This document shows, piece after piece, positions 1-64,000 of a stretch of 64,000 bases of DNA (positions are counted from its first letter, which is position 1; each line of letters opens with the position of its first letter). The DNA is from Rugalucina vietnamica (Eukaryota; Mollusca; Bivalvia; Lucinida; Lucinidae). Made by a program: the position numbers and the translations under genes. The stretch lies in contig OZ024874.1 in NCBI GenBank assembly GCA_964017185.1, positions 49,752,856 through 49,816,855 of the forward strand, read 5' to 3'. The notes beneath the pieces were generated by a model. That model was not told the origin of the DNA and made no database searches. It was given only the letters and a program-made list of their open reading frames with translations.

Positions 1-36
1 GAAATACGAAGGAACTGTTGTAACGATCTTTGTTCG

Positions 37-926
37 CTATATACTAGGGATGTCATTCGGTGTCAGATTTAAGGTTCGGACGTTCGGATACAAACATCCG
101 GATGGTTCGAACGTTCGCATTTATTTTGTATCAGGTCAATATTATATGTACATTTACATGTATGTCCTCGAAAGAACATTCATAATCAAGAGTCACTAAG
201 CTTGGCGTTGTTTCCGTTGATGCTACGCAGAAACAAAACACCATGCAATTTAGGCAAATTCATTTACATTCACAAAAGTAACAAAAATCACGCTAAAATG
301 GCAATACTCATAATAATTATGCCATTATATAAAATTCACGAACATTCACCGAGTTCCCATTTTGTCGAACTGGCAAGTCTGAAAACAAATTTAATTTAGT
401 CACAATATTGTGGTATTCTGAATTTATTTCTTCTTTGCATAAACGGGCCAGCTTAAGAATCCACCTATTTGATTTGTCAAATTAAGATCAAAGTAAGCAT
501 ACTTGTTTTGTCTAATCCCAAAACATAATCTGATATGTTGTTTTGATGTGCGACGGCCTGTATAATTATTAATTTTTAAAACTCGATAAGTGTGAATCAT
601 ATCTTTTTCAAAATGCAATAAAAGAGGCCAATTATCATCTTCAATCCTTTCTTTGTTTATTGTCGCTTCCCCGTGACCTGCATTGTCCTGTTAACCTGTT
701 ACCGTGACCTTATTGACCTTTGACGCTTCATGTTTAGAAATTCGTATTAAATACCTTGTTTCCTATTCTGTGTATTTTTGTTATATATTAATGGCAATTT
801 ACCTATTAAAATATTGGACATATTGATTTTTTAGCGAACGTCCGGGTGCTAAAATTTGGATCCGAACTTCGGTTCGGGATCCGAAGTCCGAACGTTCGGA
901 CTCCGGTTGACATCCCTACTATATAC
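37..926. mobile_element. Non-autonomous hAT-like MITE with 8-bp target duplication
   Basis: The element proper is 45-918 (about 874 bp). It opens TAGGGATGTCA and closes with the exact reverse complement, and it is flanked on both sides by CTATATAC (37-44 and 919-926). An 8-bp duplication with TAGGG-type ends is the hAT signature. Subterminal GTTCGGA/TCCGAAC motifs are dense in both ends (about 75-120 and 835-905), as expected for hAT transposase binding. The interior has no credible transposase, so it would depend on an autonomous relative. Short open frames inside it are not genes. Confidence 0.85.
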
Positions 927-1574
927 ATGGTTTTGTGACTTTTGAAAATGAGGTGTGGTGTGTCCAAACGCCCGGGGCATTTCTTTATAAAAGTCTGCTG
1001 GCATAATTTTGCATTCAATACACGTCTCATGAATTGTTCTATCGTCCCTGCAATTTTTATTTCAATATCTTGAGTAGTTTTGAAATTATAGGAAAAACTC
1101 TATCGGTAGCGTTGGAAGTGTCGTTAAGTATAGTTTTCTGCTCAACTCCGCAGTTCCACTGCAGTCCATGTCTCCATAAAATACACGGTACCTACATATA
1201 CTGTAGGCTGGTGGTTGAACGAGCCCCAGTCTCATTTGCGTGCAAACATGGTTTCTTTTGAGAAAGCATTTTTGTATGCTTTCGTTGTTGACGTCCATAT
1301 AATAATAAGTTAATTAATATCAGTAACTTTACAACACTGTTCATGGTGACAGTTTTCTAGTACTTTAAATCCATCTTTCACATGAAACTGGCACAAAACT
1401 GTTCTTGTTTAAACGCTCGTTTGTCGAACTCTGCAATGGGTTTGTCTGTTAGAAGAAAAACGGGCGCTGCTTTAAAGACAGAGTAATGAACAAGCCAAAT
1501 ACATGTACCTGTAAGAGATGATGTTGCTCCTGCAGGAGTTTTTTTGTCATGCACCAGCTTGATGTATAGCAGCA
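927..1574. other. Unassigned spacer
   Basis: No gene, RNA gene or repeat boundary recognised. Open frames here are short and overlap each other on both strands. Confidence 0.5.
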
Positions 1575-1908
1575 GTGCTATCGGGATGTTTATCATGATT
1601 TATTTGTTTGTTCTTGATGATTCATTAGAGATTCACCACGAGGACCGAAGAACTAACTAAATGTTATGAACCACTGCAGAAGCTGAGGGTGAGGTTAGGC
1701 GCCTGTAAAACCGGGTTAAGCCCGCCAGTAACTTTGTGTTACTGATCGTTCCAAGGCGATACTTCTGTGGTGGTTCTTTTTGTTTTATGTCTTGGTGTTG
1801 ATTTTTTTTTGTGCTGTTGGCGCCTTATGTGTGTCTTCATAGTTTTAGTTAAGGTAACTGAATGGCCACCTATTGGGAAAATAGCTGCTCATTCGGCTTA
1901 CGATATGT
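1575..1908 (+). repeat. Dispersed family A, copy 1
   Basis: A roughly 330-450 bp repeat found at least seven times in the window. Its landmarks are ATTCACCACGAGGACCGAA, CACTGCAGAAGCTGAGGGTG, GATCGTTCCAAGGCGAT and, near the end, TATTGGGAAAATAGCTGCTC. Other copies are at 4140, 7321 (reverse), 17830, 32290 (reverse), 38425 (reverse), 59210 and 59866. No TIRs or coding sequence were seen; the class is unknown. Confidence 0.7.
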
Positions 1909-2235
1909 TTCATGCCGATGGTGCCGATGACCACACGACACAAGTACGATGTAGTCCCGATGTGAGAAGATGGTCTCACGATGGCTTTACGATGGCCAAG
2001 ATGTACTCGCGAACTCAACACGAAATTGAACCATCGTGTGTCCTTCCTGTATTTTTTTTGGCATGTCAAAGATTTTGATGCCGCTCGCGATCGTACTGCC
2101 GAAGGCTTAAAAAATCTCCCGATGGACATACGATGGGTAACGATGCACTCACGAATAGCCCGATGTCTTCACGATCCCCGCCGAATTTGAAAATTTTCAT
2201 AATCGTGTGTCCATCGCGTGTTAACATCGGCTAGG
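1909..2235. repeat. CGATGG-rich block, possible MITE
   Basis: The block is saturated with CGATG/CATCG words. Its left end (ATGCCGATGGTGCCGATGA) is loosely complementary to its right end (TCGCGTGTTAACATCGGC). This resembles the motif-saturated interiors of the MITE-like elements at 28994 and 40900, but I could not fix exact ends or a target duplication. Confidence 0.35.
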
Positions 2236-2244
2236 TATGACGCC

Positions 2245-2640
2245 TACAGTAGCGAAAACAAAGGCGCTGATCAGCGTCTTTGTTTTCGCCTATGCAGATT
2301 GTTGGTTTTCCCATGAGGCGGCTCCAATAACATGAAATTACGAAAATTATAATGGAGGTTAATAGGTCGATATGGTTTCTACTATCCCGGGTGGATAACC
2401 CTACGATTTGGTTTATCGAGTGGGCTATCATTCTGTTATTCCATCCATATATGGCACACAATAAGCAAAGCATCACTTGATTATCTATGGAATCACAATC
2501 CTCATTATATTGACAAATACATGTTATAATTTTCGTTTAACATATTTAGTCTGATATGATGTTTCCATTCCGTTTGCTTGATTAAAATGACATCCAATCC
2601 TTGCGTTCTTTGATTTTCAATTATTCAAGGAGCATGTTTG
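2245..2640. repeat. Family B fragment followed by repeat module M
   Basis: 2245-2335 is the right half of hairpin MITE family B (GCGAAAACAAAGGCGCTGATCAG... through the GGCGGCTC end). It is followed by a module containing GGTTTATCGAGTGGGCTAT and CTTGATTAAAATGACATCCAA, which recurs at 18950-19300, 58953-59120 and 59546-59700. Confidence 0.65.
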
Positions 2641-3114
2641 GAGGATGACGTAGACAAATGAGCGGTCGCGTGTATTTGTTCACAGTAACAATGATCTTTC
2701 CAAAATAAACTTATAACTGTAGGTATACTAGATCGTGTTCGAAGTAAATTGCATTTCCCATGGATTTTAATACTTTATCATGCCTTTTATATTGTATGAA
2801 AATATTGCATTTGCTTTTCTGATAAATATTGTCGTTTTGATGACCAGCGCATCAGTAAATTTCAACGAGAATTGATTTAAGTGTCAATGCATATGTTTTA
2901 CACATAGCTTAATATGTATTTGTTGCTTACAGTACCAGTCAAACAAGGAAAATGGGTCATATTAACCGACCATCGTATAAACATATCTATGTCATTTGAT
3001 AATCATCATACTGTTCACCCTGGCATAATAAAGGCAAACCTCACATAGGATGCAACATAACATTTAAACATTTATTCATATATTATAAACATACAGGATT
3101 CTTTTAATTTAGCT
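2641..3114. other. Unassigned spacer with a weak repeat module R
   Basis: 2920-3060 (GTTGCTTACAGTACCAGTCAAA) has a diverged relative at about 5650-5780. Nothing else recognised. Confidence 0.4.
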
Positions 3115-3440
3115 TATGTATTGCCTTACGTCACACGTTTTCATGGGGTTAAAGCTCAATGTACCCACATTTTTATCAAAACATGCACATATTTGTTTGT
3201 CTACGAGGTTTCCTATAGTATTGACATATAGTGAGGTTTGATCTGCAAAGACTAATATTGGCAATAAACTGCAGATACAGCGTGCATGTGTTATTTTCAT
3301 AAGATGAGCTTTTTAGTTACAGTATGTCCTTATAAAGCAAAAGTAATCTTGTATAACTTCCGGCAGTGATTTATAAAAATGAGAAATGATTTATTTTTGA
3401 CCTCTCACTGTTGCTTAGACTTCATTATATTTTTGTGATT
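3115..3440 (+). repeat. Dispersed module F, copy 1
   Basis: About 320 bp marked by CGTTTTCATGGGGTT, AATATTGGCA and TTATTTTCATAAGATGAGCT. Diverged copies are at 8590-8965 and 55960-56310. No conserved reading frame among copies. Confidence 0.7.
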
Positions 3441-3518
3441 GAATACCAGAATTGAATACCAGAACCATGTCATATATGTGGATGTCATTCGAAGTTCTGT
3501 GCTCTCGGATATTACATA

Positions 3519-3754
3519 TGAGCCGCCCCATGGGAAAACCAACAATCTGCATATGCGAAAACAAAGACGCAGATCAGCTTCGCGGTAACCGCGAAGCCGA
3601 TCAGCGCCTTTGTTTTCGCTACACGGATAGTACACTTCCTCTACTTCATAAATCCGAAATTTCAAGCTTCTAGCCTGCTTCTGTGACTGTACAGCCTGAT
3701 TTGTGTTGGACCTGTTCGGAAACCACATTGTTGGTTTTCCCACGAGGCGGCTCA
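3519..3754. mobile_element. Family B palindromic MITE, full copy, TA target duplication
   Basis: This 236-bp element begins TGAGCCGCCCCATGGGAAAA, ends with the complementary TTTTCCCACGAGGCGGCTCA, and is flanked by TA on both sides, as in Tc1/mariner-type MITEs. An internal near-perfect hairpin (GATCAGCTTCGCGG / CCGCGAAGCCGATC) lies near 3571-3604. Other copies: 18680-18902, 21920-22139, 22164-22370, 33227-33440, 34386-34590, 34625-34770, 48034-48265 and 49573-49790. Confidence 0.8.
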
Positions 3755-3769
3755 TATGAAAATTATAAA

Positions 3770-4055
3770 CGCTTTGTTGTAGGCGTGATACTTACCAGCA
3801 CCATGTTTGTTATTTTGCAACGTAGAATTTCTGACTACGTTATCCAATTAATGCTTGCACACCATCTTTCAAAACATTTTCCCCTGAGGAAGCAATTTCA
3901 GACTGATGATTTGTTACAACATGATTACGAAGCAAATTATCACTTTGTCTACAAATAGTCTGATTGAATAGACTTTGTTGCATATAAAGTCATTATCTTT
4001 CAACTTGAAGACAAGAAATCGGCAGCAAAATCAAAACAATTTGTCTAGACCATAC
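3770..4055. repeat. Dispersed module N, copy 1
   Basis: Landmarks are TTGCAACGTAGAATTTCT, TGATTTGTTACAACATGATTACGAAG (shown in part) and CTTTCAACTTGAAGACA. Partial copies lie at 13080-13255 and 15060-15195. The two best copies align without gaps over about 125 bp, but substitutions are not concentrated at synonymous sites on either strand, so I do not call it coding. A GTAAGT donor-like site sits at its edge on the minus strand. Confidence 0.6.
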
Positions 4056-4139
4056 ATCTATCGCAAATAGTGTTAATCCAAAATTCCTATACACATCTTG
4101 CAGCGTCAATAGGGGACTGCAAGAATATCAAATACGATA

Positions 4140-4640
4140 TCATCATGGCGTTTATCATGATTTATTTCTTTGTCCATAATGATTCATTGACTAGTCAGAG
4201 ATTCACCACGAGGACCGAACAACTAACTAAATGTTGTGAACCACTGCACAAGCTAAGGGTGAGGTTAGGTACCTGTAAAACCGGTTTAGGCCCGTCAGTA
4301 ATTTTATATCACTGATCGTTCCAAGGCGATTCTTCTGTGGTGGTTCTTATTGCTTTATGTCTTGGTGTTTAAAAACAATTGTGCTAATGTATGTTTTCAT
4401 ATTTTTAGTTAAGTTTAGGTAACTGAGTGTCTGCCTATTGGGAAAATAGCCGCTCATTCGGCTTACGATATGTTTTCATGGTATAAGTATCTGATTGTTA
4501 ATTTAGTTTTTTTCCCACCTCGGTTTTTGGAGTGGGAATCTTTTTTTCTGATTGCGCCTTTTCCTGATCGTTGCCTACCTGTACCTTTTTGCTTTAGGTT
4601 AATTTATATGTGTACACGTATGTATGTACTCGAGATTAGG
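4140..4640 (+). repeat. Dispersed family A, longest copy
   Basis: This copy runs from TTTATCATGATTTATTTCTT through the CACTGCACAAGCTAAGGGTG landmark. It ends in a tail with TTTTTGGAGTGGGAATC and GATTGCGCCTTTTCCTGATC, which is the 3' tail seen in other copies. Confidence 0.7.
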
Positions 4641-5298
4641 CATATATAATTGAATTGCATGCCAGGATCTGTAGCTAACACTCCCTTGTTCAAAAACAAA
4701 GTGCGAGCATATGATTGTTAGTATCAAATTAAAGTAACAAATTAGTAGGTTTTTTGAACTATGGCTTTAAAGACCCATGAGTTGCAATGTGAGGAAATGT
4801 AGACGAGTTTTGCAAGTTACCAAATGAAATGCGCATTGAAGCTAGCCTGATTGTATACTTAAGGAATTAGAATACGCAACAAATAAAAATTCAATTGTAT
4901 CGTATGTACTTGATGTTTTAACAAAATCTGTTTTAAAAATGTCTTTCAGACTGTCAGTGATGAAATGAGAAAACGTTATTTTGTTGATTGAATTAAAGTC
5001 AAAAACGTCAAAAACCATGAAAAAGCAAATTGTGACGTAAACGTCGGGGCGAAGTTGAAGACGCCAAATATTGTGCGTTCGTGGTAATCTGACGTCGATA
5101 CTTTTAATAATAATAATTATAGGGATCAAACATGATTTTCCATTATATGTTTCATTCCTTACGTATATTTCATAGAAACAAGCAGCAAGTATGAGGGGTT
5201 TTTTTTTCAAGCCATTGCAATGTGCATTATTTTCGGAACATTTCCAGAATCTGATGAGGTAATCACAGACAATAAATGGGTCTCATATCTTGATATGC
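4641..5298. other. Unassigned spacer
   Basis: A 122-codon minus-strand open frame (4842-5210) lies here. It has no recognisable domain, low-complexity isoleucine runs and no supporting splice or promoter context, so I leave it as chance. Confidence 0.4.
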
Positions 5299-5557
5299 AG
5301 TAAACGGAAATACCGCCGCTTAAAACTTGATTTCATAACAATCATCTAGGATTACTTGAATAAAATAAAATTGCAACGTCAATCCCCATGCGACAACTGT
5401 ATAACCTTGATCAGTCAAACATCTCGAAGTAAACGGAAATACTGCCGCTTAAAACTTGATTTCATAACAATCATCTAGGATTACTTGAATAAAATAAAAT
5501 TGCAACGTCAATCCCCATGCGACAACTGTATAACCTTGATCAGTCAAACATCTCGAA
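5299..5557. repeat. Tandem duplication, two 129-bp units (module O)
   Basis: The second unit starts at 5428. The two are almost identical over 129 bp, which implies a recent duplication. The unit contains CCCCATGCGACAACTGTATAA and CTTGATCAGTCAAACATCTC (shown in parts); diverged single copies are at 15725-15960 and 57765-58020. Confidence 0.85.
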
Positions 5558-5873
5558 ACTGTCATAATTCATTTGATTTTAGCTGTAACAGTGGAATTTC
5601 TTTATAATTAGAATTCATTTAAGTGGCACTTGTTTTAGAATATGCTTAGTGGTATGTTGCTTAACGTACCAGTCAAAAGCGATAGTCGTTTATGTTTTGT
5701 TTTTTACCCTTATTTTATTGTTGGCACTTTTTCCCATGTGCTGCAATCTGGCAGCATAAAAGCAAACAGCTAACCAATGACCATATAACCGACATAAGAA
5801 ATCATCTTGAAAATCGTGAAAAAACAGAATCTCCATTTTGTTTTTATAAAAACGAATATTAGATTCTATTTGG

Positions 5874-5874
<1 letters not shown>
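5558..5874. other. Spacer, partly module R
   Basis: Contains the diverged module R relative at 5650-5780. Otherwise nothing recognised. Confidence 0.4.
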
Positions 5875-5905
<31 letters not shown>

Positions 5906-5985
5906 ATCGCGGTCCGGGATCGAATCAACGACCTCCCGCTCACGTTGACCTTAAAACAGACTATCAGATGACATAGCGATATCAT
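5875..5985 (-). mobile_element. tRNA-derived SINE head or tRNA pseudogene fragment
   Basis: On the minus strand GATTCGATCCCGG matches a pol III B box, and it is followed within about 12 bases by a long T run (the A run at about 5874-5904 on the plus strand). The upstream half does not fold into a complete cloverleaf, so I treat it as a tRNA-like fragment. Confidence 0.5.
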
Positions 5986-6069
5986 GATGGTCGGTGTAAT
6001 GTGACCCCTTTTCCTTGATACGTCTAGATGACAACCTGGGTGACAACTATCCTATACTGTTAAAAAATA

Positions 6070-6556
6070 GTTAGGGATCAAACTTTTAAGGATACGTTTT
6101 CGGGCCTATCGATAATTAATCAAGTTTTGATTTATATGATGAATTAATCGTTTTATTGCACTTTAATATGAAACCAATTTTGAAACTATGCATAAGAAGT
6201 GATTTCACAAAAATATCAATTTTGCCAGTTTATGAAATCTTTGCGAAATTGGACGATCGTTATCAACTTTAACCCTTTCTTAGGTCAGCCAGCCAAAACA
6301 GATAAGAAATTTCTTGCAATTTAAAAGTTTTGCACGAGCAAACTTACACACCATCAATTTTCAACGGGAATATCACACCACGTTCATTTTAAGGGTAGAC
6401 GACTTAGAGCTTGGTATTGTTGAAGGCAAAGCCTATAATTTCGATTTTCAGTTGTACAAAACTTACAAAATGAATTACCTTGAAGATAGAAATGTTTTAT
6501 TTTACTAGCAGTACGAAATCTTCTGAAAATTGCATGGTAAATGTTTGATCCCTAAC
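6070..6556. mobile_element. Small TIR element (487 bp)
   Basis: The ends are GTTAGGGATCAAAC and its reverse complement GTTTGATCCCTAAC. No convincing target duplication. Its interior holds only a 64-codon chance frame (6314-6508). Confidence 0.6.
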
Positions 6557-6713
6557 TTTATTTGCCCATTATATATTTATAAGCATTTACCAGATACTAT
6601 AAGTCGATTCATACATGTATATGCTGGGGAATGAGGCTATGCCATTTATCGCACGAACATGTAAATAACGATTGACATCTGAAATCAGTGCCCATGCATT
6701 CTAGCACCTTGTA

Positions 6714-6925
6714 TAGAAGAAGCCTCCGTGATACAGTGGTTAAGCCACTTGCCTTGAAAACCAGGGGTCGTGGGTTCGACCCCGGGCTTCTCCAGTCCTT
6801 CGCATGAGACTATAAATCGAGGTCCCATGACAATTTTCCAACACAAGCTGGTGACAAGGACACACTGTGACGAAGCTGGAGACTATGCTGTGTTGTTGTT
6901 GTTTGTAGGTTTCATCAATATTTAG
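6714..6925 (+). mobile_element. tRNA-derived SINE
   Basis: The head reads like a tRNA: A-box region ATACAGTGGTTAAG, an anticodon-arm-like CTTGAAAAC and B box GGGTTCGACCCC. GAAGAAG near 6714 pairs imperfectly with CTTCTCC at the end. The body contains AAATCGAGGTCCCA, a motif shared with the SINE at 63184, and the tail ends in TTGTTGTTGTT. A long variable arm is missing, so it is not a functional tRNA-Ser. Confidence 0.75.
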
Positions 6926-7154
6926 AGAACTTCACGTTAGTGAATAAATGTCCTCTATTTAAACCTTAACGTGAACCCCACCAATATCAAGGAATGTTGA
7001 CTTCAAATCATTCAACATTCTGGTCCGGTTACAATGTAGAGCATAGCATATTACCCTGGCGACTGATTGAAATTTAAAAAAAAATCTGCCTTTTGAGTTT
7101 CTTTCAAAATTAGTTCTACAGCTGTACAATCCGAAATCAGCACATCTAACAACT
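6926..7154. other. Unassigned spacer
   Basis: Nothing recognised. It contains inverted ACGTTAG/TTAACGT words near 6935-6970 that could be a small palindrome. Confidence 0.4.
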
Positions 7155-7397
7155 ATGAGTCACGACAAATACACTGCTGCTCGTCATCTCCAAGATATTG
7201 TGATAAAACATTTTAATAGTCTTGATAAATGGACCAAGGCTCTCCGAGAGCGAACGGCACCACAGCAGAAAATGTTTATGGTCTTCTGGGTTCTCACCAC
7301 AATGTGTCTAAAGGTACACGAAGGCAATGATCAGGAAAAGGCGCAATCAGTAAAAAAGATTCCCACTCCAAAAACTGAAGTGGGAAAAATAAATTAA
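7155..7397 (+). CDS. Possible small exon or chance open frame, unrecognised
   Basis: This 80-codon frame starts MSHDKYTAARHLQDIVIKHF. Its first 55 or so codons have balanced composition and amphipathic character, unlike the shadows around it, and end at a donor-like AAAG/GTACAC. The last third falls in a reversed family A repeat and cannot be original coding sequence. I do not recognise the protein. It could be a decayed exon or chance; transcript data would decide. Confidence 0.2.
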   Translation: MSHDKYTAARHLQDIVIKHFNSLDKWTKALRERTAPQQKMFMVFWVLTTMCLKVHEGNDQEKAQSVKKIPTPKTEVGKIN

Positions 7398-7560
7398 CAA
7401 TCAGGTACTTATACCATGAAAACATATCGTAAGCCGACTGAGTAGCTTTTTACCCGATAGGTGGCCACTCAGGTACCTAAACTTAACTAAAAATATGAAA
7501 ATATACATCAGGCGCCAACAGCACAAAAAATTTAAACACCAAGATATTAAACAAAAAGAA
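7321..7560 (-). repeat. Dispersed family A, partial reverse copy
   Basis: Reverse-complement of the tail half of family A, including GATCAGGAAAAGGCGCAATC and ATCGTAAGCCGACTGAGTAG. Confidence 0.7.
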
Positions 7561-7576
7561 CCACCACAGTAGAGAT

Positions 7577-7808
7577 CTGATTGCAAGCAATATCTGAGGA
7601 TTGGAAAAATAAGAGCATTAAATGGATGTACGATGAGACGTTTGAGGGCCGCCACACGGCACAACCACAAGAACTCTGATATAGAGATAGGAAAATACAA
7701 ACTGATTGCAAACAATCCCTGAGGATTGGAAAAATAAGAGCATTAAATGGATGTACGGTGTGACGTTTTAGGGCCGCCACACGGCACAACCACAAGAACT
7801 CTGATATA
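7577..7808. repeat. Tandem duplication, period 125 bp
   Basis: CTGATTGCAA...CTCTGATATA occurs twice, starting at 7577 and 7702, with about 95% identity. The unit carries AGGGCCGCCACACGGCACAA. Overlapping open frames on the minus strand are by-products. Confidence 0.85.
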
Positions 7809-8589
7809 ATGATTTTAAAAGTCCAAGAAACCTAGTCTTCAGACCTGACTTACAGACGTAAATTTTACAACACACATACCCTGGATGCGGTTGAATGTTG
7901 AAATCAGCAGCAATATTTAGAACTTGGTAAATGAATGTATGAAAGAAAGTCACAGATTTGGATAGGAAGAAAAGTCACAGGAACAAAAGTCACAAACATA
8001 AACTCTTCTTTTTTTTCTACTGTATGTTAGAAATGTACATTTTATTTTTATTATTACTAATAGTATTAAAATATTTTTGTTTGGGTTGACGTTTTACGTC
8101 CTGATTACCAATTTTCAGTCATGCCGGGATGGAGCTAAAGCTTAATGAGTACTAAACCAGTTCTCTAGGAGCTTATTAGATGTACGAGTATGTTCAAGTG
8201 TATGCATATATTGGAAGATTAAGTTATCTTCTTTTTCTCTGGCTCCATGGTCTACCATCACACCACCATGTCCCATTACTAGAGTGGTTCCCATCTTTGT
8301 GTCAGTTATTTTCAATGTTTTGAGCAGGAATTGAGTTTTAATTATGACACATGAAACATGAAAATTATACCCTACTTCATGTGTGTACAGATTAATTATG
8401 TATTTTCTTTCCGTCTTTTATTTTTGTGACTTTGCAAGCCAACCGTATCTTGACCAAATTTTCTAACGGTATTTGGGAACTGGTCGGTAAGCAAGACGAT
8501 GACCGTAGGGTCAAATTTATCGATGGCTAATCGCCCGATTAGAATAGGTGAGCAAGTTGCCATAAGAGTATTCGATATGGCTTATGCCT
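7809..8589. other. Unassigned spacer
   Basis: No gene or clear repeat seen. Confidence 0.45.
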
Positions 8590-8965
8590 TGCATTAGATC
8601 ATGCGTTTTCATGGGGTTTAAGGCCATAGTAGCCACAGTTGTATCACATACTTATCTGTCCACTAGGTTTACCATTATGATTGTGATGAGCTATAGTTAG
8701 GTTTGATCAGCAAATTTTAATATTGGCATTAAGCAGACACGTCCCGGCATCTTAGATGCTCTAAATATGTGTTATTATTTTCATAAGATGAGCTCTTTGT
8801 TCTTGTATAGCCAAAAAATGATCTTGTATACGAAGCTCCGACAGAAATTTATAAGAATCATCACGGAAGGAGGTATTATTTGTTTGCGACCTTTCACCGT
8901 TGCTTCGACTTCAATTTGTTTTCGTGATGGAATATCAGACTTATATCATACATGTGGACTAGCCA
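8590..8965 (+). repeat. Dispersed module F, copy 2
   Basis: Aligns with 3115-3440 through GCGTTTTCATGGGGTTTAAG and TTTTCATAAGATGAGCTCTT, with many substitutions. Confidence 0.65.
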
Positions 8966-9161
8966 TTTAATTTTCCGTGCCATGCTTTAATACGATGCCA
9001 TTTTTATTGGGTTTGTAATATGTACGTACCCGTAGATGGTTTTACAAGAGTGGTAATTTCGTATGATATTTGTTTAAAGGGTCATAGGTCCAAAATGGTT
9101 AAAACGATTTAAAGTTTAGATTTACGAAGTAAGTTATTTGATTCTTGATTTTTCTTTCTTG

Positions 9162-9167
9162 TTTAAT
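9162..9167 (-). promoter_or_regulatory. Candidate polyadenylation signal of the lectin gene
   Basis: ATTAAA on the minus strand, about 75 bases past the lectin stop codon. ATTAAA is the commonest variant of AATAAA. Position and spacing are plausible; not proven. Confidence 0.45.
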
Positions 9168-9241
9168 GCATATCTCCATTTATCCATTTATAATAAAGTC
9201 ATCCTTGTACATGTACTGTCATCTACTGTATCTTGACACTA

Positions 9242-10277
9242 CTAACCAATGATTTCCACAGACGGAGCTGTGCTATTTTTCTCACACAAAGGGTAACTGT
9301 GCACTGTGCATGGTGCATCATTCCAGTGCCAACTATTGTTTGAGTTGATGTCCACACAGTCCTCGTCGTGTCTATTGTCTGGTTGTCCGGGAAGCCAGTC
9401 TGTAAACGTAGCAACTGCGCCATTTGATTTCCACTTCCAAACACCTTCTATTATCTGATCAGTTAGACCGATCCAGAACTGATTTTTAACAAGCCGACTA
9501 CTATAGTCCCGCAGAAAGGTATTTTCAAGACTCGACTCAATGGTTACTAAGTGCGCCCCAAGCTGATTACAGAAATGTTCAGCCTCTGTGTGATGAACAA
9601 GCTTTCCATTCCCGAAATAGTAACACGACCCTTGAAATCTTATCCAATCATCGTCACAGTAATTACAGGCACAACTTTGACCACTAACCACTGCCAATCC
9701 TGCAAAAATAATACGTTGACATTTAACTATAACATGAAAATGTTATCAGCTGTGGACATGAACATTCTGCTATCCATATTCGAAATTTTAAGAGACCATG
9801 CCCGCAGTCTGAAGTAAACCAATATAACGATAATCTTAATTCTACTTCAGCATTTAGCTTTAATACGAAAATATAAACGTTAAAGAGGCAGATAGTTAAA
9901 TGTACCATCTTATTAAAAGTGGTGACATTTATCTAATTTTTAGCACATTGCAAGTAGTTTCAATACTTGGAACGATTATTAATAGATTAACGCTATCATA
10001 TTATTGTTAGATTGTATCTTGGAAATACTAAGAGTACAAGGCAGCCGGCTGAAGGGGAAAACAGAGTGCTGATCAGTATTCATACTTCTAAACACGACTT
10101 TACTCAAAGATTGGGATATGCCCTCACTCAATTTGTACGTATTTCAACTACCCTCAAGAGCCGTACACGTGCAATATAGTTGTCGTTTTAAATTATCACT
10201 AATTGCTATTATACATGTAGTAGGATCTTACCATTAACAAGAATGCCAACAATGGTCACAAGAAACGCTCTAACCAT
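9242..10277 (-). CDS. Secreted C-type lectin, two coding exons
   Basis: Exon 1 is 10277-10232 and exon 2 is 9699-9242, joined by a phase-1 intron (donor G/GTAAGA, acceptor TTTTTGCAG/G). Together they give 504 nt, 167 residues. Residues 1 to about 22 (MVRAFLVTIVGILVNG then LAVVSG) are a signal peptide with a likely cut before QSC. The rest is one carbohydrate-recognition domain: WIGL at 91-94, QPD at 121-123, WND at 141-143, and cysteines at 30, 41, 59, 130, 146 and 154 in the long-form pattern (30-41, 59-154, 130-146). QPD with WND is the calcium site 2 arrangement normally associated with galactose-type ligands; WND supplies calcium ligands. There are two N-glycosylation sequons (NNS, NST). 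Such lectins act outside the cell in innate recognition in bivalves; the ligand is inferred from family rules. No breaks seen. Confidence 0.9.
10232..10277 (-). other. Lectin exon 1 (signal peptide)
   Basis: A 46-nt coding part of exon 1, starting at the ATG whose complement is at 10275-10277. It encodes MVRAFLVTIVGILVN plus the first base of a glycine codon. The hydrophobic stretch and the exact frame match with exon 2 across the intron justify this start over the downstream TTG of exon 2. A weak TATA-like CATATTAAAA lies upstream on the minus strand near 10408. Confidence 0.85.
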
Positions 10278-12524
10278 TTTATCACCACATGTGTTGACTT
10301 ATTTTTGAATTAAGTAACTAAAACAGATGTTTCTTCACACCACGGTCGGTTTATGACAGACCATGCTTAAAAATCTCTGCAGAGCGAAGACATAGATCTA
10401 GCTTAGTTTTAATATGGTATTTTCAATTACATGTAAGAGATAACCCAATACAAACTTGACACAAGTGAAATATTCCAGCTTTGTTACGTAAATGCTACGT
10501 TCAGTGATATGACGTTTACTTAGTGTTATTTCTTGTTTGTTTTTACTTTTGACGGAACGTTTTCCCTTGAATCGAACAAGCCTGATTTAACATGATATAA
10601 CTTTTCTTCACTTTAGGCGATGAGCTATTTAAGATGTCGGTACCGTTCGGGCTGAACAGATCCCCCCTGCATTTTTCGATAACTGAGATATGTATACAAT
10701 CAAAAAAAAATAGAGGGGACCTTTGTAAGTGGTAGCTTTACGAGGGTCATTTATTAAGCCATGAAAGTGCGTGCCTACATATGACCGTGTAAAGGCCAGT
10801 CATAAACTGTGACTGTATTTTGAAAGAGTAATGTTTTGTCTTTCAAAAGTGTAATTTGTGAAGACTTGCTACTTAAAATGCAAAAAATAGCACATACTCG
10901 AACAAGCTGGGGGTTTTGTAATTGGACAAAAATGAGAGATATTTTTCAACTTCGTTTAAGTGAAAGTATCTGGAAATGGCATTTCTTATTTCGACTCCTG
11001 CCTTGTGTATGGTAGTTAAACAAGTGTTAAAATTTTTGTTAGAATGGCTTGTCTTTGTAGAATTGTACTGGCAATTTGAAACCAACTTGTTAAAAATATT
11101 TAGCTTTTCAAACCTGTTAAAATATGGTCAAATTCCATGCCTTTTTTACATTTTTGCTTGTATAAATCCATATATCCTTGATACCATTTTTAAACAAAAA
11201 TATAATAAATGGGTACCACAAAAATGGATAAGTTTTCATTCAGGGACAAAAATTGAATAGTTTAGCATACTTTTAGAGGGCGCTGACAAAATTTTTATGT
11301 CGACCCCCACATTTCCATAAGTGGGTGTGGTACTTTGACCCCTTTTTAAAGTGCAGAATATGATGTAAAGTACATATTACATGACTCAAAATGCAACACT
11401 CATGCTATAAATGTTTTCGTACGTACCTGACAACTAAACAAATATATCGTTACTCTAAATAATTGCATGGCTTCATAAGCAGACATTTTTTGGGTTTCCA
11501 TGTATAGATTCCCAACCCTGACGTCGATACTTGAATATCGAAAATTAACTTCGGCTATATACATACGTATTATCAGCTAAACTCTGGGCTGATATGTCGT
11601 AAAAGAGAAATCGAAACATCAATTACATGCGTTAGATTTTTGGCATAAAACTCGTATTTGTATGCATTTTTGTTAAGCCAAATGTTCTATAATTCTGGTC
11701 GCTTTAAACAATGCACTGTTTCTGTGTTACTGTTCGCTCTATTGATATGAAATCAGGCATGTTGAAAGCCCACATATAGTTTTTTATGTTACCATAAAAA
11801 GATGACTTTTAAGGATCAGTGTTTGATTTTGGCTAGTTTGATTATAGCACTTAATTTTCTTATTTGTATGGCTATTTTCGGCATTTTCAATGGCATTTCT
11901 AAGGGAGTTAACTCTGATGCAAAATATGCTGTATCATATTTTGGATAGTGCTCGCCTAGGTGTAGGATGGTACTTAAAACATACGTATACAAATATGCAC
12001 TTTAATCCACTAGCTCCCTTAAAAATACCCGCAAATGACTTTATTATCATTGCATTTTGCTATGAAAGAGCTGGATTGGTGGCCGTGAAGTAAGAACACA
12101 ATGGAACAAAATCAAAATCTTTAATACAGAACTAAAGGCCAATTGTATATACTTTCAAACAATGCAATTTGTTTGGTTTTATCTAATATACTTTTTGAGC
12201 TATGGGTATTTGAAAAAACCCACCCTTATAAACAGAAGTCATTGTAGACAATGGTTTCCATACACTGCAATCCAAACCGGTCACCCAATTGTTTGTCAAC
12301 CACCTCACAAATAAACATAGTTAATTATTTTCTACTGTAAGTCAGATTAATAATCCTTGACAAAGTCAAGTTCATATTCTGTATATGCACACAGTGTTCG
12401 TCTATTGGTCAGTTTCGAACGCCAATATTCTATGGAAATAGGGTACAAATGGATGGGGTATCTATTACGCATTCCATTCTAATAACCCGTCCATGCTTGC
12501 TCCCTCCGGATATAAACTCAGTGT
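10278..12524. other. Long spacer upstream of the lectin gene
   Basis: No gene or repeat family recognised in these 2.2 kb. Overlapping frames at 10873-11260 lie on opposite strands and have no domain. The lectin promoter should be in the first few hundred bases. Confidence 0.45.
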
Positions 12525-12640
12525 AGACGCCTCTGTGTTGTAAGTATTAAGCTACTCGCTTTGTATTCAGAAGTCATTGATTTGATCCAGGGCCTCTACA
12601 GACTTCCGGAAGAGAGTTTCAGTATGCTATATCTCAATAT
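12525..12640 (+). mobile_element. Degenerate tRNA-derived SINE head
   Basis: CGCCTCTGTGTTGTAAGTAT...GGGCCTCTAC resembles the SINE head at 6714 in layout (A-box remnant, anticodon arm, decayed B box TTTGATCCAGG), with many substitutions. Confidence 0.45.
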
Positions 12641-13079
12641 GACATTATCTATTTGTAGGATGTAATTTCCTGACAAAACAACATTAATTGCAAATTTGGA
12701 TTTGGAATAGACATTTGAAGGGTGTGACCACAGTAAGCATTTTAATACAAAAATATGCATGATGCTAACAAGTGTTAAATTCTTACAACTTTAGGTGACC
12801 GATTTTTTTTAGGAGGAGTATAATTAAAATAATATCACTGTTTTGGATAGAACAAATTAATGTGACACTCTTATATATAATTATGTTAAAACAGTGTACA
12901 TAACACTCAAACGTTTGTGCAATAAAGTGAATAGCTTTATAAACGCAAAAAACGAAACTTACAGTATTTACCAAAAGGAAAATATAATCTGCACTATGGA
13001 TGATGTACGGGGAGACTTTTTAGGAAGTACGTTTAGTTGACTATTAATCCAGCAAGCCCAGATAATAAGCACATACGCT
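12641..13079. other. Unassigned spacer
   Basis: Nothing recognised. Confidence 0.4.
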
Positions 13080-13255
13080 ATGTTGTATGTGTGATACTTA
13101 CCCGCACAGTGTTTGTTAATTTGCAACGTAGAATTTCTCACTACGTTGTCTACTCAATGCTCGCACACCATTTTTCAAACCGATTTCCTGTGAAGAAGCA
13201 TTTTCAGATGGATGATTTGTTGCAATATGATTACGAAGCAAAGGATCTTTGACAG
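13080..13255. repeat. Dispersed module N, copy 2
   Basis: Gap-free match to 3780-3945 for about 125 bp around AATTTGCAACGTAGAATTTC. Again flanked by a minus-strand GTAAGT. Confidence 0.65.
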
Positions 13256-13467
13256 TGGTAATTGGAGTCACAATGTATAGCTGCCCTGTATTTCTAAAAA
13301 TGTAAAAGTTGGTAAAATGCTTCAACCAGCACACATTAGTTCACTGTCAGTCCATATTTTAGCCTATTGGACTTTGGTCCCCATTTCGATGCATGTATAG
13401 CTTTATTTTTGGGCTAAAACAGCTACTTTTGGTATTGAACATATAGGGAAACAGAAAATGTTTTTTG

Positions 13468-13576
13468 AACAATGTTCCCCCCAGATTACCAACAAATCCT
13501 TTTGCATGGTGATAGGTCATCATAAAATACATATTATATTTGAATGGCTTGTTGGTAATCGGGGGGGAACGATGTT
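13468..13576. repeat. Inverted repeat, 28-bp arms
   Basis: AACAATGTTCCCCCCAGATT at 13468 is complementary to the segment ending GGGGGGGAACGATGTT at 13576, with about 53 bases between arms. Probably a very small MITE or foldback. Confidence 0.7.
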
Positions 13577-15059
13577 GCCCAGTCAAAAATGTAACCCGAA
13601 AACTATGTACATGTATATAAAATAGTTATAAGTACTTAATACAGTGAGAATGGAAGAAATTAGGTTCTTTCCTATCAAGTGCAATTAAGCGAGACATACA
13701 TGTACTAATTTTGTCATCCGATACGGGAAAATAATTTATTTTTAACCATTTTTCATTTTTGATTCATTCAAAAAATAGAGGAATAACATTTCATGATAAA
13801 AAAATTTTGCACCAGTCTATACTACAATACAAGTTAAAACATACACGCCCCCTAATCTTTCAAAGCACATGCCTGACTGAATTCAACATGTGGAGAGACC
13901 AGTCTTGATTAAAGGACATTGTCCCTCAATGCACTTAGACTATACATTGGAAAGTTGTCAGTATTAAAATTGTGTTACAGAGGATGGCTAAGTACATGTT
14001 ATTTGGTGTCAGCATCATGACATGAAGATTTGACTACTACAGGCATTTGCTTTATTAAACTTAGTTATTAGTAAATCCATGATTTTCAGGGAATTAAGGT
14101 CTGTGCATCTAGTCAAACACTTAATTGGCAACATGACAGTATGTCTTCACTGATTTAGACTAACAATATTTCACTGAAGTACTTCTTTCTCGATATATTT
14201 CATTGATGTGTATTATGAAAGAGATAGCAGGGCGTGTTATCTAAACAGGTACATGTATACCAGGTGTATATGCCATAGTTTTAACATTGAAAAATATTTG
14301 ATCACTGCAGGAACAGTTTAAAAACAGAAAGCATTTAGATTTCATAGGTATCTAATTTGAATGGTGGCATGCATGCAGTCATTCATTCCAGACTTGCAAA
14401 TAAATTCTTCAATGTCATTTTATGTTTATGAAAATCATGCAGTAATTGAGGCATCCATGAGAAAATGTGTTTTGCAGATACTTGTACCAAGCTTAAAGTA
14501 CAGTTCAGCTGTGTGGTAGTCATCAATGGCATGGACATTTTGCTTCCTCTGTGTTTTTATACCCCGATTTGTGAAGTATTTTGTCATCTTCTTTGGCTAC
14601 AAAACTTGGGCTTATGTTCTACCTATTTGGAAACTAATGACAGATTTTCTCATGACTTTGCTCAATACTTGTCATTGTTAGCAATGATATACAGGTAACT
14701 CCCACAATAATTTATGAAAATAATGTCGCATATTAATCATCAAACATCTGAGATGGATTTTAGGGTGTCTAAAACCCTTTTTACTGACACACATGATTAA
14801 AAATCACAACAATGGAGGAAGTGAATACAGACATGCAACAAAAATATGATTTTTATTCCAATTTATATTTTCAAATTTTTGACCCCTACCTCCGCTTCGC
14901 TAGCCATTTTTACAGTATGTGTAGGAATGCTTCATACATTATAGCATTTATCCGTTCTAAAGACATCATACTATCTTTCTCATTGCAAAGTTGTAGTATA
15001 AATTGCTTTAAAACGTAGTTTTGGGCTATCGAAAACAGGGCATATTTTACAGGAAAGGG
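13577..15059. other. Unassigned spacer
   Basis: No gene or repeat recognised. The 77- and 68-codon plus-strand frames at 14465 and 14812 lack any recognisable domain. Confidence 0.4.
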
Positions 15060-15195
15060 TCAATGGTTCTTATCACTTTGTCTACAAGTAGTCTGACTGA
15101 ATAGATTTTGTTGCATAGAAAGTCATTATCTTTCAACTTGAAGACACGAAATCGGCAACAAAATCAAAATCAAAACAATTTCTCTAGACCATAAA
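15060..15195. repeat. Dispersed module N, tail copy
   Basis: Matches the right end of module N at 3945-4055 (TTATCACTTTGTCTACAA, CTTTCAACTTGAAGACA). Confidence 0.65.
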
Positions 15196-15524
15196 TATAC
15201 ACGTTAGTCGTTTCACTAGGGAACCAGCATGAAACGTAGCAAGTGGCATGTAATGCCATAGCTACATGTTTATGCTTTGATTTTCGATACATATGATATG
15301 TCAGGTATTCAAAGCTATTCATTTAGGAGACAAACTATGAAGGACGCACAACTATTTCACATGCATGAACCATACTATCATGATTAATGTAAATAAAAAA
15401 AAATGCAGCACAAATTGGGGAGTGCCTTGAAATCAAATATGTTGTTGTACATTTATGTACATGTATGGGCATACACCATAGTTAAGGTATATGAAATTGA
15501 AACAACGATATGTTCTCTGTGTGT

Positions 15525-15645
15525 TGGTGTCTGATTGTCAATATAGTTTTCCCATCTTGTTTCGGAGTGGGAATTTCTTTCTGATAGAGCCATTTCCTGG
15601 CAATTGCTTACCTTTACATGTACCTTTATGTATCTAAATACTAAC
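15525..15645 (+). repeat. Family A tail fragment
   Basis: GTTTCGGAGTGGGAATTTC and GAGCCATTTCCTGGCAATTG match the end of the family A copy at 4140. Confidence 0.55.
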
Positions 15646-15724
15646 TATATTCATCGAAATAACACCCACATGTGTGCATTTTTGTACATCATGCACGTAC
15701 AAATTGTAGGAAATATTTTCAGAT

Positions 15725-15960
15725 GTTGTTAAGGTGATCGCAGGCAACGAATATTCCCAACATCTTGTATTGGGCTACAGAAATACTTGGGGGCTTAAAA
15801 CGTCATTTCAATACATTTAGGAATAATTGAATAAAACAAAATGGATATGTTGACCCCCATGCGACAAGTTAATATCCTTGATCAGTCAAACATCTCAAAA
15901 CTGTCAAAATTCATTTTGCTGTAAGCTGTAACAGTTTCCAGTCGCCCCATTTGATTCCAA
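15725..15960. repeat. Module O, diverged copy
   Basis: Shares CCCCATGCGACAAGTTAATA and CTTGATCAGTCAAACATCTC with 57765-58020 and, more distantly, with the tandem units at 5299. It continues into TTTCCAGTCGCCCCATTTGA, shared with 57970. Confidence 0.7.
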
Positions 15961-17149
15961 TCTGTGTTGCAATATTGGTAATTGTCTACAGTGCTTGTTT
16001 CTCAGTGGACCACAAAAAGCATGCTTAGTTGAGGTTATCAAAAATGGTGTTTGAAAATAATTTACGGGATTTAGTCTTGAATAGTAAACTGTGACCATTT
16101 GCGTCTCAACCATAGAACTACGTACTATGCTTCTATTATAGTAGCAGTCAATTTTGTGCCTTTGCAATTACTATTTTGAAAATGAGATGGACGTGATCGG
16201 GAGTTGTTTGATTTGTCATGCTTTTTGGCTCTTTCACACTGAAGTAGAATAATAGCCAAAACATTCGTATCTCCAGTGCAGCATGATGCACACAACACCT
16301 GTGTGTATCTGCATGAAACAAACTGATGTCATAAAATGGAAACGATGAAAAGTATGAGATGTGTCGTACAAAAATAATGATTGCGAAAACGTGAACTCAT
16401 GATAATTTTGGTGAGTGTACAGCTTGGCCTTTGCATTTATGACTCAGTGTCGACACTGATTATTCAAAATAAGTTTACGTCTTAATCTAAGTTTCTAGTA
16501 AGGCCTGAAAAGTGTTAATTATTTTATCATATAAATTATCATATTTGATAATTAGACTTTCTTTTAACACGTATACAAGTCTGTAAAGAGACGTTTTAGA
16601 GTCATGTTGGGAAATAAATGCTTATCGAACAAGTCAGTTTGGAAGATTGCACAGAGAGTTGTTTTCTGCTTTTTGTCTTTTTAATGTGGATGACTCAGTA
16701 AAGTGTGTTTCCTAGTGTTAGATAATGTTTTTTCGCATGTATTTATTTTACAACTGTTTAAATGTAGATGAAATATTTTTGTCACATTTGGGCATCTAGT
16801 TTGTCGTAAAATGTGCTGCAATAATTTTGAAAATCGGTTGACAAATAAAACGTTCTGGGCAAAAAAATGAATATTGATTCCTGTACAAAATATATCGTGT
16901 AAGGGAAGTAAATGTTTTTACAAATAAAAGAAAAATAAAAAAAAATCAATAATAAAATGAAATAAAAAAATAAAATGAAAATCTTGGTATTTTATCATGA
17001 TTGCTCAAAATCACTATAAAATGACACAAATGGCATACCTGAGACGACATGTTTGTGAACAAGTAAACTTTTCGAAAAGTAAGCATTTTATGATCATTGA
17101 ATATCTCCCTTGTCAGTGCAAAATCCCTATTCAAAATTCATTTTTGCCT
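15961..17149. other. Mostly unassigned; module P at about 16590-16700
   Basis: 16590-16700 (ATGCTTATCGAACAAGTC, GTTTTCTGCTTTTTGTC) has a relative at 58448-58545. The rest shows nothing recognisable. Confidence 0.4.
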
Positions 17150-17640
17150 TAAACTTCCTGTCCGATTTTCAAAGTTATTGCATGTCCTATTAGGACAAAC
17201 TCAGATCAAGATGTTGACATGAAAATAATTTTCCTTACGTCTAGCACACATTTTTCTGTGAAGAAACACTATCAGAGGCAAGATTTTAGACTTTCGTAAT
17301 AATTGCGGTGCGTGCATTTAAATCTGCAAAGTGCACTTTGTTTAAACCAATTTATTGCCATACACAAATGCAAAATTAAATGATTAATTTTGCCAAGATG
17401 CACGCTATATTTTGCTGACAAATGGCTATTTGAAGTGAAATTTCTCAATTTTGTTTATTGGATCCTTCCGGAATCTACAGCGCCATTATAGCATGACATA
17501 ATTTGACTTTCAATTATGGTAAGAAGCTGGGATAAAATTGAGATTAATGTGCATGTTCTCCTATAATAGACAATTGCATTTTGGGATATTGGGGTGCACG
17601 ATCCAGACTCAATCTGCATTACCCAAAACAGTACTCACGT
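17150..17640. repeat. Module Q, left copy of a direct duplication
   Basis: About 490 bp matching 18230-18660 at high identity, both containing TTAGGACAAACTCAGATCAA and GCCAAGATGCACGCTATATT. The pair brackets a family A copy. A third, more diverged copy is at 58620-58880. Confidence 0.8.
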
Positions 17641-17829
17641 CACAAACGTGCACTCCATACCGTGCTGATGTATGTAGTTCCACTGATAATTACGAAACAT
17701 ACTAGTGCTTGCTAGGGATACATCCTTACGAATTGGTTTATCGGGTCGGCTATAAGAGCTTTCACATATGAACGATTTTAATGTTCGTGTATATTATGCT
17801 TTCTGTGAGTCCTCGTTTTTGATTCATCT

Positions 17830-18200
17830 CGGTGGTTATCATGATTTATTTGTTTGTCCTTGATGATTCAATGACTAGTTTGAGAGTCACAACAAGAACC
17901 GAACACCTAACTAAATGTTGTGAAACGTTGCTGAAGATTAGGGTGCGGCTATGGCACTGTAAAGTCGATTTAACCCCGCCCCCGCCCCCCCCCCCCCCCT
18001 GTAATCATTTTATATTACCGATCGTTCCAAGGCGATATGTCTGTTGGTGTTCAATTTGTTTTATGTTTTGGAGTTTATTTTTGTGCTGTTTGAACCTTAT
18101 TCGCTTGTTCATAGTTTTTGATCTGTTCGAGTGGCCACCTATTGGGAAATAGCTGCTCACTTGGCTCATGATAAGTTTAAAAGTACAAGCACCTAATTGC
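17830..18200 (+). repeat. Dispersed family A copy with poly-C run
   Basis: Family A landmarks with a (C)n tract at about 17978-17999 replacing part of the middle. Lies between the two Q copies. Confidence 0.7.
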
Positions 18201-18229
18201 AATTGATTTTCCCAACCATTCAGGCCATA

Positions 18230-18660
18230 AAAAATTCCTGTCCGATTTTCAAAATTGTTTCAGGTCCTATTAGGACAAACTCAGATCAAGATGTTGACAT
18301 GAAAATAATTTTCCTTACGTCTAGCACACACATTTGTCTGTGAAGAAACACTATCAGAGGCAAGGTATATATTGCGGTGCGTGCATTTTGATCTGCAAAG
18401 CGCCATTTGTTTAAACCAATTTATTGCCATAAATAAATGCAAAATTAAATGATAAATTTTGCCAAGATGCACGCTATATTTTGCTGACAAATGGCTATTT
18501 GAAGTGAATTGTCAATTGTGTTAAATGGATCCTTTCCGGAATCTGCAGCGCTATTATAGCATGGCATGATTTGACTTTCAATTATGACAAGAAACTGTGA
18601 TACCATTGAGATTAATGTGTGTGTTCTCCAAGACAACTGTATTTTGTAATATTGGACAGT
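18230..18660. repeat. Module Q, right copy
   Basis: Direct repeat of 17150-17640 with a roughly 20 bp deletion near 18368. Confidence 0.8.
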
Positions 18661-18679
18661 ACGAAATAGATTCAATATA

Positions 18680-18902
18680 CGAGCCGCCTCATGGGAAAAC
18701 CAACAATCTGCATAGGCGAAAACAAAGACGCAGATCAGCTTCGCGGTAACCGCGAAGCTGATTTCGCTACTCGGATAGTACAATTCCTCTTCTACTTAAA
18801 TCCGAAATTTGAAGCTTCTAGCTCTTTTCTGTGTTTGTACAGGCCGGTTTGTGTCGGACCTGTTCAGAAACCACATTGTTGGTTTTCCCACGAGGCGGCT
18901 TA
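18680..18902. mobile_element. Family B palindromic MITE
   Basis: Starts CGAGCCGCCTCATGGG and ends CCCACGAGGCGGCTTA, flanked by TA. A 17-bp internal deletion relative to 3519 lies just past the central hairpin. Confidence 0.75.
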
Positions 18903-18949
18903 TACATTACCAAAACATTATACATGTCGCAAATGTATAGTCCATGTCG

Positions 18950-19300
18950 TTCACATGTTTGATATTCGACTGATAATTACGAAAAATAATATCGTGTTAA
19001 TTGCTAGGGATATATGGTATATAAATTTTCTGCCATCCCGGTGGATATCTTTACAAATTAGTTTATCGAGTGGGCTATAATGTCACGTTGTTATTGAACC
19101 CCTTTGCTCAATCCAAATATGGTACTCAACAATCAAAAGCACGACTTGATTATCTTACAAATAACACAGTTCATTTTATTGACAAATGATCATTTTCGAT
19201 TAACAGTTCTAGTCTAATCTGATGTCTCCCTTCATTTTGCTTGATTGAAATGACATCCAATTCTTGCGTGCTTTGATTTTTGATTATTATAGAAGCATGA
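18950..19300. repeat. Module M, copy 2
   Basis: Matches 2340-2640: GGTGGATATCTTTACAAATT, TTTATCGAGTGGGCTAT, TGACATCCAATTCTTGCG. Confidence 0.65.
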
Positions 19301-19493
19301 TTTGAGGATGATCTAACCAAATTAGCGCCAAGTGTACTAAAACATGTTCAGGGTAACATGTAAATATGGTATTACCGAAATAAATGTATGTGCACTAGAT
19401 TGTTTTGTCCACGAATCTTTTATGATATTATGTGAATTTGTAAACAGGTCTTTTCAAAAGTCACTGATGAGTTCCGTTAACTAAACTGTTACA

Positions 19494-19768
19494 TTACGAA
19501 AACATGCCCATGCAATATACAGAGAATTTTTGAGCTTTAAAAATTAAAAAATTTTAGCTAAAAAATTTTGATTTTTTTCTTATTTTTGCTCAAAACATAG
19601 ATTGTGGGTACACGTTAGAACCGCCTCGCCGAGGCGGTTCTAACGAGTACCCACAATCTATGTTTTGGAGCAAAAATAAGAAAAATAGGTATACCCCTGC
19701 AAACCCCAGTTTTGCTATATAAAAGTGGGGTTCAAGGGGGTATACATTACACGGACATGTTTTCGTGA
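19494..19768. mobile_element. Family C MITE with a 50-bp perfect-type hairpin
   Basis: Ends are CATTACGAAAACATGCCCAT and, reversed, CATCACGAAAACATGTCCGT. Inside, 19579-19628 and 19630-19680 form a near-perfect hairpin with a 1-nt centre (one mismatch, one bulge) built on GTGGGTACACGTTAGAACCG. Then comes GGTATACCCCTGCAAACC. Other copies: 22428-22705, 34828-35060, 42218-42490, 44122-44393, 45715-45945, 56655-56880 (reverse), and fragments at 28950-28990 plus 29937-30070 and at 59345-59480. Confidence 0.8.
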
Positions 19769-19775
19769 TGTGCAT

Positions 19776-20102
19776 GGGACAGTGCTGGTCACGGGGAGAG
19801 ACGACAATTAACACTGTGCCCATTGCATCAGATTGGGGCTCATGATGGTGCGTTAGGCGAGACTCCTTTCCTTGTTAGCAGTGGTTACGTTACTCGCCTT
19901 GTAAACCAGGAGTTGCACGTTCGACCCAGGGCTTCGCCAATCTGTCGGATGAGATACATGTAACAAACCGAGGTCCCTTCTCTTCCGTATGACCTTAGTT
20001 GTTGACGGGACGATAATACCTAAATCAACCAACCAATTCCTTGATGGGCTGAGATGGCTGAGATGGCCACTTTGACAATAACAACTACATGTATCCTATA
20101 TT
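19776..20102 (+). repeat. Left half of a duplicated locus, with tRNA-derived SINE
   Basis: Matches 63103-63430 at about 95% identity, starting at GGGACAGTGCTGGTCACG. It contains a SINE head with A box TTAGCAGTGGTTA, an anticodon-arm-like CCTTGTAAACC (tRNA-Thr-like) and a B box TTCGACCCAGG that has decayed here but is intact (TTCGACCCCGG) in the paralogue. The SINE body motif is AAACCGAGGTCCC. The match stops exactly where giant element 1 begins. Confidence 0.85.
20097..20102. other. Left target duplication of giant element 1 (TATATT)
   Basis: TATATT here and again at 50754-50759. The empty site at 63424-63430 region reads CCTATATTAGATAC, with TATATT once. Confidence 0.9.
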
Positions 20103-21114
20103 TATGGTGGCTTGTTAGTGCCATTTCGTCTTTTCGTTATTTCGCAGCGAAATAACGCCACGCGAAAAGACGAAAAGACGAAATAACGCCGCGCGAAAAG
20201 ACGAAAAGACGAAATAACGCCGCGCGAAAAGACGAAAAGACGAAATAACGCCGCACGAAAAGACGAAAAAACGAAATAACGCCGCACGAAAAGACGAAAA
20301 AACGAAATAACGCCACACGAAAAGTCGAAATAACGAAATTACTGCACAAAAAGACGAAATAACGCCATGCGAAAGAACGCAATTTTATAGCCATCATAAT
20401 GGCGTCTTTTCCAGTGCCTGTTTTCGTTATTTCGTCTTTTCGTGTTGCGTCTTTTCGTTATTTCGTCCTTTCGTTATTTCGACTTTTCGTTATTTTGTCT
20501 TTTCGCGTGGCGTCTTTTCGTTTTTTCGTCTTTTCGCGTGGCGTCTTTTCGTTATTTCGTTATTTCGCGTGGCGTCTTTTCGTTATTTCGTATTTTCGTT
20601 ATTTCGTCATTTCGCGTGGCGTTATTTCGTTATTTCGTCCTTTCGTTATTTCGTCTTTTCGCGTGGCGTCTTTTCGTTATTTTGTCTTTTCGCGTGGCGT
20701 CTTTTCGTTATTTCGTTATTTCGTCATTTCGCGTGGCGTCTTTTCGTTATTTCGTATTTTCATTATTTCGTCATTTCGCGTGGCGTTATTTCGTTATTTC
20801 GTTCTTTCGTTATTTCGTCTTTTCGCGTGGCGTCTTTTCGTTATTTCGTCTTTTCGCGTGGCGTCTTTTCGTTATTTCGTCTTTTCGCGTGGCGTCTTTT
20901 CGTTATTTCGTCTTTTCGCGTGGCGTCTTTTCGTTATTTCGTCTTTTCGCGTGGCGTCTTTTCGTTATTTCGTCTTTTCGTCTTTTCGCGTGGCGTCTTT
21001 TCGCGTTTTAAAATAGATAGATGATAATAATCTATACCTTTGGTGACCTTTATTATAATAAATTTGTCATCTTGTCTTTATGTTAAATCGACACCATTGT
21101 AGTATTTTAAATAC
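20103..21114 (+). repeat. Left TIR of element 1: bidirectional 31-bp arrays
   Basis: After TATGGTGGCTTGTTAGTGCC comes a short palindrome (CGTTATTTCGCAGCGAAATA), then an array of CGCCGCGCGAAAAGACGAAA-type 31-bp units (20146-20340), a unique spacer (20341-20415), and a longer array in the opposite orientation with GCGTGGCGTCTTTTCGTTAT units (20420-21012). The end piece contains GATAATAATCTATACCTTTG. The arm can therefore fold on itself as well as pair with the other TIR. The 31-bp period lacks stops in all three plus-strand frames, creating long false proteins rich in F, R, S and V. Confidence 0.88.
21109..21114. other. Left target duplication of giant element 2 (AAATAC)
   Basis: Repeated at 34336-34341; single copy in the empty equivalent at about 21877-21882. 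Confidence 0.88.
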
Positions 21115-21862
21115 TATGGTGGCTTGTTAGTGCCATTTCGTCTTTTCGTTATTTCGCAGCGAAATAACGCCACGCGAAAAGACGAAAAGACGAAATAACG
21201 CCGCGCGAAAAGACGAAAAGACGAAATAACGCCGCGCGAAAAGACGAAAAGACGAAATAACGCCGCGCGAAAAGACGAAAAAACGAAATAACGCCACGCG
21301 AAAAGTCGAAATAACGAAATTACTGCACAAAAAGACGAAATAACGCCATGCGAAAGAACGCAATTTTATAGCCATCATAATGGCGTCTTTTCCAGTGCCT
21401 GTTTTCGTTATTTCGTCTTTTCGTGTTGCGTCTTTTCGTTATTTCGTCCTTTCGTCCTTTCGTTATTTCGACTTTTCGTTATTTCGTCTTTTCGCGTGGC
21501 GTCTTTTCGTTTTTTCGTTATTTCGTCTTTTCGCGTGGCGTCTTTTCGTTATTTCGTCCTTTCGTTATTTCGTCTTTTCGCGTGGCGTCTTTTCGTTATT
21601 TCGTTATTTCGTCATTTCGCGTGGCGTCTTTTCGTTATTTCGTCCTTTCGTCTTTTCGCGTGGCGTCTTTTCGTTATTTCGTCTTTTCGCGTGGCGTCTT
21701 TTCGTTATTTTGTCTTTTCGTTATTTCGTCTTTTCGTTATTTCGTCTTTTCGCGTGGCGTCTTTTCGCGTTTAAAAATAGACAGATGATAATAATCTATA
21801 CCTTTGGTGACCTTTATTATAATAAATTTGTCATCTTGTCTTTATGTTAAATCGAAACCATT
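21115..21862 (+). repeat. Left TIR array of element 2
   Basis: Same design as 20103-21114 with fewer units in the second array (21441-21775). It ends in the same piece with GATAATAATCTATACCTTTG and AACCATTG. Confidence 0.88.
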
Positions 21863-22640
21863 GAAGTATTTTAAATACGGACCTTTTCAAAATAACTGAA
21901 TGGTTCATTCAATTTCATTTGAGCCGCGTCATAAGAAAACCGGACTTTTCCTGTACGAAAAAAGACGCAGATCAGCTGTGCAGTTATTTTCTCAGCTTGA
22001 TCAGTGCCATGTTTTCGCTAATCGGATAGTACAATAATCATGAATTTTAAGCTTCTAGCCTTCTTTTGAGATTGCACAGTCCGATGTGTGTCGGACCGGT
22101 TCGGAAACCCAAAGACCGGTTTTCTCGCTTCGTGGCTCATTTGTGACCGAGCAATAATAGAATTGAGCCGCCTCGTGGGAAAACCAACAATGTGGTTTCC
22201 GAACAGGTCCGACACAAACCGGCCTGTACAGTCACAGAAGATGGATAGAGACTGGAAATTTTGGATTTAGAAAGTCGAGAAATTGTCCTATCCATGTAGC
22301 GAAAACAAAGGCGCTGATCAGCTTCGCAGTTACTGCGAAGCTGATCTGTGCCTTTGGTTTCGCATATGCAAATATAAATTATACAAAATACAAATCAAAT
22401 ACAAATTGTATTTGGCAACGCATTACGAAAACTTGCCCATGCAACATACAGAGATTTTTTTCAGCTGTAAAAAGTAAAAATTACATTGGAAAATGTTTGA
22501 AGTTTTTAATATTTTTGCTCAAAACATACATTGTGGGTACACGTTATAACGGCCTCGGTGAGGCGGCTCTAACAAGTACACACAATGTTTGTTTTGAATC
22601 AAAAATAAGAAAAAATATAGGTATACCCCTGCGTACCCCA
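21863..22640 (+). repeat. Left subterminal block of element 2
   Basis: Begins GAAGTATTTTAAATACGGAC, then TAACTGAATGGTTCATTC, two family B copies (21920-22139; 22164-22370, truncated at its right end) and most of a family C copy (22428-22705). The same order recurs in element 1 at 34336-35060, showing it belongs to the giant family. Confidence 0.8.
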
Positions 22641-22710
22641 GTTTTGCTATATAAAAGTGGGATATAAGGGGATATACATTTCATGGACATGTTTTTCTGA
22701 TGTACAGTAG

Positions 22711-23709
22711 TGCGACATAATGTCAAGAATGGAGTTTTCTGAAGGTGTCCACTGACTGTAGTTCAGAATGTTGGCTACAATAAAAAGAATAGAAGTGTTA
22801 ACTGATATACAAGGTCATACTTAACCATAATAAAGTGAAAATAATCTAATTTAACAAAGCCACTAACAGTAACAGTTACTGTTATGCTGCATGCCATGTC
22901 AAATGCCATCAACTTTTGAAAGTTTTATTTTTATTACTTTAAGTCCTTATTATCCTATAATTTGATTAGATAATGCCATATATACAGTCAGACATAAGTT
23001 AAGCATCACCCTAACATTATTCTGGAGACTGTTTTGAGATAACAATTACTTCATAAAAACAATTATTCTGTGACGGTAGTTTACCAGTGTTGTTTCTTGA
23101 TCGGATAGAACTGTTAGAACGCCATTTGCCTTAAAGGCGGTTTAGATTCTATGGGACCATTTATACACAAACCCCTATTTTTGGCATATACCCTTATGCA
23201 CCAGTCATTTGTATCCCCGGCTCCCCTAGGGTCGGGGAATAACGGTAATTTTTAAAGCCCCGCTGAAAGCCCGGCACCGCGGGGCCAGATTTGTGGTAAA
23301 ATCCCTGCTAAAAGCCCCAGCTCCTCGGAGGCTGACCATAATGTGGAACAATAGCTGGGAGCTGTTCTGATGAAACTGAAGTATGAAAGAGGATCTTGAA
23401 CTCATGCGTGTAAAAAGTACAGGTACATTTGCAAATTAAATAAGGACCATAAAAGTAATCAAATTGATATCTAATTTGAAATAATGTGACCGTGCATTGA
23501 TGGGAAATTACCCCCCGGCACATCCTCGGCACTGCCTGGACTCATCAGACTGTTATACTCAGTATTTTATGGAATTTACAGGAATAGCCATCCAAACTTA
23601 TTCGCTTGTTTTTTAAGCACCACGTTTTCACTACATGTATATACATGTGTGGGTCATTATAAGAAATGGAGCAATCCTTGTCCCTGATGATTTTCTCGAA
23701 AGCGCTATG
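22711..23709. other. Unassigned interior of element 2
   Basis: No coding signal. 23210-23340 is GC-rich with CCCCGGCTCCCCTAGGGTCG and GCCCCGCTGAAAGCCCGGCA, probably a decayed palindromic repeat. Confidence 0.4.
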
Positions 23710-24892
23710 TCACGCCCGGTAAAGTGCAAATTGACCACCGCCGGTGGTCAACATAAAAAAAGTTGATATACATCCGGTGGTCGTTTTGAGCGTTTCCTGT
23801 TATTAGTTTTCGCGAGTTTGGTGGATGTGGAAGGTAAGATGTTTTTTGATCAAAAACGTATTGTAAAAATCAAAGAATGTCAGGCTATCAGTTTTTTGCC
23901 GTTGAATGTCTAGCCAAAGTGGTAGTTGAAAAAAATAAACCGTTTTACTGCAATCCTTTCCGGCCCGTTTGATTGGTAGTGAAAACGAAAGTAGAATCTG
24001 GCCAAACACAGGTTAAAATGCCCAGATCGTGCCTTTGCAAGCTTTCTGTAACCAATGATCGTTGCAGTTAGTTAAATGAACACTAAATTAGCTTTTCAGA
24101 CATAATTTTAAAATATTTCAAGCTTTCCTTTCAACACTTAGATCGATTTTGTACCGGCGGTCAACTTGAAGTTGCGGTGGTCGTATTGATCAATGGGGAT
24201 TACAATGTAAATTTTCATCGTGAGAGAAAGCCAGCAAAAATGCAACTTGATGTCGTTTTCTGTTAGGGGGCACGGCAACATTAATGGAGATGCATTCTAG
24301 ACACAACCAAATCCAAATCAATGCCGTCGGTGTCCTCATAATTCAATTTCGTTTGTCCATTAGCCATTCAGGCACATAGTTTAGCAATATCGGATGTATT
24401 TATTACTAATTTTTGGTAACCCCAACAATACAAATACTACCTCATGCAAGATGCATTGAATTTATATACATAATTCGCATTGACTCGAAGAAAACCCACT
24501 AGAATAACAGTGTGGTCAATTTGCAAACTAGGTGGTCAATTTGACCTTAAAATGAACAATTTTGAAATGATTTACTGTCCAATTTGAAAAATATTGAAGG
24601 ACATGCCTGCTGTTTAATGTTGAGCAGGCTCAGTCTTGCATATTCGACAATTATAGGAGTACACTAAGCAAAGCGTTCGTTGTGTTGTTCGTATGAAATC
24701 TATCTCATGTTTTGCAATATCAATTCTTTGAATATGTAAAGGTGAATAATCACGTGGTTTATATCAATTATATCAGATGGTCTTCGTGAACAACAGCTTG
24801 TGAATTGCTGGTGCCAATAGATTCTGTATTAGCTTGTGCATAGCTATGGTCTATCATAATCAAACTTCGTTTTGATTTCTTTGGAGTGCTAT

Positions 24893-26060
24893 TATTATTA
24901 TTATTATTATTAACAATATTTAAAGAGGGTAAGCACATTTAACCTTACGGCTATTCTACCTTGTGGCCCTCTAAAACAAATAAATTACAACAACATATTT
25001 ACAATATATACACAGTATAAAAATGTTCGATAGTTTCGTTAAAGGGGCTGCTGTGAGACTAAAATATTCTTTATCACAGTTTTTATTGCTAGAGTTTAGG
25101 GAAAATGCATCCTGTTTTGTTGGTACATTATACCTTAGAGCCCAAGGGAGTGGCTAACATGTGGCGAAAACCAATGTCCAGACAGCATGCGCCACCCCGT
25201 GAGCTCATTGGTAGTATTTCTTAAAGTAGAGCTCCAGAACGAAACTAGATAGCAGGTCATTAGTTTTAAAAGGCGCATAAAACTCCTAGATAAAGGATAA
25301 AAGGTGCAAGCGAATTAAGAAATATACGCTTATAAATAATACATGTAAAATATGATGATTTGTTAAAAAAGTGATTATAAATGAAATTGCACAATATTGT
25401 CATCTAGCACATTTCTAAGTCTATTTTAAAACCACCAAGAGATTGTGAGTTTCTAAGATCAACGGGAAGTGAATTCCATAATCTCGGAGCTGAGACAGAG
25501 AAGGAACGGTCGTATTCTGTAGTTGTTGATCTCGGAACCGCAAGAGTGCCATTGGTCGATGATCTCAAGTGACGATCACGAGTTTCAGCTACTGGTTTTA
25601 ATAAATCAGTAATATACTGAGGCGTTTGGCCGTTAAGGGCTTTGTACGTAAACACAGCCTTATTATATGCTAGTCGTTCATTTATTGGTTGCCAACCAAG
25701 TTCATCAAACATGCTAGAGGATGGGGTACTATAATCTGTTTGCAAAATGATTTGAGCGGCGCGCTTTTGTGATTTTAATATTCTTTCCAGATTAGCCCCA
25801 GTTGTTCCTGACCATGTGATGGACCCATAGTCTATTAGCGGTAGTATGCAGCCCTGATAAAATTGCTTTAAAACATCTACTGAGACATAATAGGCTAGTT
25901 GGAACAAGAGTGATATCTTAGAAGAAAGAGAGGAACATAAATTGTCAATATGCGCTGACCACGAAAGTGTATTATGTATTAGCAAACCAAGAAGTTTTTG
26001 TTTAGAAACATTTGCAAAACTATGACCATCAATCTTTAATACGGACTTAATACTTTTGAT
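24893..26060 (-). mobile_element. 5'-truncated CR1/L2-like LINE in the MULE-like loop
   Basis: The minus strand encodes the C-terminal end of a non-LTR reverse transcriptase. The open frame through 25404-25985 includes LLGLLIHNTLSWSAHIDNLC, the thumb-region phrase ILPLIDYGSITWSG and the terminal SAPRLWNSLPVDLR, all typical of bivalve CR1/jockey-clade LINEs. RT catalytic boxes are missing. The 3' untranslated part runs to an (ATT)n tail at 24893-24912. Its 5' edge lies near 26060, where the frame continues without a stop into unrelated basic sequence, making a chimaeric frame. Confidence 0.8.
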
Positions 26061-26312
26061 TTGGTCCCTGTTTTTTATGTTTTTCTTCTTAGGAAATCCG
26101 AACTTTCCTTTCGGTGTATAGATTTTAGGACAAATTGTCTTTTGGGGTGAACCAATAGCTCTATAGGGTCTTGAACTGTATTTTGGCTTTTTCTTAGATG
26201 GCGATTTGAACGGACTCTGGACAACGTCTTGGATTTCCTGTCCACGCCACAGATAAGGTTATTTGTTCGTCAGGTAACGACGCTTGGTTCGTTTCCCTTT
26301 AAATCGACCCAT
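26060..26312 (-). pseudogene. Basic reading frame with one internal stop, fused to the LINE
   Basis: From an ATG at 26312 the minus strand reads MGRFKGKRTKRRYLTNK then TAA (26259-26261). The same frame continues open for 285 more codons, through PYLWRGQEIQDVVQSPF, a lysine-rich stretch (KSPSKKKPKY, GKFGFPKKKN) and on into the LINE. The upstream 80 residues do not look like LINE protein. They may be the start of a protein encoded by the MULE-like element, interrupted when the LINE landed, or a chance basic frame. I do not recognise a family. Confidence 0.3.
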
Positions 26313-27661
26313 CTGGAAACGTATAAAGGAAAATATAAGGTCAGTAGGCGCACCTAGAACAGACGAGGCCAGTTATTCGTCAGCATTAATACATGCATTC
26401 ATTCTACACTTTGCAGTGGACAATCACGTGATCTCGACTCGTTTGAACTAGCGTGTGGGCTTAACCAGCGAGCCAATCGACTACTGGCAAAATCCAGAAA
26501 CATTATGAATCTATTATTCCAACTGCTCGTGACAGTATGATGAAGAGGTACATGCATGTGTAATTTTACACGTCAATTCATTTAACATTGACAATTTTAA
26601 TATGAACAATGTTTCTAAATATTTCGTTTGAAATTGATATAAACCACGTGATTATTCACCTTTACATATTCAAAGAATTGATATTGCAAAACAGGAGATA
26701 GATTTCATACGAACAACACAACGAACGCTTTGCTTAGTGTTACTCCTATAATTGTCGAATATGCATGACTGAGCCGGCTCAACATTAAACAGCAGGCATG
26801 TCCTTCAATACTTTTCAAAATGGACAGTAAATCATTTCAATAGTTTGCAAATTGACCACACTATTATTCTAGTGGGTTTTCTTCGAGTCAATGCGAATTA
26901 TGTATATAAATTCAATGCATCTTGCATGAGGTAGTATTTGTATTGTTGGGGTTACCAAAAATTAGTAATAAATACATCCGATATTGCTAAATTATGTGAC
27001 TGAATGGCTAATGGACAAACGAAATTGAATTATGAGGACACCGACAGCATTGATTTGGATTTGGTTGTGTCTAGAATGCATCTCCATTAATGTTGCCGTG
27101 CCCCCTAACAGAAAACGACATCAAGTTGCATTTTTGCTGGCTTTCTCTCACGATGAAAATTTACATTGTAATCCCCATTGATCAATACGACCACCGCAAC
27201 TTCAAGTTGACCGCCGGTACAAAATCGATCTAAGTGTTGAAAGGAAAGCTTGAAATATTTTAAAATTATGTCTGAAAAGCTAATTTAGTGTTCATTTACC
27301 TAACTGCAACGACCATTGGTTACAGAAAGCTTGCAAAGGCACGATGAGGGCAATTTAACCTGTGTTTGACCAGATTCTACTTTCGTATTCACTACCGATC
27401 AATAGGGCCGGAAATGATTGCAGTAAAACGGTTTATTTTTTTCAACTACCACTTCGGCTAGACATTCAACGGCAAAAAACTGATAGCCTGACATTCTTTG
27501 ATTTTTACAATACGTTTTTGATCAAAAAATATCTTACCTTCCACATCCACCAAACTCGCGAAAACTAATAACAGGAAACGCTCAAAACGACCACCGGACG
27601 TATATCAACTTTTTTTACGTTGACCACCGGCGGTGGTCAATTTGCACTTTAAAGCGCTATG

Positions 27662-28460
27662 TATGTAGGAGGTTTGCATTCTCTTTCTTTAATATTATTA
27701 TCCGCCGCGCTTTACAAGAACCACACCAGATTTCACGTTTCCACAAGTGATGCACAAAGTGCTATTTTATTCTTTTCATTGCAAAAGAAGCTTGCTAATA
27801 ATCACATTTTCTGTTACCATCCAATGCATATTATGTTACTTAGGTCAAATTCAAAAACAATATGATTTATAAAGTGCTATTTAAGAGCGGCGGCACACAT
27901 ACATATAATATAGTGATGTCCCTGGAAAACGTATCAGTGCTGTCACAGTTATTAAAATCGATTTGGACCAGAGTTATGATCAAAACAATAACATTTTGTA
28001 TACACCACCAAGCTGAATAAGTAACGGTAAAAAACGTTTGAACAAATCGCTTTACTCCGTTCATATACCAAAAAGACATGTCAAAATCGGAGTGGGAATT
28101 TTACAACCATCGGTACTATCACGCGCATTTTGTCGCTTCTTGCAAATATCACATACATTTTAAGACCATGACTGAATTTCAGCTTAGGACCAGTTAGAAT
28201 AGACATGCAAAATTTTTATTCTGCATTCTGTTGTAAGTCAGTAGAATTAAATTTATGTGCGAAACACAGTACTACTACAGTCAGTACTATAACGGTCGTG
28301 ACAGTACTGATATATTTGTGACAGCACTGAGTTGACTTCTGTCAGCAGGCGTGGATTCAGGCAATTTCCTAGACTGAAAGGAGTTAGGTCGCTTTTCACT
28401 AGAGGGTCACAGCTACTTACACCAGCAGCAGCCAGGTTGCCATTTTATAATTTAAGGTGT
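27662..28460. other. Unassigned interior of element 2
   Basis: No gene recognised. It ends in a poly-G run at 28466-28481. Confidence 0.4.
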
Positions 28461-28530
28461 ATGTGGGGGGGGGGGGGGGGGGTGATACAAAACTTCAAAT
28501 TCAAATTTCTTTGTGGACCAGGGTATATCC

Positions 28531-28640
28531 AATTAGCCCCGAGGGGATGGTACTCCCATAATTATCATAATTATGGGAGTACCACTCCGGGGGGCTAATT
28601 CAGTATACTGTCTCAATAGTATTGACTATTGAGACAGTAT
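28531..28640. repeat. Two adjacent near-perfect palindromes
   Basis: 28531-28600 folds on itself (arms AATTAGCCCCGAGGGGATGG / CCACTCCGGGGGGCTAATT, core ATAATTATCATAATTAT). 28605-28640 is a second palindrome (ATACTGTCTCAATAGT / ACTATTGAGACAGTAT, 4-nt loop). Confidence 0.8.
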
Positions 28641-28993
28641 GTGTATGTAGCGCGATAAATGCCCTTTTTGCGTAGTCCACTCCAAATTAGATTACCCCTT
28701 TTTCAGTGGAAAAAATTTGAAGCGCACACTTTATACAGAAAAATCGCCTTTTTCTGTAAAACGCCATCATTTTCCTCGAGGGGTGGGAGGGGTAACTCGA
28801 GGTAATTCTGGTACGGATGTGCCGTTAAACCTACCAAATCAATATACATGTACCTCGAAAAAAGGGACCCGGTGATATACACACTACGGTACATGAAAAT
28901 ACGAAAATATTAAAATTCTTTGGAGCATGTGTCTTTTGTGTTTGTATATGTTGCATACCATTACGAAAATGTGTTGTTGCCCATGCAAGATAA

Positions 28994-29936
28994 GCCTCAG
29001 TCCCACTGCGCTTACGATCGCTTAAGATCGCCGTATTACGACCAGTTTAGGATCACATTTCTGAGATAATCACAGGTAAACTCAGTGGATCGCACGACCG
29101 ATCTGAAGAAATTTGGGGCGGTCCTCTGAAATAATCAGTTTTAGGGATCGATTTAAGGACCCACGACCATTCCAAAATATCGGATGCAGTAATTTAAGAA
29201 GTACGGATGTTTATGAGAAAATGATGCTTTATAGTATAATCTTGAAAAAGATAATATTAAGTATCTGAGATCATCCTACGACCGTTCCTAGCGTTCTTGA
29301 GCAATCGTAGGATTAAAATCCGTCGCAAGCGGTTTTTGACATGATCAAAATTCTGAAAACAATCGTAAGCAGGCCATATGACTAAAATGGGCGTGATATG
29401 CCAGAGATGTACCGTTAAATCTGAGTGAACACGTCCATTCATGTGAATTACGTAAAAACCGTTTGTTTTCTACAGTTGTTCAAAACTAACGATGTCGTTA
29501 GTTAACGTTTCGTTAAAATTTCAAACGTTAATATTACAAATACACTGTTATTGTTTGTTGAAAAAATGTGAGAATCCTTTCTTACATTTTTTCAACAAAA
29601 AATAATAGTGTATTTGTTACTTTTGCTGATATTTGCTTAAAAAAAATTATGTCTTAACGATATCGTTAAGCTAACGATGCTTTGAACAACTGGGTCCTGA
29701 TGTTTAAACGAGACTACAAGAATGATCGCTTCATCAGTTGAAAACTGTTTCACCACGTTTGGGCATATATAAGGCACTGTCTTTTAATCGAATATATTTA
29801 GCAAAATCGTAGGATTGTGTTACATCCGAAAGGATCGGCCTTAAGATCATGAAAATTTCTAAAGAGTGTCGTAATATCCCCGAATCTAAAGACTATCTTG
29901 CGTTTCTGCAATCGTACGATGCAGTGGGACTGAGGC
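28994..29936. mobile_element. PIF/Harbinger-like MITE with TAA target duplication
   Basis: 943 bp with ends GCCTCAGTCCCACTGC and the exact reverse complement, flanked by TAA at 28991-28993 and 29937-29939. A 3-bp TWA duplication is the PIF/Harbinger signature. The interior is rich in CGATC/ATCGTAGGA words in both orientations. It contains a younger MITE (29474-29692) and no transposase. Confidence 0.78.
29474..29692. mobile_element. AGTTGTTCAAA-type palindromic MITE, copy 1
   Basis: Ends AGTTGTTCAAAACTAACGA and, reversed, AGTTGTTCAAAGCATCGTTA. Inner arms carry AATACACTGTTATT and AATAATAGTGTATT in inverted order. Second copy at 60812-61042. Confidence 0.75.
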
Positions 29937-30069
29937 TAAACATAGACTTCTTCAGCTTTAAAAAAAAAACGAAAATATATATATCTGTTTGTGTACACTT
30001 TACAACCGCCTCGCCGAGGCGGTTGCATATTTATTGTTGGTATTATGTTCTTAGCAAAGGCACATAAAT

Positions 30070-31224
30070 AAAATCTGTCAGTTATAAAACTCCTATACAA
30101 AATGCATATGGGCCACAACGTGAGAAAATGTACCTTCGAACAATTTATGGGTATTGGAAAAAACAATGTTACTTCGAATGTATAATGTTTTTAGAGTCTG
30201 TTAGTCTTTATTTGACCAGATTATTCAAGTTATTTTGTGAGTTATGACCAATTTACTGCATGAACCCTACAGACGTCATTGTCCTGAAAAATGACGTCAA
30301 AGTTGCGTAATACATTTCTGCATGTTAGTAGACCCTACACAATGTGGTGCCTTTGGTTAAAACTGTTTAAGCACTGGTCAGAACCTATTGTTAAAATAGA
30401 ATCTAATCACCCCTACATTCAATCTGTCGACATTATTTTGTCTATTTGTATGACGACACGGTTGCCATGGTTACCATTTAGTGATAGATATAGGAAACGT
30501 AAGAATATTATGGGCGAAAACAAGGGCAGATAACTCTAAATATTGAAAATGAATATGTTTTAAAACTCATTCACGTGGTAGCCCAGTGTTCAAATATAAC
30601 AAATATAGTGTTATTTCTAAAACGTGTATTACATGATTTTTCTTTTTTTCCGCTTTCTACTAGTAACGTCGGAATGTCCGAAGGTACATTTTGTCGCATT
30701 GTGGTTCATATAGTGATAACCATATGCATTCATATGCATAAAATACAACCGGGTGCAATTTCAATTTCTTCCACCTCGAAAGAAGGGGCAAATTTGCACC
30801 AGGGTGATTAAAAAACCGTTTACATGACATAAAATTCACACAGAGTGCAAATTTGCACCCGGAGTGCAAAATACACCCAGGTACAAATGTTGCATATGAA
30901 CACGGCTAATTCTTGTCCAGGAAAGTGTGGTTAGAATAAATGACACAGCAGTATCGACATAAACTAAACTGGTTGCCGTGTACGCTAAAGAAGAATACAA
31001 ACTATGTAGACGTATTATAAATGCTCAAATAATTCAAGATTTTTAAGAACATATTTCCACAAAAATAGGCGATATTTCCTCTGATGAACAGGGTATTAAA
31101 TTGTCCCCGAAATAGCCAATAGGCGTAAAGCTTTTACGTACTCGATCTTATTTTGAATGCAATGAGAGATAAACTGATGTTTGCATAGTCAATATCCTTT
31201 AAAGTGTATCAAGATTTGTTAGAC
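30070..31224. other. Unassigned interior of element 2
   Basis: Three short plus-strand frames (30291, 30575 and relatives) have no recognisable domain. 30745-30900 repeats GTGCAAATTTGCACC-type words in both orientations, possibly a small palindromic element. Confidence 0.4.
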
Positions 31225-32290
31225 ATAGACATAGGCATAGAAGATTTATTTTTTGTCGAATATTATAAACATAATAACATAAGCCCTGTAGGGCTTTTAC
31301 TTCGACAAACATATGTAAAATAACAACACTATCACAGTGCATGCACAAATTAGAACAAAAGTAACTAAATACAACATCTCAGAAATTTATAAATACATAT
31401 AATTATATTATCCCTAAAATTATACTATGTGAGAGTTAAGATAAACATCATCTTGAAAAAAATATGTAATGTAAAAAATAAATAAAAAATGCAGCAGTTC
31501 ATTCATTTACATTTAAATCATGAAAGATATTTAAATTATAAAGGCATCATCAGGTAGAGTTGAAACTTGAAAACAAGTAAATACACATTTCTGAGCAAAT
31601 ACCTAGTTTCAAGGATAGCAGCTCATATTAAGAGATGGGAAAATCAATGCAGAAAACTTTCCAACGACTGCACAAAATAAAGAGAAAGAGCTGCAAAACA
31701 ATTCAAGGCCAGTTGTTAAAGGCTCATATACACTTTCAGATTTTGAAATAATCGTCAACTTCTAACGATGCATTTTCTGCATTTTAAAGAAATTATCATT
31801 GATATAACAAACGCCATAAATCTTACAAGTCGAATGGTTTGTGTAGTCAGTTATGGAACATATTCTAAAAGATGTTGTTGTTGCACTTATAGCATAAAGC
31901 ACTCTACATGGTGAACAGCGGGTACAGGAAAATCAAGGTACATGCACCAAACTTATGTTTTGAATTCATGCAGCCCGGTTAGCACGACAAATGTTTACAT
32001 GTCTTTGATAGTTTCTATCCTAAATAATCACCCTCGGTTTCAAAACAAACATGGTAAAAATGACATCTATTAAGAAAGTATGACAGAATATGTTCCGGTG
32101 ATTAACTTCCTTTTGCCAACGTATCATATTGATTTAATTTTGTAGTAATTGGTACTACAATTATGTCATTTTGATGTTATTTTGAGATGGCGCACCAGAG
32201 GTCAAAATGGAGCTATAGCAATAAAATTAGATGGTCGTAAAAACACGTTATCATAACTAAGTTAAAAGGTACAAGTAGGCAAAGATCAGG
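31225..32290 (-). mobile_element. LINE 3'-end-like repeat, copy 1
   Basis: On the minus strand it ends AAATAAATCTTCTATGCCTA followed by TATGTC repeats, a typical CR1/jockey-clade tail. Closely matches 37373-38420. No surviving coding sequence. Confidence 0.6.
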
Positions 32291-32640
32291 AAAAGGCGCA
32301 ATCAGAAAGATTCCCACTCCAAAAACCAAGGTGGGAAAAAACTAAATGAACAATCAGGTACTTATACCATGAAAACATATCGTAAGCCGCATGAGCAGCT
32401 ATTTTCCCAATAGGTGGCCACTAAGTTACCCAAACTTAACTAAAAATATATGAAAACACACATAAGGTGCGAACAGCACAAAAATTTTTAAACACCAATA
32501 CATAAAACAAAAAGAACCACCACAGAAGTATCGCCTTGGAACGATCAGTATATAAAATTACTGGTGGGATCAAACCGGTTTTACAGGTACCTAACCTCAC
32601 CCTCAGCTTCTGCAGTGGTTCACAACATTTAGTTAGTTTA
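32290..32640 (-). repeat. Dispersed family A, reverse copy
   Basis: Full set of family A landmarks on the minus strand; near-identical to 38425-38800. Confidence 0.75.
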
Positions 32641-33460
32641 TAATAAGTAATAAAGCAAGCTGAATGCACAATTTATGAACAGTTATATTGTAAAGATAGA
32701 TGGCCTTCCCTTGTTCATGTGTGTCAGTGTTTGATACTGTTGGCTGTCAGAATGGTTTCTGTTTAAACTTTCTGTTAGGCTGAAATTCATTTTCAATCAC
32801 TGAGGTAGGCAGATTGTTGATATATAGGTACACATTCAGAAATCTGTCTGTCACAATATTGACAGTTATAACAGTGTATTTTAAAGTGGTGAATATTTAA
32901 CATAAAGACAGAGTTACAGTTCGGGTCCCACAAGGGGCATATGTTAGACAAGCCAAGTTCTGCTTGCGGGTGTGCCATGTGTTTCTTCTAGTTTTTTTTT
33001 CTTCTATTTTCGCCCAACCTACTTGGCCTGTCTCATTTGAGATGAAGTTATCTAGTAAGGAACGTTTAGACTGAATGTAAAACAGATATACCCACATGAG
33101 GGCCTGTTCGGATAAAGAAAAATGTAATGACATGGATCAAAACCTCGAAGGTAGCAATAAAGTCAAGTGGCTAATGATATGTTGATTGGTCATGATTAAT
33201 AAAATTTATTTTTGCTCGGTCACAAATGAGCCGCGACGTGAGAAAACCGGTCTTCAGGTTTCCAACACAAATCGGTCTATGCAATCTCAAAAGAAGGCTA
33301 GAAGATTGAAATTCATGTTTAAGAAGAAGAGAATTTGTATTATCCCATTAGCAAAAACAAATGCACAGATCAGGCTGTGAGAGTAACTGCACAGCTGATC
33401 TGCGTCCTTGTTTTCGCATAGGCAAAAGTCCGGTTTTCGATTTACAATGGTGTCAATTTA
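32641..33460. repeat. Right subterminal block of element 2
   Basis: Matches 49010-49850 at about 95%. Starts AATAAAGCAAGCTGAATGCA, includes AAGCCAAGTTCTGCTTGCGG and a family B copy (33227-33440). Confidence 0.82.
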
Positions 33461-34335
33461 AATAAAGACAGTGTGACACATTTTGTACTCAATAAAAGTC
33501 ACTAAAGGTGTAGATTATTATCATGTATATCTATTTTTAAACGCGAAAAGACGAAATAACGAAAAGACGAAATAACGAAAAGACGCCACGCGAAAAGACG
33601 AAATAACGAAAAGACGCCACGCGAAAAGACGAAAGGACGAAATAACGAAAAGACGCCACGCGAAATGACGAAATAACGAAAAGACGCCACGCGAAAAGAC
33701 GAAATAACGAAAAGACGCCACGCGAAAAGACGAAAAAACGAAAGGACGAAATAACGAAAAGACGCCACGCGAAATGACGAAATAACGAAAATACGAAATA
33801 ACGAAAAGACGCCACGCGAAATGACGAAATAACGAAAATACGAAATAACGAAAAGACGCCACGCGAAATGACGAAATAACGAAAAGACGCCACGCGAAAA
33901 GACGCCACACGAAAAGACGCCACGCGAAAAGACGAAAAGACGAAATAACGAAAAGACGCCACGCGAAAAGACGAAATAACGAAAAGTCGAAATAACGAAA
34001 GGACGAAATAACGAAAAGACGCAACACGAAAAGACGAAATGACGAAAAAAGGCACTGGAAAAGACGCCATTATGATGGCTATAAAATTGCGTTCTTTCGC
34101 ATGGCGTTATTTCGTCTTTTTGTGCAGTAATTTCGTTATTTCGACTTTTCGCGTGGCGTTATTTCGTTTTTTCGTCTTTTCGCGTGGCGTTATTTCGTCT
34201 TTTCGTCTTTTCGCGCGGCGTTATTTCGTCTTTTCGTCTTTTCGCGCGGCGTTATTTCGTCTTTTCGTCTTTTCGCGTGGCGTTATTTCGCTGCGAAATA
34301 ACGAAAAGACGAAATGGCACTAACAAGCCACCATA
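33461..34335 (-). repeat. Right TIR array of element 2
   Basis: Reverse-complement of the left TIR: 31-bp array 33540-34030, spacer, short opposite array 34140-34280, then GGCACTAACAAGCCACCATA. Confidence 0.88.
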
Positions 34336-35060
34336 AAATACGGACCTTTACAAAATAACTGAATGGTTCATTCAATTTTATTTGAGCCGCGTCATAAGAA
34401 AACCGGACGTTTTCCTGTATGAAAAAAGACGCACATCAGCTGTGCAGTTATTTTCTCAGCTTGATCAGTGCCATGTTTTCGCTAATCGGATAGTACAATA
34501 ATCAGGAATTTTAAGCTTCTAGCCTTCTTTTAAGATTGCACAGTCCGATGTGTGTCGGACCGGTTCGGAAACCAAAAAGACCGGTTTTCTCGCTTCGTGG
34601 CTCATTTGTGACCGAGCAATAATAGAATTGAGCCGCCTCGTGGGAAAACCAACAATGTGGTTTCCGAACAGGTCCGACACAAACCGGCCTGTACAGTCAC
34701 AGAAGATGGATAGAGACTGGAAATTTTTGATTTATCAAGTCGAGAAACTGTACTATCCCCCTTTGGTTTCGCATATGCAAATATTATACAAAATACAAAT
34801 CTTAATACAAATTGTATTTGGCAACGCATTACGAAAACCTGCCCATGCAACATACAGAGATATTTTTCAGCTGTAAAAAGTGAAAATTACATACATTGGA
34901 AAATGTTTGAAGTTTTTAATATTTTTGCTCAAAACATACATTGTGGGTACACGTTATAACGGCCTCGGTGAGGCGGTTCTAACAAGTACCCACAATGTTT
35001 GTTTTGAATCAAAAATAAGAAAAAATATAGGTATACCCCTGCGTACCCCAGTTTTGCTCA
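34336..35060 (+). repeat. Left subterminal block of element 1, resumed after nested insertion
   Basis: Starts with the second AAATAC copy then GGACCTTTACAAAATAACTG, two family B copies and a family C copy that is broken by T- and A-rich runs near 35065-35120. Aligns with 21877-22640. Confidence 0.82.
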
Positions 35061-35599
35061 TATATTTTTTTTTTTTGTCTCGGCGAAATGCTTTGAAGTT
35101 AAATGAAAAAAAAAAAAAAAAAACATTACCTTGGTTAAGGCACAGTGTCATCATGACTCGAGTAATTATACTAGGTCGGTTTGTTCAATGATGACTTGAA
35201 TATGTGCGAAATACTTGTAAAACGTTTAATGGAAAATTTGTTTTCTTAAATTGGTGGCGGGATTTAAATTTTGTGTTTGATCGTGTACTTTTCTAGTTGG
35301 GGATTACGGCATCTCGATAAAATACGTGATAAAAGTTATTTTCATAATAGCAAAATGATAATGATTAATATAACATGAATGCATATGATTTTTTTAATTA
35401 TCTATTTTTGACGAAGAAGTACACGTAAGTGTTTTGGACATAATGTCCGGACAAGCAATATTTCATTTCAGAGATAAAGCTTTGACCATTTTGTTACAGA
35501 AAAGTATTTTTTGAACCATCGGTTAAACTAAAGCATTTCTTTAACTTATCGCGTCTTTCATTATCCTGAGGCAGCCAATGACGCTTCGATATATCGACA
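35061..35599. other. Unassigned interior of element 1
   Basis: AT-rich; poly-T at 35066 and poly-A at 35106. No gene recognised. Confidence 0.45.
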
Positions 35600-37097
35600 T
35601 CAAAATAAAATAATTATAAACTTAAAATGCCTGATTAAATATTAATAATATCAATAATAACAAACATAACCATAATAATTAAAATAATAATGATATATGA
35701 TATCGTATATACATGTAATTCTGTGATAGTTCGTCTCTCACTAATGAGAAAGACCATCATTATTTCTTGAATAGTGCTGATGTGTGTTGGTGAGTTCTTT
35801 GATGGCTGACTAGGCCAATTCTGGCTCTAAACTGTCGGTTGCAAGTAGAGCAAGTCAATGTCATAGAGTCTGATGGTGGCACATTTGTTTTGGCTTTGCG
35901 CTCTCTTCGCTTTCTTTCAGCTTCACAGATTCTCTTCTTTTCATAAAGAGCTGCCCCTTTGTTGATGAGACCTCGCCACTTTGATCGCTCCTGTGCAGTC
36001 TGTTCCCAGGACCCCATTGGTATTTCGAAATCCTTCAGAGAGGCTTTTAGGGTGTCTTTGTAGCGTTTCTTCTGGCCACCTTGAGAGCGCTTTCCCTCCT
36101 GTAGTTCTCCATAGAAAACTTTCTTTGGAAGTCGCGCATCAGGCATTCTTATAACATGGCCAGTCCATCTTAGCTGTGCTAGCTTTAAGACTGTATGCAT
36201 GCTTTGCATCCCTGCTTTCGTCAGGACCTCTGTGTCTGGAATCTTGTCCTGCCACTTGATTTTTAACAACTTTCTCAAACAGCTTAAGTGGAAATGGTTA
36301 AGTCTCTTTGCATGGCGTTGGTATACTGTCCAGGTCTCACATGCATACAAGAGGGTTGGCAGTACCACAGCCTTGTAGACTTTCAGCTTGGTGTCAAGCT
36401 TGATTCCATTTCGCTCCCAGACATTTGCACGGAGTCGTCCGAATGCCACACTAGCCTTTGCAATTCTGGCAGTGATCTCATCATCAATATGCACTGCTCT
36501 GGAGAGAGTGCTTCCCAGGTAGGTGAACTTGTCAACAACTTTCAGTTTTTGCCCATTCACAGTGATGGTTGGTTCATTAAATGGTTTTCCGGGCGCTGGC
36601 TGGTGTACAACCTCTGTCTTTTTTGTGCTGATTGTGAGATCATAGTTATCACATGACTGTGAGACTTGATCCATGGCTCTTTGCATTTTTGCCTCTGTGC
36701 TGGCATTCTTATCCATATCATCTGCATAGAGGAGCTCATCTAGCACATCAGTCTGGACCTTAGTTTTGGCTTGCAACCTTCTGAGGTTGAATATGTTGCC
36801 ATCAAAACGGTACCTGATTGGAAAACCAGTGTCACTGTCCTGAAAAGCATCCATAAGCATGGCAGAAAACATCATGCTGAACAGTGTCGGTGCCAGAACA
36901 CAGCCTTGTTTGACCCCATTTGTTACTTCAAATGGTTCAGAGAACTCTCCATCATTTTGCACACGTGCCTGCATGCCATCATGAAACTGCCGCACCATTG
37001 CTATGAATCTGGGTGGACAGCCAAACTTGGCCATGATTTTCCAGAGTCTATCACGACTAACAGTGTCAAAAGCTTTGGTGAGGTCAACAAACGTCAT
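35600..37097 (-). mobile_element. 5'-truncated non-LTR retrotransposon (LINE)
   Basis: Covers the uninterrupted 445-codon RT frame (35760-37097) and a 3' untranslated tail of ATT/AAT-rich sequence (35600-35759). The 5' edge is sharp at 37097-37100, against a 21-bp tandem array, as in typical incomplete reverse transcription. Confidence 0.85.
35760..37097 (-). CDS. LINE reverse transcriptase C-terminal half with zinc finger
   Basis: 445 residues. RT box A FVDLTKAFD is at 3-11, GVKQGCVLAP at 61-70 and the catalytic YADD at 124-127. After that come the thumb region with FTYLGSTLSR and LLYACETWT, the tail phrase LRWTGHVIRMPD, a basic linker and a C2H2-type finger (Cys416, Cys419, His432, His436). 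The endonuclease domain and the start of the RT are missing. The first Met is an internal residue at the truncation, not a true start. The frame has no stop or frameshift, so the insertion is fairly recent, and it postdates element 1. The clade is one often mislabelled craniofacial development protein 2-like in animal genomes; I do not assign a name. Confidence 0.85.
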   Translation of the reverse strand: MTFVDLTKAFDTVSRDRLWKIMAKFGCPPRFIAMVRQFHDGMQARVQNDGEFSEPFEVTNGVKQGCVLAPTLFSMMFSAMLMDAFQDSDTGFPIRYRFDGNIFNLRRLQAKTKVQTDVLDELLYADDMDKNASTEAKMQRAMDQVSQSCDNYDLTISTKKTEVVHQPAPGKPFNEPTITVNGQKLKVVDKFTYLGSTLSRAVHIDDEITARIAKASVAFGRLRANVWERNGIKLDTKLKVYKAVVLPTLLYACETWTVYQRHAKRLNHFHLSCLRKLLKIKWQDKIPDTEVLTKAGMQSMHTVLKLAQLRWTGHVIRMPDARLPKKVFYGELQEGKRSQGGQKKRYKDTLKASLKDFEIPMGSWEQTAQERSKWRGLINKGAALYEKKRICEAERKRRERKAKTNVPPSDSMTLTCSTCNRQFRARIGLVSHQRTHQHTSALFKK

Positions 37098-37099
37098 GG

Positions 37100-37330
37100 C
37101 ATCATATAATAAGGTTGTATCAGCATATAATGTAAGTCTACCATAATATAAAGATGTTTACCCATCATATAATGCAAGTCTACCATAATATAAAGATGTT
37201 TACTCATCATATAATGAAAATTTTCATAATATAAAGAACCTGGTCCAACATATAATGGACTTTTCTCATCATATAATGCACACTATACAACATATAATCA
37301 AATGTGAGCAGGATATAATGACGATGATGC
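37100..37330. repeat. Eleven 21-bp units with conserved ATATAAT core and variable spacers
   Basis: Exact 21-bp spacing throughout. Each unit has CATATAATG or the variant ATAATATAAAG followed by about 10-11 bases that differ from unit to unit (for example GTAAGTCTAC, GAAAATTTTC, CACACTATAC). Two pairs of units are near-identical, so part of the array grew by 42-bp steps. Confidence 0.85.
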
Positions 37331-37372
37331 ATGAAATGTTTTTATTCCTTACCATCAGACAGCTTTGGCGTT

Positions 37373-38420
37373 CCATACATAGACATAGAAGATTTATTTT
37401 TTGCCGAATATTATAAACATAATAACATAAGCCCTGTAGGGCTTTTACTTCGACAAACATATGTAAAATATCAACACTATCACAGGGCATGCACAAATTA
37501 GAACAAAAGTAACTATATACAACATCTCAGAAATTTATAAATACATATAATTATATTATCCCTAAAATTATGATACTATGTGAGAGTTAAGATAAACATC
37601 ATCTTGAAAAAAAATTATGTAATGTAAAAAATAAATAAAAAATGCAGCAGTTCATTCATTTACATTTAAATCATGGAAGATATTTAAATTATAAGAGACA
37701 TCATCAGGTAGAGTTGAAACTTGAAAACAAGTAAATACACATTTCTGAGCAAATACCTAGTTTCAAGGATAGCAGCTCATATTAAGAGATGGAAAAATCA
37801 ATGCAGAAAACTTTCCAACGACTGCACAAAATAAAGAGAAAGAGCTGCAAAACAATTCATGGCCAGTTATAGGCTCATATACACTTTCAGATTTTGAAAT
37901 AATTGTCAACTTCTACCGATGTATTTTCTGCACTTTAAAGAAATTATCATAGATATATCAAACGCCATAAATCTTACAAGTCGAATGGTTTGTCTAGTCA
38001 GTTCTGGAACATATTCTAAAAGATGTTGTTGATGCACTTATAGCATAAAGCATTGTGAACAGCGGGTACAGGAAAATCAAGGTACATGCACCAAACTTAT
38101 GTTTTGAATTCATGCAGCCCGGTTAGCACGACAAAGGTTTACATGTCTTTGATAGTTTCTAACCTAAATAATCACTCTCGGTTTCAAAACAAACATGGTA
38201 AAAATGTCATCTTTTAAAAAAAGTATGACAGAATATGTTCCGGTGATTAACTTCCTTCACAATTGTCCTGTTTGCCAACGTATCATATTGATTTAATTTT
38301 GTAGTAATTGGTACTACAATTATGTCATTTTGATGTTATTTTGAGATGGCGCACCAGCGGTCAAAATGGGGCTATAACAAAAAAAATTAGATGGTCGTAA
38401 AAATACGTTATCATAACTAA
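37373..38420 (-). mobile_element. LINE 3'-end-like repeat, copy 2
   Basis: About 95% identical to 31225-32290, including GCCCTGTAGGGCTTTTACTT and the TATGTC-type tail at the left edge. Followed by the same family A copy, so the pair belongs to the giant element family or was copied with it. Confidence 0.65.
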
Positions 38421-38424
38421 GTTA

Positions 38425-38802
38425 AAAGGTACAAGTAGGCAAAGATCAGGAAAAGGCGCAATCAGAAAGAGATTCCCACTCCAAAAACCAAGGTGGGAAA
38501 AAACTAAATGAACGATCAGGTACTTATACCATGAAAACATATCGTAAGCCGAATGAGCAGCTATTTTCCCAATAGGTGGCCACTCAGTTATCCAAACTTA
38601 ACTAAAAATATATGGAAACACACATAAGGTGCGAACAGCACAAAAAATTTAAACACCAATACATAAAACAAAAAGAACCACCACAGAAGTATCGCCTTGG
38701 AACGATCAGTAATATAAAATTACTGGCGGGATCAAACCGGTTTTACAGGTACCTAACCTCACCCTCAGCTTCTGCAGTGGTTCACAACATTTAGTTAGTT
38801 TA
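38425..38802 (-). repeat. Dispersed family A, reverse copy
   Basis: Near-identical to 32290-32640. Homology to element 2 stops at TTAGTTAGTTTA (38802) and resumes at 49011. Confidence 0.75.
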
Positions 38803-39530
38803 TACGTGCATCCTTTAGGTTGCACGTTATACGTTGTACTTAGGCTCCAAGAAAGTGTCTGTCAAAAGGATAAGGAAAAGAACCGAAGGACTCGGACTGA
38901 TTCATTAAATGGCCGCGCCCTGTATAATTGGGTGCAACCCTGTCGCGGCATATTGAAAATATATGCGGAGTACTTTGCTTTCTTCCCACTCATCGTATGT
39001 CTAAATTCCCATAATCTATTGCGTGCAAAGTGTGGTTAAGATCACGAGACTGCGTCGCGCACGGACCGCGGAAACACCCTCGCGCATGCTCCCAATCGTC
39101 CAATCAAAGATGATCTTTTGAATGAACTCGCCAGAAAAGCGGACTAATCTTTCGACTGCGCAATGCGCATTGGCATGCTCCGCCCACTGACAGAGGTCGT
39201 ATATCAGCTGTTTACCGCCGCCATTTTTGAAGCTTTAAAAGCCACAGACAGAGCACTTTTTCAGGTGTTTATTTGATAACTGAACGGACTTGTCACTCAA
39301 AACGATTTGTCATAGGTAACGTGACAGAGGGGGTCGCGCGTTAGCGCGACACCCGACCTGAGCATCTTTAGTCTTGCCAACAAAACCCGATTTGTGCGAT
39401 CCCAAATCTGTATATCATACAACAAGGACCTTTGGCTACAGTTTTAGATGTTGGCTATGGTCAATTAAAGCGGACACATGTGGCGTCTTGTTTATGTAAT
39501 AATCATTTTTTTTTTTGTTTTCCTGTTACT
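38803..39530. other. Start of a 10.2-kb block absent from element 2
   Basis: Opens with ACGTGCATCCTTTAGG; the far end of the block (48970-48980) has TTTAGGATGCACG, possible short inverted ends. No gene recognised in this part. Confidence 0.35.
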
Positions 39531-39539
39531 CCCATCAAT

Positions 39540-39840
39540 CAATTTCTGATTATTCTTGGGAGGTGTACATTGTACACTCCGGTGTGTTTTGCAGGATGAG
39601 CCTACATGCATGAGGATAGAACCTGTGTAGGGATCTTTAACCTGCACAGGGGATGACTGTCCTTGCACAGGGGGCCTCCAGTTAACGTCCCAAGATCCGA
39701 AGGACCGCACTGTATCATGTCATTCCTGCAAATGACACGAAGGGTTCAGCAAGTTCGGACCAACGAATTTTCCTCGCCGCCGGCGGGGCTCGAACCCGGG
39801 ACCTCTAGCACAAGATACACTCTGCATGATGAAATTGCCC
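39540..39840 (-). mobile_element. tRNA-derived SINE with GGACGTTAA core
   Basis: Minus strand: B box GGGTTCGAGCCCC at about 39783-39797, then a body with CTTCGGATCTTGGGACGTTA and CAGGTTAAAGATCCCTACAC, motifs frequent in molluscan SINE/LINE tails. Confidence 0.6.
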
Positions 39841-40899
39841 TCTCTTTCCTTCTTTCTATATATACTGCAGCACCCTCTCGCGAGGATTATGTTTCGTTTC
39901 ATTATAGACTTGTTTCTTTCTTTTCTTTGATACTGAGTCGATCAATTTCTGATCATCACCTCAGAATATTGAATTGCATAACATAAGACAAAACTTTCTA
40001 GCAGACAGCTAAATATTGCATTGATTTCGCTGAGTACAAGCTATTCTCATCTCATAAAATTGTGCATTGCAGTCCGATATAAAGAATGTCAATGGAATGA
40101 CAGAAGAACAAAGAATAAAGTATAATCTGTTAATCGCATTGTCGCCCTTGGCTCTGCGTGCACAGATGTCAATTATAGACCGACTTCGATCGGAGACTTT
40201 TATGCTTCGATACACATCAATTTGTCTGATGTCATTTCCCTGATATCATAGTTCTGAATGGTTTCGCCGGACCATGTATGACCAGGGACTGTTAACTTGG
40301 CAGTTCCCTGGTATGACCAACAGTGTTGAAAATATTTCCTGGTCCTTTATAATAATACATTTGATTAATCGAAAAACGATGATCGGGCGGGGGGGGGGGG
40401 GGGGGTTGTTACTTTTTCTTGTTTCTTTGATGCATTTTCTCATGTTTTTCAATCCTCTGAAATATTCTCTCTTCTTTATTTTGAAATTTAACAAATACAA
40501 GACGGTTGACCATGGGCGCCGCCATATTAGCTTCCATATATACCAACCAAACATTGTTCGACCTTCCGGGACTAGTCTATGGTCTAAAATCGAAGTCCCT
40601 CATTCTGTCAGCTAAATAATAATTTGAGGGGTTGAGAAGTTTTCCATACGCTATATTAACATTGGTAATCTTTAACCAATAGATCTAGCCCTACTGTTCC
40701 CTTCCAGATGTTGGCTTTGGTCAATTAAAGTGGCCGCATGCAGTTTTATAAGGGGGGGCGTCTTCTCAAGTCAACGTAATAGTTGAGTATATCAATATAT
40801 TCCACCTTAATTTCTGCTGTATATACCCTGCATACTCTTTCTTTCGTTTCAAAAATTTCAATACTGATTGCATAACATAAGACAAAACTATCAGATATT
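39841..40899. other. Unassigned; poly-G run and a repeated motif
   Basis: Poly-G at about 40389-40405. GAGTCGATCAATTTCTGATC and GCATAACATAAGACAAAACT around 39935-39995 recur at 40866-40890, 41520 and 54270, a small dispersed repeat. Confidence 0.4.
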
Positions 40900-41492
40900 T
40901 AAAGCTAGTATCTCACTGGCATGCAAATTTCTGGCGACTGTTTTGCGAATTTTGTCGCGGACTTTCACACAACATTCGTACCAGTGTTGCACGAGTGTCA
41001 CAAGTATTTCATGTGTCGCGAACTGGTCAGGAAGTTTTTAAACTTGTTTAAAAATTTTATGCGAGTTTTTTCACCAAAATATTTTGCAAGACTGTCACGC
41101 TACTCGTGGGACGTTCGTGGGAGTGTCGCAAACTTGTCATCGCAAAACTTTGGCAAATTTACAATGCAAAATTTTTGCGACGCTCGTATGAATGTCGTGC
41201 GAGTGTGGTATGAAGTTCGCGTAACAGTCTTGAGAAAAAAATGCAAACACCTCGCGACTATCTGGCGAGAAAATAAAACTAAGCAACATTCATTCCAATG
41301 TCACGCAACTGTTATACGAATGAAAATAAGCTACATTCGTGGGAAAGTCGGGAGACACTCTCATGAATGTCTCGTGACTGTCGTGCGACAGTCGCGAGAT
41401 ATATTTTCAAAATTAGATTGAAACTCCCGAATGTGGCAAACTATTCACGAACTAGTCTCCAGTTGTCGCATTCCAGTGAGATAGGGGCTTTA
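40900..41492. mobile_element. TIR MITE saturated with TGTCGCGA-like words
   Basis: Ends TAAAGCTAGTATCTCACTGG and, reversed, TAAAGCCCCTATCTCACTGG. TA or TTA-type target site; exact duplication not resolvable. The interior repeats CGCGACTGTCG/ACGAATGTCG words on both strands, which leaves one long open frame (40921-41421, 166 codons) that I regard as chance. Confidence 0.7.
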
Positions 41493-42217
41493 GCGGATAT
41501 ATCTTTTTTTACGGTTTACTGAGTCGATCAATTTCTGACCATTACCTCAGGAGCTGTGGAATACCAGCTGTTTGACTGCTGAATGCTGATCACTCTTGGA
41601 TCAGCTCTAGCAGTGAATTGTTGAGTAATAATTTACTGTTTGGAGATCAGTAAAGAGGATCAAATCACAAGCACATATTCTTACAACTGACCAAAAAACT
41701 GAATAATTACTTAACAATTCACATGTACTTAAGCTGATCTATTACGATTCTAACACACAATAAATGGAATAAGTCACTGAAAACGTCAATATCGTTCAGC
41801 TTTCCGCAATTGCATTGTAGATATCTCCGCCAAATATTTGACTGTTAAGCAGGTATTTACACATTTATTGCGTTTTTTATGCTCTAAAACCACGTTACCC
41901 CGTCGAACGCTGCTTGATGGAATAGCTGATATCACAGAAAGCGCAAAGTAATTACGCTTATTGGCTCAGTGAAATTATTGCACAATATTATAACACGTGT
42001 ATTATAGGTGAGGTGTGTTAGAATTATCATATGATGTTGTTATTTTCCAGTGTATTAAGATTCTCTATTTGTTTTTCTATTTTGTAGTGATTCACAGAGG
42101 TTAAAAGTACTGTAGTTAGACTGGTGAAAGTTACAGAGTAATTTGGGTAAGTTTTGTTTACTATCCTTTTAACCTTGGAATGAAACATTGAAACATACAG
42201 CTATGGTCTTTAGCCAT
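41493..42217. other. Unassigned
   Basis: 41600-41720 holds inverted GTGAATTGTTGAGTAAT and AATTACTTAACAATTCAC words. No gene recognised. Confidence 0.4.
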
Positions 42218-42490
42218 CATTATGAAAACTTTACCATGGATACAAATTCATACAATATACATCTCTTAGATCCTTTTCAGCCGTAAAAATTGAAAATTTC
42301 ATTGGAAAAATATTGATATTTTTTCTCAAAACATAGGTTGTGGGTACATGTTAGAACCGCCTTGACTAGGCATTTCTAACACCCACAATCTATGTTTTGC
42401 ATCAAAAATAAGAAAAATAGGTATACCGCCTGCAAACTCCAGTTTCTCTATATATAGAAGTGGGGTTTATGGGGGTATACATATCATTGA
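42218..42490. mobile_element. Family C MITE, diverged hairpin
   Basis: ATAGGTTGTGGGTACATGTT and the partner arm CACCCACAATCTATGTTTTG; the central GC stem is mutated. Confidence 0.7.
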
Positions 42491-42613
42491 TATATTATTT
42501 CTGATGTTATGCAAGATATTTAAGTTTTTCAGTGATAGTAATGTTACATTGATTACGAAGCATTAATCCCACCCCAGCATCTTGCATTAATTTAATAAAC
42601 TAGTAAATTTTAC

Positions 42614-44065
42614 CCGTCGAGAAGGACCTGGGAGAAGCAGGGGAACAAACAGAAAAAAAAAATTTATAAATTTGACCTTTGACTTCGATGATCTTGACCC
42701 AATTGGACCCATAAATCTTAATCAGGGATCAACCTGTATACACTCACCAAGTTTCATGCAAATCGGACCAAGGACTGCCGAGATACAGAAATTTGACCTT
42801 TGACCACGATGACCTTGACCTTTAAAAATTGAACCCCTCGAGCTAATATCCGGGGCCGCCCTCAACCTTCCCATCAAGTTTGGTGAAGATCGGCCCAAGG
42901 ACCTGGGAGAAGAAGGGGAACAAACAGAAAAAAAAACAACATAAATTTGACCTTTGACCTCGATGACCTTGACCTTTAAAAAAATGAACCCCTCAAGCTA
43001 ATATTCGGGGCCGCCCTCCACCTTCACTCCAAGTTTGGTGAAGATCAGCCCAAGGACCTGGGAGGAACAAACAAAAAACAACATAAATTTGACCTTTGAC
43101 CTCGATGACCTTTGACCCAATGGAGCCATAAATCTTAATCAGGGATCAACCTGTATATACTCACCAAGTTTCATGCAAATCGGACCAAGGACTGCCGAGA
43201 TACAGAAATTAGACCTTTGACCTTGATCTTGACTTTTAAAAAATGAACCCCTCGAGCTAATATCCGGGGCCGCCCTCCACCTTCCCACCAAGTTTGGTGA
43301 AGATCGGCCCAAGGACCTGGGAGGAACAAACAGAAAAAAAAACAAATTTGACCTTTGACCTCGATGACCTTTGACCCAAATGGACCCATAAATCTTAATC
43401 AGGGATCAACCTGTATACACTCACCAAGTATCATGCAAATCGGACCAAGGACTGCCGAGATACAGAAATTTGACCTTTGACCTCGATGACCTTGACCTTT
43501 AAAAAATGAACCCCTTGAGCTGATATCCGGGGCCGCCCTCAACCTTCCCACCAAGTTTGGTGAAGATAGGCCCAAGGACCTGGGAGAAGTTGGGGAACAA
43601 ACAGAAAAAAAAACATGACCAACAGAAAAAAAAAACACATAAATTTGACCTTTGACCTTGATGACCTTTGACCCAATTGGACACAAAAATCTGAATCAGG
43701 GATCAACCTGTATACACTCATCAAGTTTCATGCAAATCGGACCAAGGACTGCCGAGATACAGAAATTTGACCTTTGACCTCGATGACCTATACCTTTGAA
43801 AAATGAACCCCTCGGGCTAATATCCGGGGCCGCCCTCAACCTTCCCACCAAGTTTGGTGAAGATCGGCCCAAGAACCTGGGAGAAGTAGGGGAACAAACA
43901 GGAAAAAAACATAAATGTGACCTTTGACCTCGATGACCTTGACCTTTCAAAAAATGAACCCCTCAAGCTAATATCCGGGGCCGCCCTCTACCTTCCCTCC
44001 AAGTTTGGTGAAGATCGGCCCAAGGACCTGGGAGGAGTAGGGGAACAAACAAACAAACAAACAGA
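42614..44065. repeat. Tandem satellite carrying TGACCTTTGACC motifs
   Basis: Two interleaved unit types make a period of about 260-300 bp. One contains CATGCAAATCGGACCAAGGA, the other GCCGCCCTCAACCTTCCC and AAGTTTGGTGAAGATCGGCC. Each is separated by TTTGACCTTTGACCTCGATG, and GGGGAACAAACAGAAAAAAA tracts mark unit ends. About ten TGACCTTTGAC-type boxes occur (for example 42671, 42790, 42948, 43088, 43348, 43469, 43645, 43768, 43918). Repeat-derived minus-strand frames are not genes. Confidence 0.85.
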
Positions 44066-44121
44066 CAAACGTTGCTCAAATTATAGTATGATTTTATAGG
44101 GAGTACAATCATGACAATGGC

Positions 44122-44393
44122 ATTAGGAAAACTTGCCCATGATGCAATATACAGATTTTTTGAGCTTTAAAAATTGAACATTTTCAGCTGAAAAATTGAT
44201 ATTTTTCTTATTATTGCTCAAAACTTAGATTATGGGTACACGTTAGAATCGCCTTGGCGAGGCGTTTCTAACGAGTACCCACAATCTATGATTTGAAGCA
44301 AAAATAAGAAAAATAGGTATACCCCTGCATACCCCAGTTTTGCTATATGAAAGTGGGGTTCAAGGGGGTATACATTACACAGACATGTTTTCG
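44122..44393. mobile_element. Family C MITE
   Basis: Left end CATTAGGAAAACTTGCCCAT, hairpin around 44236-44275, right end GACATGTTTTCGTGATG. Confidence 0.75.
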
Positions 44394-44625
44394 TGATGGC
44401 GTAGTGGTAGAGTGTGGAACTCCGAATAAGAGGTCCTGGTTTCAATCCCCACATGCGTCACCTTGTTGTGTCCTTGAGCAAGACACATTAACTCCCTACA
44501 GTACTGGTTAAACCAAGGAAGAGTTTGATCCATCCTGACATGACTGAAAAATTGTACGCCTCTATACAAAGCAACAATAAGTTTCATACGGATATATATG
44601 GAAATAACCAGGAGTGTAATATTCA
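44394..44625 (+). mobile_element. tRNA-derived SINE
   Basis: GATGGCGTAGTGGTAGAGTG (A box region), CTCCGAATAAG (tRNA-Arg-like anticodon arm), GGTTTCAATCCC (B box), then TGTGTCCTTGAGCAAGACAC, a conserved SINE body motif, and GTTAAACCAAGGAAGAG. It abuts or overlaps the end of the family C copy. Confidence 0.72.
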
Positions 44626-45004
44626 TAATCATATTTTCAATGAAAATTTACATTGTTTTTACATACGTCATCAATTACGTCTCATATTCCCATAAAAGTG
44701 ATAATACATGTCATGTGTGTTCATAACACTTTTTATGACAGGAAATTATCCACTAGCATGTGTGAGACAAGCCAAGTTCTGCTTGCGAGTGTGCCAGGTG
44801 GTTTTTCTCGGGGTTCTCGTTTCTGCCCACATAAAGTACTGATTGGTCATAGATCTAGGGTACACGCTAGAACCGCCAAATATAAGGAAAAGTAGATATA
44901 CGGTCCAAGATGTAACAGCGGTTTTATAAGCTGTAACAATTTTAAATTTCAGTTAACACCTTTTGATAAAACGAAAATCTTTGATATTTATATTTTTGTT
45001 TTAG

Positions 45005-45256
45005 CGATGCCACTGTTGCTGAAACGAGTGCTGAAACCGCCACATCCCGATTTGTGCCGACAGTATCCGATAAGAACAGAAACACAAAGAAAAACACAAA
45101 CTGGGCTGCAGGGATCTTTTCCTCTTGGAGAAATGCTGCTGGACCTGAATTCGTGTCGGAAATACAGTTAATGACAGTGGAGCAGATGAACCATTATTTG
45201 AGCAGATTTGTGGTGGAAGCGCGGAAGAAAGAAGTCGAACCCTATCGCCCATGGAA
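45005..45256 (+). pseudogene. Crypton/DUF3504-like tyrosine recombinase, N-terminal exon
   Basis: The exon is bounded by acceptor TTTTGTTTTAG/CG and donor GGAAA/GTATGT. It encodes ATSRFVPTVSDKNRNTKKNT followed by NWAAGIFSSWRN and MTVEQMNHYLSRFVVEARKK, the DNA-binding N-terminal segment seen in animal DUF3504 (Crypton-derived, KIAA1958/ZMYM-like) proteins. An exon with plausible splice sites fits the intron-bearing animal Cryptons. It belongs with the catalytic piece at 45962-46462, from which it is separated by a family C MITE. Confidence 0.65.
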
Positions 45257-45714
45257 AGTATGTCGAGTTCAGTAGACAAAGCTCCAAAACGTACAAAGGG
45301 GGCTAAAAGGACTTGGAACTCGCTAACAAACGGATAAGACATTACAGCCTAAATGGTATGTATCTTTTTGTTATATTTTGTCATTGAATGTCATGCCAAC
45401 ATGGCTCGTATTTCAGAAACTGCGTTTGTAAATTCACCCTTTTGTGGAGCACCTGAAGGAAAATTTTCATTCTGTCACATTCAAAAAGTTGTTACATAAA
45501 TAGAATGGGGGGGGGTCCAAATTCCCAGAAGGGGTCTGACGGAAAATTTCAACATGGTGGGGGGGAGACCCCCTGTCCCCCCCTCTGGATCCGCCCATGT
45601 TTGGACAGTAAATATTATAGAAATAATTTGTGTAAACAAGTGGAACTGATGTCTGAATTAAATTGTACCAAATAGTCCGATTCTTAGCATTTATACGAAA
45701 AATTGAAATTGATA

Positions 45715-45945
45715 TCATTGCAGCTCTGTAAAAATTGAAATCTCATTAGAAAAATTATGATATGTTTATTTTATGTGCTCAAAACATTAATTGTAGGCAC
45801 ACGTAAGAACCGCCTCGCTGAGGCGGTTTTAACGAGTACCCACAATCTATGCTTTGGATAGGCACATCCCTGTAAACTCCTGTTTTACTGTATAAAATAG
45901 GGGTTCAAGAGTGTATTTATTTCACGGATATGTCTTCTTGATGGT
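45715..45945. mobile_element. Family C MITE between the two Crypton pieces
   Basis: Hairpin ACCGCCTCGCTGAGGCGGTT near 45808-45827; right end ACGGATATGTCTTCTTGATG. A G-rich repeat (CATGGTGGGGGGGAGACCCC) lies just upstream at 45552-45571. Confidence 0.7.
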
Positions 45946-45961
45946 GTGTTTTTTTTTTCAG

Positions 45962-46462
45962 ATGAGAAACCAATTGCAGATCTTTTAAGAAATATTTGGT
46001 GGCATTAAATAGAGGCGCTTTCTACCGAAGACCACTAGCTGGACTCCCTATACGCTATGGCAATCAAGTCATTGGAGTAAATAAACATAAAAACATGATA
46101 AAAGTAATATGGGCACATGCTGAACTTTCTGGGAATTATACCAATCATAGCGGTAAAAGAACGTGTGTGACACAACTCTACATGGCAGGGGTGGATGAGC
46201 ATTGAAGAAATAATGCAAAGGACTGGACATAGATCTAAGAAAAGTGTACAGAAGTATAAGGTTGCTTCAAGTGAAATTCAGAAGCGAGTAGCTGCTGTAT
46301 TAGATCCTCCAAAGGAAAATCTAGTGCCCTATGAAACCTAAGCTGGAACTAGCTGAACACAATTGCTGCACTCCGCCTGAGCAGTCTGATACAGAGTCTG
46401 GTAGGGCAGTGCTTGGCGAGAGACGGCCTTATTTCGCCAACTATAATGTTTATTTGAGATAT
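45962..46462 (+). pseudogene. Crypton/DUF3504-like recombinase, catalytic part, two frameshifts
   Basis: A pyrimidine-rich acceptor (T-run then CAG) precedes a frame with FKKYLVALNRGAFYRRPLAG, AELSGNYTNHSGKRTCVTQL and YMAGVDEH. A -1 shift at about 46201 is needed to continue with EEIMQRTGHRSKKSVQKYK, and a further shift near 46333 to reach KPKLELAEHNCCTPPEQ and a stop at 46462. The NHSGKRT box, RTGH box and the tyrosine of QKY are the tyrosine-recombinase landmarks. Two frame breaks make it non-functional. The central DUF3504 segment between the exons is missing or too decayed to see. Confidence 0.75.
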
Positions 46463-46810
46463 TAAATATTTGCTGAAGCCCACAGTTGTTGATATAGGTG
46501 ATTCTTAAGTTTATGATATTTTTGATGAAAAATCAAGGCACACAAATTTGATTGGATATAAACAAAATAATCAATTTTGACCAAAAAATCGATGTTTGTT
46601 ATCATAATTATTGGTTGATTTTATTTTGGTGACTTTGTTTACCTTTAGACTTTAATGAGGGTGACAAGAGACTTTAATGAGGGTTACAAAATGTTGCCTA
46701 TTTCTGAAACGTAGTCACACTTTTGATTGTATTGAGGGTTGATGAATAAATTGTTTAAATTCATGATTTTAATGAATACCCACAAAGTATGTTCTATTTG
46801 CCTTTTTTTA
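46463..46810. other. Unassigned
   Basis: AT-rich; GACTTTAATGAGGGT occurs twice at 46648-46690. No gene. Confidence 0.4.
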
Positions 46811-47560
46811 GCTCACCTGAGCCGAAGGCTCACATGGTGAGCTTATAGGATAGCCATGCTCTGGCTCCGTCCGTCACCTTTCGTCGTCGTCCGTCCACAA
46901 TTTCAAAGATCTTCTCCTCTGAAACCACTTGGCCAGTCAAAGCCAAATTTTACATGAAGCATCTATAGGAAGGGGGAACCAGTGTGTATATAAGAAATCC
47001 AGGTCACATGACCAAGATGGCCACTACGCCCATATATAGTAAAAACCCTTCAAAAATCTTCTCCAGAACCGGTGGACCGATTTATAGTGTATATGAATCA
47101 TGACCCTGGGATGACCTTGGCCTATTTTACGGCAAGGTCAACATAGGTCCCCAATGCATTTGAATGGAGAAAACTTTTAAAAAGTCATTTAAAGTGAAAG
47201 TCTTGCAGGAAATGGGCAGTAGGACTGAATATTAATGATTCTGAAAACAAAATTGGACCCAAGGGCCTCATCTGCCCCCACCCCAGGGTATTGTATATGT
47301 ATATTACCATAATATTCACACATCTTCTCCTGTGAAACTGCTTGACCAATCAAAGCCAAATTTTATGTGAAGCATCTATAGAATGGGGGAATCAATGTGC
47401 ATATAAATAATCTAGGTCACATTACCAAGATGGCCGCCATGCCCATATAATGGCAAAAACTCTTCAAAAATCTTCTCCAGAACTGGTGGACCGATTTCAT
47501 AGTTTGCTTTGGTCATAGTTTGATGTCTTCTTTTTTTCTCTTTATTTATTTTTTTTTTAA
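46811..47560. repeat. AGCTCACCTGAGC-type repeat, two related units
   Basis: Begins AGCTCACCTGAGCCGAAGGC. Phrases CAAAGATCTTCTCCTCTGAA, ACCAAGATGGCC and CTTCTCCAGAACCGGTGGAC recur about 410 bp later (47318-47500). A diverged relative lies at 48473-48640. This family is very common in bivalve genomes. Confidence 0.75.
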
Positions 47561-48033
47561 ATTTTATGACTACCCAATATAAATGAGAATTGTTACGTTA
47601 ACATCTAGTTTATCACACTGTAAATGCATCATGAGCAGTACATTGTTCTTAGAAAGTATAAACGTATGAGCTGTGTTATGAGAAAATTGGTATTTGGTTG
47701 TTCTGACCAGGTCCTGGGTGTTTTGACCAGATCCGAAAGCTATTATACAACCACAGAAAATAGCTCTAGATTTGGAAATTTGGGTTAACAAACATTATAG
47801 GGATTGAACAGCTATGCAAAAATCCAGTTTTTCAGATGACGCAGGTCAGTCAATACCAGGGAAGCTCTCACTCACACATACATGTACTATCAGGGCCTTT
47901 GATTTGATTTACATGTAATTATGCAATGAAAAGTAATCAGGCTGATTTGTTTTGTATGTGATTAAGCTGATCTGTGATTGTGTTTGATAGTTGGATGTTT
48001 GTATCAAATAATCAGGGTGTCATGTGTCGTATA
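47561..48033. other. Unassigned
   Basis: Nothing recognised. Confidence 0.4.
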
Positions 48034-48265
48034 TGAGCCTTCGCACGAGAAAACCAACAATCTGGGTTTCTTACCAGGCCTGACAAATATCTGTCTGTAC
48101 AGTCCTAGATTTAAGAAGCTTGAAAATTTGATTTAACAGGAAGAGGGATTTTACTATTCCTGTACTGAAAAGAAAGGCGCTGATCAGCTGTACAGTTACT
48201 GCACACCTGACCTGTGCCTTTGGTTTCGCATATGCAGATTGTTGGTTTTCTGATGCGGCGGCTCA
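48034..48265. mobile_element. Family B palindromic MITE, TA-flanked
   Basis: Begins TGAGCCTTCGCACGAGAAAA, ends TTTTCTGATGCGGCGGCTCA; TA at 48032-48033 and 48266-48267. Confidence 0.78.
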
Positions 48266-48472
48266 TATATGAAAATTAATTGTTCTTTAATGTTTATCAC
48301 ATGATTATTTTAATAAAGAATGAAACTTTCATTTTTGTTTGACTAAATCGAAAATGCAAAAGTGGGGAATGGCAGAAACTTACCAGGGAGTAATTAGTCA
48401 AATTATCCCTTGTATAGTTTCACAATAGACAGTATTTATTTTGCATTTTCTGTTGCAAAATTCAACGATTTT

Positions 48473-48640
48473 AGCTGACCTGAGCCAAATGCTCATGGAT
48501 AGCTTATAGAATGGTACTCGAGTCGGCGTGCGTCCGTACAGTCACATTTTCAAAAATCTTCTTCTCTGAAATCCCTTGGCTAACCAAAGCCATTTTTTTA
48601 TCTACACAAGCTCTAAGGGAGTGGTTATCGTTCGTACACA
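48473..48640. repeat. AGCTCACCTGAGC-type repeat fragment
   Basis: GCTGACCTGAGCCAAATGCT, AAATCTTCTTCTCTGAAATC. Confidence 0.55.
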
Positions 48641-48688
48641 CGGACGAACCATATAATAAGTTGCTTATTGCACTTTTAGCACCCTGCA

Positions 48689-48797
48689 CCTTGTGCATCT
48701 TCGGGTTTCTGACGTTGAACACTTAAAGGGTGCAATATTTTTCCTTGTGCATCTTCGGGTTTCTGACGTTGAACACTTAAAGGGTGCAATATTTTTC
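48689..48797. repeat. Tandem duplication, 54-bp period, two perfect units
   Basis: CCTTGTGCATCTTCGGGTTT... starts at 48689 and again at 48743, identical, so very recent or gene-converted. Confidence 0.9.
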
Positions 48798-49009
48798 TAC
48801 ATTATTATGGTAAGGTATTTCGGTATTTCAGATATCTAACACTCATGGTCATATCATATGAAACTTATTTAAGAATACTTTGGTGAGTTGTGAAATAAGT
48901 ACTCGTGTAAGATCATTTATTGCATAGCATTTATATTATTTTATTTTAAAGTTTTCATTGTTGTGTGTTTAGGATGCACGGCAATAGGTAAAACCTATTT
49001 ATTTCATAT

Positions 49010-49850
49010 TAATAAGTAACAAAGCAAGCTGAATGCACAATTTATGAACAGTTATATTGTAAAGATAGATGGCCTTCCCTTGTTCAGGTGTGTCAGTGTT
49101 TGATACTGTTGGCTGTCAGAATGGTTTCTGTTTAAACTTTCTGTTAGGCTGAAATTCATTTTCTATCACTGAGGTAGGCAGATTGTTGATATGTAGGTAC
49201 ACATTCAGAAATCTGTCTGTCAAATTTGACAGTTATAACAGTGTATTTTATAAAGTGGTGAATATTTAACATAAAGACAGAGTTACAGTTCGGGTCTCAC
49301 AAGGGGCACAAGCCAAGTTCTGCTTGCGGGTGTGCCATGTGTTTTATCCAGTTATTTTTTTTTATATTTTCGCCCATCTCATTTGAGATGAAGTTATCTA
49401 GTAAGGAACGTTTAGACTGAATGTAAAACAGATATACCCACACGAGGGCCTGTTCGGATAAAGAAAAATGTAATGACATGGATCAAAACCTCGAAGGTAG
49501 CAATAAAGTCAAGTGGCTAATGATATGTTGATTGGTCATGATTTATAAAATTTATTTTTGCTCGGTCACAAATGAGCCGCGACATAAGAAAACCGGTCTT
49601 CAGGTTTCCAAACCGTTCCGACACGAATCGGTCTATGCAATCTCAAAAGAAGGCTAGAAGATTGAAATTCATGTTTAAGAAGAAGAGAATTTGTATTATC
49701 CCATTAGCAAAAACAAAGGCACAGATCAAGCTGTGAGAGTACTGCACAGCTGATCTGCGTCCTTGTTTTCGCATAGGCAAAAGTCCGGTTTTCGATTTAC
49801 AATGGTGTCAGTTTAAATAAAGACAGGGCGACACATTTTGTTAAAAATAC
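49010..49850. repeat. Right subterminal block of element 1
   Basis: Matches 32641-33460 at about 95%, including AAGCCAAGTTCTGCTTGCGG and a family B copy (49573-49790). Confidence 0.82.
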
Positions 49851-50753
49851 AAGTCAGTAAAGGTATAGATTATTATCATGTATATCTATTTTTAAACGCG
49901 AAAAGACGAAATAACGAAAAGACGAAATAACGAAAAGACGCCACGCGAAAAGACGAAATAACAAAAAGACGCCACGCGAAAAGACGAAAGGACGAAATAA
50001 CGAAAAGACGCCACGCGAAATGACGAAATAACGAAAAGACGAAAAGACGCCACGCGAAAAGACGAAATAACGAAAAGACGCCACGCGAAAAGACGAAATA
50101 ACGAAAAGACGCCACGCGAAAAGACGAAAGGACGAAATAACGAAAAGACGCCACGCGAAATGACGAAATAACGAAATAACGAAAAGACGCCACGCGAAAA
50201 GACGAAATAACGAAAAGACGCCACGCGAAAAGACGAAATAACGAAAGGACGAAATAACGAAATAACGCCACGCGAAATGACGAAATAACGAAAATACATA
50301 ATAACGAAAAGACGCCACGCGAAATGGCGAATTAACGAAAAGACGCCACGCGAAAAGACGAAATAACGAAAAGACGCCACGCGAAAAGACGAAATAACGA
50401 AAAGTCGAAATAACGAAAGGACGAAATAACGAAAAGACGCAACACGAAAAGCCGAAATAACGAAAACAGGCACTGGAAAAGACGCCATTATGATGGCTAT
50501 AAAATTGCGTTCTTTCGCATGGCGTTATTTCGTCTTTTTGTGCAGTAATTTCGTTATTTCGACTTTTCGCGTGGCGTTATTTCGTTTTTTCGTCTTTTCG
50601 CGCGGCGTTATTTCGTCTTTTCGTCTTTTCGCGCGGCGTTATTTCGTCTTTTCGTCTTTTCGCGCGGCGTTATTTCCTCTTTTCGTCTTTTCGCGTGGCG
50701 TTATTTCGCTGCGAAATAACGAAAAGACGAAATGGCACTAACAAGCCACCATA
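49851..50753 (-). repeat. Right TIR array of element 1
   Basis: 31-bp array 49897-50450, spacer 50451-50560, short opposite array 50565-50705, then the tip GGCACTAACAAGCCACCATA. Mirror image of 20103-21114. Confidence 0.88.
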
Positions 50754-51345
50754 TATATTAGATACTATAGAGTGTATCATCTACACTATATAAATAAGTA
50801 AACAATAACATAGTTAATTCAAAGTAAGAAATAAACGGGAACATAAATTGTACAGTAAATCGTGAATGATAACGTCGCAATACATGTGTTACTCATCATG
50901 ATTTATTGTGTTCTCTGGCTTATTAAAATAACTACCTCCCGAGTCGCCTGTGGTTTATATAAATCAAAGCAGGCAGCGATGCATCACTACATAACATGTA
51001 ATAATGATCTGAACGTCTTCCAATACATGTCTCTTTATTGAGAGTGTATTTGCGTGATGAGGTTTGTGGTGCATGGTGATTATATCACCTTGTACATAGT
51101 ACTGCACTGCGGCATTACATGATATAAGGATCATCATGCCAATATGTTTAACATGTTTATTAGTACATGTCTTCTATATTAATAAATTTACCGTTGCTAC
51201 AGTAGCATTTTTGTAATAGCCACTATGAAGTTACTGTTTTTTTTAAATCAAAGATCCAGCTTTTCGCATGCTTGACTGGAGGGACTCTACATACCTACCT
51301 CCCTACCTATCTCTGTGTCCATCTGTATGTGTGTGTTTGTTATTT
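50754..51345 (+). repeat. Right half of the duplicated locus (flank of element 1)
   Basis: TATATT duplication at 50754-50759, then AGATACTATAGAGTGTATCA and about 580 bp matching 63430-64000 at about 95%. The paralogue runs off the window end. No gene recognised. Confidence 0.85.
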
Positions 51346-52089
51346 TTTAGTTTCGACTGGCTTGATGTTCATCTATCCTGGTAAGAGTTGCGAGTGATTC
51401 GGGTTTGCTTAATTTGCCGTGAAGTCATGTGTCGTCTTTCCCAGGGACAGACTAAAACGCTGAATTTTCTGCTGAATTCAGCAACTGACTGATCAGCGGA
51501 AATATACTAAAACGCTGAAATGCTGAATTGCTGATATTTTTGTACACCAGTTTTGATCGTTGTTAAGCAAATGCAAATGTACCATAGAGACTCACGCCAA
51601 GAGTTTGCAAAAGTGGGTGGAGTTTTCCCTATACTTCATGTGTTATTTTTACTAGATGCTAGTAACTGATAAGCCGTCAGTCCTATAGGTAAATGGTGAA
51701 TTTATGTATTTGATAACATTTTCAGTGTTTAAGAAGTGTCTTTGTCCGTGTGCGACCATACCATTTAGAAACTTGACAGTCGTTTGCTGATGTGCTGATT
51801 TGAATTAAATTAGCTATGAAGTATCGAAATACATCAAAAGTATTCAAACTGTTATGCTTTCAGTATCGAGTATAGCTCCTGCTGTTTCATATATGTATGC
51901 ATGTGGACAGTTTGATACCCTATCGCGCAGTCTGGTCACATCACCGTAATTCGAGATAATTACATTTAGCTTAGCTTTGTAAGAAATCAAAACTTTCAAC
52001 AGTGGCTATGTTTTCATGTTTCATATGATGTGTTGCGCTCTACTTGGTCAGAATTCTCACAGAAAAGTGTTTATCGTAGAATGAGCAGT

Positions 52090-52580
52090 CCGGTCTGGGT
52101 TCGATTAGAAATGCATGTAACATTTACCAATTGAAGAAATTGAAAAAAAGTGTAAGACAGGCCTTCCGGATATGTCAGTTCTAAAAACATGTTTAAACAT
52201 AGAGTCAAGAAATATGATGGCAAAAATGCAGATAAAGCTGAAAAGGTATATCAGTTTCTGTGTGGTTTGAAAGCTGCAGAATTGGCAAACAAAATGTTCT
52301 AGCATTCTAGGACTTGATAGTTCGTGCAAGTACATGTACTTCTCTCTAAGTAAAGGTTTCTACTTCTAAAATGGTAGTGTTCTCACAATTTGTAATGAAA
52401 ATGTTTGTGTTATTTTTGTTCCGTTGTGTATTTTTGTATTTATTTGTTGTATGTATTTCTTTTCCAATCTAGAATTGTGTTTGTCATGCTCTTCTCATAC
52501 CGCCATTGATGTATTTGAATGTAGGGGGAGAAGCTATTATTGCTTGAGCCTGAATAAACGATTTGTAGTTGTAGTTGTTT
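52090..52580 (+). mobile_element. Possible LINE 3' end
   Basis: Ends GAGCCTGAATAAACGATTTG followed by TAGTTG repeats, a typical non-LTR tail. The preceding 400 bp have no long frame. Confidence 0.4.
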
Positions 52581-52838
52581 TTTATTAACCTAATCTTCGA
52601 GGTGTGAACATACGTATTTGTTTGAACACGAGGTGTGAACACGCGTATTTGTTTTCTGAATGACGGGTTTCCTATCACTCAATCTTACTCAATTAACCAA
52701 AGTGTCATTTTGACCTTCCGCATGAATTCACTGGTAACTTAATTAATGTGACGCGTGTTGATCATTAATCGATTCTGTCGATAGCTGATTTTGTGAATGT
52801 GTAACGTTACATTATACGTGAGTTGCAAAAAGGCGTGA

Positions 52839-53033
52839 ATGTCATATTTTTCAAACTTTTGCAACACTGACACAGGGGTAAAGCAAGGGGACCCGCTCTC
52901 CCCGGTGCTGTTCATCATATGTTTCATAAATGATATCATTCATAACACCAACGATGATTATGGCGAATCATTGACTATCAATGAAATTAATATGTCTACA
53001 GCTGTATACTCATGTATGCTGCAGAATGAATGA
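52839..53033 (+). pseudogene. Reverse-transcriptase scrap cut at the YxDD region by a microsatellite
   Basis: Contains DTGVKQGDPLSPVLFIICF and INDIIHN, the RT box with the GVKQGDPLSP motif, then SLTINEINMS. In another frame ATGTATGCTGCAGAA (53012-53026) looks like the start of the YxDD box, and there the sequence turns into (GAAT)n. Too short to act. Confidence 0.75.
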
Positions 53034-53082
53034 ATGAATGAATGAATGAATGAATGAATGAATGAATGAATGAATGAATGAA
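53026..53082. repeat. (GAAT)n microsatellite
   Basis: About 14 uninterrupted GAAT units; a short second tract is at 53137-53152. Confidence 0.95.
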
Positions 53083-55085
53083 TACGATTGTTTCCAATTG
53101 TTCAAAACATACAAACATGTAGCGCTTTCTTTTCAAATGAATGAATGAATGAAGTGGAAAGTTCTTTTCTGCTTAATTCTACGTTTTCCTTTTTTCGGAA
53201 ACATATAAGATTGTCATAGACTTTAATTTCGTAGAAAAAAGGTAACTGTTCCTTGCAATCGTTTATGGCCCCTAAGGTAGTCGCTTATTGCAATTAGGAA
53301 GCTGTTTAGTGCAATCAGTTACATGTATGACACACTTGTATTTTATTGCCTACAGAAGTCGCCTATGGTTAAGGTATGAAGCAGAGACCTCCATGCACCT
53401 CAAGATATCAAGATATTTTAATTGAATTAACTTTATGGAAGGACACTATTAGCTAAATAACATTGGTGTCATATTCAAGCAATATACATGTATACGCGTG
53501 CCATTCAATGGCTACCGTGTAAATTCAAAACCTGCAAATAAAAGGTGCTCAAAACCATCACATTCGTACTATCAAAACATTCGGTAATTACATAGGTGTC
53601 ATTTTGAATCAATATACATGTACACGCGTGCCGCACCTACAAATTTTTTTCGTACTATCAAAACATTTGGTAATTACATAGGTGTCATCTTGAAGCAATA
53701 TACATGTACACGCGTGCCATTCAATATAAAAATAATAAGTTAAGCCCCAGCTGAAATTTTTCCATGGACTTACTGTTAAAATCTCCAAAATTTGTTTTGC
53801 CATAACTTTTGACTGAATGAACGATTTTACATGCAATTTTCAGCAAAGAAGCTTGAATTATTCTTCGTCAGACGGTTCTCCGAAAAGTCAGCGGAGGAGA
53901 TTTACCTTGAACAGAACAGAACAGATGGCTTGATTTTCATTAATGTCAATTGATAAGTTTTCTATAGCGCGACACACATTTCAGCACACGTTACGAAAAG
54001 CCCCCTATTATCCCCATAGTAAAATTGGCAAAAATCTGAATCCTCTCAGATAAAGAAGCACACATCGAATTTCAACTTGAAACTTTGTGTAATCATGGCT
54101 TAGACTTGGACTTGGTAAGGATTTTCAATCACTTTTGAATTTTTTGAAATAAACAGTTAAACTTATGCATTTTAACAATATGCCAATGGAGAAAAATGTA
54201 CATGGGGCTTAACTTATTTTGGCCAGTTTACATGTACACGAGTGCCGCACCTACAAATTAGTTTCGGGTCGATCAATTTCTGATCATCACCTCAGGTGTT
54301 GGGTGGGTGGCTTAATTTAGAATTCAGTCAAGGGGAAAATATTTGGAGCAATAAACTGTTGTACATGCAAAATATTCTGAAGCTTGTGTTTTCAAAATGC
54401 TAAAATGCCAACAGGAAAACAGAGGATGTATGAAATTTTGTCAGATAACATAAGCGCCATTTAGACCACCAAGATTCAGTATCAACCAAAAATCAGTGTG
54501 GCGTGTGGCGCAATACATGTACATGTACCTGGCTTGAAACTAATCGATTACTAATCGATGGTCATTAGGCACGTGTCTGTTGTATATGGCACCTATGAAA
54601 GCGTCTACTAGAAGCGATTCGGTACATTTAGGTATATTTTTTAAGTATCAATTTATCTCACTGGCTACTTAGTTAGGCTTCTTTAATTTCGTTATTAGAA
54701 TGTACAGTGATAACAATGTACCTGAGAGGTTGATTGATCTGACACCTTTTGTTTAATGAGAGTCATTTAAGAAAACAAAAGCACGTGTTCACACCGCCGT
54801 TAAGAAAACAAGTACGCATGTTCATTTACCGAAGAATGTCCATTTTTTACCGTATGGGCAGAAACTTTTACATGGAGTGAAATAGCACATAATTCAGTTT
54901 AATTATTCCTTAACTTGGTAAAGGTAAATATTACATGTACATGCATTTCAATGACCTACACCTTCTAGGAAAAAATACATCGGATTCAGTATTTGTTAGA
55001 TTTCTGTTGAAGTAGAACTCAAGACAGTCTATGGATTCATGGAGATTGTCGAAAGTTTTGATTACTTATCAGCGAATGCAAAGAA
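53083..55085. other. Interior of the 4.4-kb element; tandem ATACATGTACACGCGTGCC module
   Basis: CAATATACATGTA(C/T)ACGCGTGCC occurs three times at 53478, 53611 and 53695, with intervening GTACTATCAAAACATT(C/T)GGT. The rest to 55085 is unassigned. Confidence 0.6.
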
Positions 55086-55959
55086 ATTAGTAAGACCAGA
55101 CTGCGCGATAGCATATTAAACTCTGTCCACATGTACACATGTATGAATTGCAAGATCATTACCAAAACACAACATTCTGAATGCTTCTTATGTATTATAA
55201 CTGATCGCGAAAATCAGCACATCAGCAAACTAAGTGGTATGATCGCGCATACTGCATTATAAATGTTTGTTATGAAATAACATAAATAATTATTGTGAGA
55301 AATATGCATCATCCAACAGCAGTTTTCATAATGCTTCTGATTTACAACAATGCCCTATTATTTCAACAATATGCATATGTTCTACCGAGAAAGGAGCCGC
55401 ACTAACGATGGTAGCAGAATGCTCCGAATACATGTATAAAATTATGAAATATTTTATGCCGACAAAAGTGCGATGGTGTGATGATAGAGCATCTTTAATT
55501 GTTAGGTGTGAACTGAGGTGTGAATTATCACGGTAGGTGTAGATTGGCACGTGCGTATATATTGTCCTATGTCAACTTTGTTATTTACATTCTGTTGTCT
55601 CTATACCATCGTAATCGTGATAGTCATTCATTTTTATTTAATGTATAATTAATATTTTATATCAAAATTATGGTATGATATGCAAAACAAAGTTTAAAAT
55701 TGACAACGAACAAAAAATCAGCAGCTCAGTATTTCAGCGTTTTAGTATATTTCTGCTGATCAGTCAGTTGCTGAATTCAGCAGAAAATTCAGCGTTTTAG
55801 TCTGTCCCTCTTTCCCATCTTATCACAGTGCCCGGTAAAGAAATTTAGAAAAGTGTTAGCTTTTGTAGTGGTTGCAAAGCCATGGCTAATGTAACATTAT
55901 GTTTTAGGTCATTGCACAATTTTAACTTTTCGATCCTGAGATCGGTCAATGTTTTTATC

Positions 55960-56310
55960 ACTTGCCTTATGTCACATGTTTCCATGGGGTTCTAAGTCAC
56001 ACGTATATCAAACCAGCTCATATTTAATTTGCCTAGTGTGTGTGTATAGTATGGTCTGCTAAAGCTAATATTGGCATTCAACAGCCGACAGAGCGGCATC
56101 TCAGAGACTATAAATATGTGTTGTTATTTTCATAAGATTAGCTTGTTGAGTAACAATGTGTCCTTATATAACAAGAATAATCTTGTATAAGAAAATCCAG
56201 CAGTGATTTATAAGAAGTGTCACGGAAAGAAAAAAATATTTATGCGTGGTCTCTCGCTTTTCTTAGATTTTATTATATTTCTCTGATAGGAAAGAGAAGT
56301 TATTCCAGAT
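55960..56310 (+). repeat. Dispersed module F, copy 3
   Basis: Matches 3115-3440 through GTTTCCATGGGGTTCTAAG and TATTTTCATAAGATTAGCTT. Confidence 0.65.
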
Positions 56311-56654
56311 TGATATACACGAGAGGACAAATGAACATATATACATTGAAAATATACATTGTTGTTTGTTCTGTACTTTGTTATAATATTATGACGTTAC
56401 GGCCTCCTGCAAGTTACATTCATGTTGATCACTTCATAGTTATCAATAATAGCGACGTTGTATGATAAATAATCTGTATAATCCTGTTGAATAACACTGA
56501 TACGAGACAATGCGTGAGAATCAGATGTTTCCATTTTTATGCTCCCTATCATCAATTTGCTTGACAATAGCAAAATACAGAAATAAGGTATTTTCAGAAA
56601 CAGTAAGCTATATTTTGCTTAACTATTGAATTATTTATCATTGTCTTCTTCTGT
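56311..56654. other. Unassigned
   Basis: Nothing recognised. Confidence 0.4.
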
Positions 56655-56880
56655 CATCAGGAAAACATGTCCGTGTAAAGTATACCCCCTCAAACCCCAC
56701 TTTTATGTAGTAAAACTGGGGTATGCAGGGGTAAACCTTTTTTTCTTATATTTGCTCCTAAACATAGATTGTGGGTACTCGTTAGAAATGTTTTGAGCAA
56801 AAATAAGAAAAATATCAAAAATTTTCAATTTTAAAGCTAGAAAAATCTCTGTATATTGCATGGGCAAGTTTTCATAATGG
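56655..56880. mobile_element. Family C MITE, reverse, hairpin mostly deleted
   Basis: Right end GGAAAACATGTCCGTGTAAA first, then AAACTGGGGTATGCAGGGGT, ATTGTGGGTACTCGTTAGAA. The opposite hairpin arm and GC stem are gone. Left end at ATGGGCAAGTTTTCATAATG. Confidence 0.75.
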
Positions 56881-57764
56881 TCTTCATTTGACTAGAATCT
56901 CAAATCTAATCAAATCACATTACATAGCTAAGATTCTTGAACAAAGCTAATTGTTTACTTGTTTTTATAATGAGTTTGCTTGTTTGAGTTGATTGTAAAC
57001 GTCCCAGTCGACAGATATAGTCATGTCGGGACGTTGCCTCCATTTTACCCAAAATTAGGATGTCACGACATCCAAAACGTACTTCTTTATATACAACCAC
57101 CCACGTACGCCACTAATGATTATATGTATGGATGGTTTGCCTTGAAACCATCTTTCCTATGCAGGCTCAGACCTGCGCGGTAAGCCAGTAATCATATGGT
57201 TAGTCAGTAGGGTATGAGCTTTGACTGGAGGCCCATGCAGTCCATCAATTTGTTTAGGCCCCAATGGACGGGGGTCCATATGAACTACATCGTCGAAACC
57301 ATGAGTTTGTTGATAATGCAGCTTCGTTTAGCTCTCCACAGTGTTTGCTTATTTTTCATTTATGCATTTCAGCAAGCAACTTTAAATACAACTACGTTGT
57401 GAGTTTCCATATAGCACTATCCATCTAAGCATTCCGCGTTTAACACACAGCCGTTTACACGTTCAATGCGTCTCAGAGAAAGTTTCCAGGAATCTTCGAA
57501 AAATGGCATTGCTTTTTAGTTTTTGCAGAAAGGAAAACGACAGGGAGAACATCAGCTTCTGTATTAAATGTCGTGTAGTCAATAGCATCGACGCAATTTT
57601 CAGTGATACAAAATAAGCGGTCACTCTTTGGGGTTGTCATTAGATGCGGCTGAATATTTACGTGCTTTATACTGCGATCTATGGAGCATTGTAAAGTGGT
57701 CCTTTACATCTTTATTCAAGTATATTAAGTAAGGAAAGGTACGAACTATTTGCTGATGTTCTTA
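56881..57764. other. Unassigned
   Basis: A short inverted pair (GTCCCAGTCGACAG / ATGTCGGGAC) at 57002-57035. No gene recognised. Confidence 0.4.
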
Positions 57765-58020
57765 AGGTGATTACAGGCAATAAATAGTTCCAACATCTTG
57801 TATTGGGCTACAAACAGAAATGTCGCTACTTAAAGCGTCATTTCAATATATCAAGGAATAATTTAATAAAGCAAAATGGATATATTGAACCCCATGCGAC
57901 AAGTTAATATCCTTGATCAGTCAAACATCTCAAAACTGTCAGAATTCTTTTTATATTTAGTTGTAACAGTTTCCAGTCGCCCCATTTGATTCCAATCTAT
58001 GTTCCAGTATTGGTAATAAT
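57765..58020. repeat. Module O, diverged copy
   Basis: Colinear with 15725-15960: CATCTTGTATTGGGCTAC, CCCCATGCGACAAGTTAATA, GTTTCCAGTCGCCCCATTTG. Confidence 0.7.
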
Positions 58021-58447
58021 TGTCTATAGTGATTTTCCTCAGTTGAACACATAAGGCATGCACAAGCAGGATTATCAATTATATGATTGTTAAAATAATT
58101 TTTAAATTACGAGTTTTAATCTTGATTTTATTCATGTAGCCAAACGTACCTCGAAGACACTACGTCTTGGTAGCGCGTATACTGCTGCTTATACAGTAAC
58201 AGTCAAGTGATTGCTTCGTACAAAAATAATACATATATTGAGCTCATAAAAAAGTTAAATTATTATATATAATAAGTGCATGTATATATACAACCTGGCA
58301 TGTGCATTTGTCTCAATGTCGACATTTTATAAATTATCTTTTTCGATATATCTAAATTTAAGTTTGCAACAAGTGCATGCCAGGGTTGATTATGTGAACC
58401 ATAATTGAATACATTTTCTATTGACAAGTGCCCACTCCTCTGTCGGG

Positions 58448-58900
58448 ACGTTTTAACGTTATTTTGCGTAAGAACATGCTTATCGAACAAATCTATATGG
58501 ATGATTGCACCGAACTTTGTTTTCTGCTTTTTGTCTGTTATAAAGATGACGCCAAAATAATTTTGTGGTGCGTGCATTAAAAAGACGCATTTGCATTCTA
58601 TCACAAAATACTTAAGTGTTTGATCTGCACCAGCAATAAGCGTTTTAAAGCCAATTTATTGCCCATACACAAGTGGAAAATTAAATGATAAATTTAGCCA
58701 AGATGCACGCTGTATTTTGCTGACAAATGTCTTTTTGATGTGGAATTGTCAGTTTTGTTTAATGGATCCTATCCGGATTCTGCAGCGCAATTGTTGCATA
58801 GCATGATGCGACTTTCAATTATGACAAGGTTGGATTAAAATTGCGGTTAATTCCAATGTTCTCCTAAACAACTTTCTATTAGCCTTACCGACTGCCTATT
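58448..58900. repeat. Modules P and Q, diverged copies
   Basis: 58448-58545 resembles 16590-16700; 58620-58880 resembles 17330-17575 (GCCAAGATGCACGCTGTATT, TTAATGGATCCTATCCGGAT). Confidence 0.65.
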
Positions 58901-58952
58901 GGAATGTTGAAGCTACGCTGTTTTGACATTGCAGCATTTCAAAATGTGTATA

Positions 58953-59340
58953 TGTTATAAACAAAGATCAAAGCATTACTTTATATCATGTACCTCACAA
59001 ATAACATTTAATTGGCAAATAATCATTTTCGTTTAACAGATTTGTCTAATCTAATGTCTTTCTTCCACATGATTGATTGAAATGACATCCGATTATTTTG
59101 TGCTTTGATTTTCAATTGTATTCACTTAATATATATATTTATTTTTGTCGGTTTTATGAGCAGGGCATCGCCGGACAGCTTATTGTATCTGTGAGTCCTC
59201 GTTGTGGATTCATCATGGTGTTTATTATGATTTATGTGTTCGTCCTTGATGATTCAGTGACTACTCAGAGATTTACCACGAGGACAGAACAACTAAGTTA
59301 AACTAAATGTTGTGAACCACTGCAGAAGTTGAGGGTCTCG
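58953..59340 (+). repeat. Module M plus family A, first copy of a 0.6-kb direct repeat
   Basis: AACAAAGATCAAAGCATTAC to CACTGCAGAAGTTGAGGGT; repeated at 59546-59960. Includes GAGCAGGGCATCGCCGGACA. Confidence 0.75.
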
Positions 59341-59344
59341 GAGG

Positions 59345-59480
59345 ATATGGTCATCAATGTGTTGAGCAAAAATAAGGAAAAGATATAAAAAAAATCTTTT
59401 GAAAATGTTCCGTTTTTACAACATAAGAAAAATCTGTATATTGCAGCATGGGCGTGTTTCTGTAATGATTTCTAACTGGT
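59345..59480. mobile_element. Family C fragment
   Basis: GTTGAGCAAAAATAAGGAAA and CTGTATATTGCAGCATGGGC match the left part of family C in reverse. Confidence 0.5.
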
Positions 59481-59545
59481 TTGATGAGTAGTATGTCATT
59501 TATTATGGAACTACCTTTTTCCACTGTATACACGTACATGTATAT

Positions 59546-60079
59546 GGTATAAACAAAGATCAAAGCATTACTTTATTACATGTATCTTACAAATAACATT
59601 TAATTGGCAAATAATCATATTTTCGTTTACCAGATTTTGTCTAATCTAATGTCTTTCTTCCGCATGCTTGATTTAAATGACATCTGATTATTTCGTGCTT
59701 TGATTTTCAATTATTGTACTTAATTTTGGATGAAAGAATTGTATTCACTTTGCTTTGCTTTGCTTAATATATTAAATTTTGACGGTTTTATGAGCAGGGC
59801 ATCGTCGGACAGCTTATTGTATCTGTGAGTCCTCGCTGTGGATTTATCATGGTGTTTATTATGATTTATGTGTCCGTCCTTGATGATTCAATGGCTACTC
59901 AGAGATTTACCACGAGGACCGAACAACTAAGTGAACCACTGCAGAAGCTGAAGGTGATGTTATGGTCATGTAAAATCGATTGAAGCATGTCAGTTATTTT
60001 AATTACCTATTGGGGAATAGCTACTCACTCGGCTTACGATATGTTCTCTTGTAATACATTATTGTCAATTTATTTTCCC

Positions 60080-60135
<56 letters not shown>

Positions 60136-60200
60136 TTTTGTTTTTTGTTTTTTTTTTGGAGTGGGAATTTCGTTCTGATTGCGCCATTTCCTGACCATTG
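59546..60200 (+). repeat. Module M plus family A, second copy, with (T)n tract
   Basis: Direct repeat of 58953-59340, extended to the family A tail. The tail is invaded by a T tract at 60080-60134 plus T/G-rich sequence before GGAGTGGGAATTTC. Confidence 0.75.
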
Positions 60201-60811
60201 CCTACTTTTACCACCTGATCATACACAAGATATTGCGATGAGTATGTTTGCCTTTTTGTGTATGAATTGCTTCTAATGAAACATCGCTGAAGGGCATACG
60301 TGATTTTAATTGAAAAGTTTGACAAACAGCAGTGCTTTAGTATTGACAGAATTTCAGTAGAGGAGTAAAGTATACTAAGAAAAATTCTAACAGCAGACAT
60401 AATTTGTTTATTTTGCAGTTCAATTCTCAAATGAAGAATCATACTATCTATCACTGACAACCGTGAACAAAAATAGCACATTCATCTCAGATCTTATTCA
60501 GTATTTAACGGTGCAAGCTAAACTGTAAATTAGGCACACTTAGAACAGCTTATAATGTTGCTCTGGAAGTGTATTTAGGGGTGAATGGGTGTTGAGAAAA
60601 CGATAAAAGGGGCTTACATGCAATTTTCAGAGATATAGGATACTGAAAAGTCTCTTGATTTGTATTTAGGGATATAAGGGTACAACGTTTTGTGATATTG
60701 CTTACACTTATAAGGGATACGGGGTATTTTCAAACTATTCAACGGATACATGTATGGGATATAAGGACCCTCCTTCCAGTGTCATGAAGATTAATGGCTA
60801 TAAACTGGACA
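60201..60811. other. Unassigned
   Basis: Nothing recognised. The long lysine-rich minus frame over 60065-60481 comes from the T tract. Confidence 0.45.
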
Positions 60812-61047
60812 CAGTTGTTCAAAAATAACGCCATCGTTAGTTAACGATTTATTTAAGTTTCAAACATGAATATTAAAAATACACTGTTAGTTTTTGTTGA
60901 TAAAATGTTAGAAATGCATTGCAAATGATTCTGACATCTTATCACCAAAAATAACAGTGTATTTGGTTAATATGTAGTCGGCATTACTTAACGAGTTGAG
61001 GTCTTAACGATAACGTTAAGCTAACGAAATTTTGAACAACTGGACCC
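60812..61047. mobile_element. AGTTGTTCAAA-type palindromic MITE, copy 2
   Basis: Ends CAGTTGTTCAAAAATAACG and, reversed, CAGTTGTTCAAAATTTCGTT. Inner arms AATACACTGTTAG and AATAACAGTGTATT. Same design as 29474-29692. Confidence 0.75.
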
Positions 61048-61234
61048 AGTTTTGTTTTTCAAGTTCGGTCCAACACGAATTAATTTGATTTTACTGCCGT
61101 GCTGTATACATGTGATTATAGGGATGTAAAAAGTAATTGTTAACTATTTGACAAACATTGTCACAAAACCAAATTATTAGTACATACGCTATGTTGTGGC
61201 TACGATGCTTATCGACACCTTTTTGCTTATTTGC

Positions 61235-61443
61235 AAGGTCAGAACTAAGAAGTCAGAAGTCGGAACTTGGAAGTCGGAACTTGGAAGTCGGAACTCGGAA
61301 CTTGGAAGTCGGAACTCGGAACTTGGAAGTCGGAAGTCGGAACTAAGAGGTAAGAAATAAGAAGTCCCTATCCTTGACGTGACGTCACCTGACCTGACCT
61401 ATATGTATTTGTCTGTGAGTCTGTTTGTCTGTCTGTCTGTCTA

Positions 61444-61484
<41 letters not shown>

Positions 61485-61515
61485 ATGTATGTATGTATGT
61501 ATGTATGTATGTATG

Positions 61516-61548
<33 letters not shown>

Positions 61549-61888
61549 AGACATACATACATACATACATACAGACAGACAGACACATACAGACATACAG
61601 ACAGACAGACAGACATATAGGTCAGGTCATGTGACGTCACGTCAATGATAGGGACTTCTTAGTTCCGACTTCCGACTTCCAAGTTCCGAGTTCCGACTTC
61701 CAAGTTCCGAGTTCCGACTTCCAAGTTCCGACTTCCGACTTCCAGCTTCTTAGTTCTGACTTCTTAGTTCTTACTTCTAAGTTATTATTTGCAAGTGGCA
61801 ATTCCTGAGTTTGAGAAAGACATACACACGTGCAAGCACGCACCGACGGACACGCGAACGTAAGTATGCCGGTTACGCATACATACAT

Positions 61889-61970
<82 letters not shown>

Positions 61971-62310
61971 GGCAAATACGTATAGGTCAGGTCATGTGAC
62001 GTCACGTCAAGGATAGGGACTTCATATTTCTGACTTCCAACTTCCGACTTCCGACTTCCGAGTTCCAACTTCCAAGTTCCGAGTTCCGACTTCCATGTTC
62101 CGACTTCCAAGTTCCGTCTTCCAAGTTCCGACTTCTTAGTTCTGACTTCTTAGTTCTTACTTCTAAGTTCTAAGGTCGCAATTTCTGAGTTTGAGAAAGA
62201 CATACACGCAAGCACGCACCGACGGACACTCGCACGCACGGGCGAATGTACGTATGCAGGTTTCGCATACATACATACATACATACATACATACATACAT
62301 ACATACATAC

Positions 62311-62342
<32 letters not shown>

Positions 62343-62590
62343 CAGACAGACAGGCATACAGACAGACTGACAAGGATAGGAACTTCAAGGATAGGAACTC
62401 CTTATTTCTGACTTCTTAGTTCCGACTTCCGTCTTCCAACTTCCAACTTCCAAGTTCTGAGTTCCGACTTCCAAGTTCCGAGTTCCGTCTTCCAAGTTCC
62501 AACTTCCAACTTCCAACTTCTTATTTCTAGCTTCTTAATTCTTACTTGTAAGTTCTTATTTCTGAGTTGCGATTCCTGAGTTTGAGAAAG

Positions 62591-62645
<55 letters not shown>

Positions 62646-62695
62646 ACCTGACTTATATGTATTCGTCTGTCTGTCTGTTTGTCTGTCTGTCTTGC

Positions 62696-62740
<45 letters not shown>

Positions 62741-62851
62741 TGCTGTCTGTCTGTATGTATGTATGTATGTATGTATGTATGTATGTGTAACCTGCAAACG
62801 TACGTTCGCCTGTGCATGCGTGCGTGCGTATGTCCGTCGGTGCGTGCGTGC

Positions 62852-62897
<46 letters not shown>

Positions 62898-63070
62898 CTC
62901 AAAGTCAGAAATTGCCACTCGGAAATAAGAACATAGATGTAAGAACTAAGAAGTCAGAACTAAGAAGTAGGAAGTTGGAAGTCGGAATTCGGAACTTGGA
63001 AGTCGGAAGTTGGAAGTTGGAAGTCGGAAGTCGGAACTAAGAAGTCAGAAGTAGGGAGTCCCCATCCGGC
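61235..63070. repeat. Complex satellite of nested tetranucleotide and 14-bp repeats
   Basis: Four to five units of 350-450 bp. Each combines GAAGTCGGAACTTG-type minisatellite, a conserved GAGTTTGAGAAAGACATACA segment with GCACGCACCGACGGACAC, and runs of TCTG/CAGA, TATG/CATA, GCAG, GAAA or CA. Units occur in both orientations; 61360-61650 is a large palindrome centred near 61510, with GTGACGTCAC on both arms. Cysteine/leucine/serine-rich frames here are artefacts. Confidence 0.9.
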
Positions 63071-63102
63071 TTTCGTAGTTCCGGTAAGTAAACTGTTAGA
63101 AA

Positions 63103-64000
63103 GGGACAGTGCTGGTCACGAGGAGAGACGACAATTAACACCGTGGCCATTGCATCAGATGGGGGTTCATGATGGTGCGTTTGGCGATACTCCTTTTCCT
63201 TGTTAGCAGTGGTTACGTTACTCGCCTTGTAAACCAGGAGTTGCACGTTCGACCCCGGGCTTCGCCAATCTGTCGGATGAGATACATGTAACAAACCGAG
63301 GTCCGTTCTCTTCCGTATGACCTTAGTTGTTGACGGGACGATAATACCTAACTTAACCAACCAATTCCTTGATGGGCTGAGATGGCTGAGATGGCCAACT
63401 TGACAATAACAACTACATGTATCCTATATTAGATACTATAGAGTGTATCATCTACACTATATACGTGTAAATAAGTAAACAATAACAGAGGTAATTCAAA
63501 GTAAGAAATAAACGGGAACATAAATTGTACAGTAATTCGTGAATGATTAAGTTGCAATACATGTGTTACTCATCATGATTTATTGTGTTCTCTGGCTTAT
63601 TAAAATAAAATACCTCCCGAGTCGCCTGTGGTTTAAATAAATCAAAGCAGGCAGCGGTGCATCACTACATTACATGTAATAATGATCTGAACGTCTTCCA
63701 ATACATGTCTCTTTATTGAGAGTGTATTTGCGTGATGAGGTTTGTGGTGCATGGTAATTATATCACATTGTACATAGTACTGCAGTGCGCATTTACATGA
63801 TATAAGAATCATCATGCCAATACATTTAATATGTTTAACATGTACATGTCTTCTAAGTGTATAATAAAAACATTACCGTTGCTACAGTAGGTTTTTAGTA
63901 ATAGCCACTATGAAGTTACTGTTTTTTAAATCAAAGATCCAGCTTTTCGCATGCTTGACTGGAGGGACTCTACATACATACATACCTCCCTACCTATCTT
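63103..64000 (+). repeat. Unoccupied paralogue of the element 1 insertion locus, with SINE
   Basis: 63103-63430 matches 19776-20102 and 63424-64000 matches 50754-51340, continuous across CCTATATTAGATACTATAG. The SINE head (63184-63270) has A box TTAGCAGTGGTTA and intact B box GTTCGACCCCGG. The repeat continues past the window end. Confidence 0.88.

Follow-up and report, generated by a model that had tools for sequence, protein, structure and literature searches.

The stretch at positions 20103–50753 of the window (the whole 64,000 nucleotides of DNA analysed) ends in matching inverted tips, and we asked whether these 30,651 bp are one giant transposon. The sequence-only reading had proposed a 30.6-kb giant element with terminal inverted repeats (TIRs), based on a comparison of the filled site with an empty site in the same window. 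The tip TATGGTGGCTTGTTAGTGCC begins at 20103 on the plus strand and its reverse complement ends at 50753. A search of the window with the 28-bp tip, allowing up to 3 mismatches, gave four matches, all perfect, versus none in 100 shuffles, which excludes chance. The other two identical tips are internal, at 21115 (plus) and 34335 (minus), and bound a complete second element, A. The stretch is a nest in which A lies inside an outer element, B, both of one family, with the following features in and around it.

20097–20102, no strand: TATATT, the 6-bp target site duplication on the left side of B (sequence)
20103–21114, plus: first piece of the B left arm, comprising tip, 31-bp array, spacer and inverted 31-bp array (tip search, arrays, alignment)
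20148–20364, plus: the first array in the left arm of B, with 7.1 copies of a 31-bp unit (repeat search)
20403–20980, minus: the second array in that arm, with 18.3 copies at period 31, running as the reverse complement of the first (repeat search, folding)
21109–21114, no strand: AAATAC, the 6-bp target site duplication on the left side of A (sequence)
21115–34335, plus: inner element A, 13,221 bp (tips, duplication, match to the copy L015)
21873–21878, no strand: empty site for A, an uninterrupted AAATAC in A's own left arm (arm alignment)
23711–27650, no strand: 3.9-kb insert in A, absent from the copies L015 and L016 (copy comparison)
34336–34341, no strand: AAATAC, the 6-bp target site duplication on the right side of A (sequence)
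34342–50753, plus: second piece of B, comprising the left-arm remainder, interior and right arm (alignment)
35065–37376, minus: retroelement stretch in B (reverse transcriptase ORF)
38805–49009, no strand: 10.2-kb insertion in B (comparison with 16 other copies)
49895–50753, minus: right arm of B including tip and arrays (arrays, tip search, alignment)
50754–50759, no strand: TATATT, the 6-bp target site duplication on the right side of B (sequence)
63103–64000, plus: paralogous empty site for B, with TATATT once at 63425–63430 (alignment)

The two pieces of B (20103–21114 and 34342–50753) total 17,424 bp. In the paralogue, the two flanks of B run together at 63411–63450 around the single TATATT, and the joined flanks (19776–20102 plus 50760–51312) aligned with 63103–63999 at 94.6% identity (831 matches, 47 mismatches), with similarity of the right flank extending about 690 bp beyond the insertion and past the window end. 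What the sequence-only reading described for the outer ends (tips, TATATT on both sides and the paralogous empty site) is therefore exact, but this filled-site versus empty-site test is valid for the outer ends and proves those only, not joint movement of all that lies between them. Because A has its own tips, its own 6-bp duplication and its own empty site, the locus is a nest of two rather than a single 30.6-kb element, and the giant unit did not stand. B inserted into TATATT first, and A, a member of the same family, later inserted into AAATAC of the left arm of B. That the nest and the family are real is almost certain, and the locus is very probably a nest of two DNA transposons from a single cut-and-paste, non-autonomous family.

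Both members have been swollen by insertions. L015, a copy of 9.26 kb, is matched over 100% of its length by A at 98.4–98.7% identity, and A has in addition the one 3.9-kb insert, which carries 1.05-kb inverted repeats (23720–24769 and 26632–27651, 94.7%). B contains a reverse transcriptase ORF at 35763–37157 (RVT_1, E 4.1e-21) and the 10.2-kb segment. Of the 16 other copies compared, 12 run through the point of this segment without a break and four are uninformative or deleted there; therefore the segment is an insertion in B, and the alternative of a deletion in A was rejected. A 2-bp TA repeat at the edge of the segment is too short for deciding the mechanism. Thus A gained the 3.9-kb insert, and B gained the 10.2-kb insert and the reverse-transcriptase element.

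The 1.09-Gb host genome was then searched with a 20-bp tip (up to 2 mismatches), which yielded 122 occurrences versus none for the reversed control, bearing out the claim of a dispersed family; the tip had 0 and 0 matches in viral and prokaryote collections. Among the tips listed, 34 facing pairs spanned 752 bp to 80.6 kb, every one with an exact 6-bp duplication, as had been claimed for a TIR transposon of this kind. These pairs form two sets of 17, the first consisting of A, B and 15 pairs elsewhere; duplications were exact in 17/17 of each set, and none in the first set was longer than 6 bp. Genome-wide pairing, which had been put forward as a check, was incomplete: of the 92 tips listed, 24 lacked a listed partner within 100 kb. 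The family is thus dispersed, with dozens of tip pairs genome-wide, each with a 6-bp target duplication, and includes a second nest of the family within itself (C5:8822405[8827065-8831522]8833688).

Comparison of individual copies indicated which forms had moved. L015 and L016, which match at 99.2% identity along 9.2 kb, sit at different sites with different target duplications, indicative of recent movement. These two, each about 9.2 kb long, appear to be the intact form, and the longer copies that were read carry extra insertions. L009 and L010 (4.4 kb, 98.3% identical) have one internal deletion in common and different duplications, so deletion derivatives of the family have also moved and spread. 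Since pairs of only 752 bp and 766 bp both have target duplications, the arms alone suffice in cis. L013 and L014 sit at separate sites, each with its own duplication, and both contain at least 745 bp of one internal insertion (98% identity), indicating that at least one loaded form moved.

The arms, the unusual part of this family, are about 1.0–1.3 kb long and built of 31-bp arrays. Because the second array of the B left arm is reverse-complementary to the first, the arm folds on itself, with a computed fold of -233.1 kcal/mol versus a shuffle mean of -130.5 (z -22.9) and 0 of 20 shuffles equally good. Long TIRs with internal repeats and the capacity to fold back are of the foldback type, which describes shape and not a clade. 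CpG in the arms is about 3 times expectation, compared with near 0.7–0.9 of expectation in the genome, and this density offers a testable link to DNA methylation.

We then looked for a transposase. In a Pfam scan of 118 ORFs of at least 58 aa in A and B, only RVT_1 was above cut-off among those tabulated, and a match to QRICH1 in B (E 5.6e-4, 20.4 bits, below the cut-off of 30.8) was set aside. The scan of 69 ORFs of at least 45 aa in L015 gave eight families with a best E of 0.012 and no transposase, and the intact copies of about 9.2 kb have no long ORFs. In the second set of 17 pairs, the interiors read were three of at most 1.5 kb and parts of three others. Integrase genes matching Pfam rva_4 are common in the genome (134 matches), and none lay inside a family tip pair at the 87 places compared by script, the rest being compared by eye. 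One locus, L080, has a 417-aa ORF matching rva_4 (E 2.9e-34), and a PDB search run to E 1 gave no relative for it. The TAYGG motif that precedes this ORF by 64 bp was rejected as an element tip since its orientation is reversed. The motif near rva_4 had 142 and 147 matches in the genome, and among about 100 listed the order was mostly minus then plus, which places TAYGG on the inner side; the link between rva_4 and the tips was therefore dropped. As no transposase was found, the family looks non-autonomous, which we regard as highly likely and which agrees with the earlier statement that no transposase is visible, here for the ORFs of A, B and L015.

No transposase is tied to the family, so its superfamily rests on five tip bases at each end and the duplication length. 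All 17 copies examined with both ends have TATGG..CCATA tips. For IS3EU, the passages on the superfamily in PMC10045372 give termini TA..TA and duplications usually of 6 bp, and those on rust fungi in PMC12730594 (section 3.1.3) give TAYGG..CCRTA with 6-bp duplications; tips and duplications here agree with both, in keeping with the earlier naming of IS3EU as a candidate. Membership in IS3EU is thus likely, judged from these termini and duplications. The presumed enzyme is a DDD/E transposase like that of IS3EU, provided in trans by an element elsewhere, which would cut at the TATGG/CCATA tips and join the cut ends to target DNA with a 6-bp stagger. In Galileo of Drosophila, transposase binding sites were footprinted in part of the long arms; by analogy, there is roughly an even chance that the 31-bp arrays are multiple putative binding sites for that transposase.

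An alternative placement is among the foldback elements of Mutator or P, the two superfamilies that hold most of the foldback elements described so far; Mutator by itself holds the majority according to passages of PMC4079207. The long, internally repetitive arms, the non-coding copies and the overall shape resembling Tetris and Galileo are in favor of this placement, but it is unlikely given the IS3EU-like tips and the 6-bp duplications in all 34 pairs. Mutator duplications are about 8–10 bp, and the longest exact match was 6 bp in 17/17 pairs; the 8–10 bp of Tetris are part of the reason for its placement in Mutator (excerpts of PMC4079207).

Transposition of the 30.6 kb as one unit is far less probable. 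It would account for the outer ends, with their perfect tips, TATATT and paralogous empty site, and other long pairs exist (24.6, 31.8 and 80.6 kb, the last at C1:14485643-14566258), each with a 6-bp duplication. However, the inner AAATAC duplication, inner tips and inner empty site refute a single giant element at this locus, and the end-to-end match of A to a 9.2-kb copy would be impossible for an ordinary 30-kb interior. In addition, the 31.8-kb copy contains 90% of the 9.26-kb L015, broken into seven blocks by long foreign stretches.

Polinton ends begin with AG. A degenerate Polinton/Maverick would fit the long size and the 6-bp duplications (6 bp is given for Polinton in part of PMC10045372), but this is equally improbable, as no Polinton-type gene (DNA polymerase, integrase or capsid) was above the Pfam cut-off in the scanned ORFs of A, B and L015, an absence compatible with a non-autonomous derivative, and the intact copies are only about 9.2 kb. 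Pairing by segmental duplication or assembly errors is the least credible: such repeats can confuse assemblies and 24 tips are unpaired, but 34 pairs have exact 6-bp duplications beside differing flanks and two empty sites lie within one window.

The nest of two family members therefore illustrates that nesting can mimic a giant element, because outer tips, a duplication and an empty site do not prove joint movement of the interior. The family is also a natural test of long-arm function, as perfect tips and duplications are found in copies that range in length from 752 bp to tens of kb. We consider it a long shot that, in a foldback IS3EU-like lineage, long CpG-dense multi-site arms keep loaded copies mobile and thereby move nested foreign DNA; in the boldest extension, the pairs of 24.6–80.6 kb may include units transposed at full size. 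Confirmation of an IS3-type transposase would add a further superfamily to those in which foldback arms have arisen.

The tip sequence was not found on either strand in the full-text literature, a search outside which Repbase and Dfam lie, and the passages mentioning IS3EU together with foldback were table labels for oyster satellites. The family is probably undescribed, as the sequence-only reading had suggested it might be. Among known systems, Dada shares the 6-bp duplications but is described in parts of PMC3706591 as without TIRs and targeting small RNA genes; it was rejected, since the family here has TIRs and the window has no Rfam or tRNA match anywhere. Tetris and Galileo, the Drosophila foldback elements, share long internally repetitive arms, strong length variation and non-coding copies (passages of PMC4079207 and PMC3688188), whereas Tetris has 8–10 bp duplications and an arm unit of about 220 bp rather than 31 bp (PMC4079207, in part) and Galileo is a member of the P superfamily (PMC3688188, in part). 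Styx of Zymoseptoria, a fungal element sharing coding sequence with IS3EU, resembles the family in its 6-bp duplications, paired and solo TIRs and recent activity, and differs in its 36-bp TIRs and in its new insertions, which carry coding genes and measure about 7.9 kb (sections of PMC10853768). IS3EU (Repbase; GingerRoot is of the same lineage) has, at least in autonomous members, a DDD/E transposase related to bacterial IS3, none being found in the ORFs of A, B and L015, and TIRs of more than 30 bp are mentioned in part of PMC12730594, compared with the kilobase arms of 31-bp arrays here. It shares with the family the TA..TA tips, the 6-bp duplications and a non-autonomous state in many families, 17 of 45 IS3EU families being autonomous in 2022.

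The sequence-only reading had taken 20103-50753 for one 30.6-kb TIR transposon. Its tips, duplications and empty site proved exact on rechecking; the single unit has to be given up, since the interior holds a complete element with its own tips and AAATAC duplication. Four places in the window match the 28-bp tip perfectly, 20103 (+), 21115 (+), 34335 (-) and 50753 (-); 100 shuffles gave none. The inner two bound the complete element A, which lies in the left arm of an outer element of the same family, B (20103-21114 plus 34342-50753). A's own left arm, when aligned to B's, has TATTTTAAATACGGACC once, at 21873-21878. The lengths sum accordingly: 30,651 = 17,424 (B) + 13,221 (A) + 6 (second AAATAC). 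The features of the window are as follows.

9245-9742, minus strand: ORF with a C-type lectin domain (Lectin_C, E 4.4e-21)
21109-21114 and 34336-34341: AAATAC duplication on either side of A
23711-27650: 3.9-kb extra insert in A, the only addition relative to L015, a 9.26-kb genomic copy
35065-37376: reverse-transcriptase stretch gained by B (RVT_1, E 4.1e-21)
38805-49009: 10.2-kb insertion in B; 12 of 16 other compared copies are continuous at that point
19492-19770, 22421-22706, 34827-35064, 42274-42507, 44121-44398, 45726-45943 and 56655-56879: seven places of a small dispersed MITE-like repeat with a palindromic centre, 69-90% alike

B entered first, at TATATT, in a unit whose paralogue is still empty; this paralogue, from 63103 onward, is 94.6% identical to B's joined flanks. 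The left arm of B was later the target of A. A covers 100% of L015 at 98.4-98.7% identity, and its extra insert has 1.05-kb inverted repeats (94.7% identical) and an ORF (25407-26258, minus strand) without Pfam match. B covers 50% of L015, and its interior is partly lost. In sum, later arrivals account for roughly half of the 30.6 kb, if not more. A tandem array with periods of 151 and about 297 bp (42622-44061) lies within the 10.2-kb insertion.

An initial DNA search of the host genome (1.09 Gb, 47 contigs) gave 117 candidates, of which 40 were scored, every one 100% over 60 bp. The 20-bp tip with at most 2 mismatches matched 66 times forward and 56 times in reverse (122 in total), and its reversed-pattern control 0 times. 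Tips were paired by position within 100 kb, using 91 exact tips and one of nine listed 1-mismatch tips (about 100 of the 122 matches were listed). Among the matches listed there were 34 facing tip pairs, 752 bp to 80,616 bp long (median 11.3 kb), four of them above 20 kb including the window nest. The expected 6-bp duplication is present, and exact, in all 34 pairs (17/17 in the set of A, B and 15 others; 17/17 in a second set), but 24 tips among the matches listed were unpaired. In the first set the longest exact flank match was 6 bp in 17/17, and shuffled partners gave about 1 match in 17, the expectation from one fixed point per shuffle. Among 15 of the 24 unpaired tips whose surroundings were inspected, at least three (L071, L072, L077) end abruptly within about 70 bp; at the others, partners may be diverged, farther away or outside the listed matches. 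At C1:14485643-14566258 the tips stand 80.6 kb apart with a GTAGTA duplication at both sides.

L015 (9,261 bp, duplication GATTGT) and L016 (9,228 bp, duplication GTTGAT) match over their full lengths at 99.2% identity, and this class looks like the intact form. L009 and L010 (4.4 kb, 98.3% mutual identity) are internal deletion derivatives with unlike duplications. L013 and L014 have an insertion in common at one position, 98% alike over 745 bp or more, and differ in their duplications (AATACC, GTTTCT), so a loaded form moved. Tip pairs of 752 and 766 bp also have duplications; therefore the arms suffice in cis. In a 31.8-kb copy, seven blocks together span 90% of L015, and the long ORFs between them look, by eye, like Gypsy and Pao retroelements. 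A further self-in-self nest, C5:8822405-8833688, whose inner copy occupies 8827065-8831522, has tips in the order +, +, -, - and duplications TCAATT (outer) and GGTATG (inner).

In each arm a 45-bp tip is followed by one 31-bp array, then a spacer, then another array in reverse-complementary orientation (7.1 and 18.3 copies in B's left arm). The 31-bp unit is composed of 7-8-bp words, each starting with CG, and CpG observed/expected is 3.1-3.2 in the four arms versus 0.70-0.87 in four other stretches measured. Folded as single-stranded DNA, B's left arm reached -233.1 kcal/mol (mean of 20 shuffles -130.5; z -22.9). Over their outer 347-378 bp the four arms agree at 98.6-98.8% in 6/6 comparisons, whereas inner parts are 83-84% identical between the two sides of a single element and 94-97% in same-side comparisons of A with B; this difference suggests that the outer arms may be held alike by conversion or function. 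At L070 (C2:6078652), L074 (C5:72630319), L075 (C6:40486983) and L079 (C10:32658405), CGTATGGTGGCTTGTT immediately precedes the tip, the upstream sequence is nearly alike across most of 150 bp, and the arm is a variant, about 81-86% identical to L015; this compound tip is perhaps a single insertion into a tip, later amplified.

Precise tips, 6-bp duplications, empty sites and the recent spread of near-identical and deleted forms are directly observed; mobilisation would be in trans, by way of a DDD/E transposase that acts with a 6-bp stagger. No transposase was found in A and B by a Pfam scan of 118 ORFs of at least 58 aa (best 25 of 42 families), nor among 69 ORFs of at least 45 aa in L015. 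Pfam rva_4 integrase-core genes, which may or may not encode the IS3EU transposase, gave 134 matches in the genome; 0 of 87 places compared by script lay within a tip pair, and the remainder were compared by eye. Several rva_4 genes at separate places are open and equal in score, a pattern that points to a further element with recent activity. A supposed family tip beside one rva_4 gene was withdrawn after a genome-wide motif search. The motif TAYGGKGTACAGTGAATCTATAGG, found at one rva_4 place (L080, 1293-1511), is dispersed in the genome (142 forward, 147 reverse, at most 2 mismatches), often in minus-then-plus order 2-5 kb apart, and is probably a separate TIR family with outer end CCTATAG.

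In the literature, the tip sequence was not found in any paper, nor any description of foldback arms in IS3EU, with Repbase and Dfam outside the comparison. The authors of the Galileo work (PMC3688188) reached a multiple-binding-site view through footprinting together with matching sites in the long TIRs; on that ground, the best model for the 31-bp arrays is that of multiple predicted transposase binding sites. IS3EU families are described in PMC10045372 as having TA..TA ends and usually 6-bp duplications, and fungal IS3EU ends in PMC12730594 (section 3.1.3) as TAYGG..CCRTA. Because the enzyme is missing, we label the A/B family IS3EU-like rather than IS3EU, a placement resting on sequence features: its terminal bases and its 6-bp duplication both match those of IS3EU.
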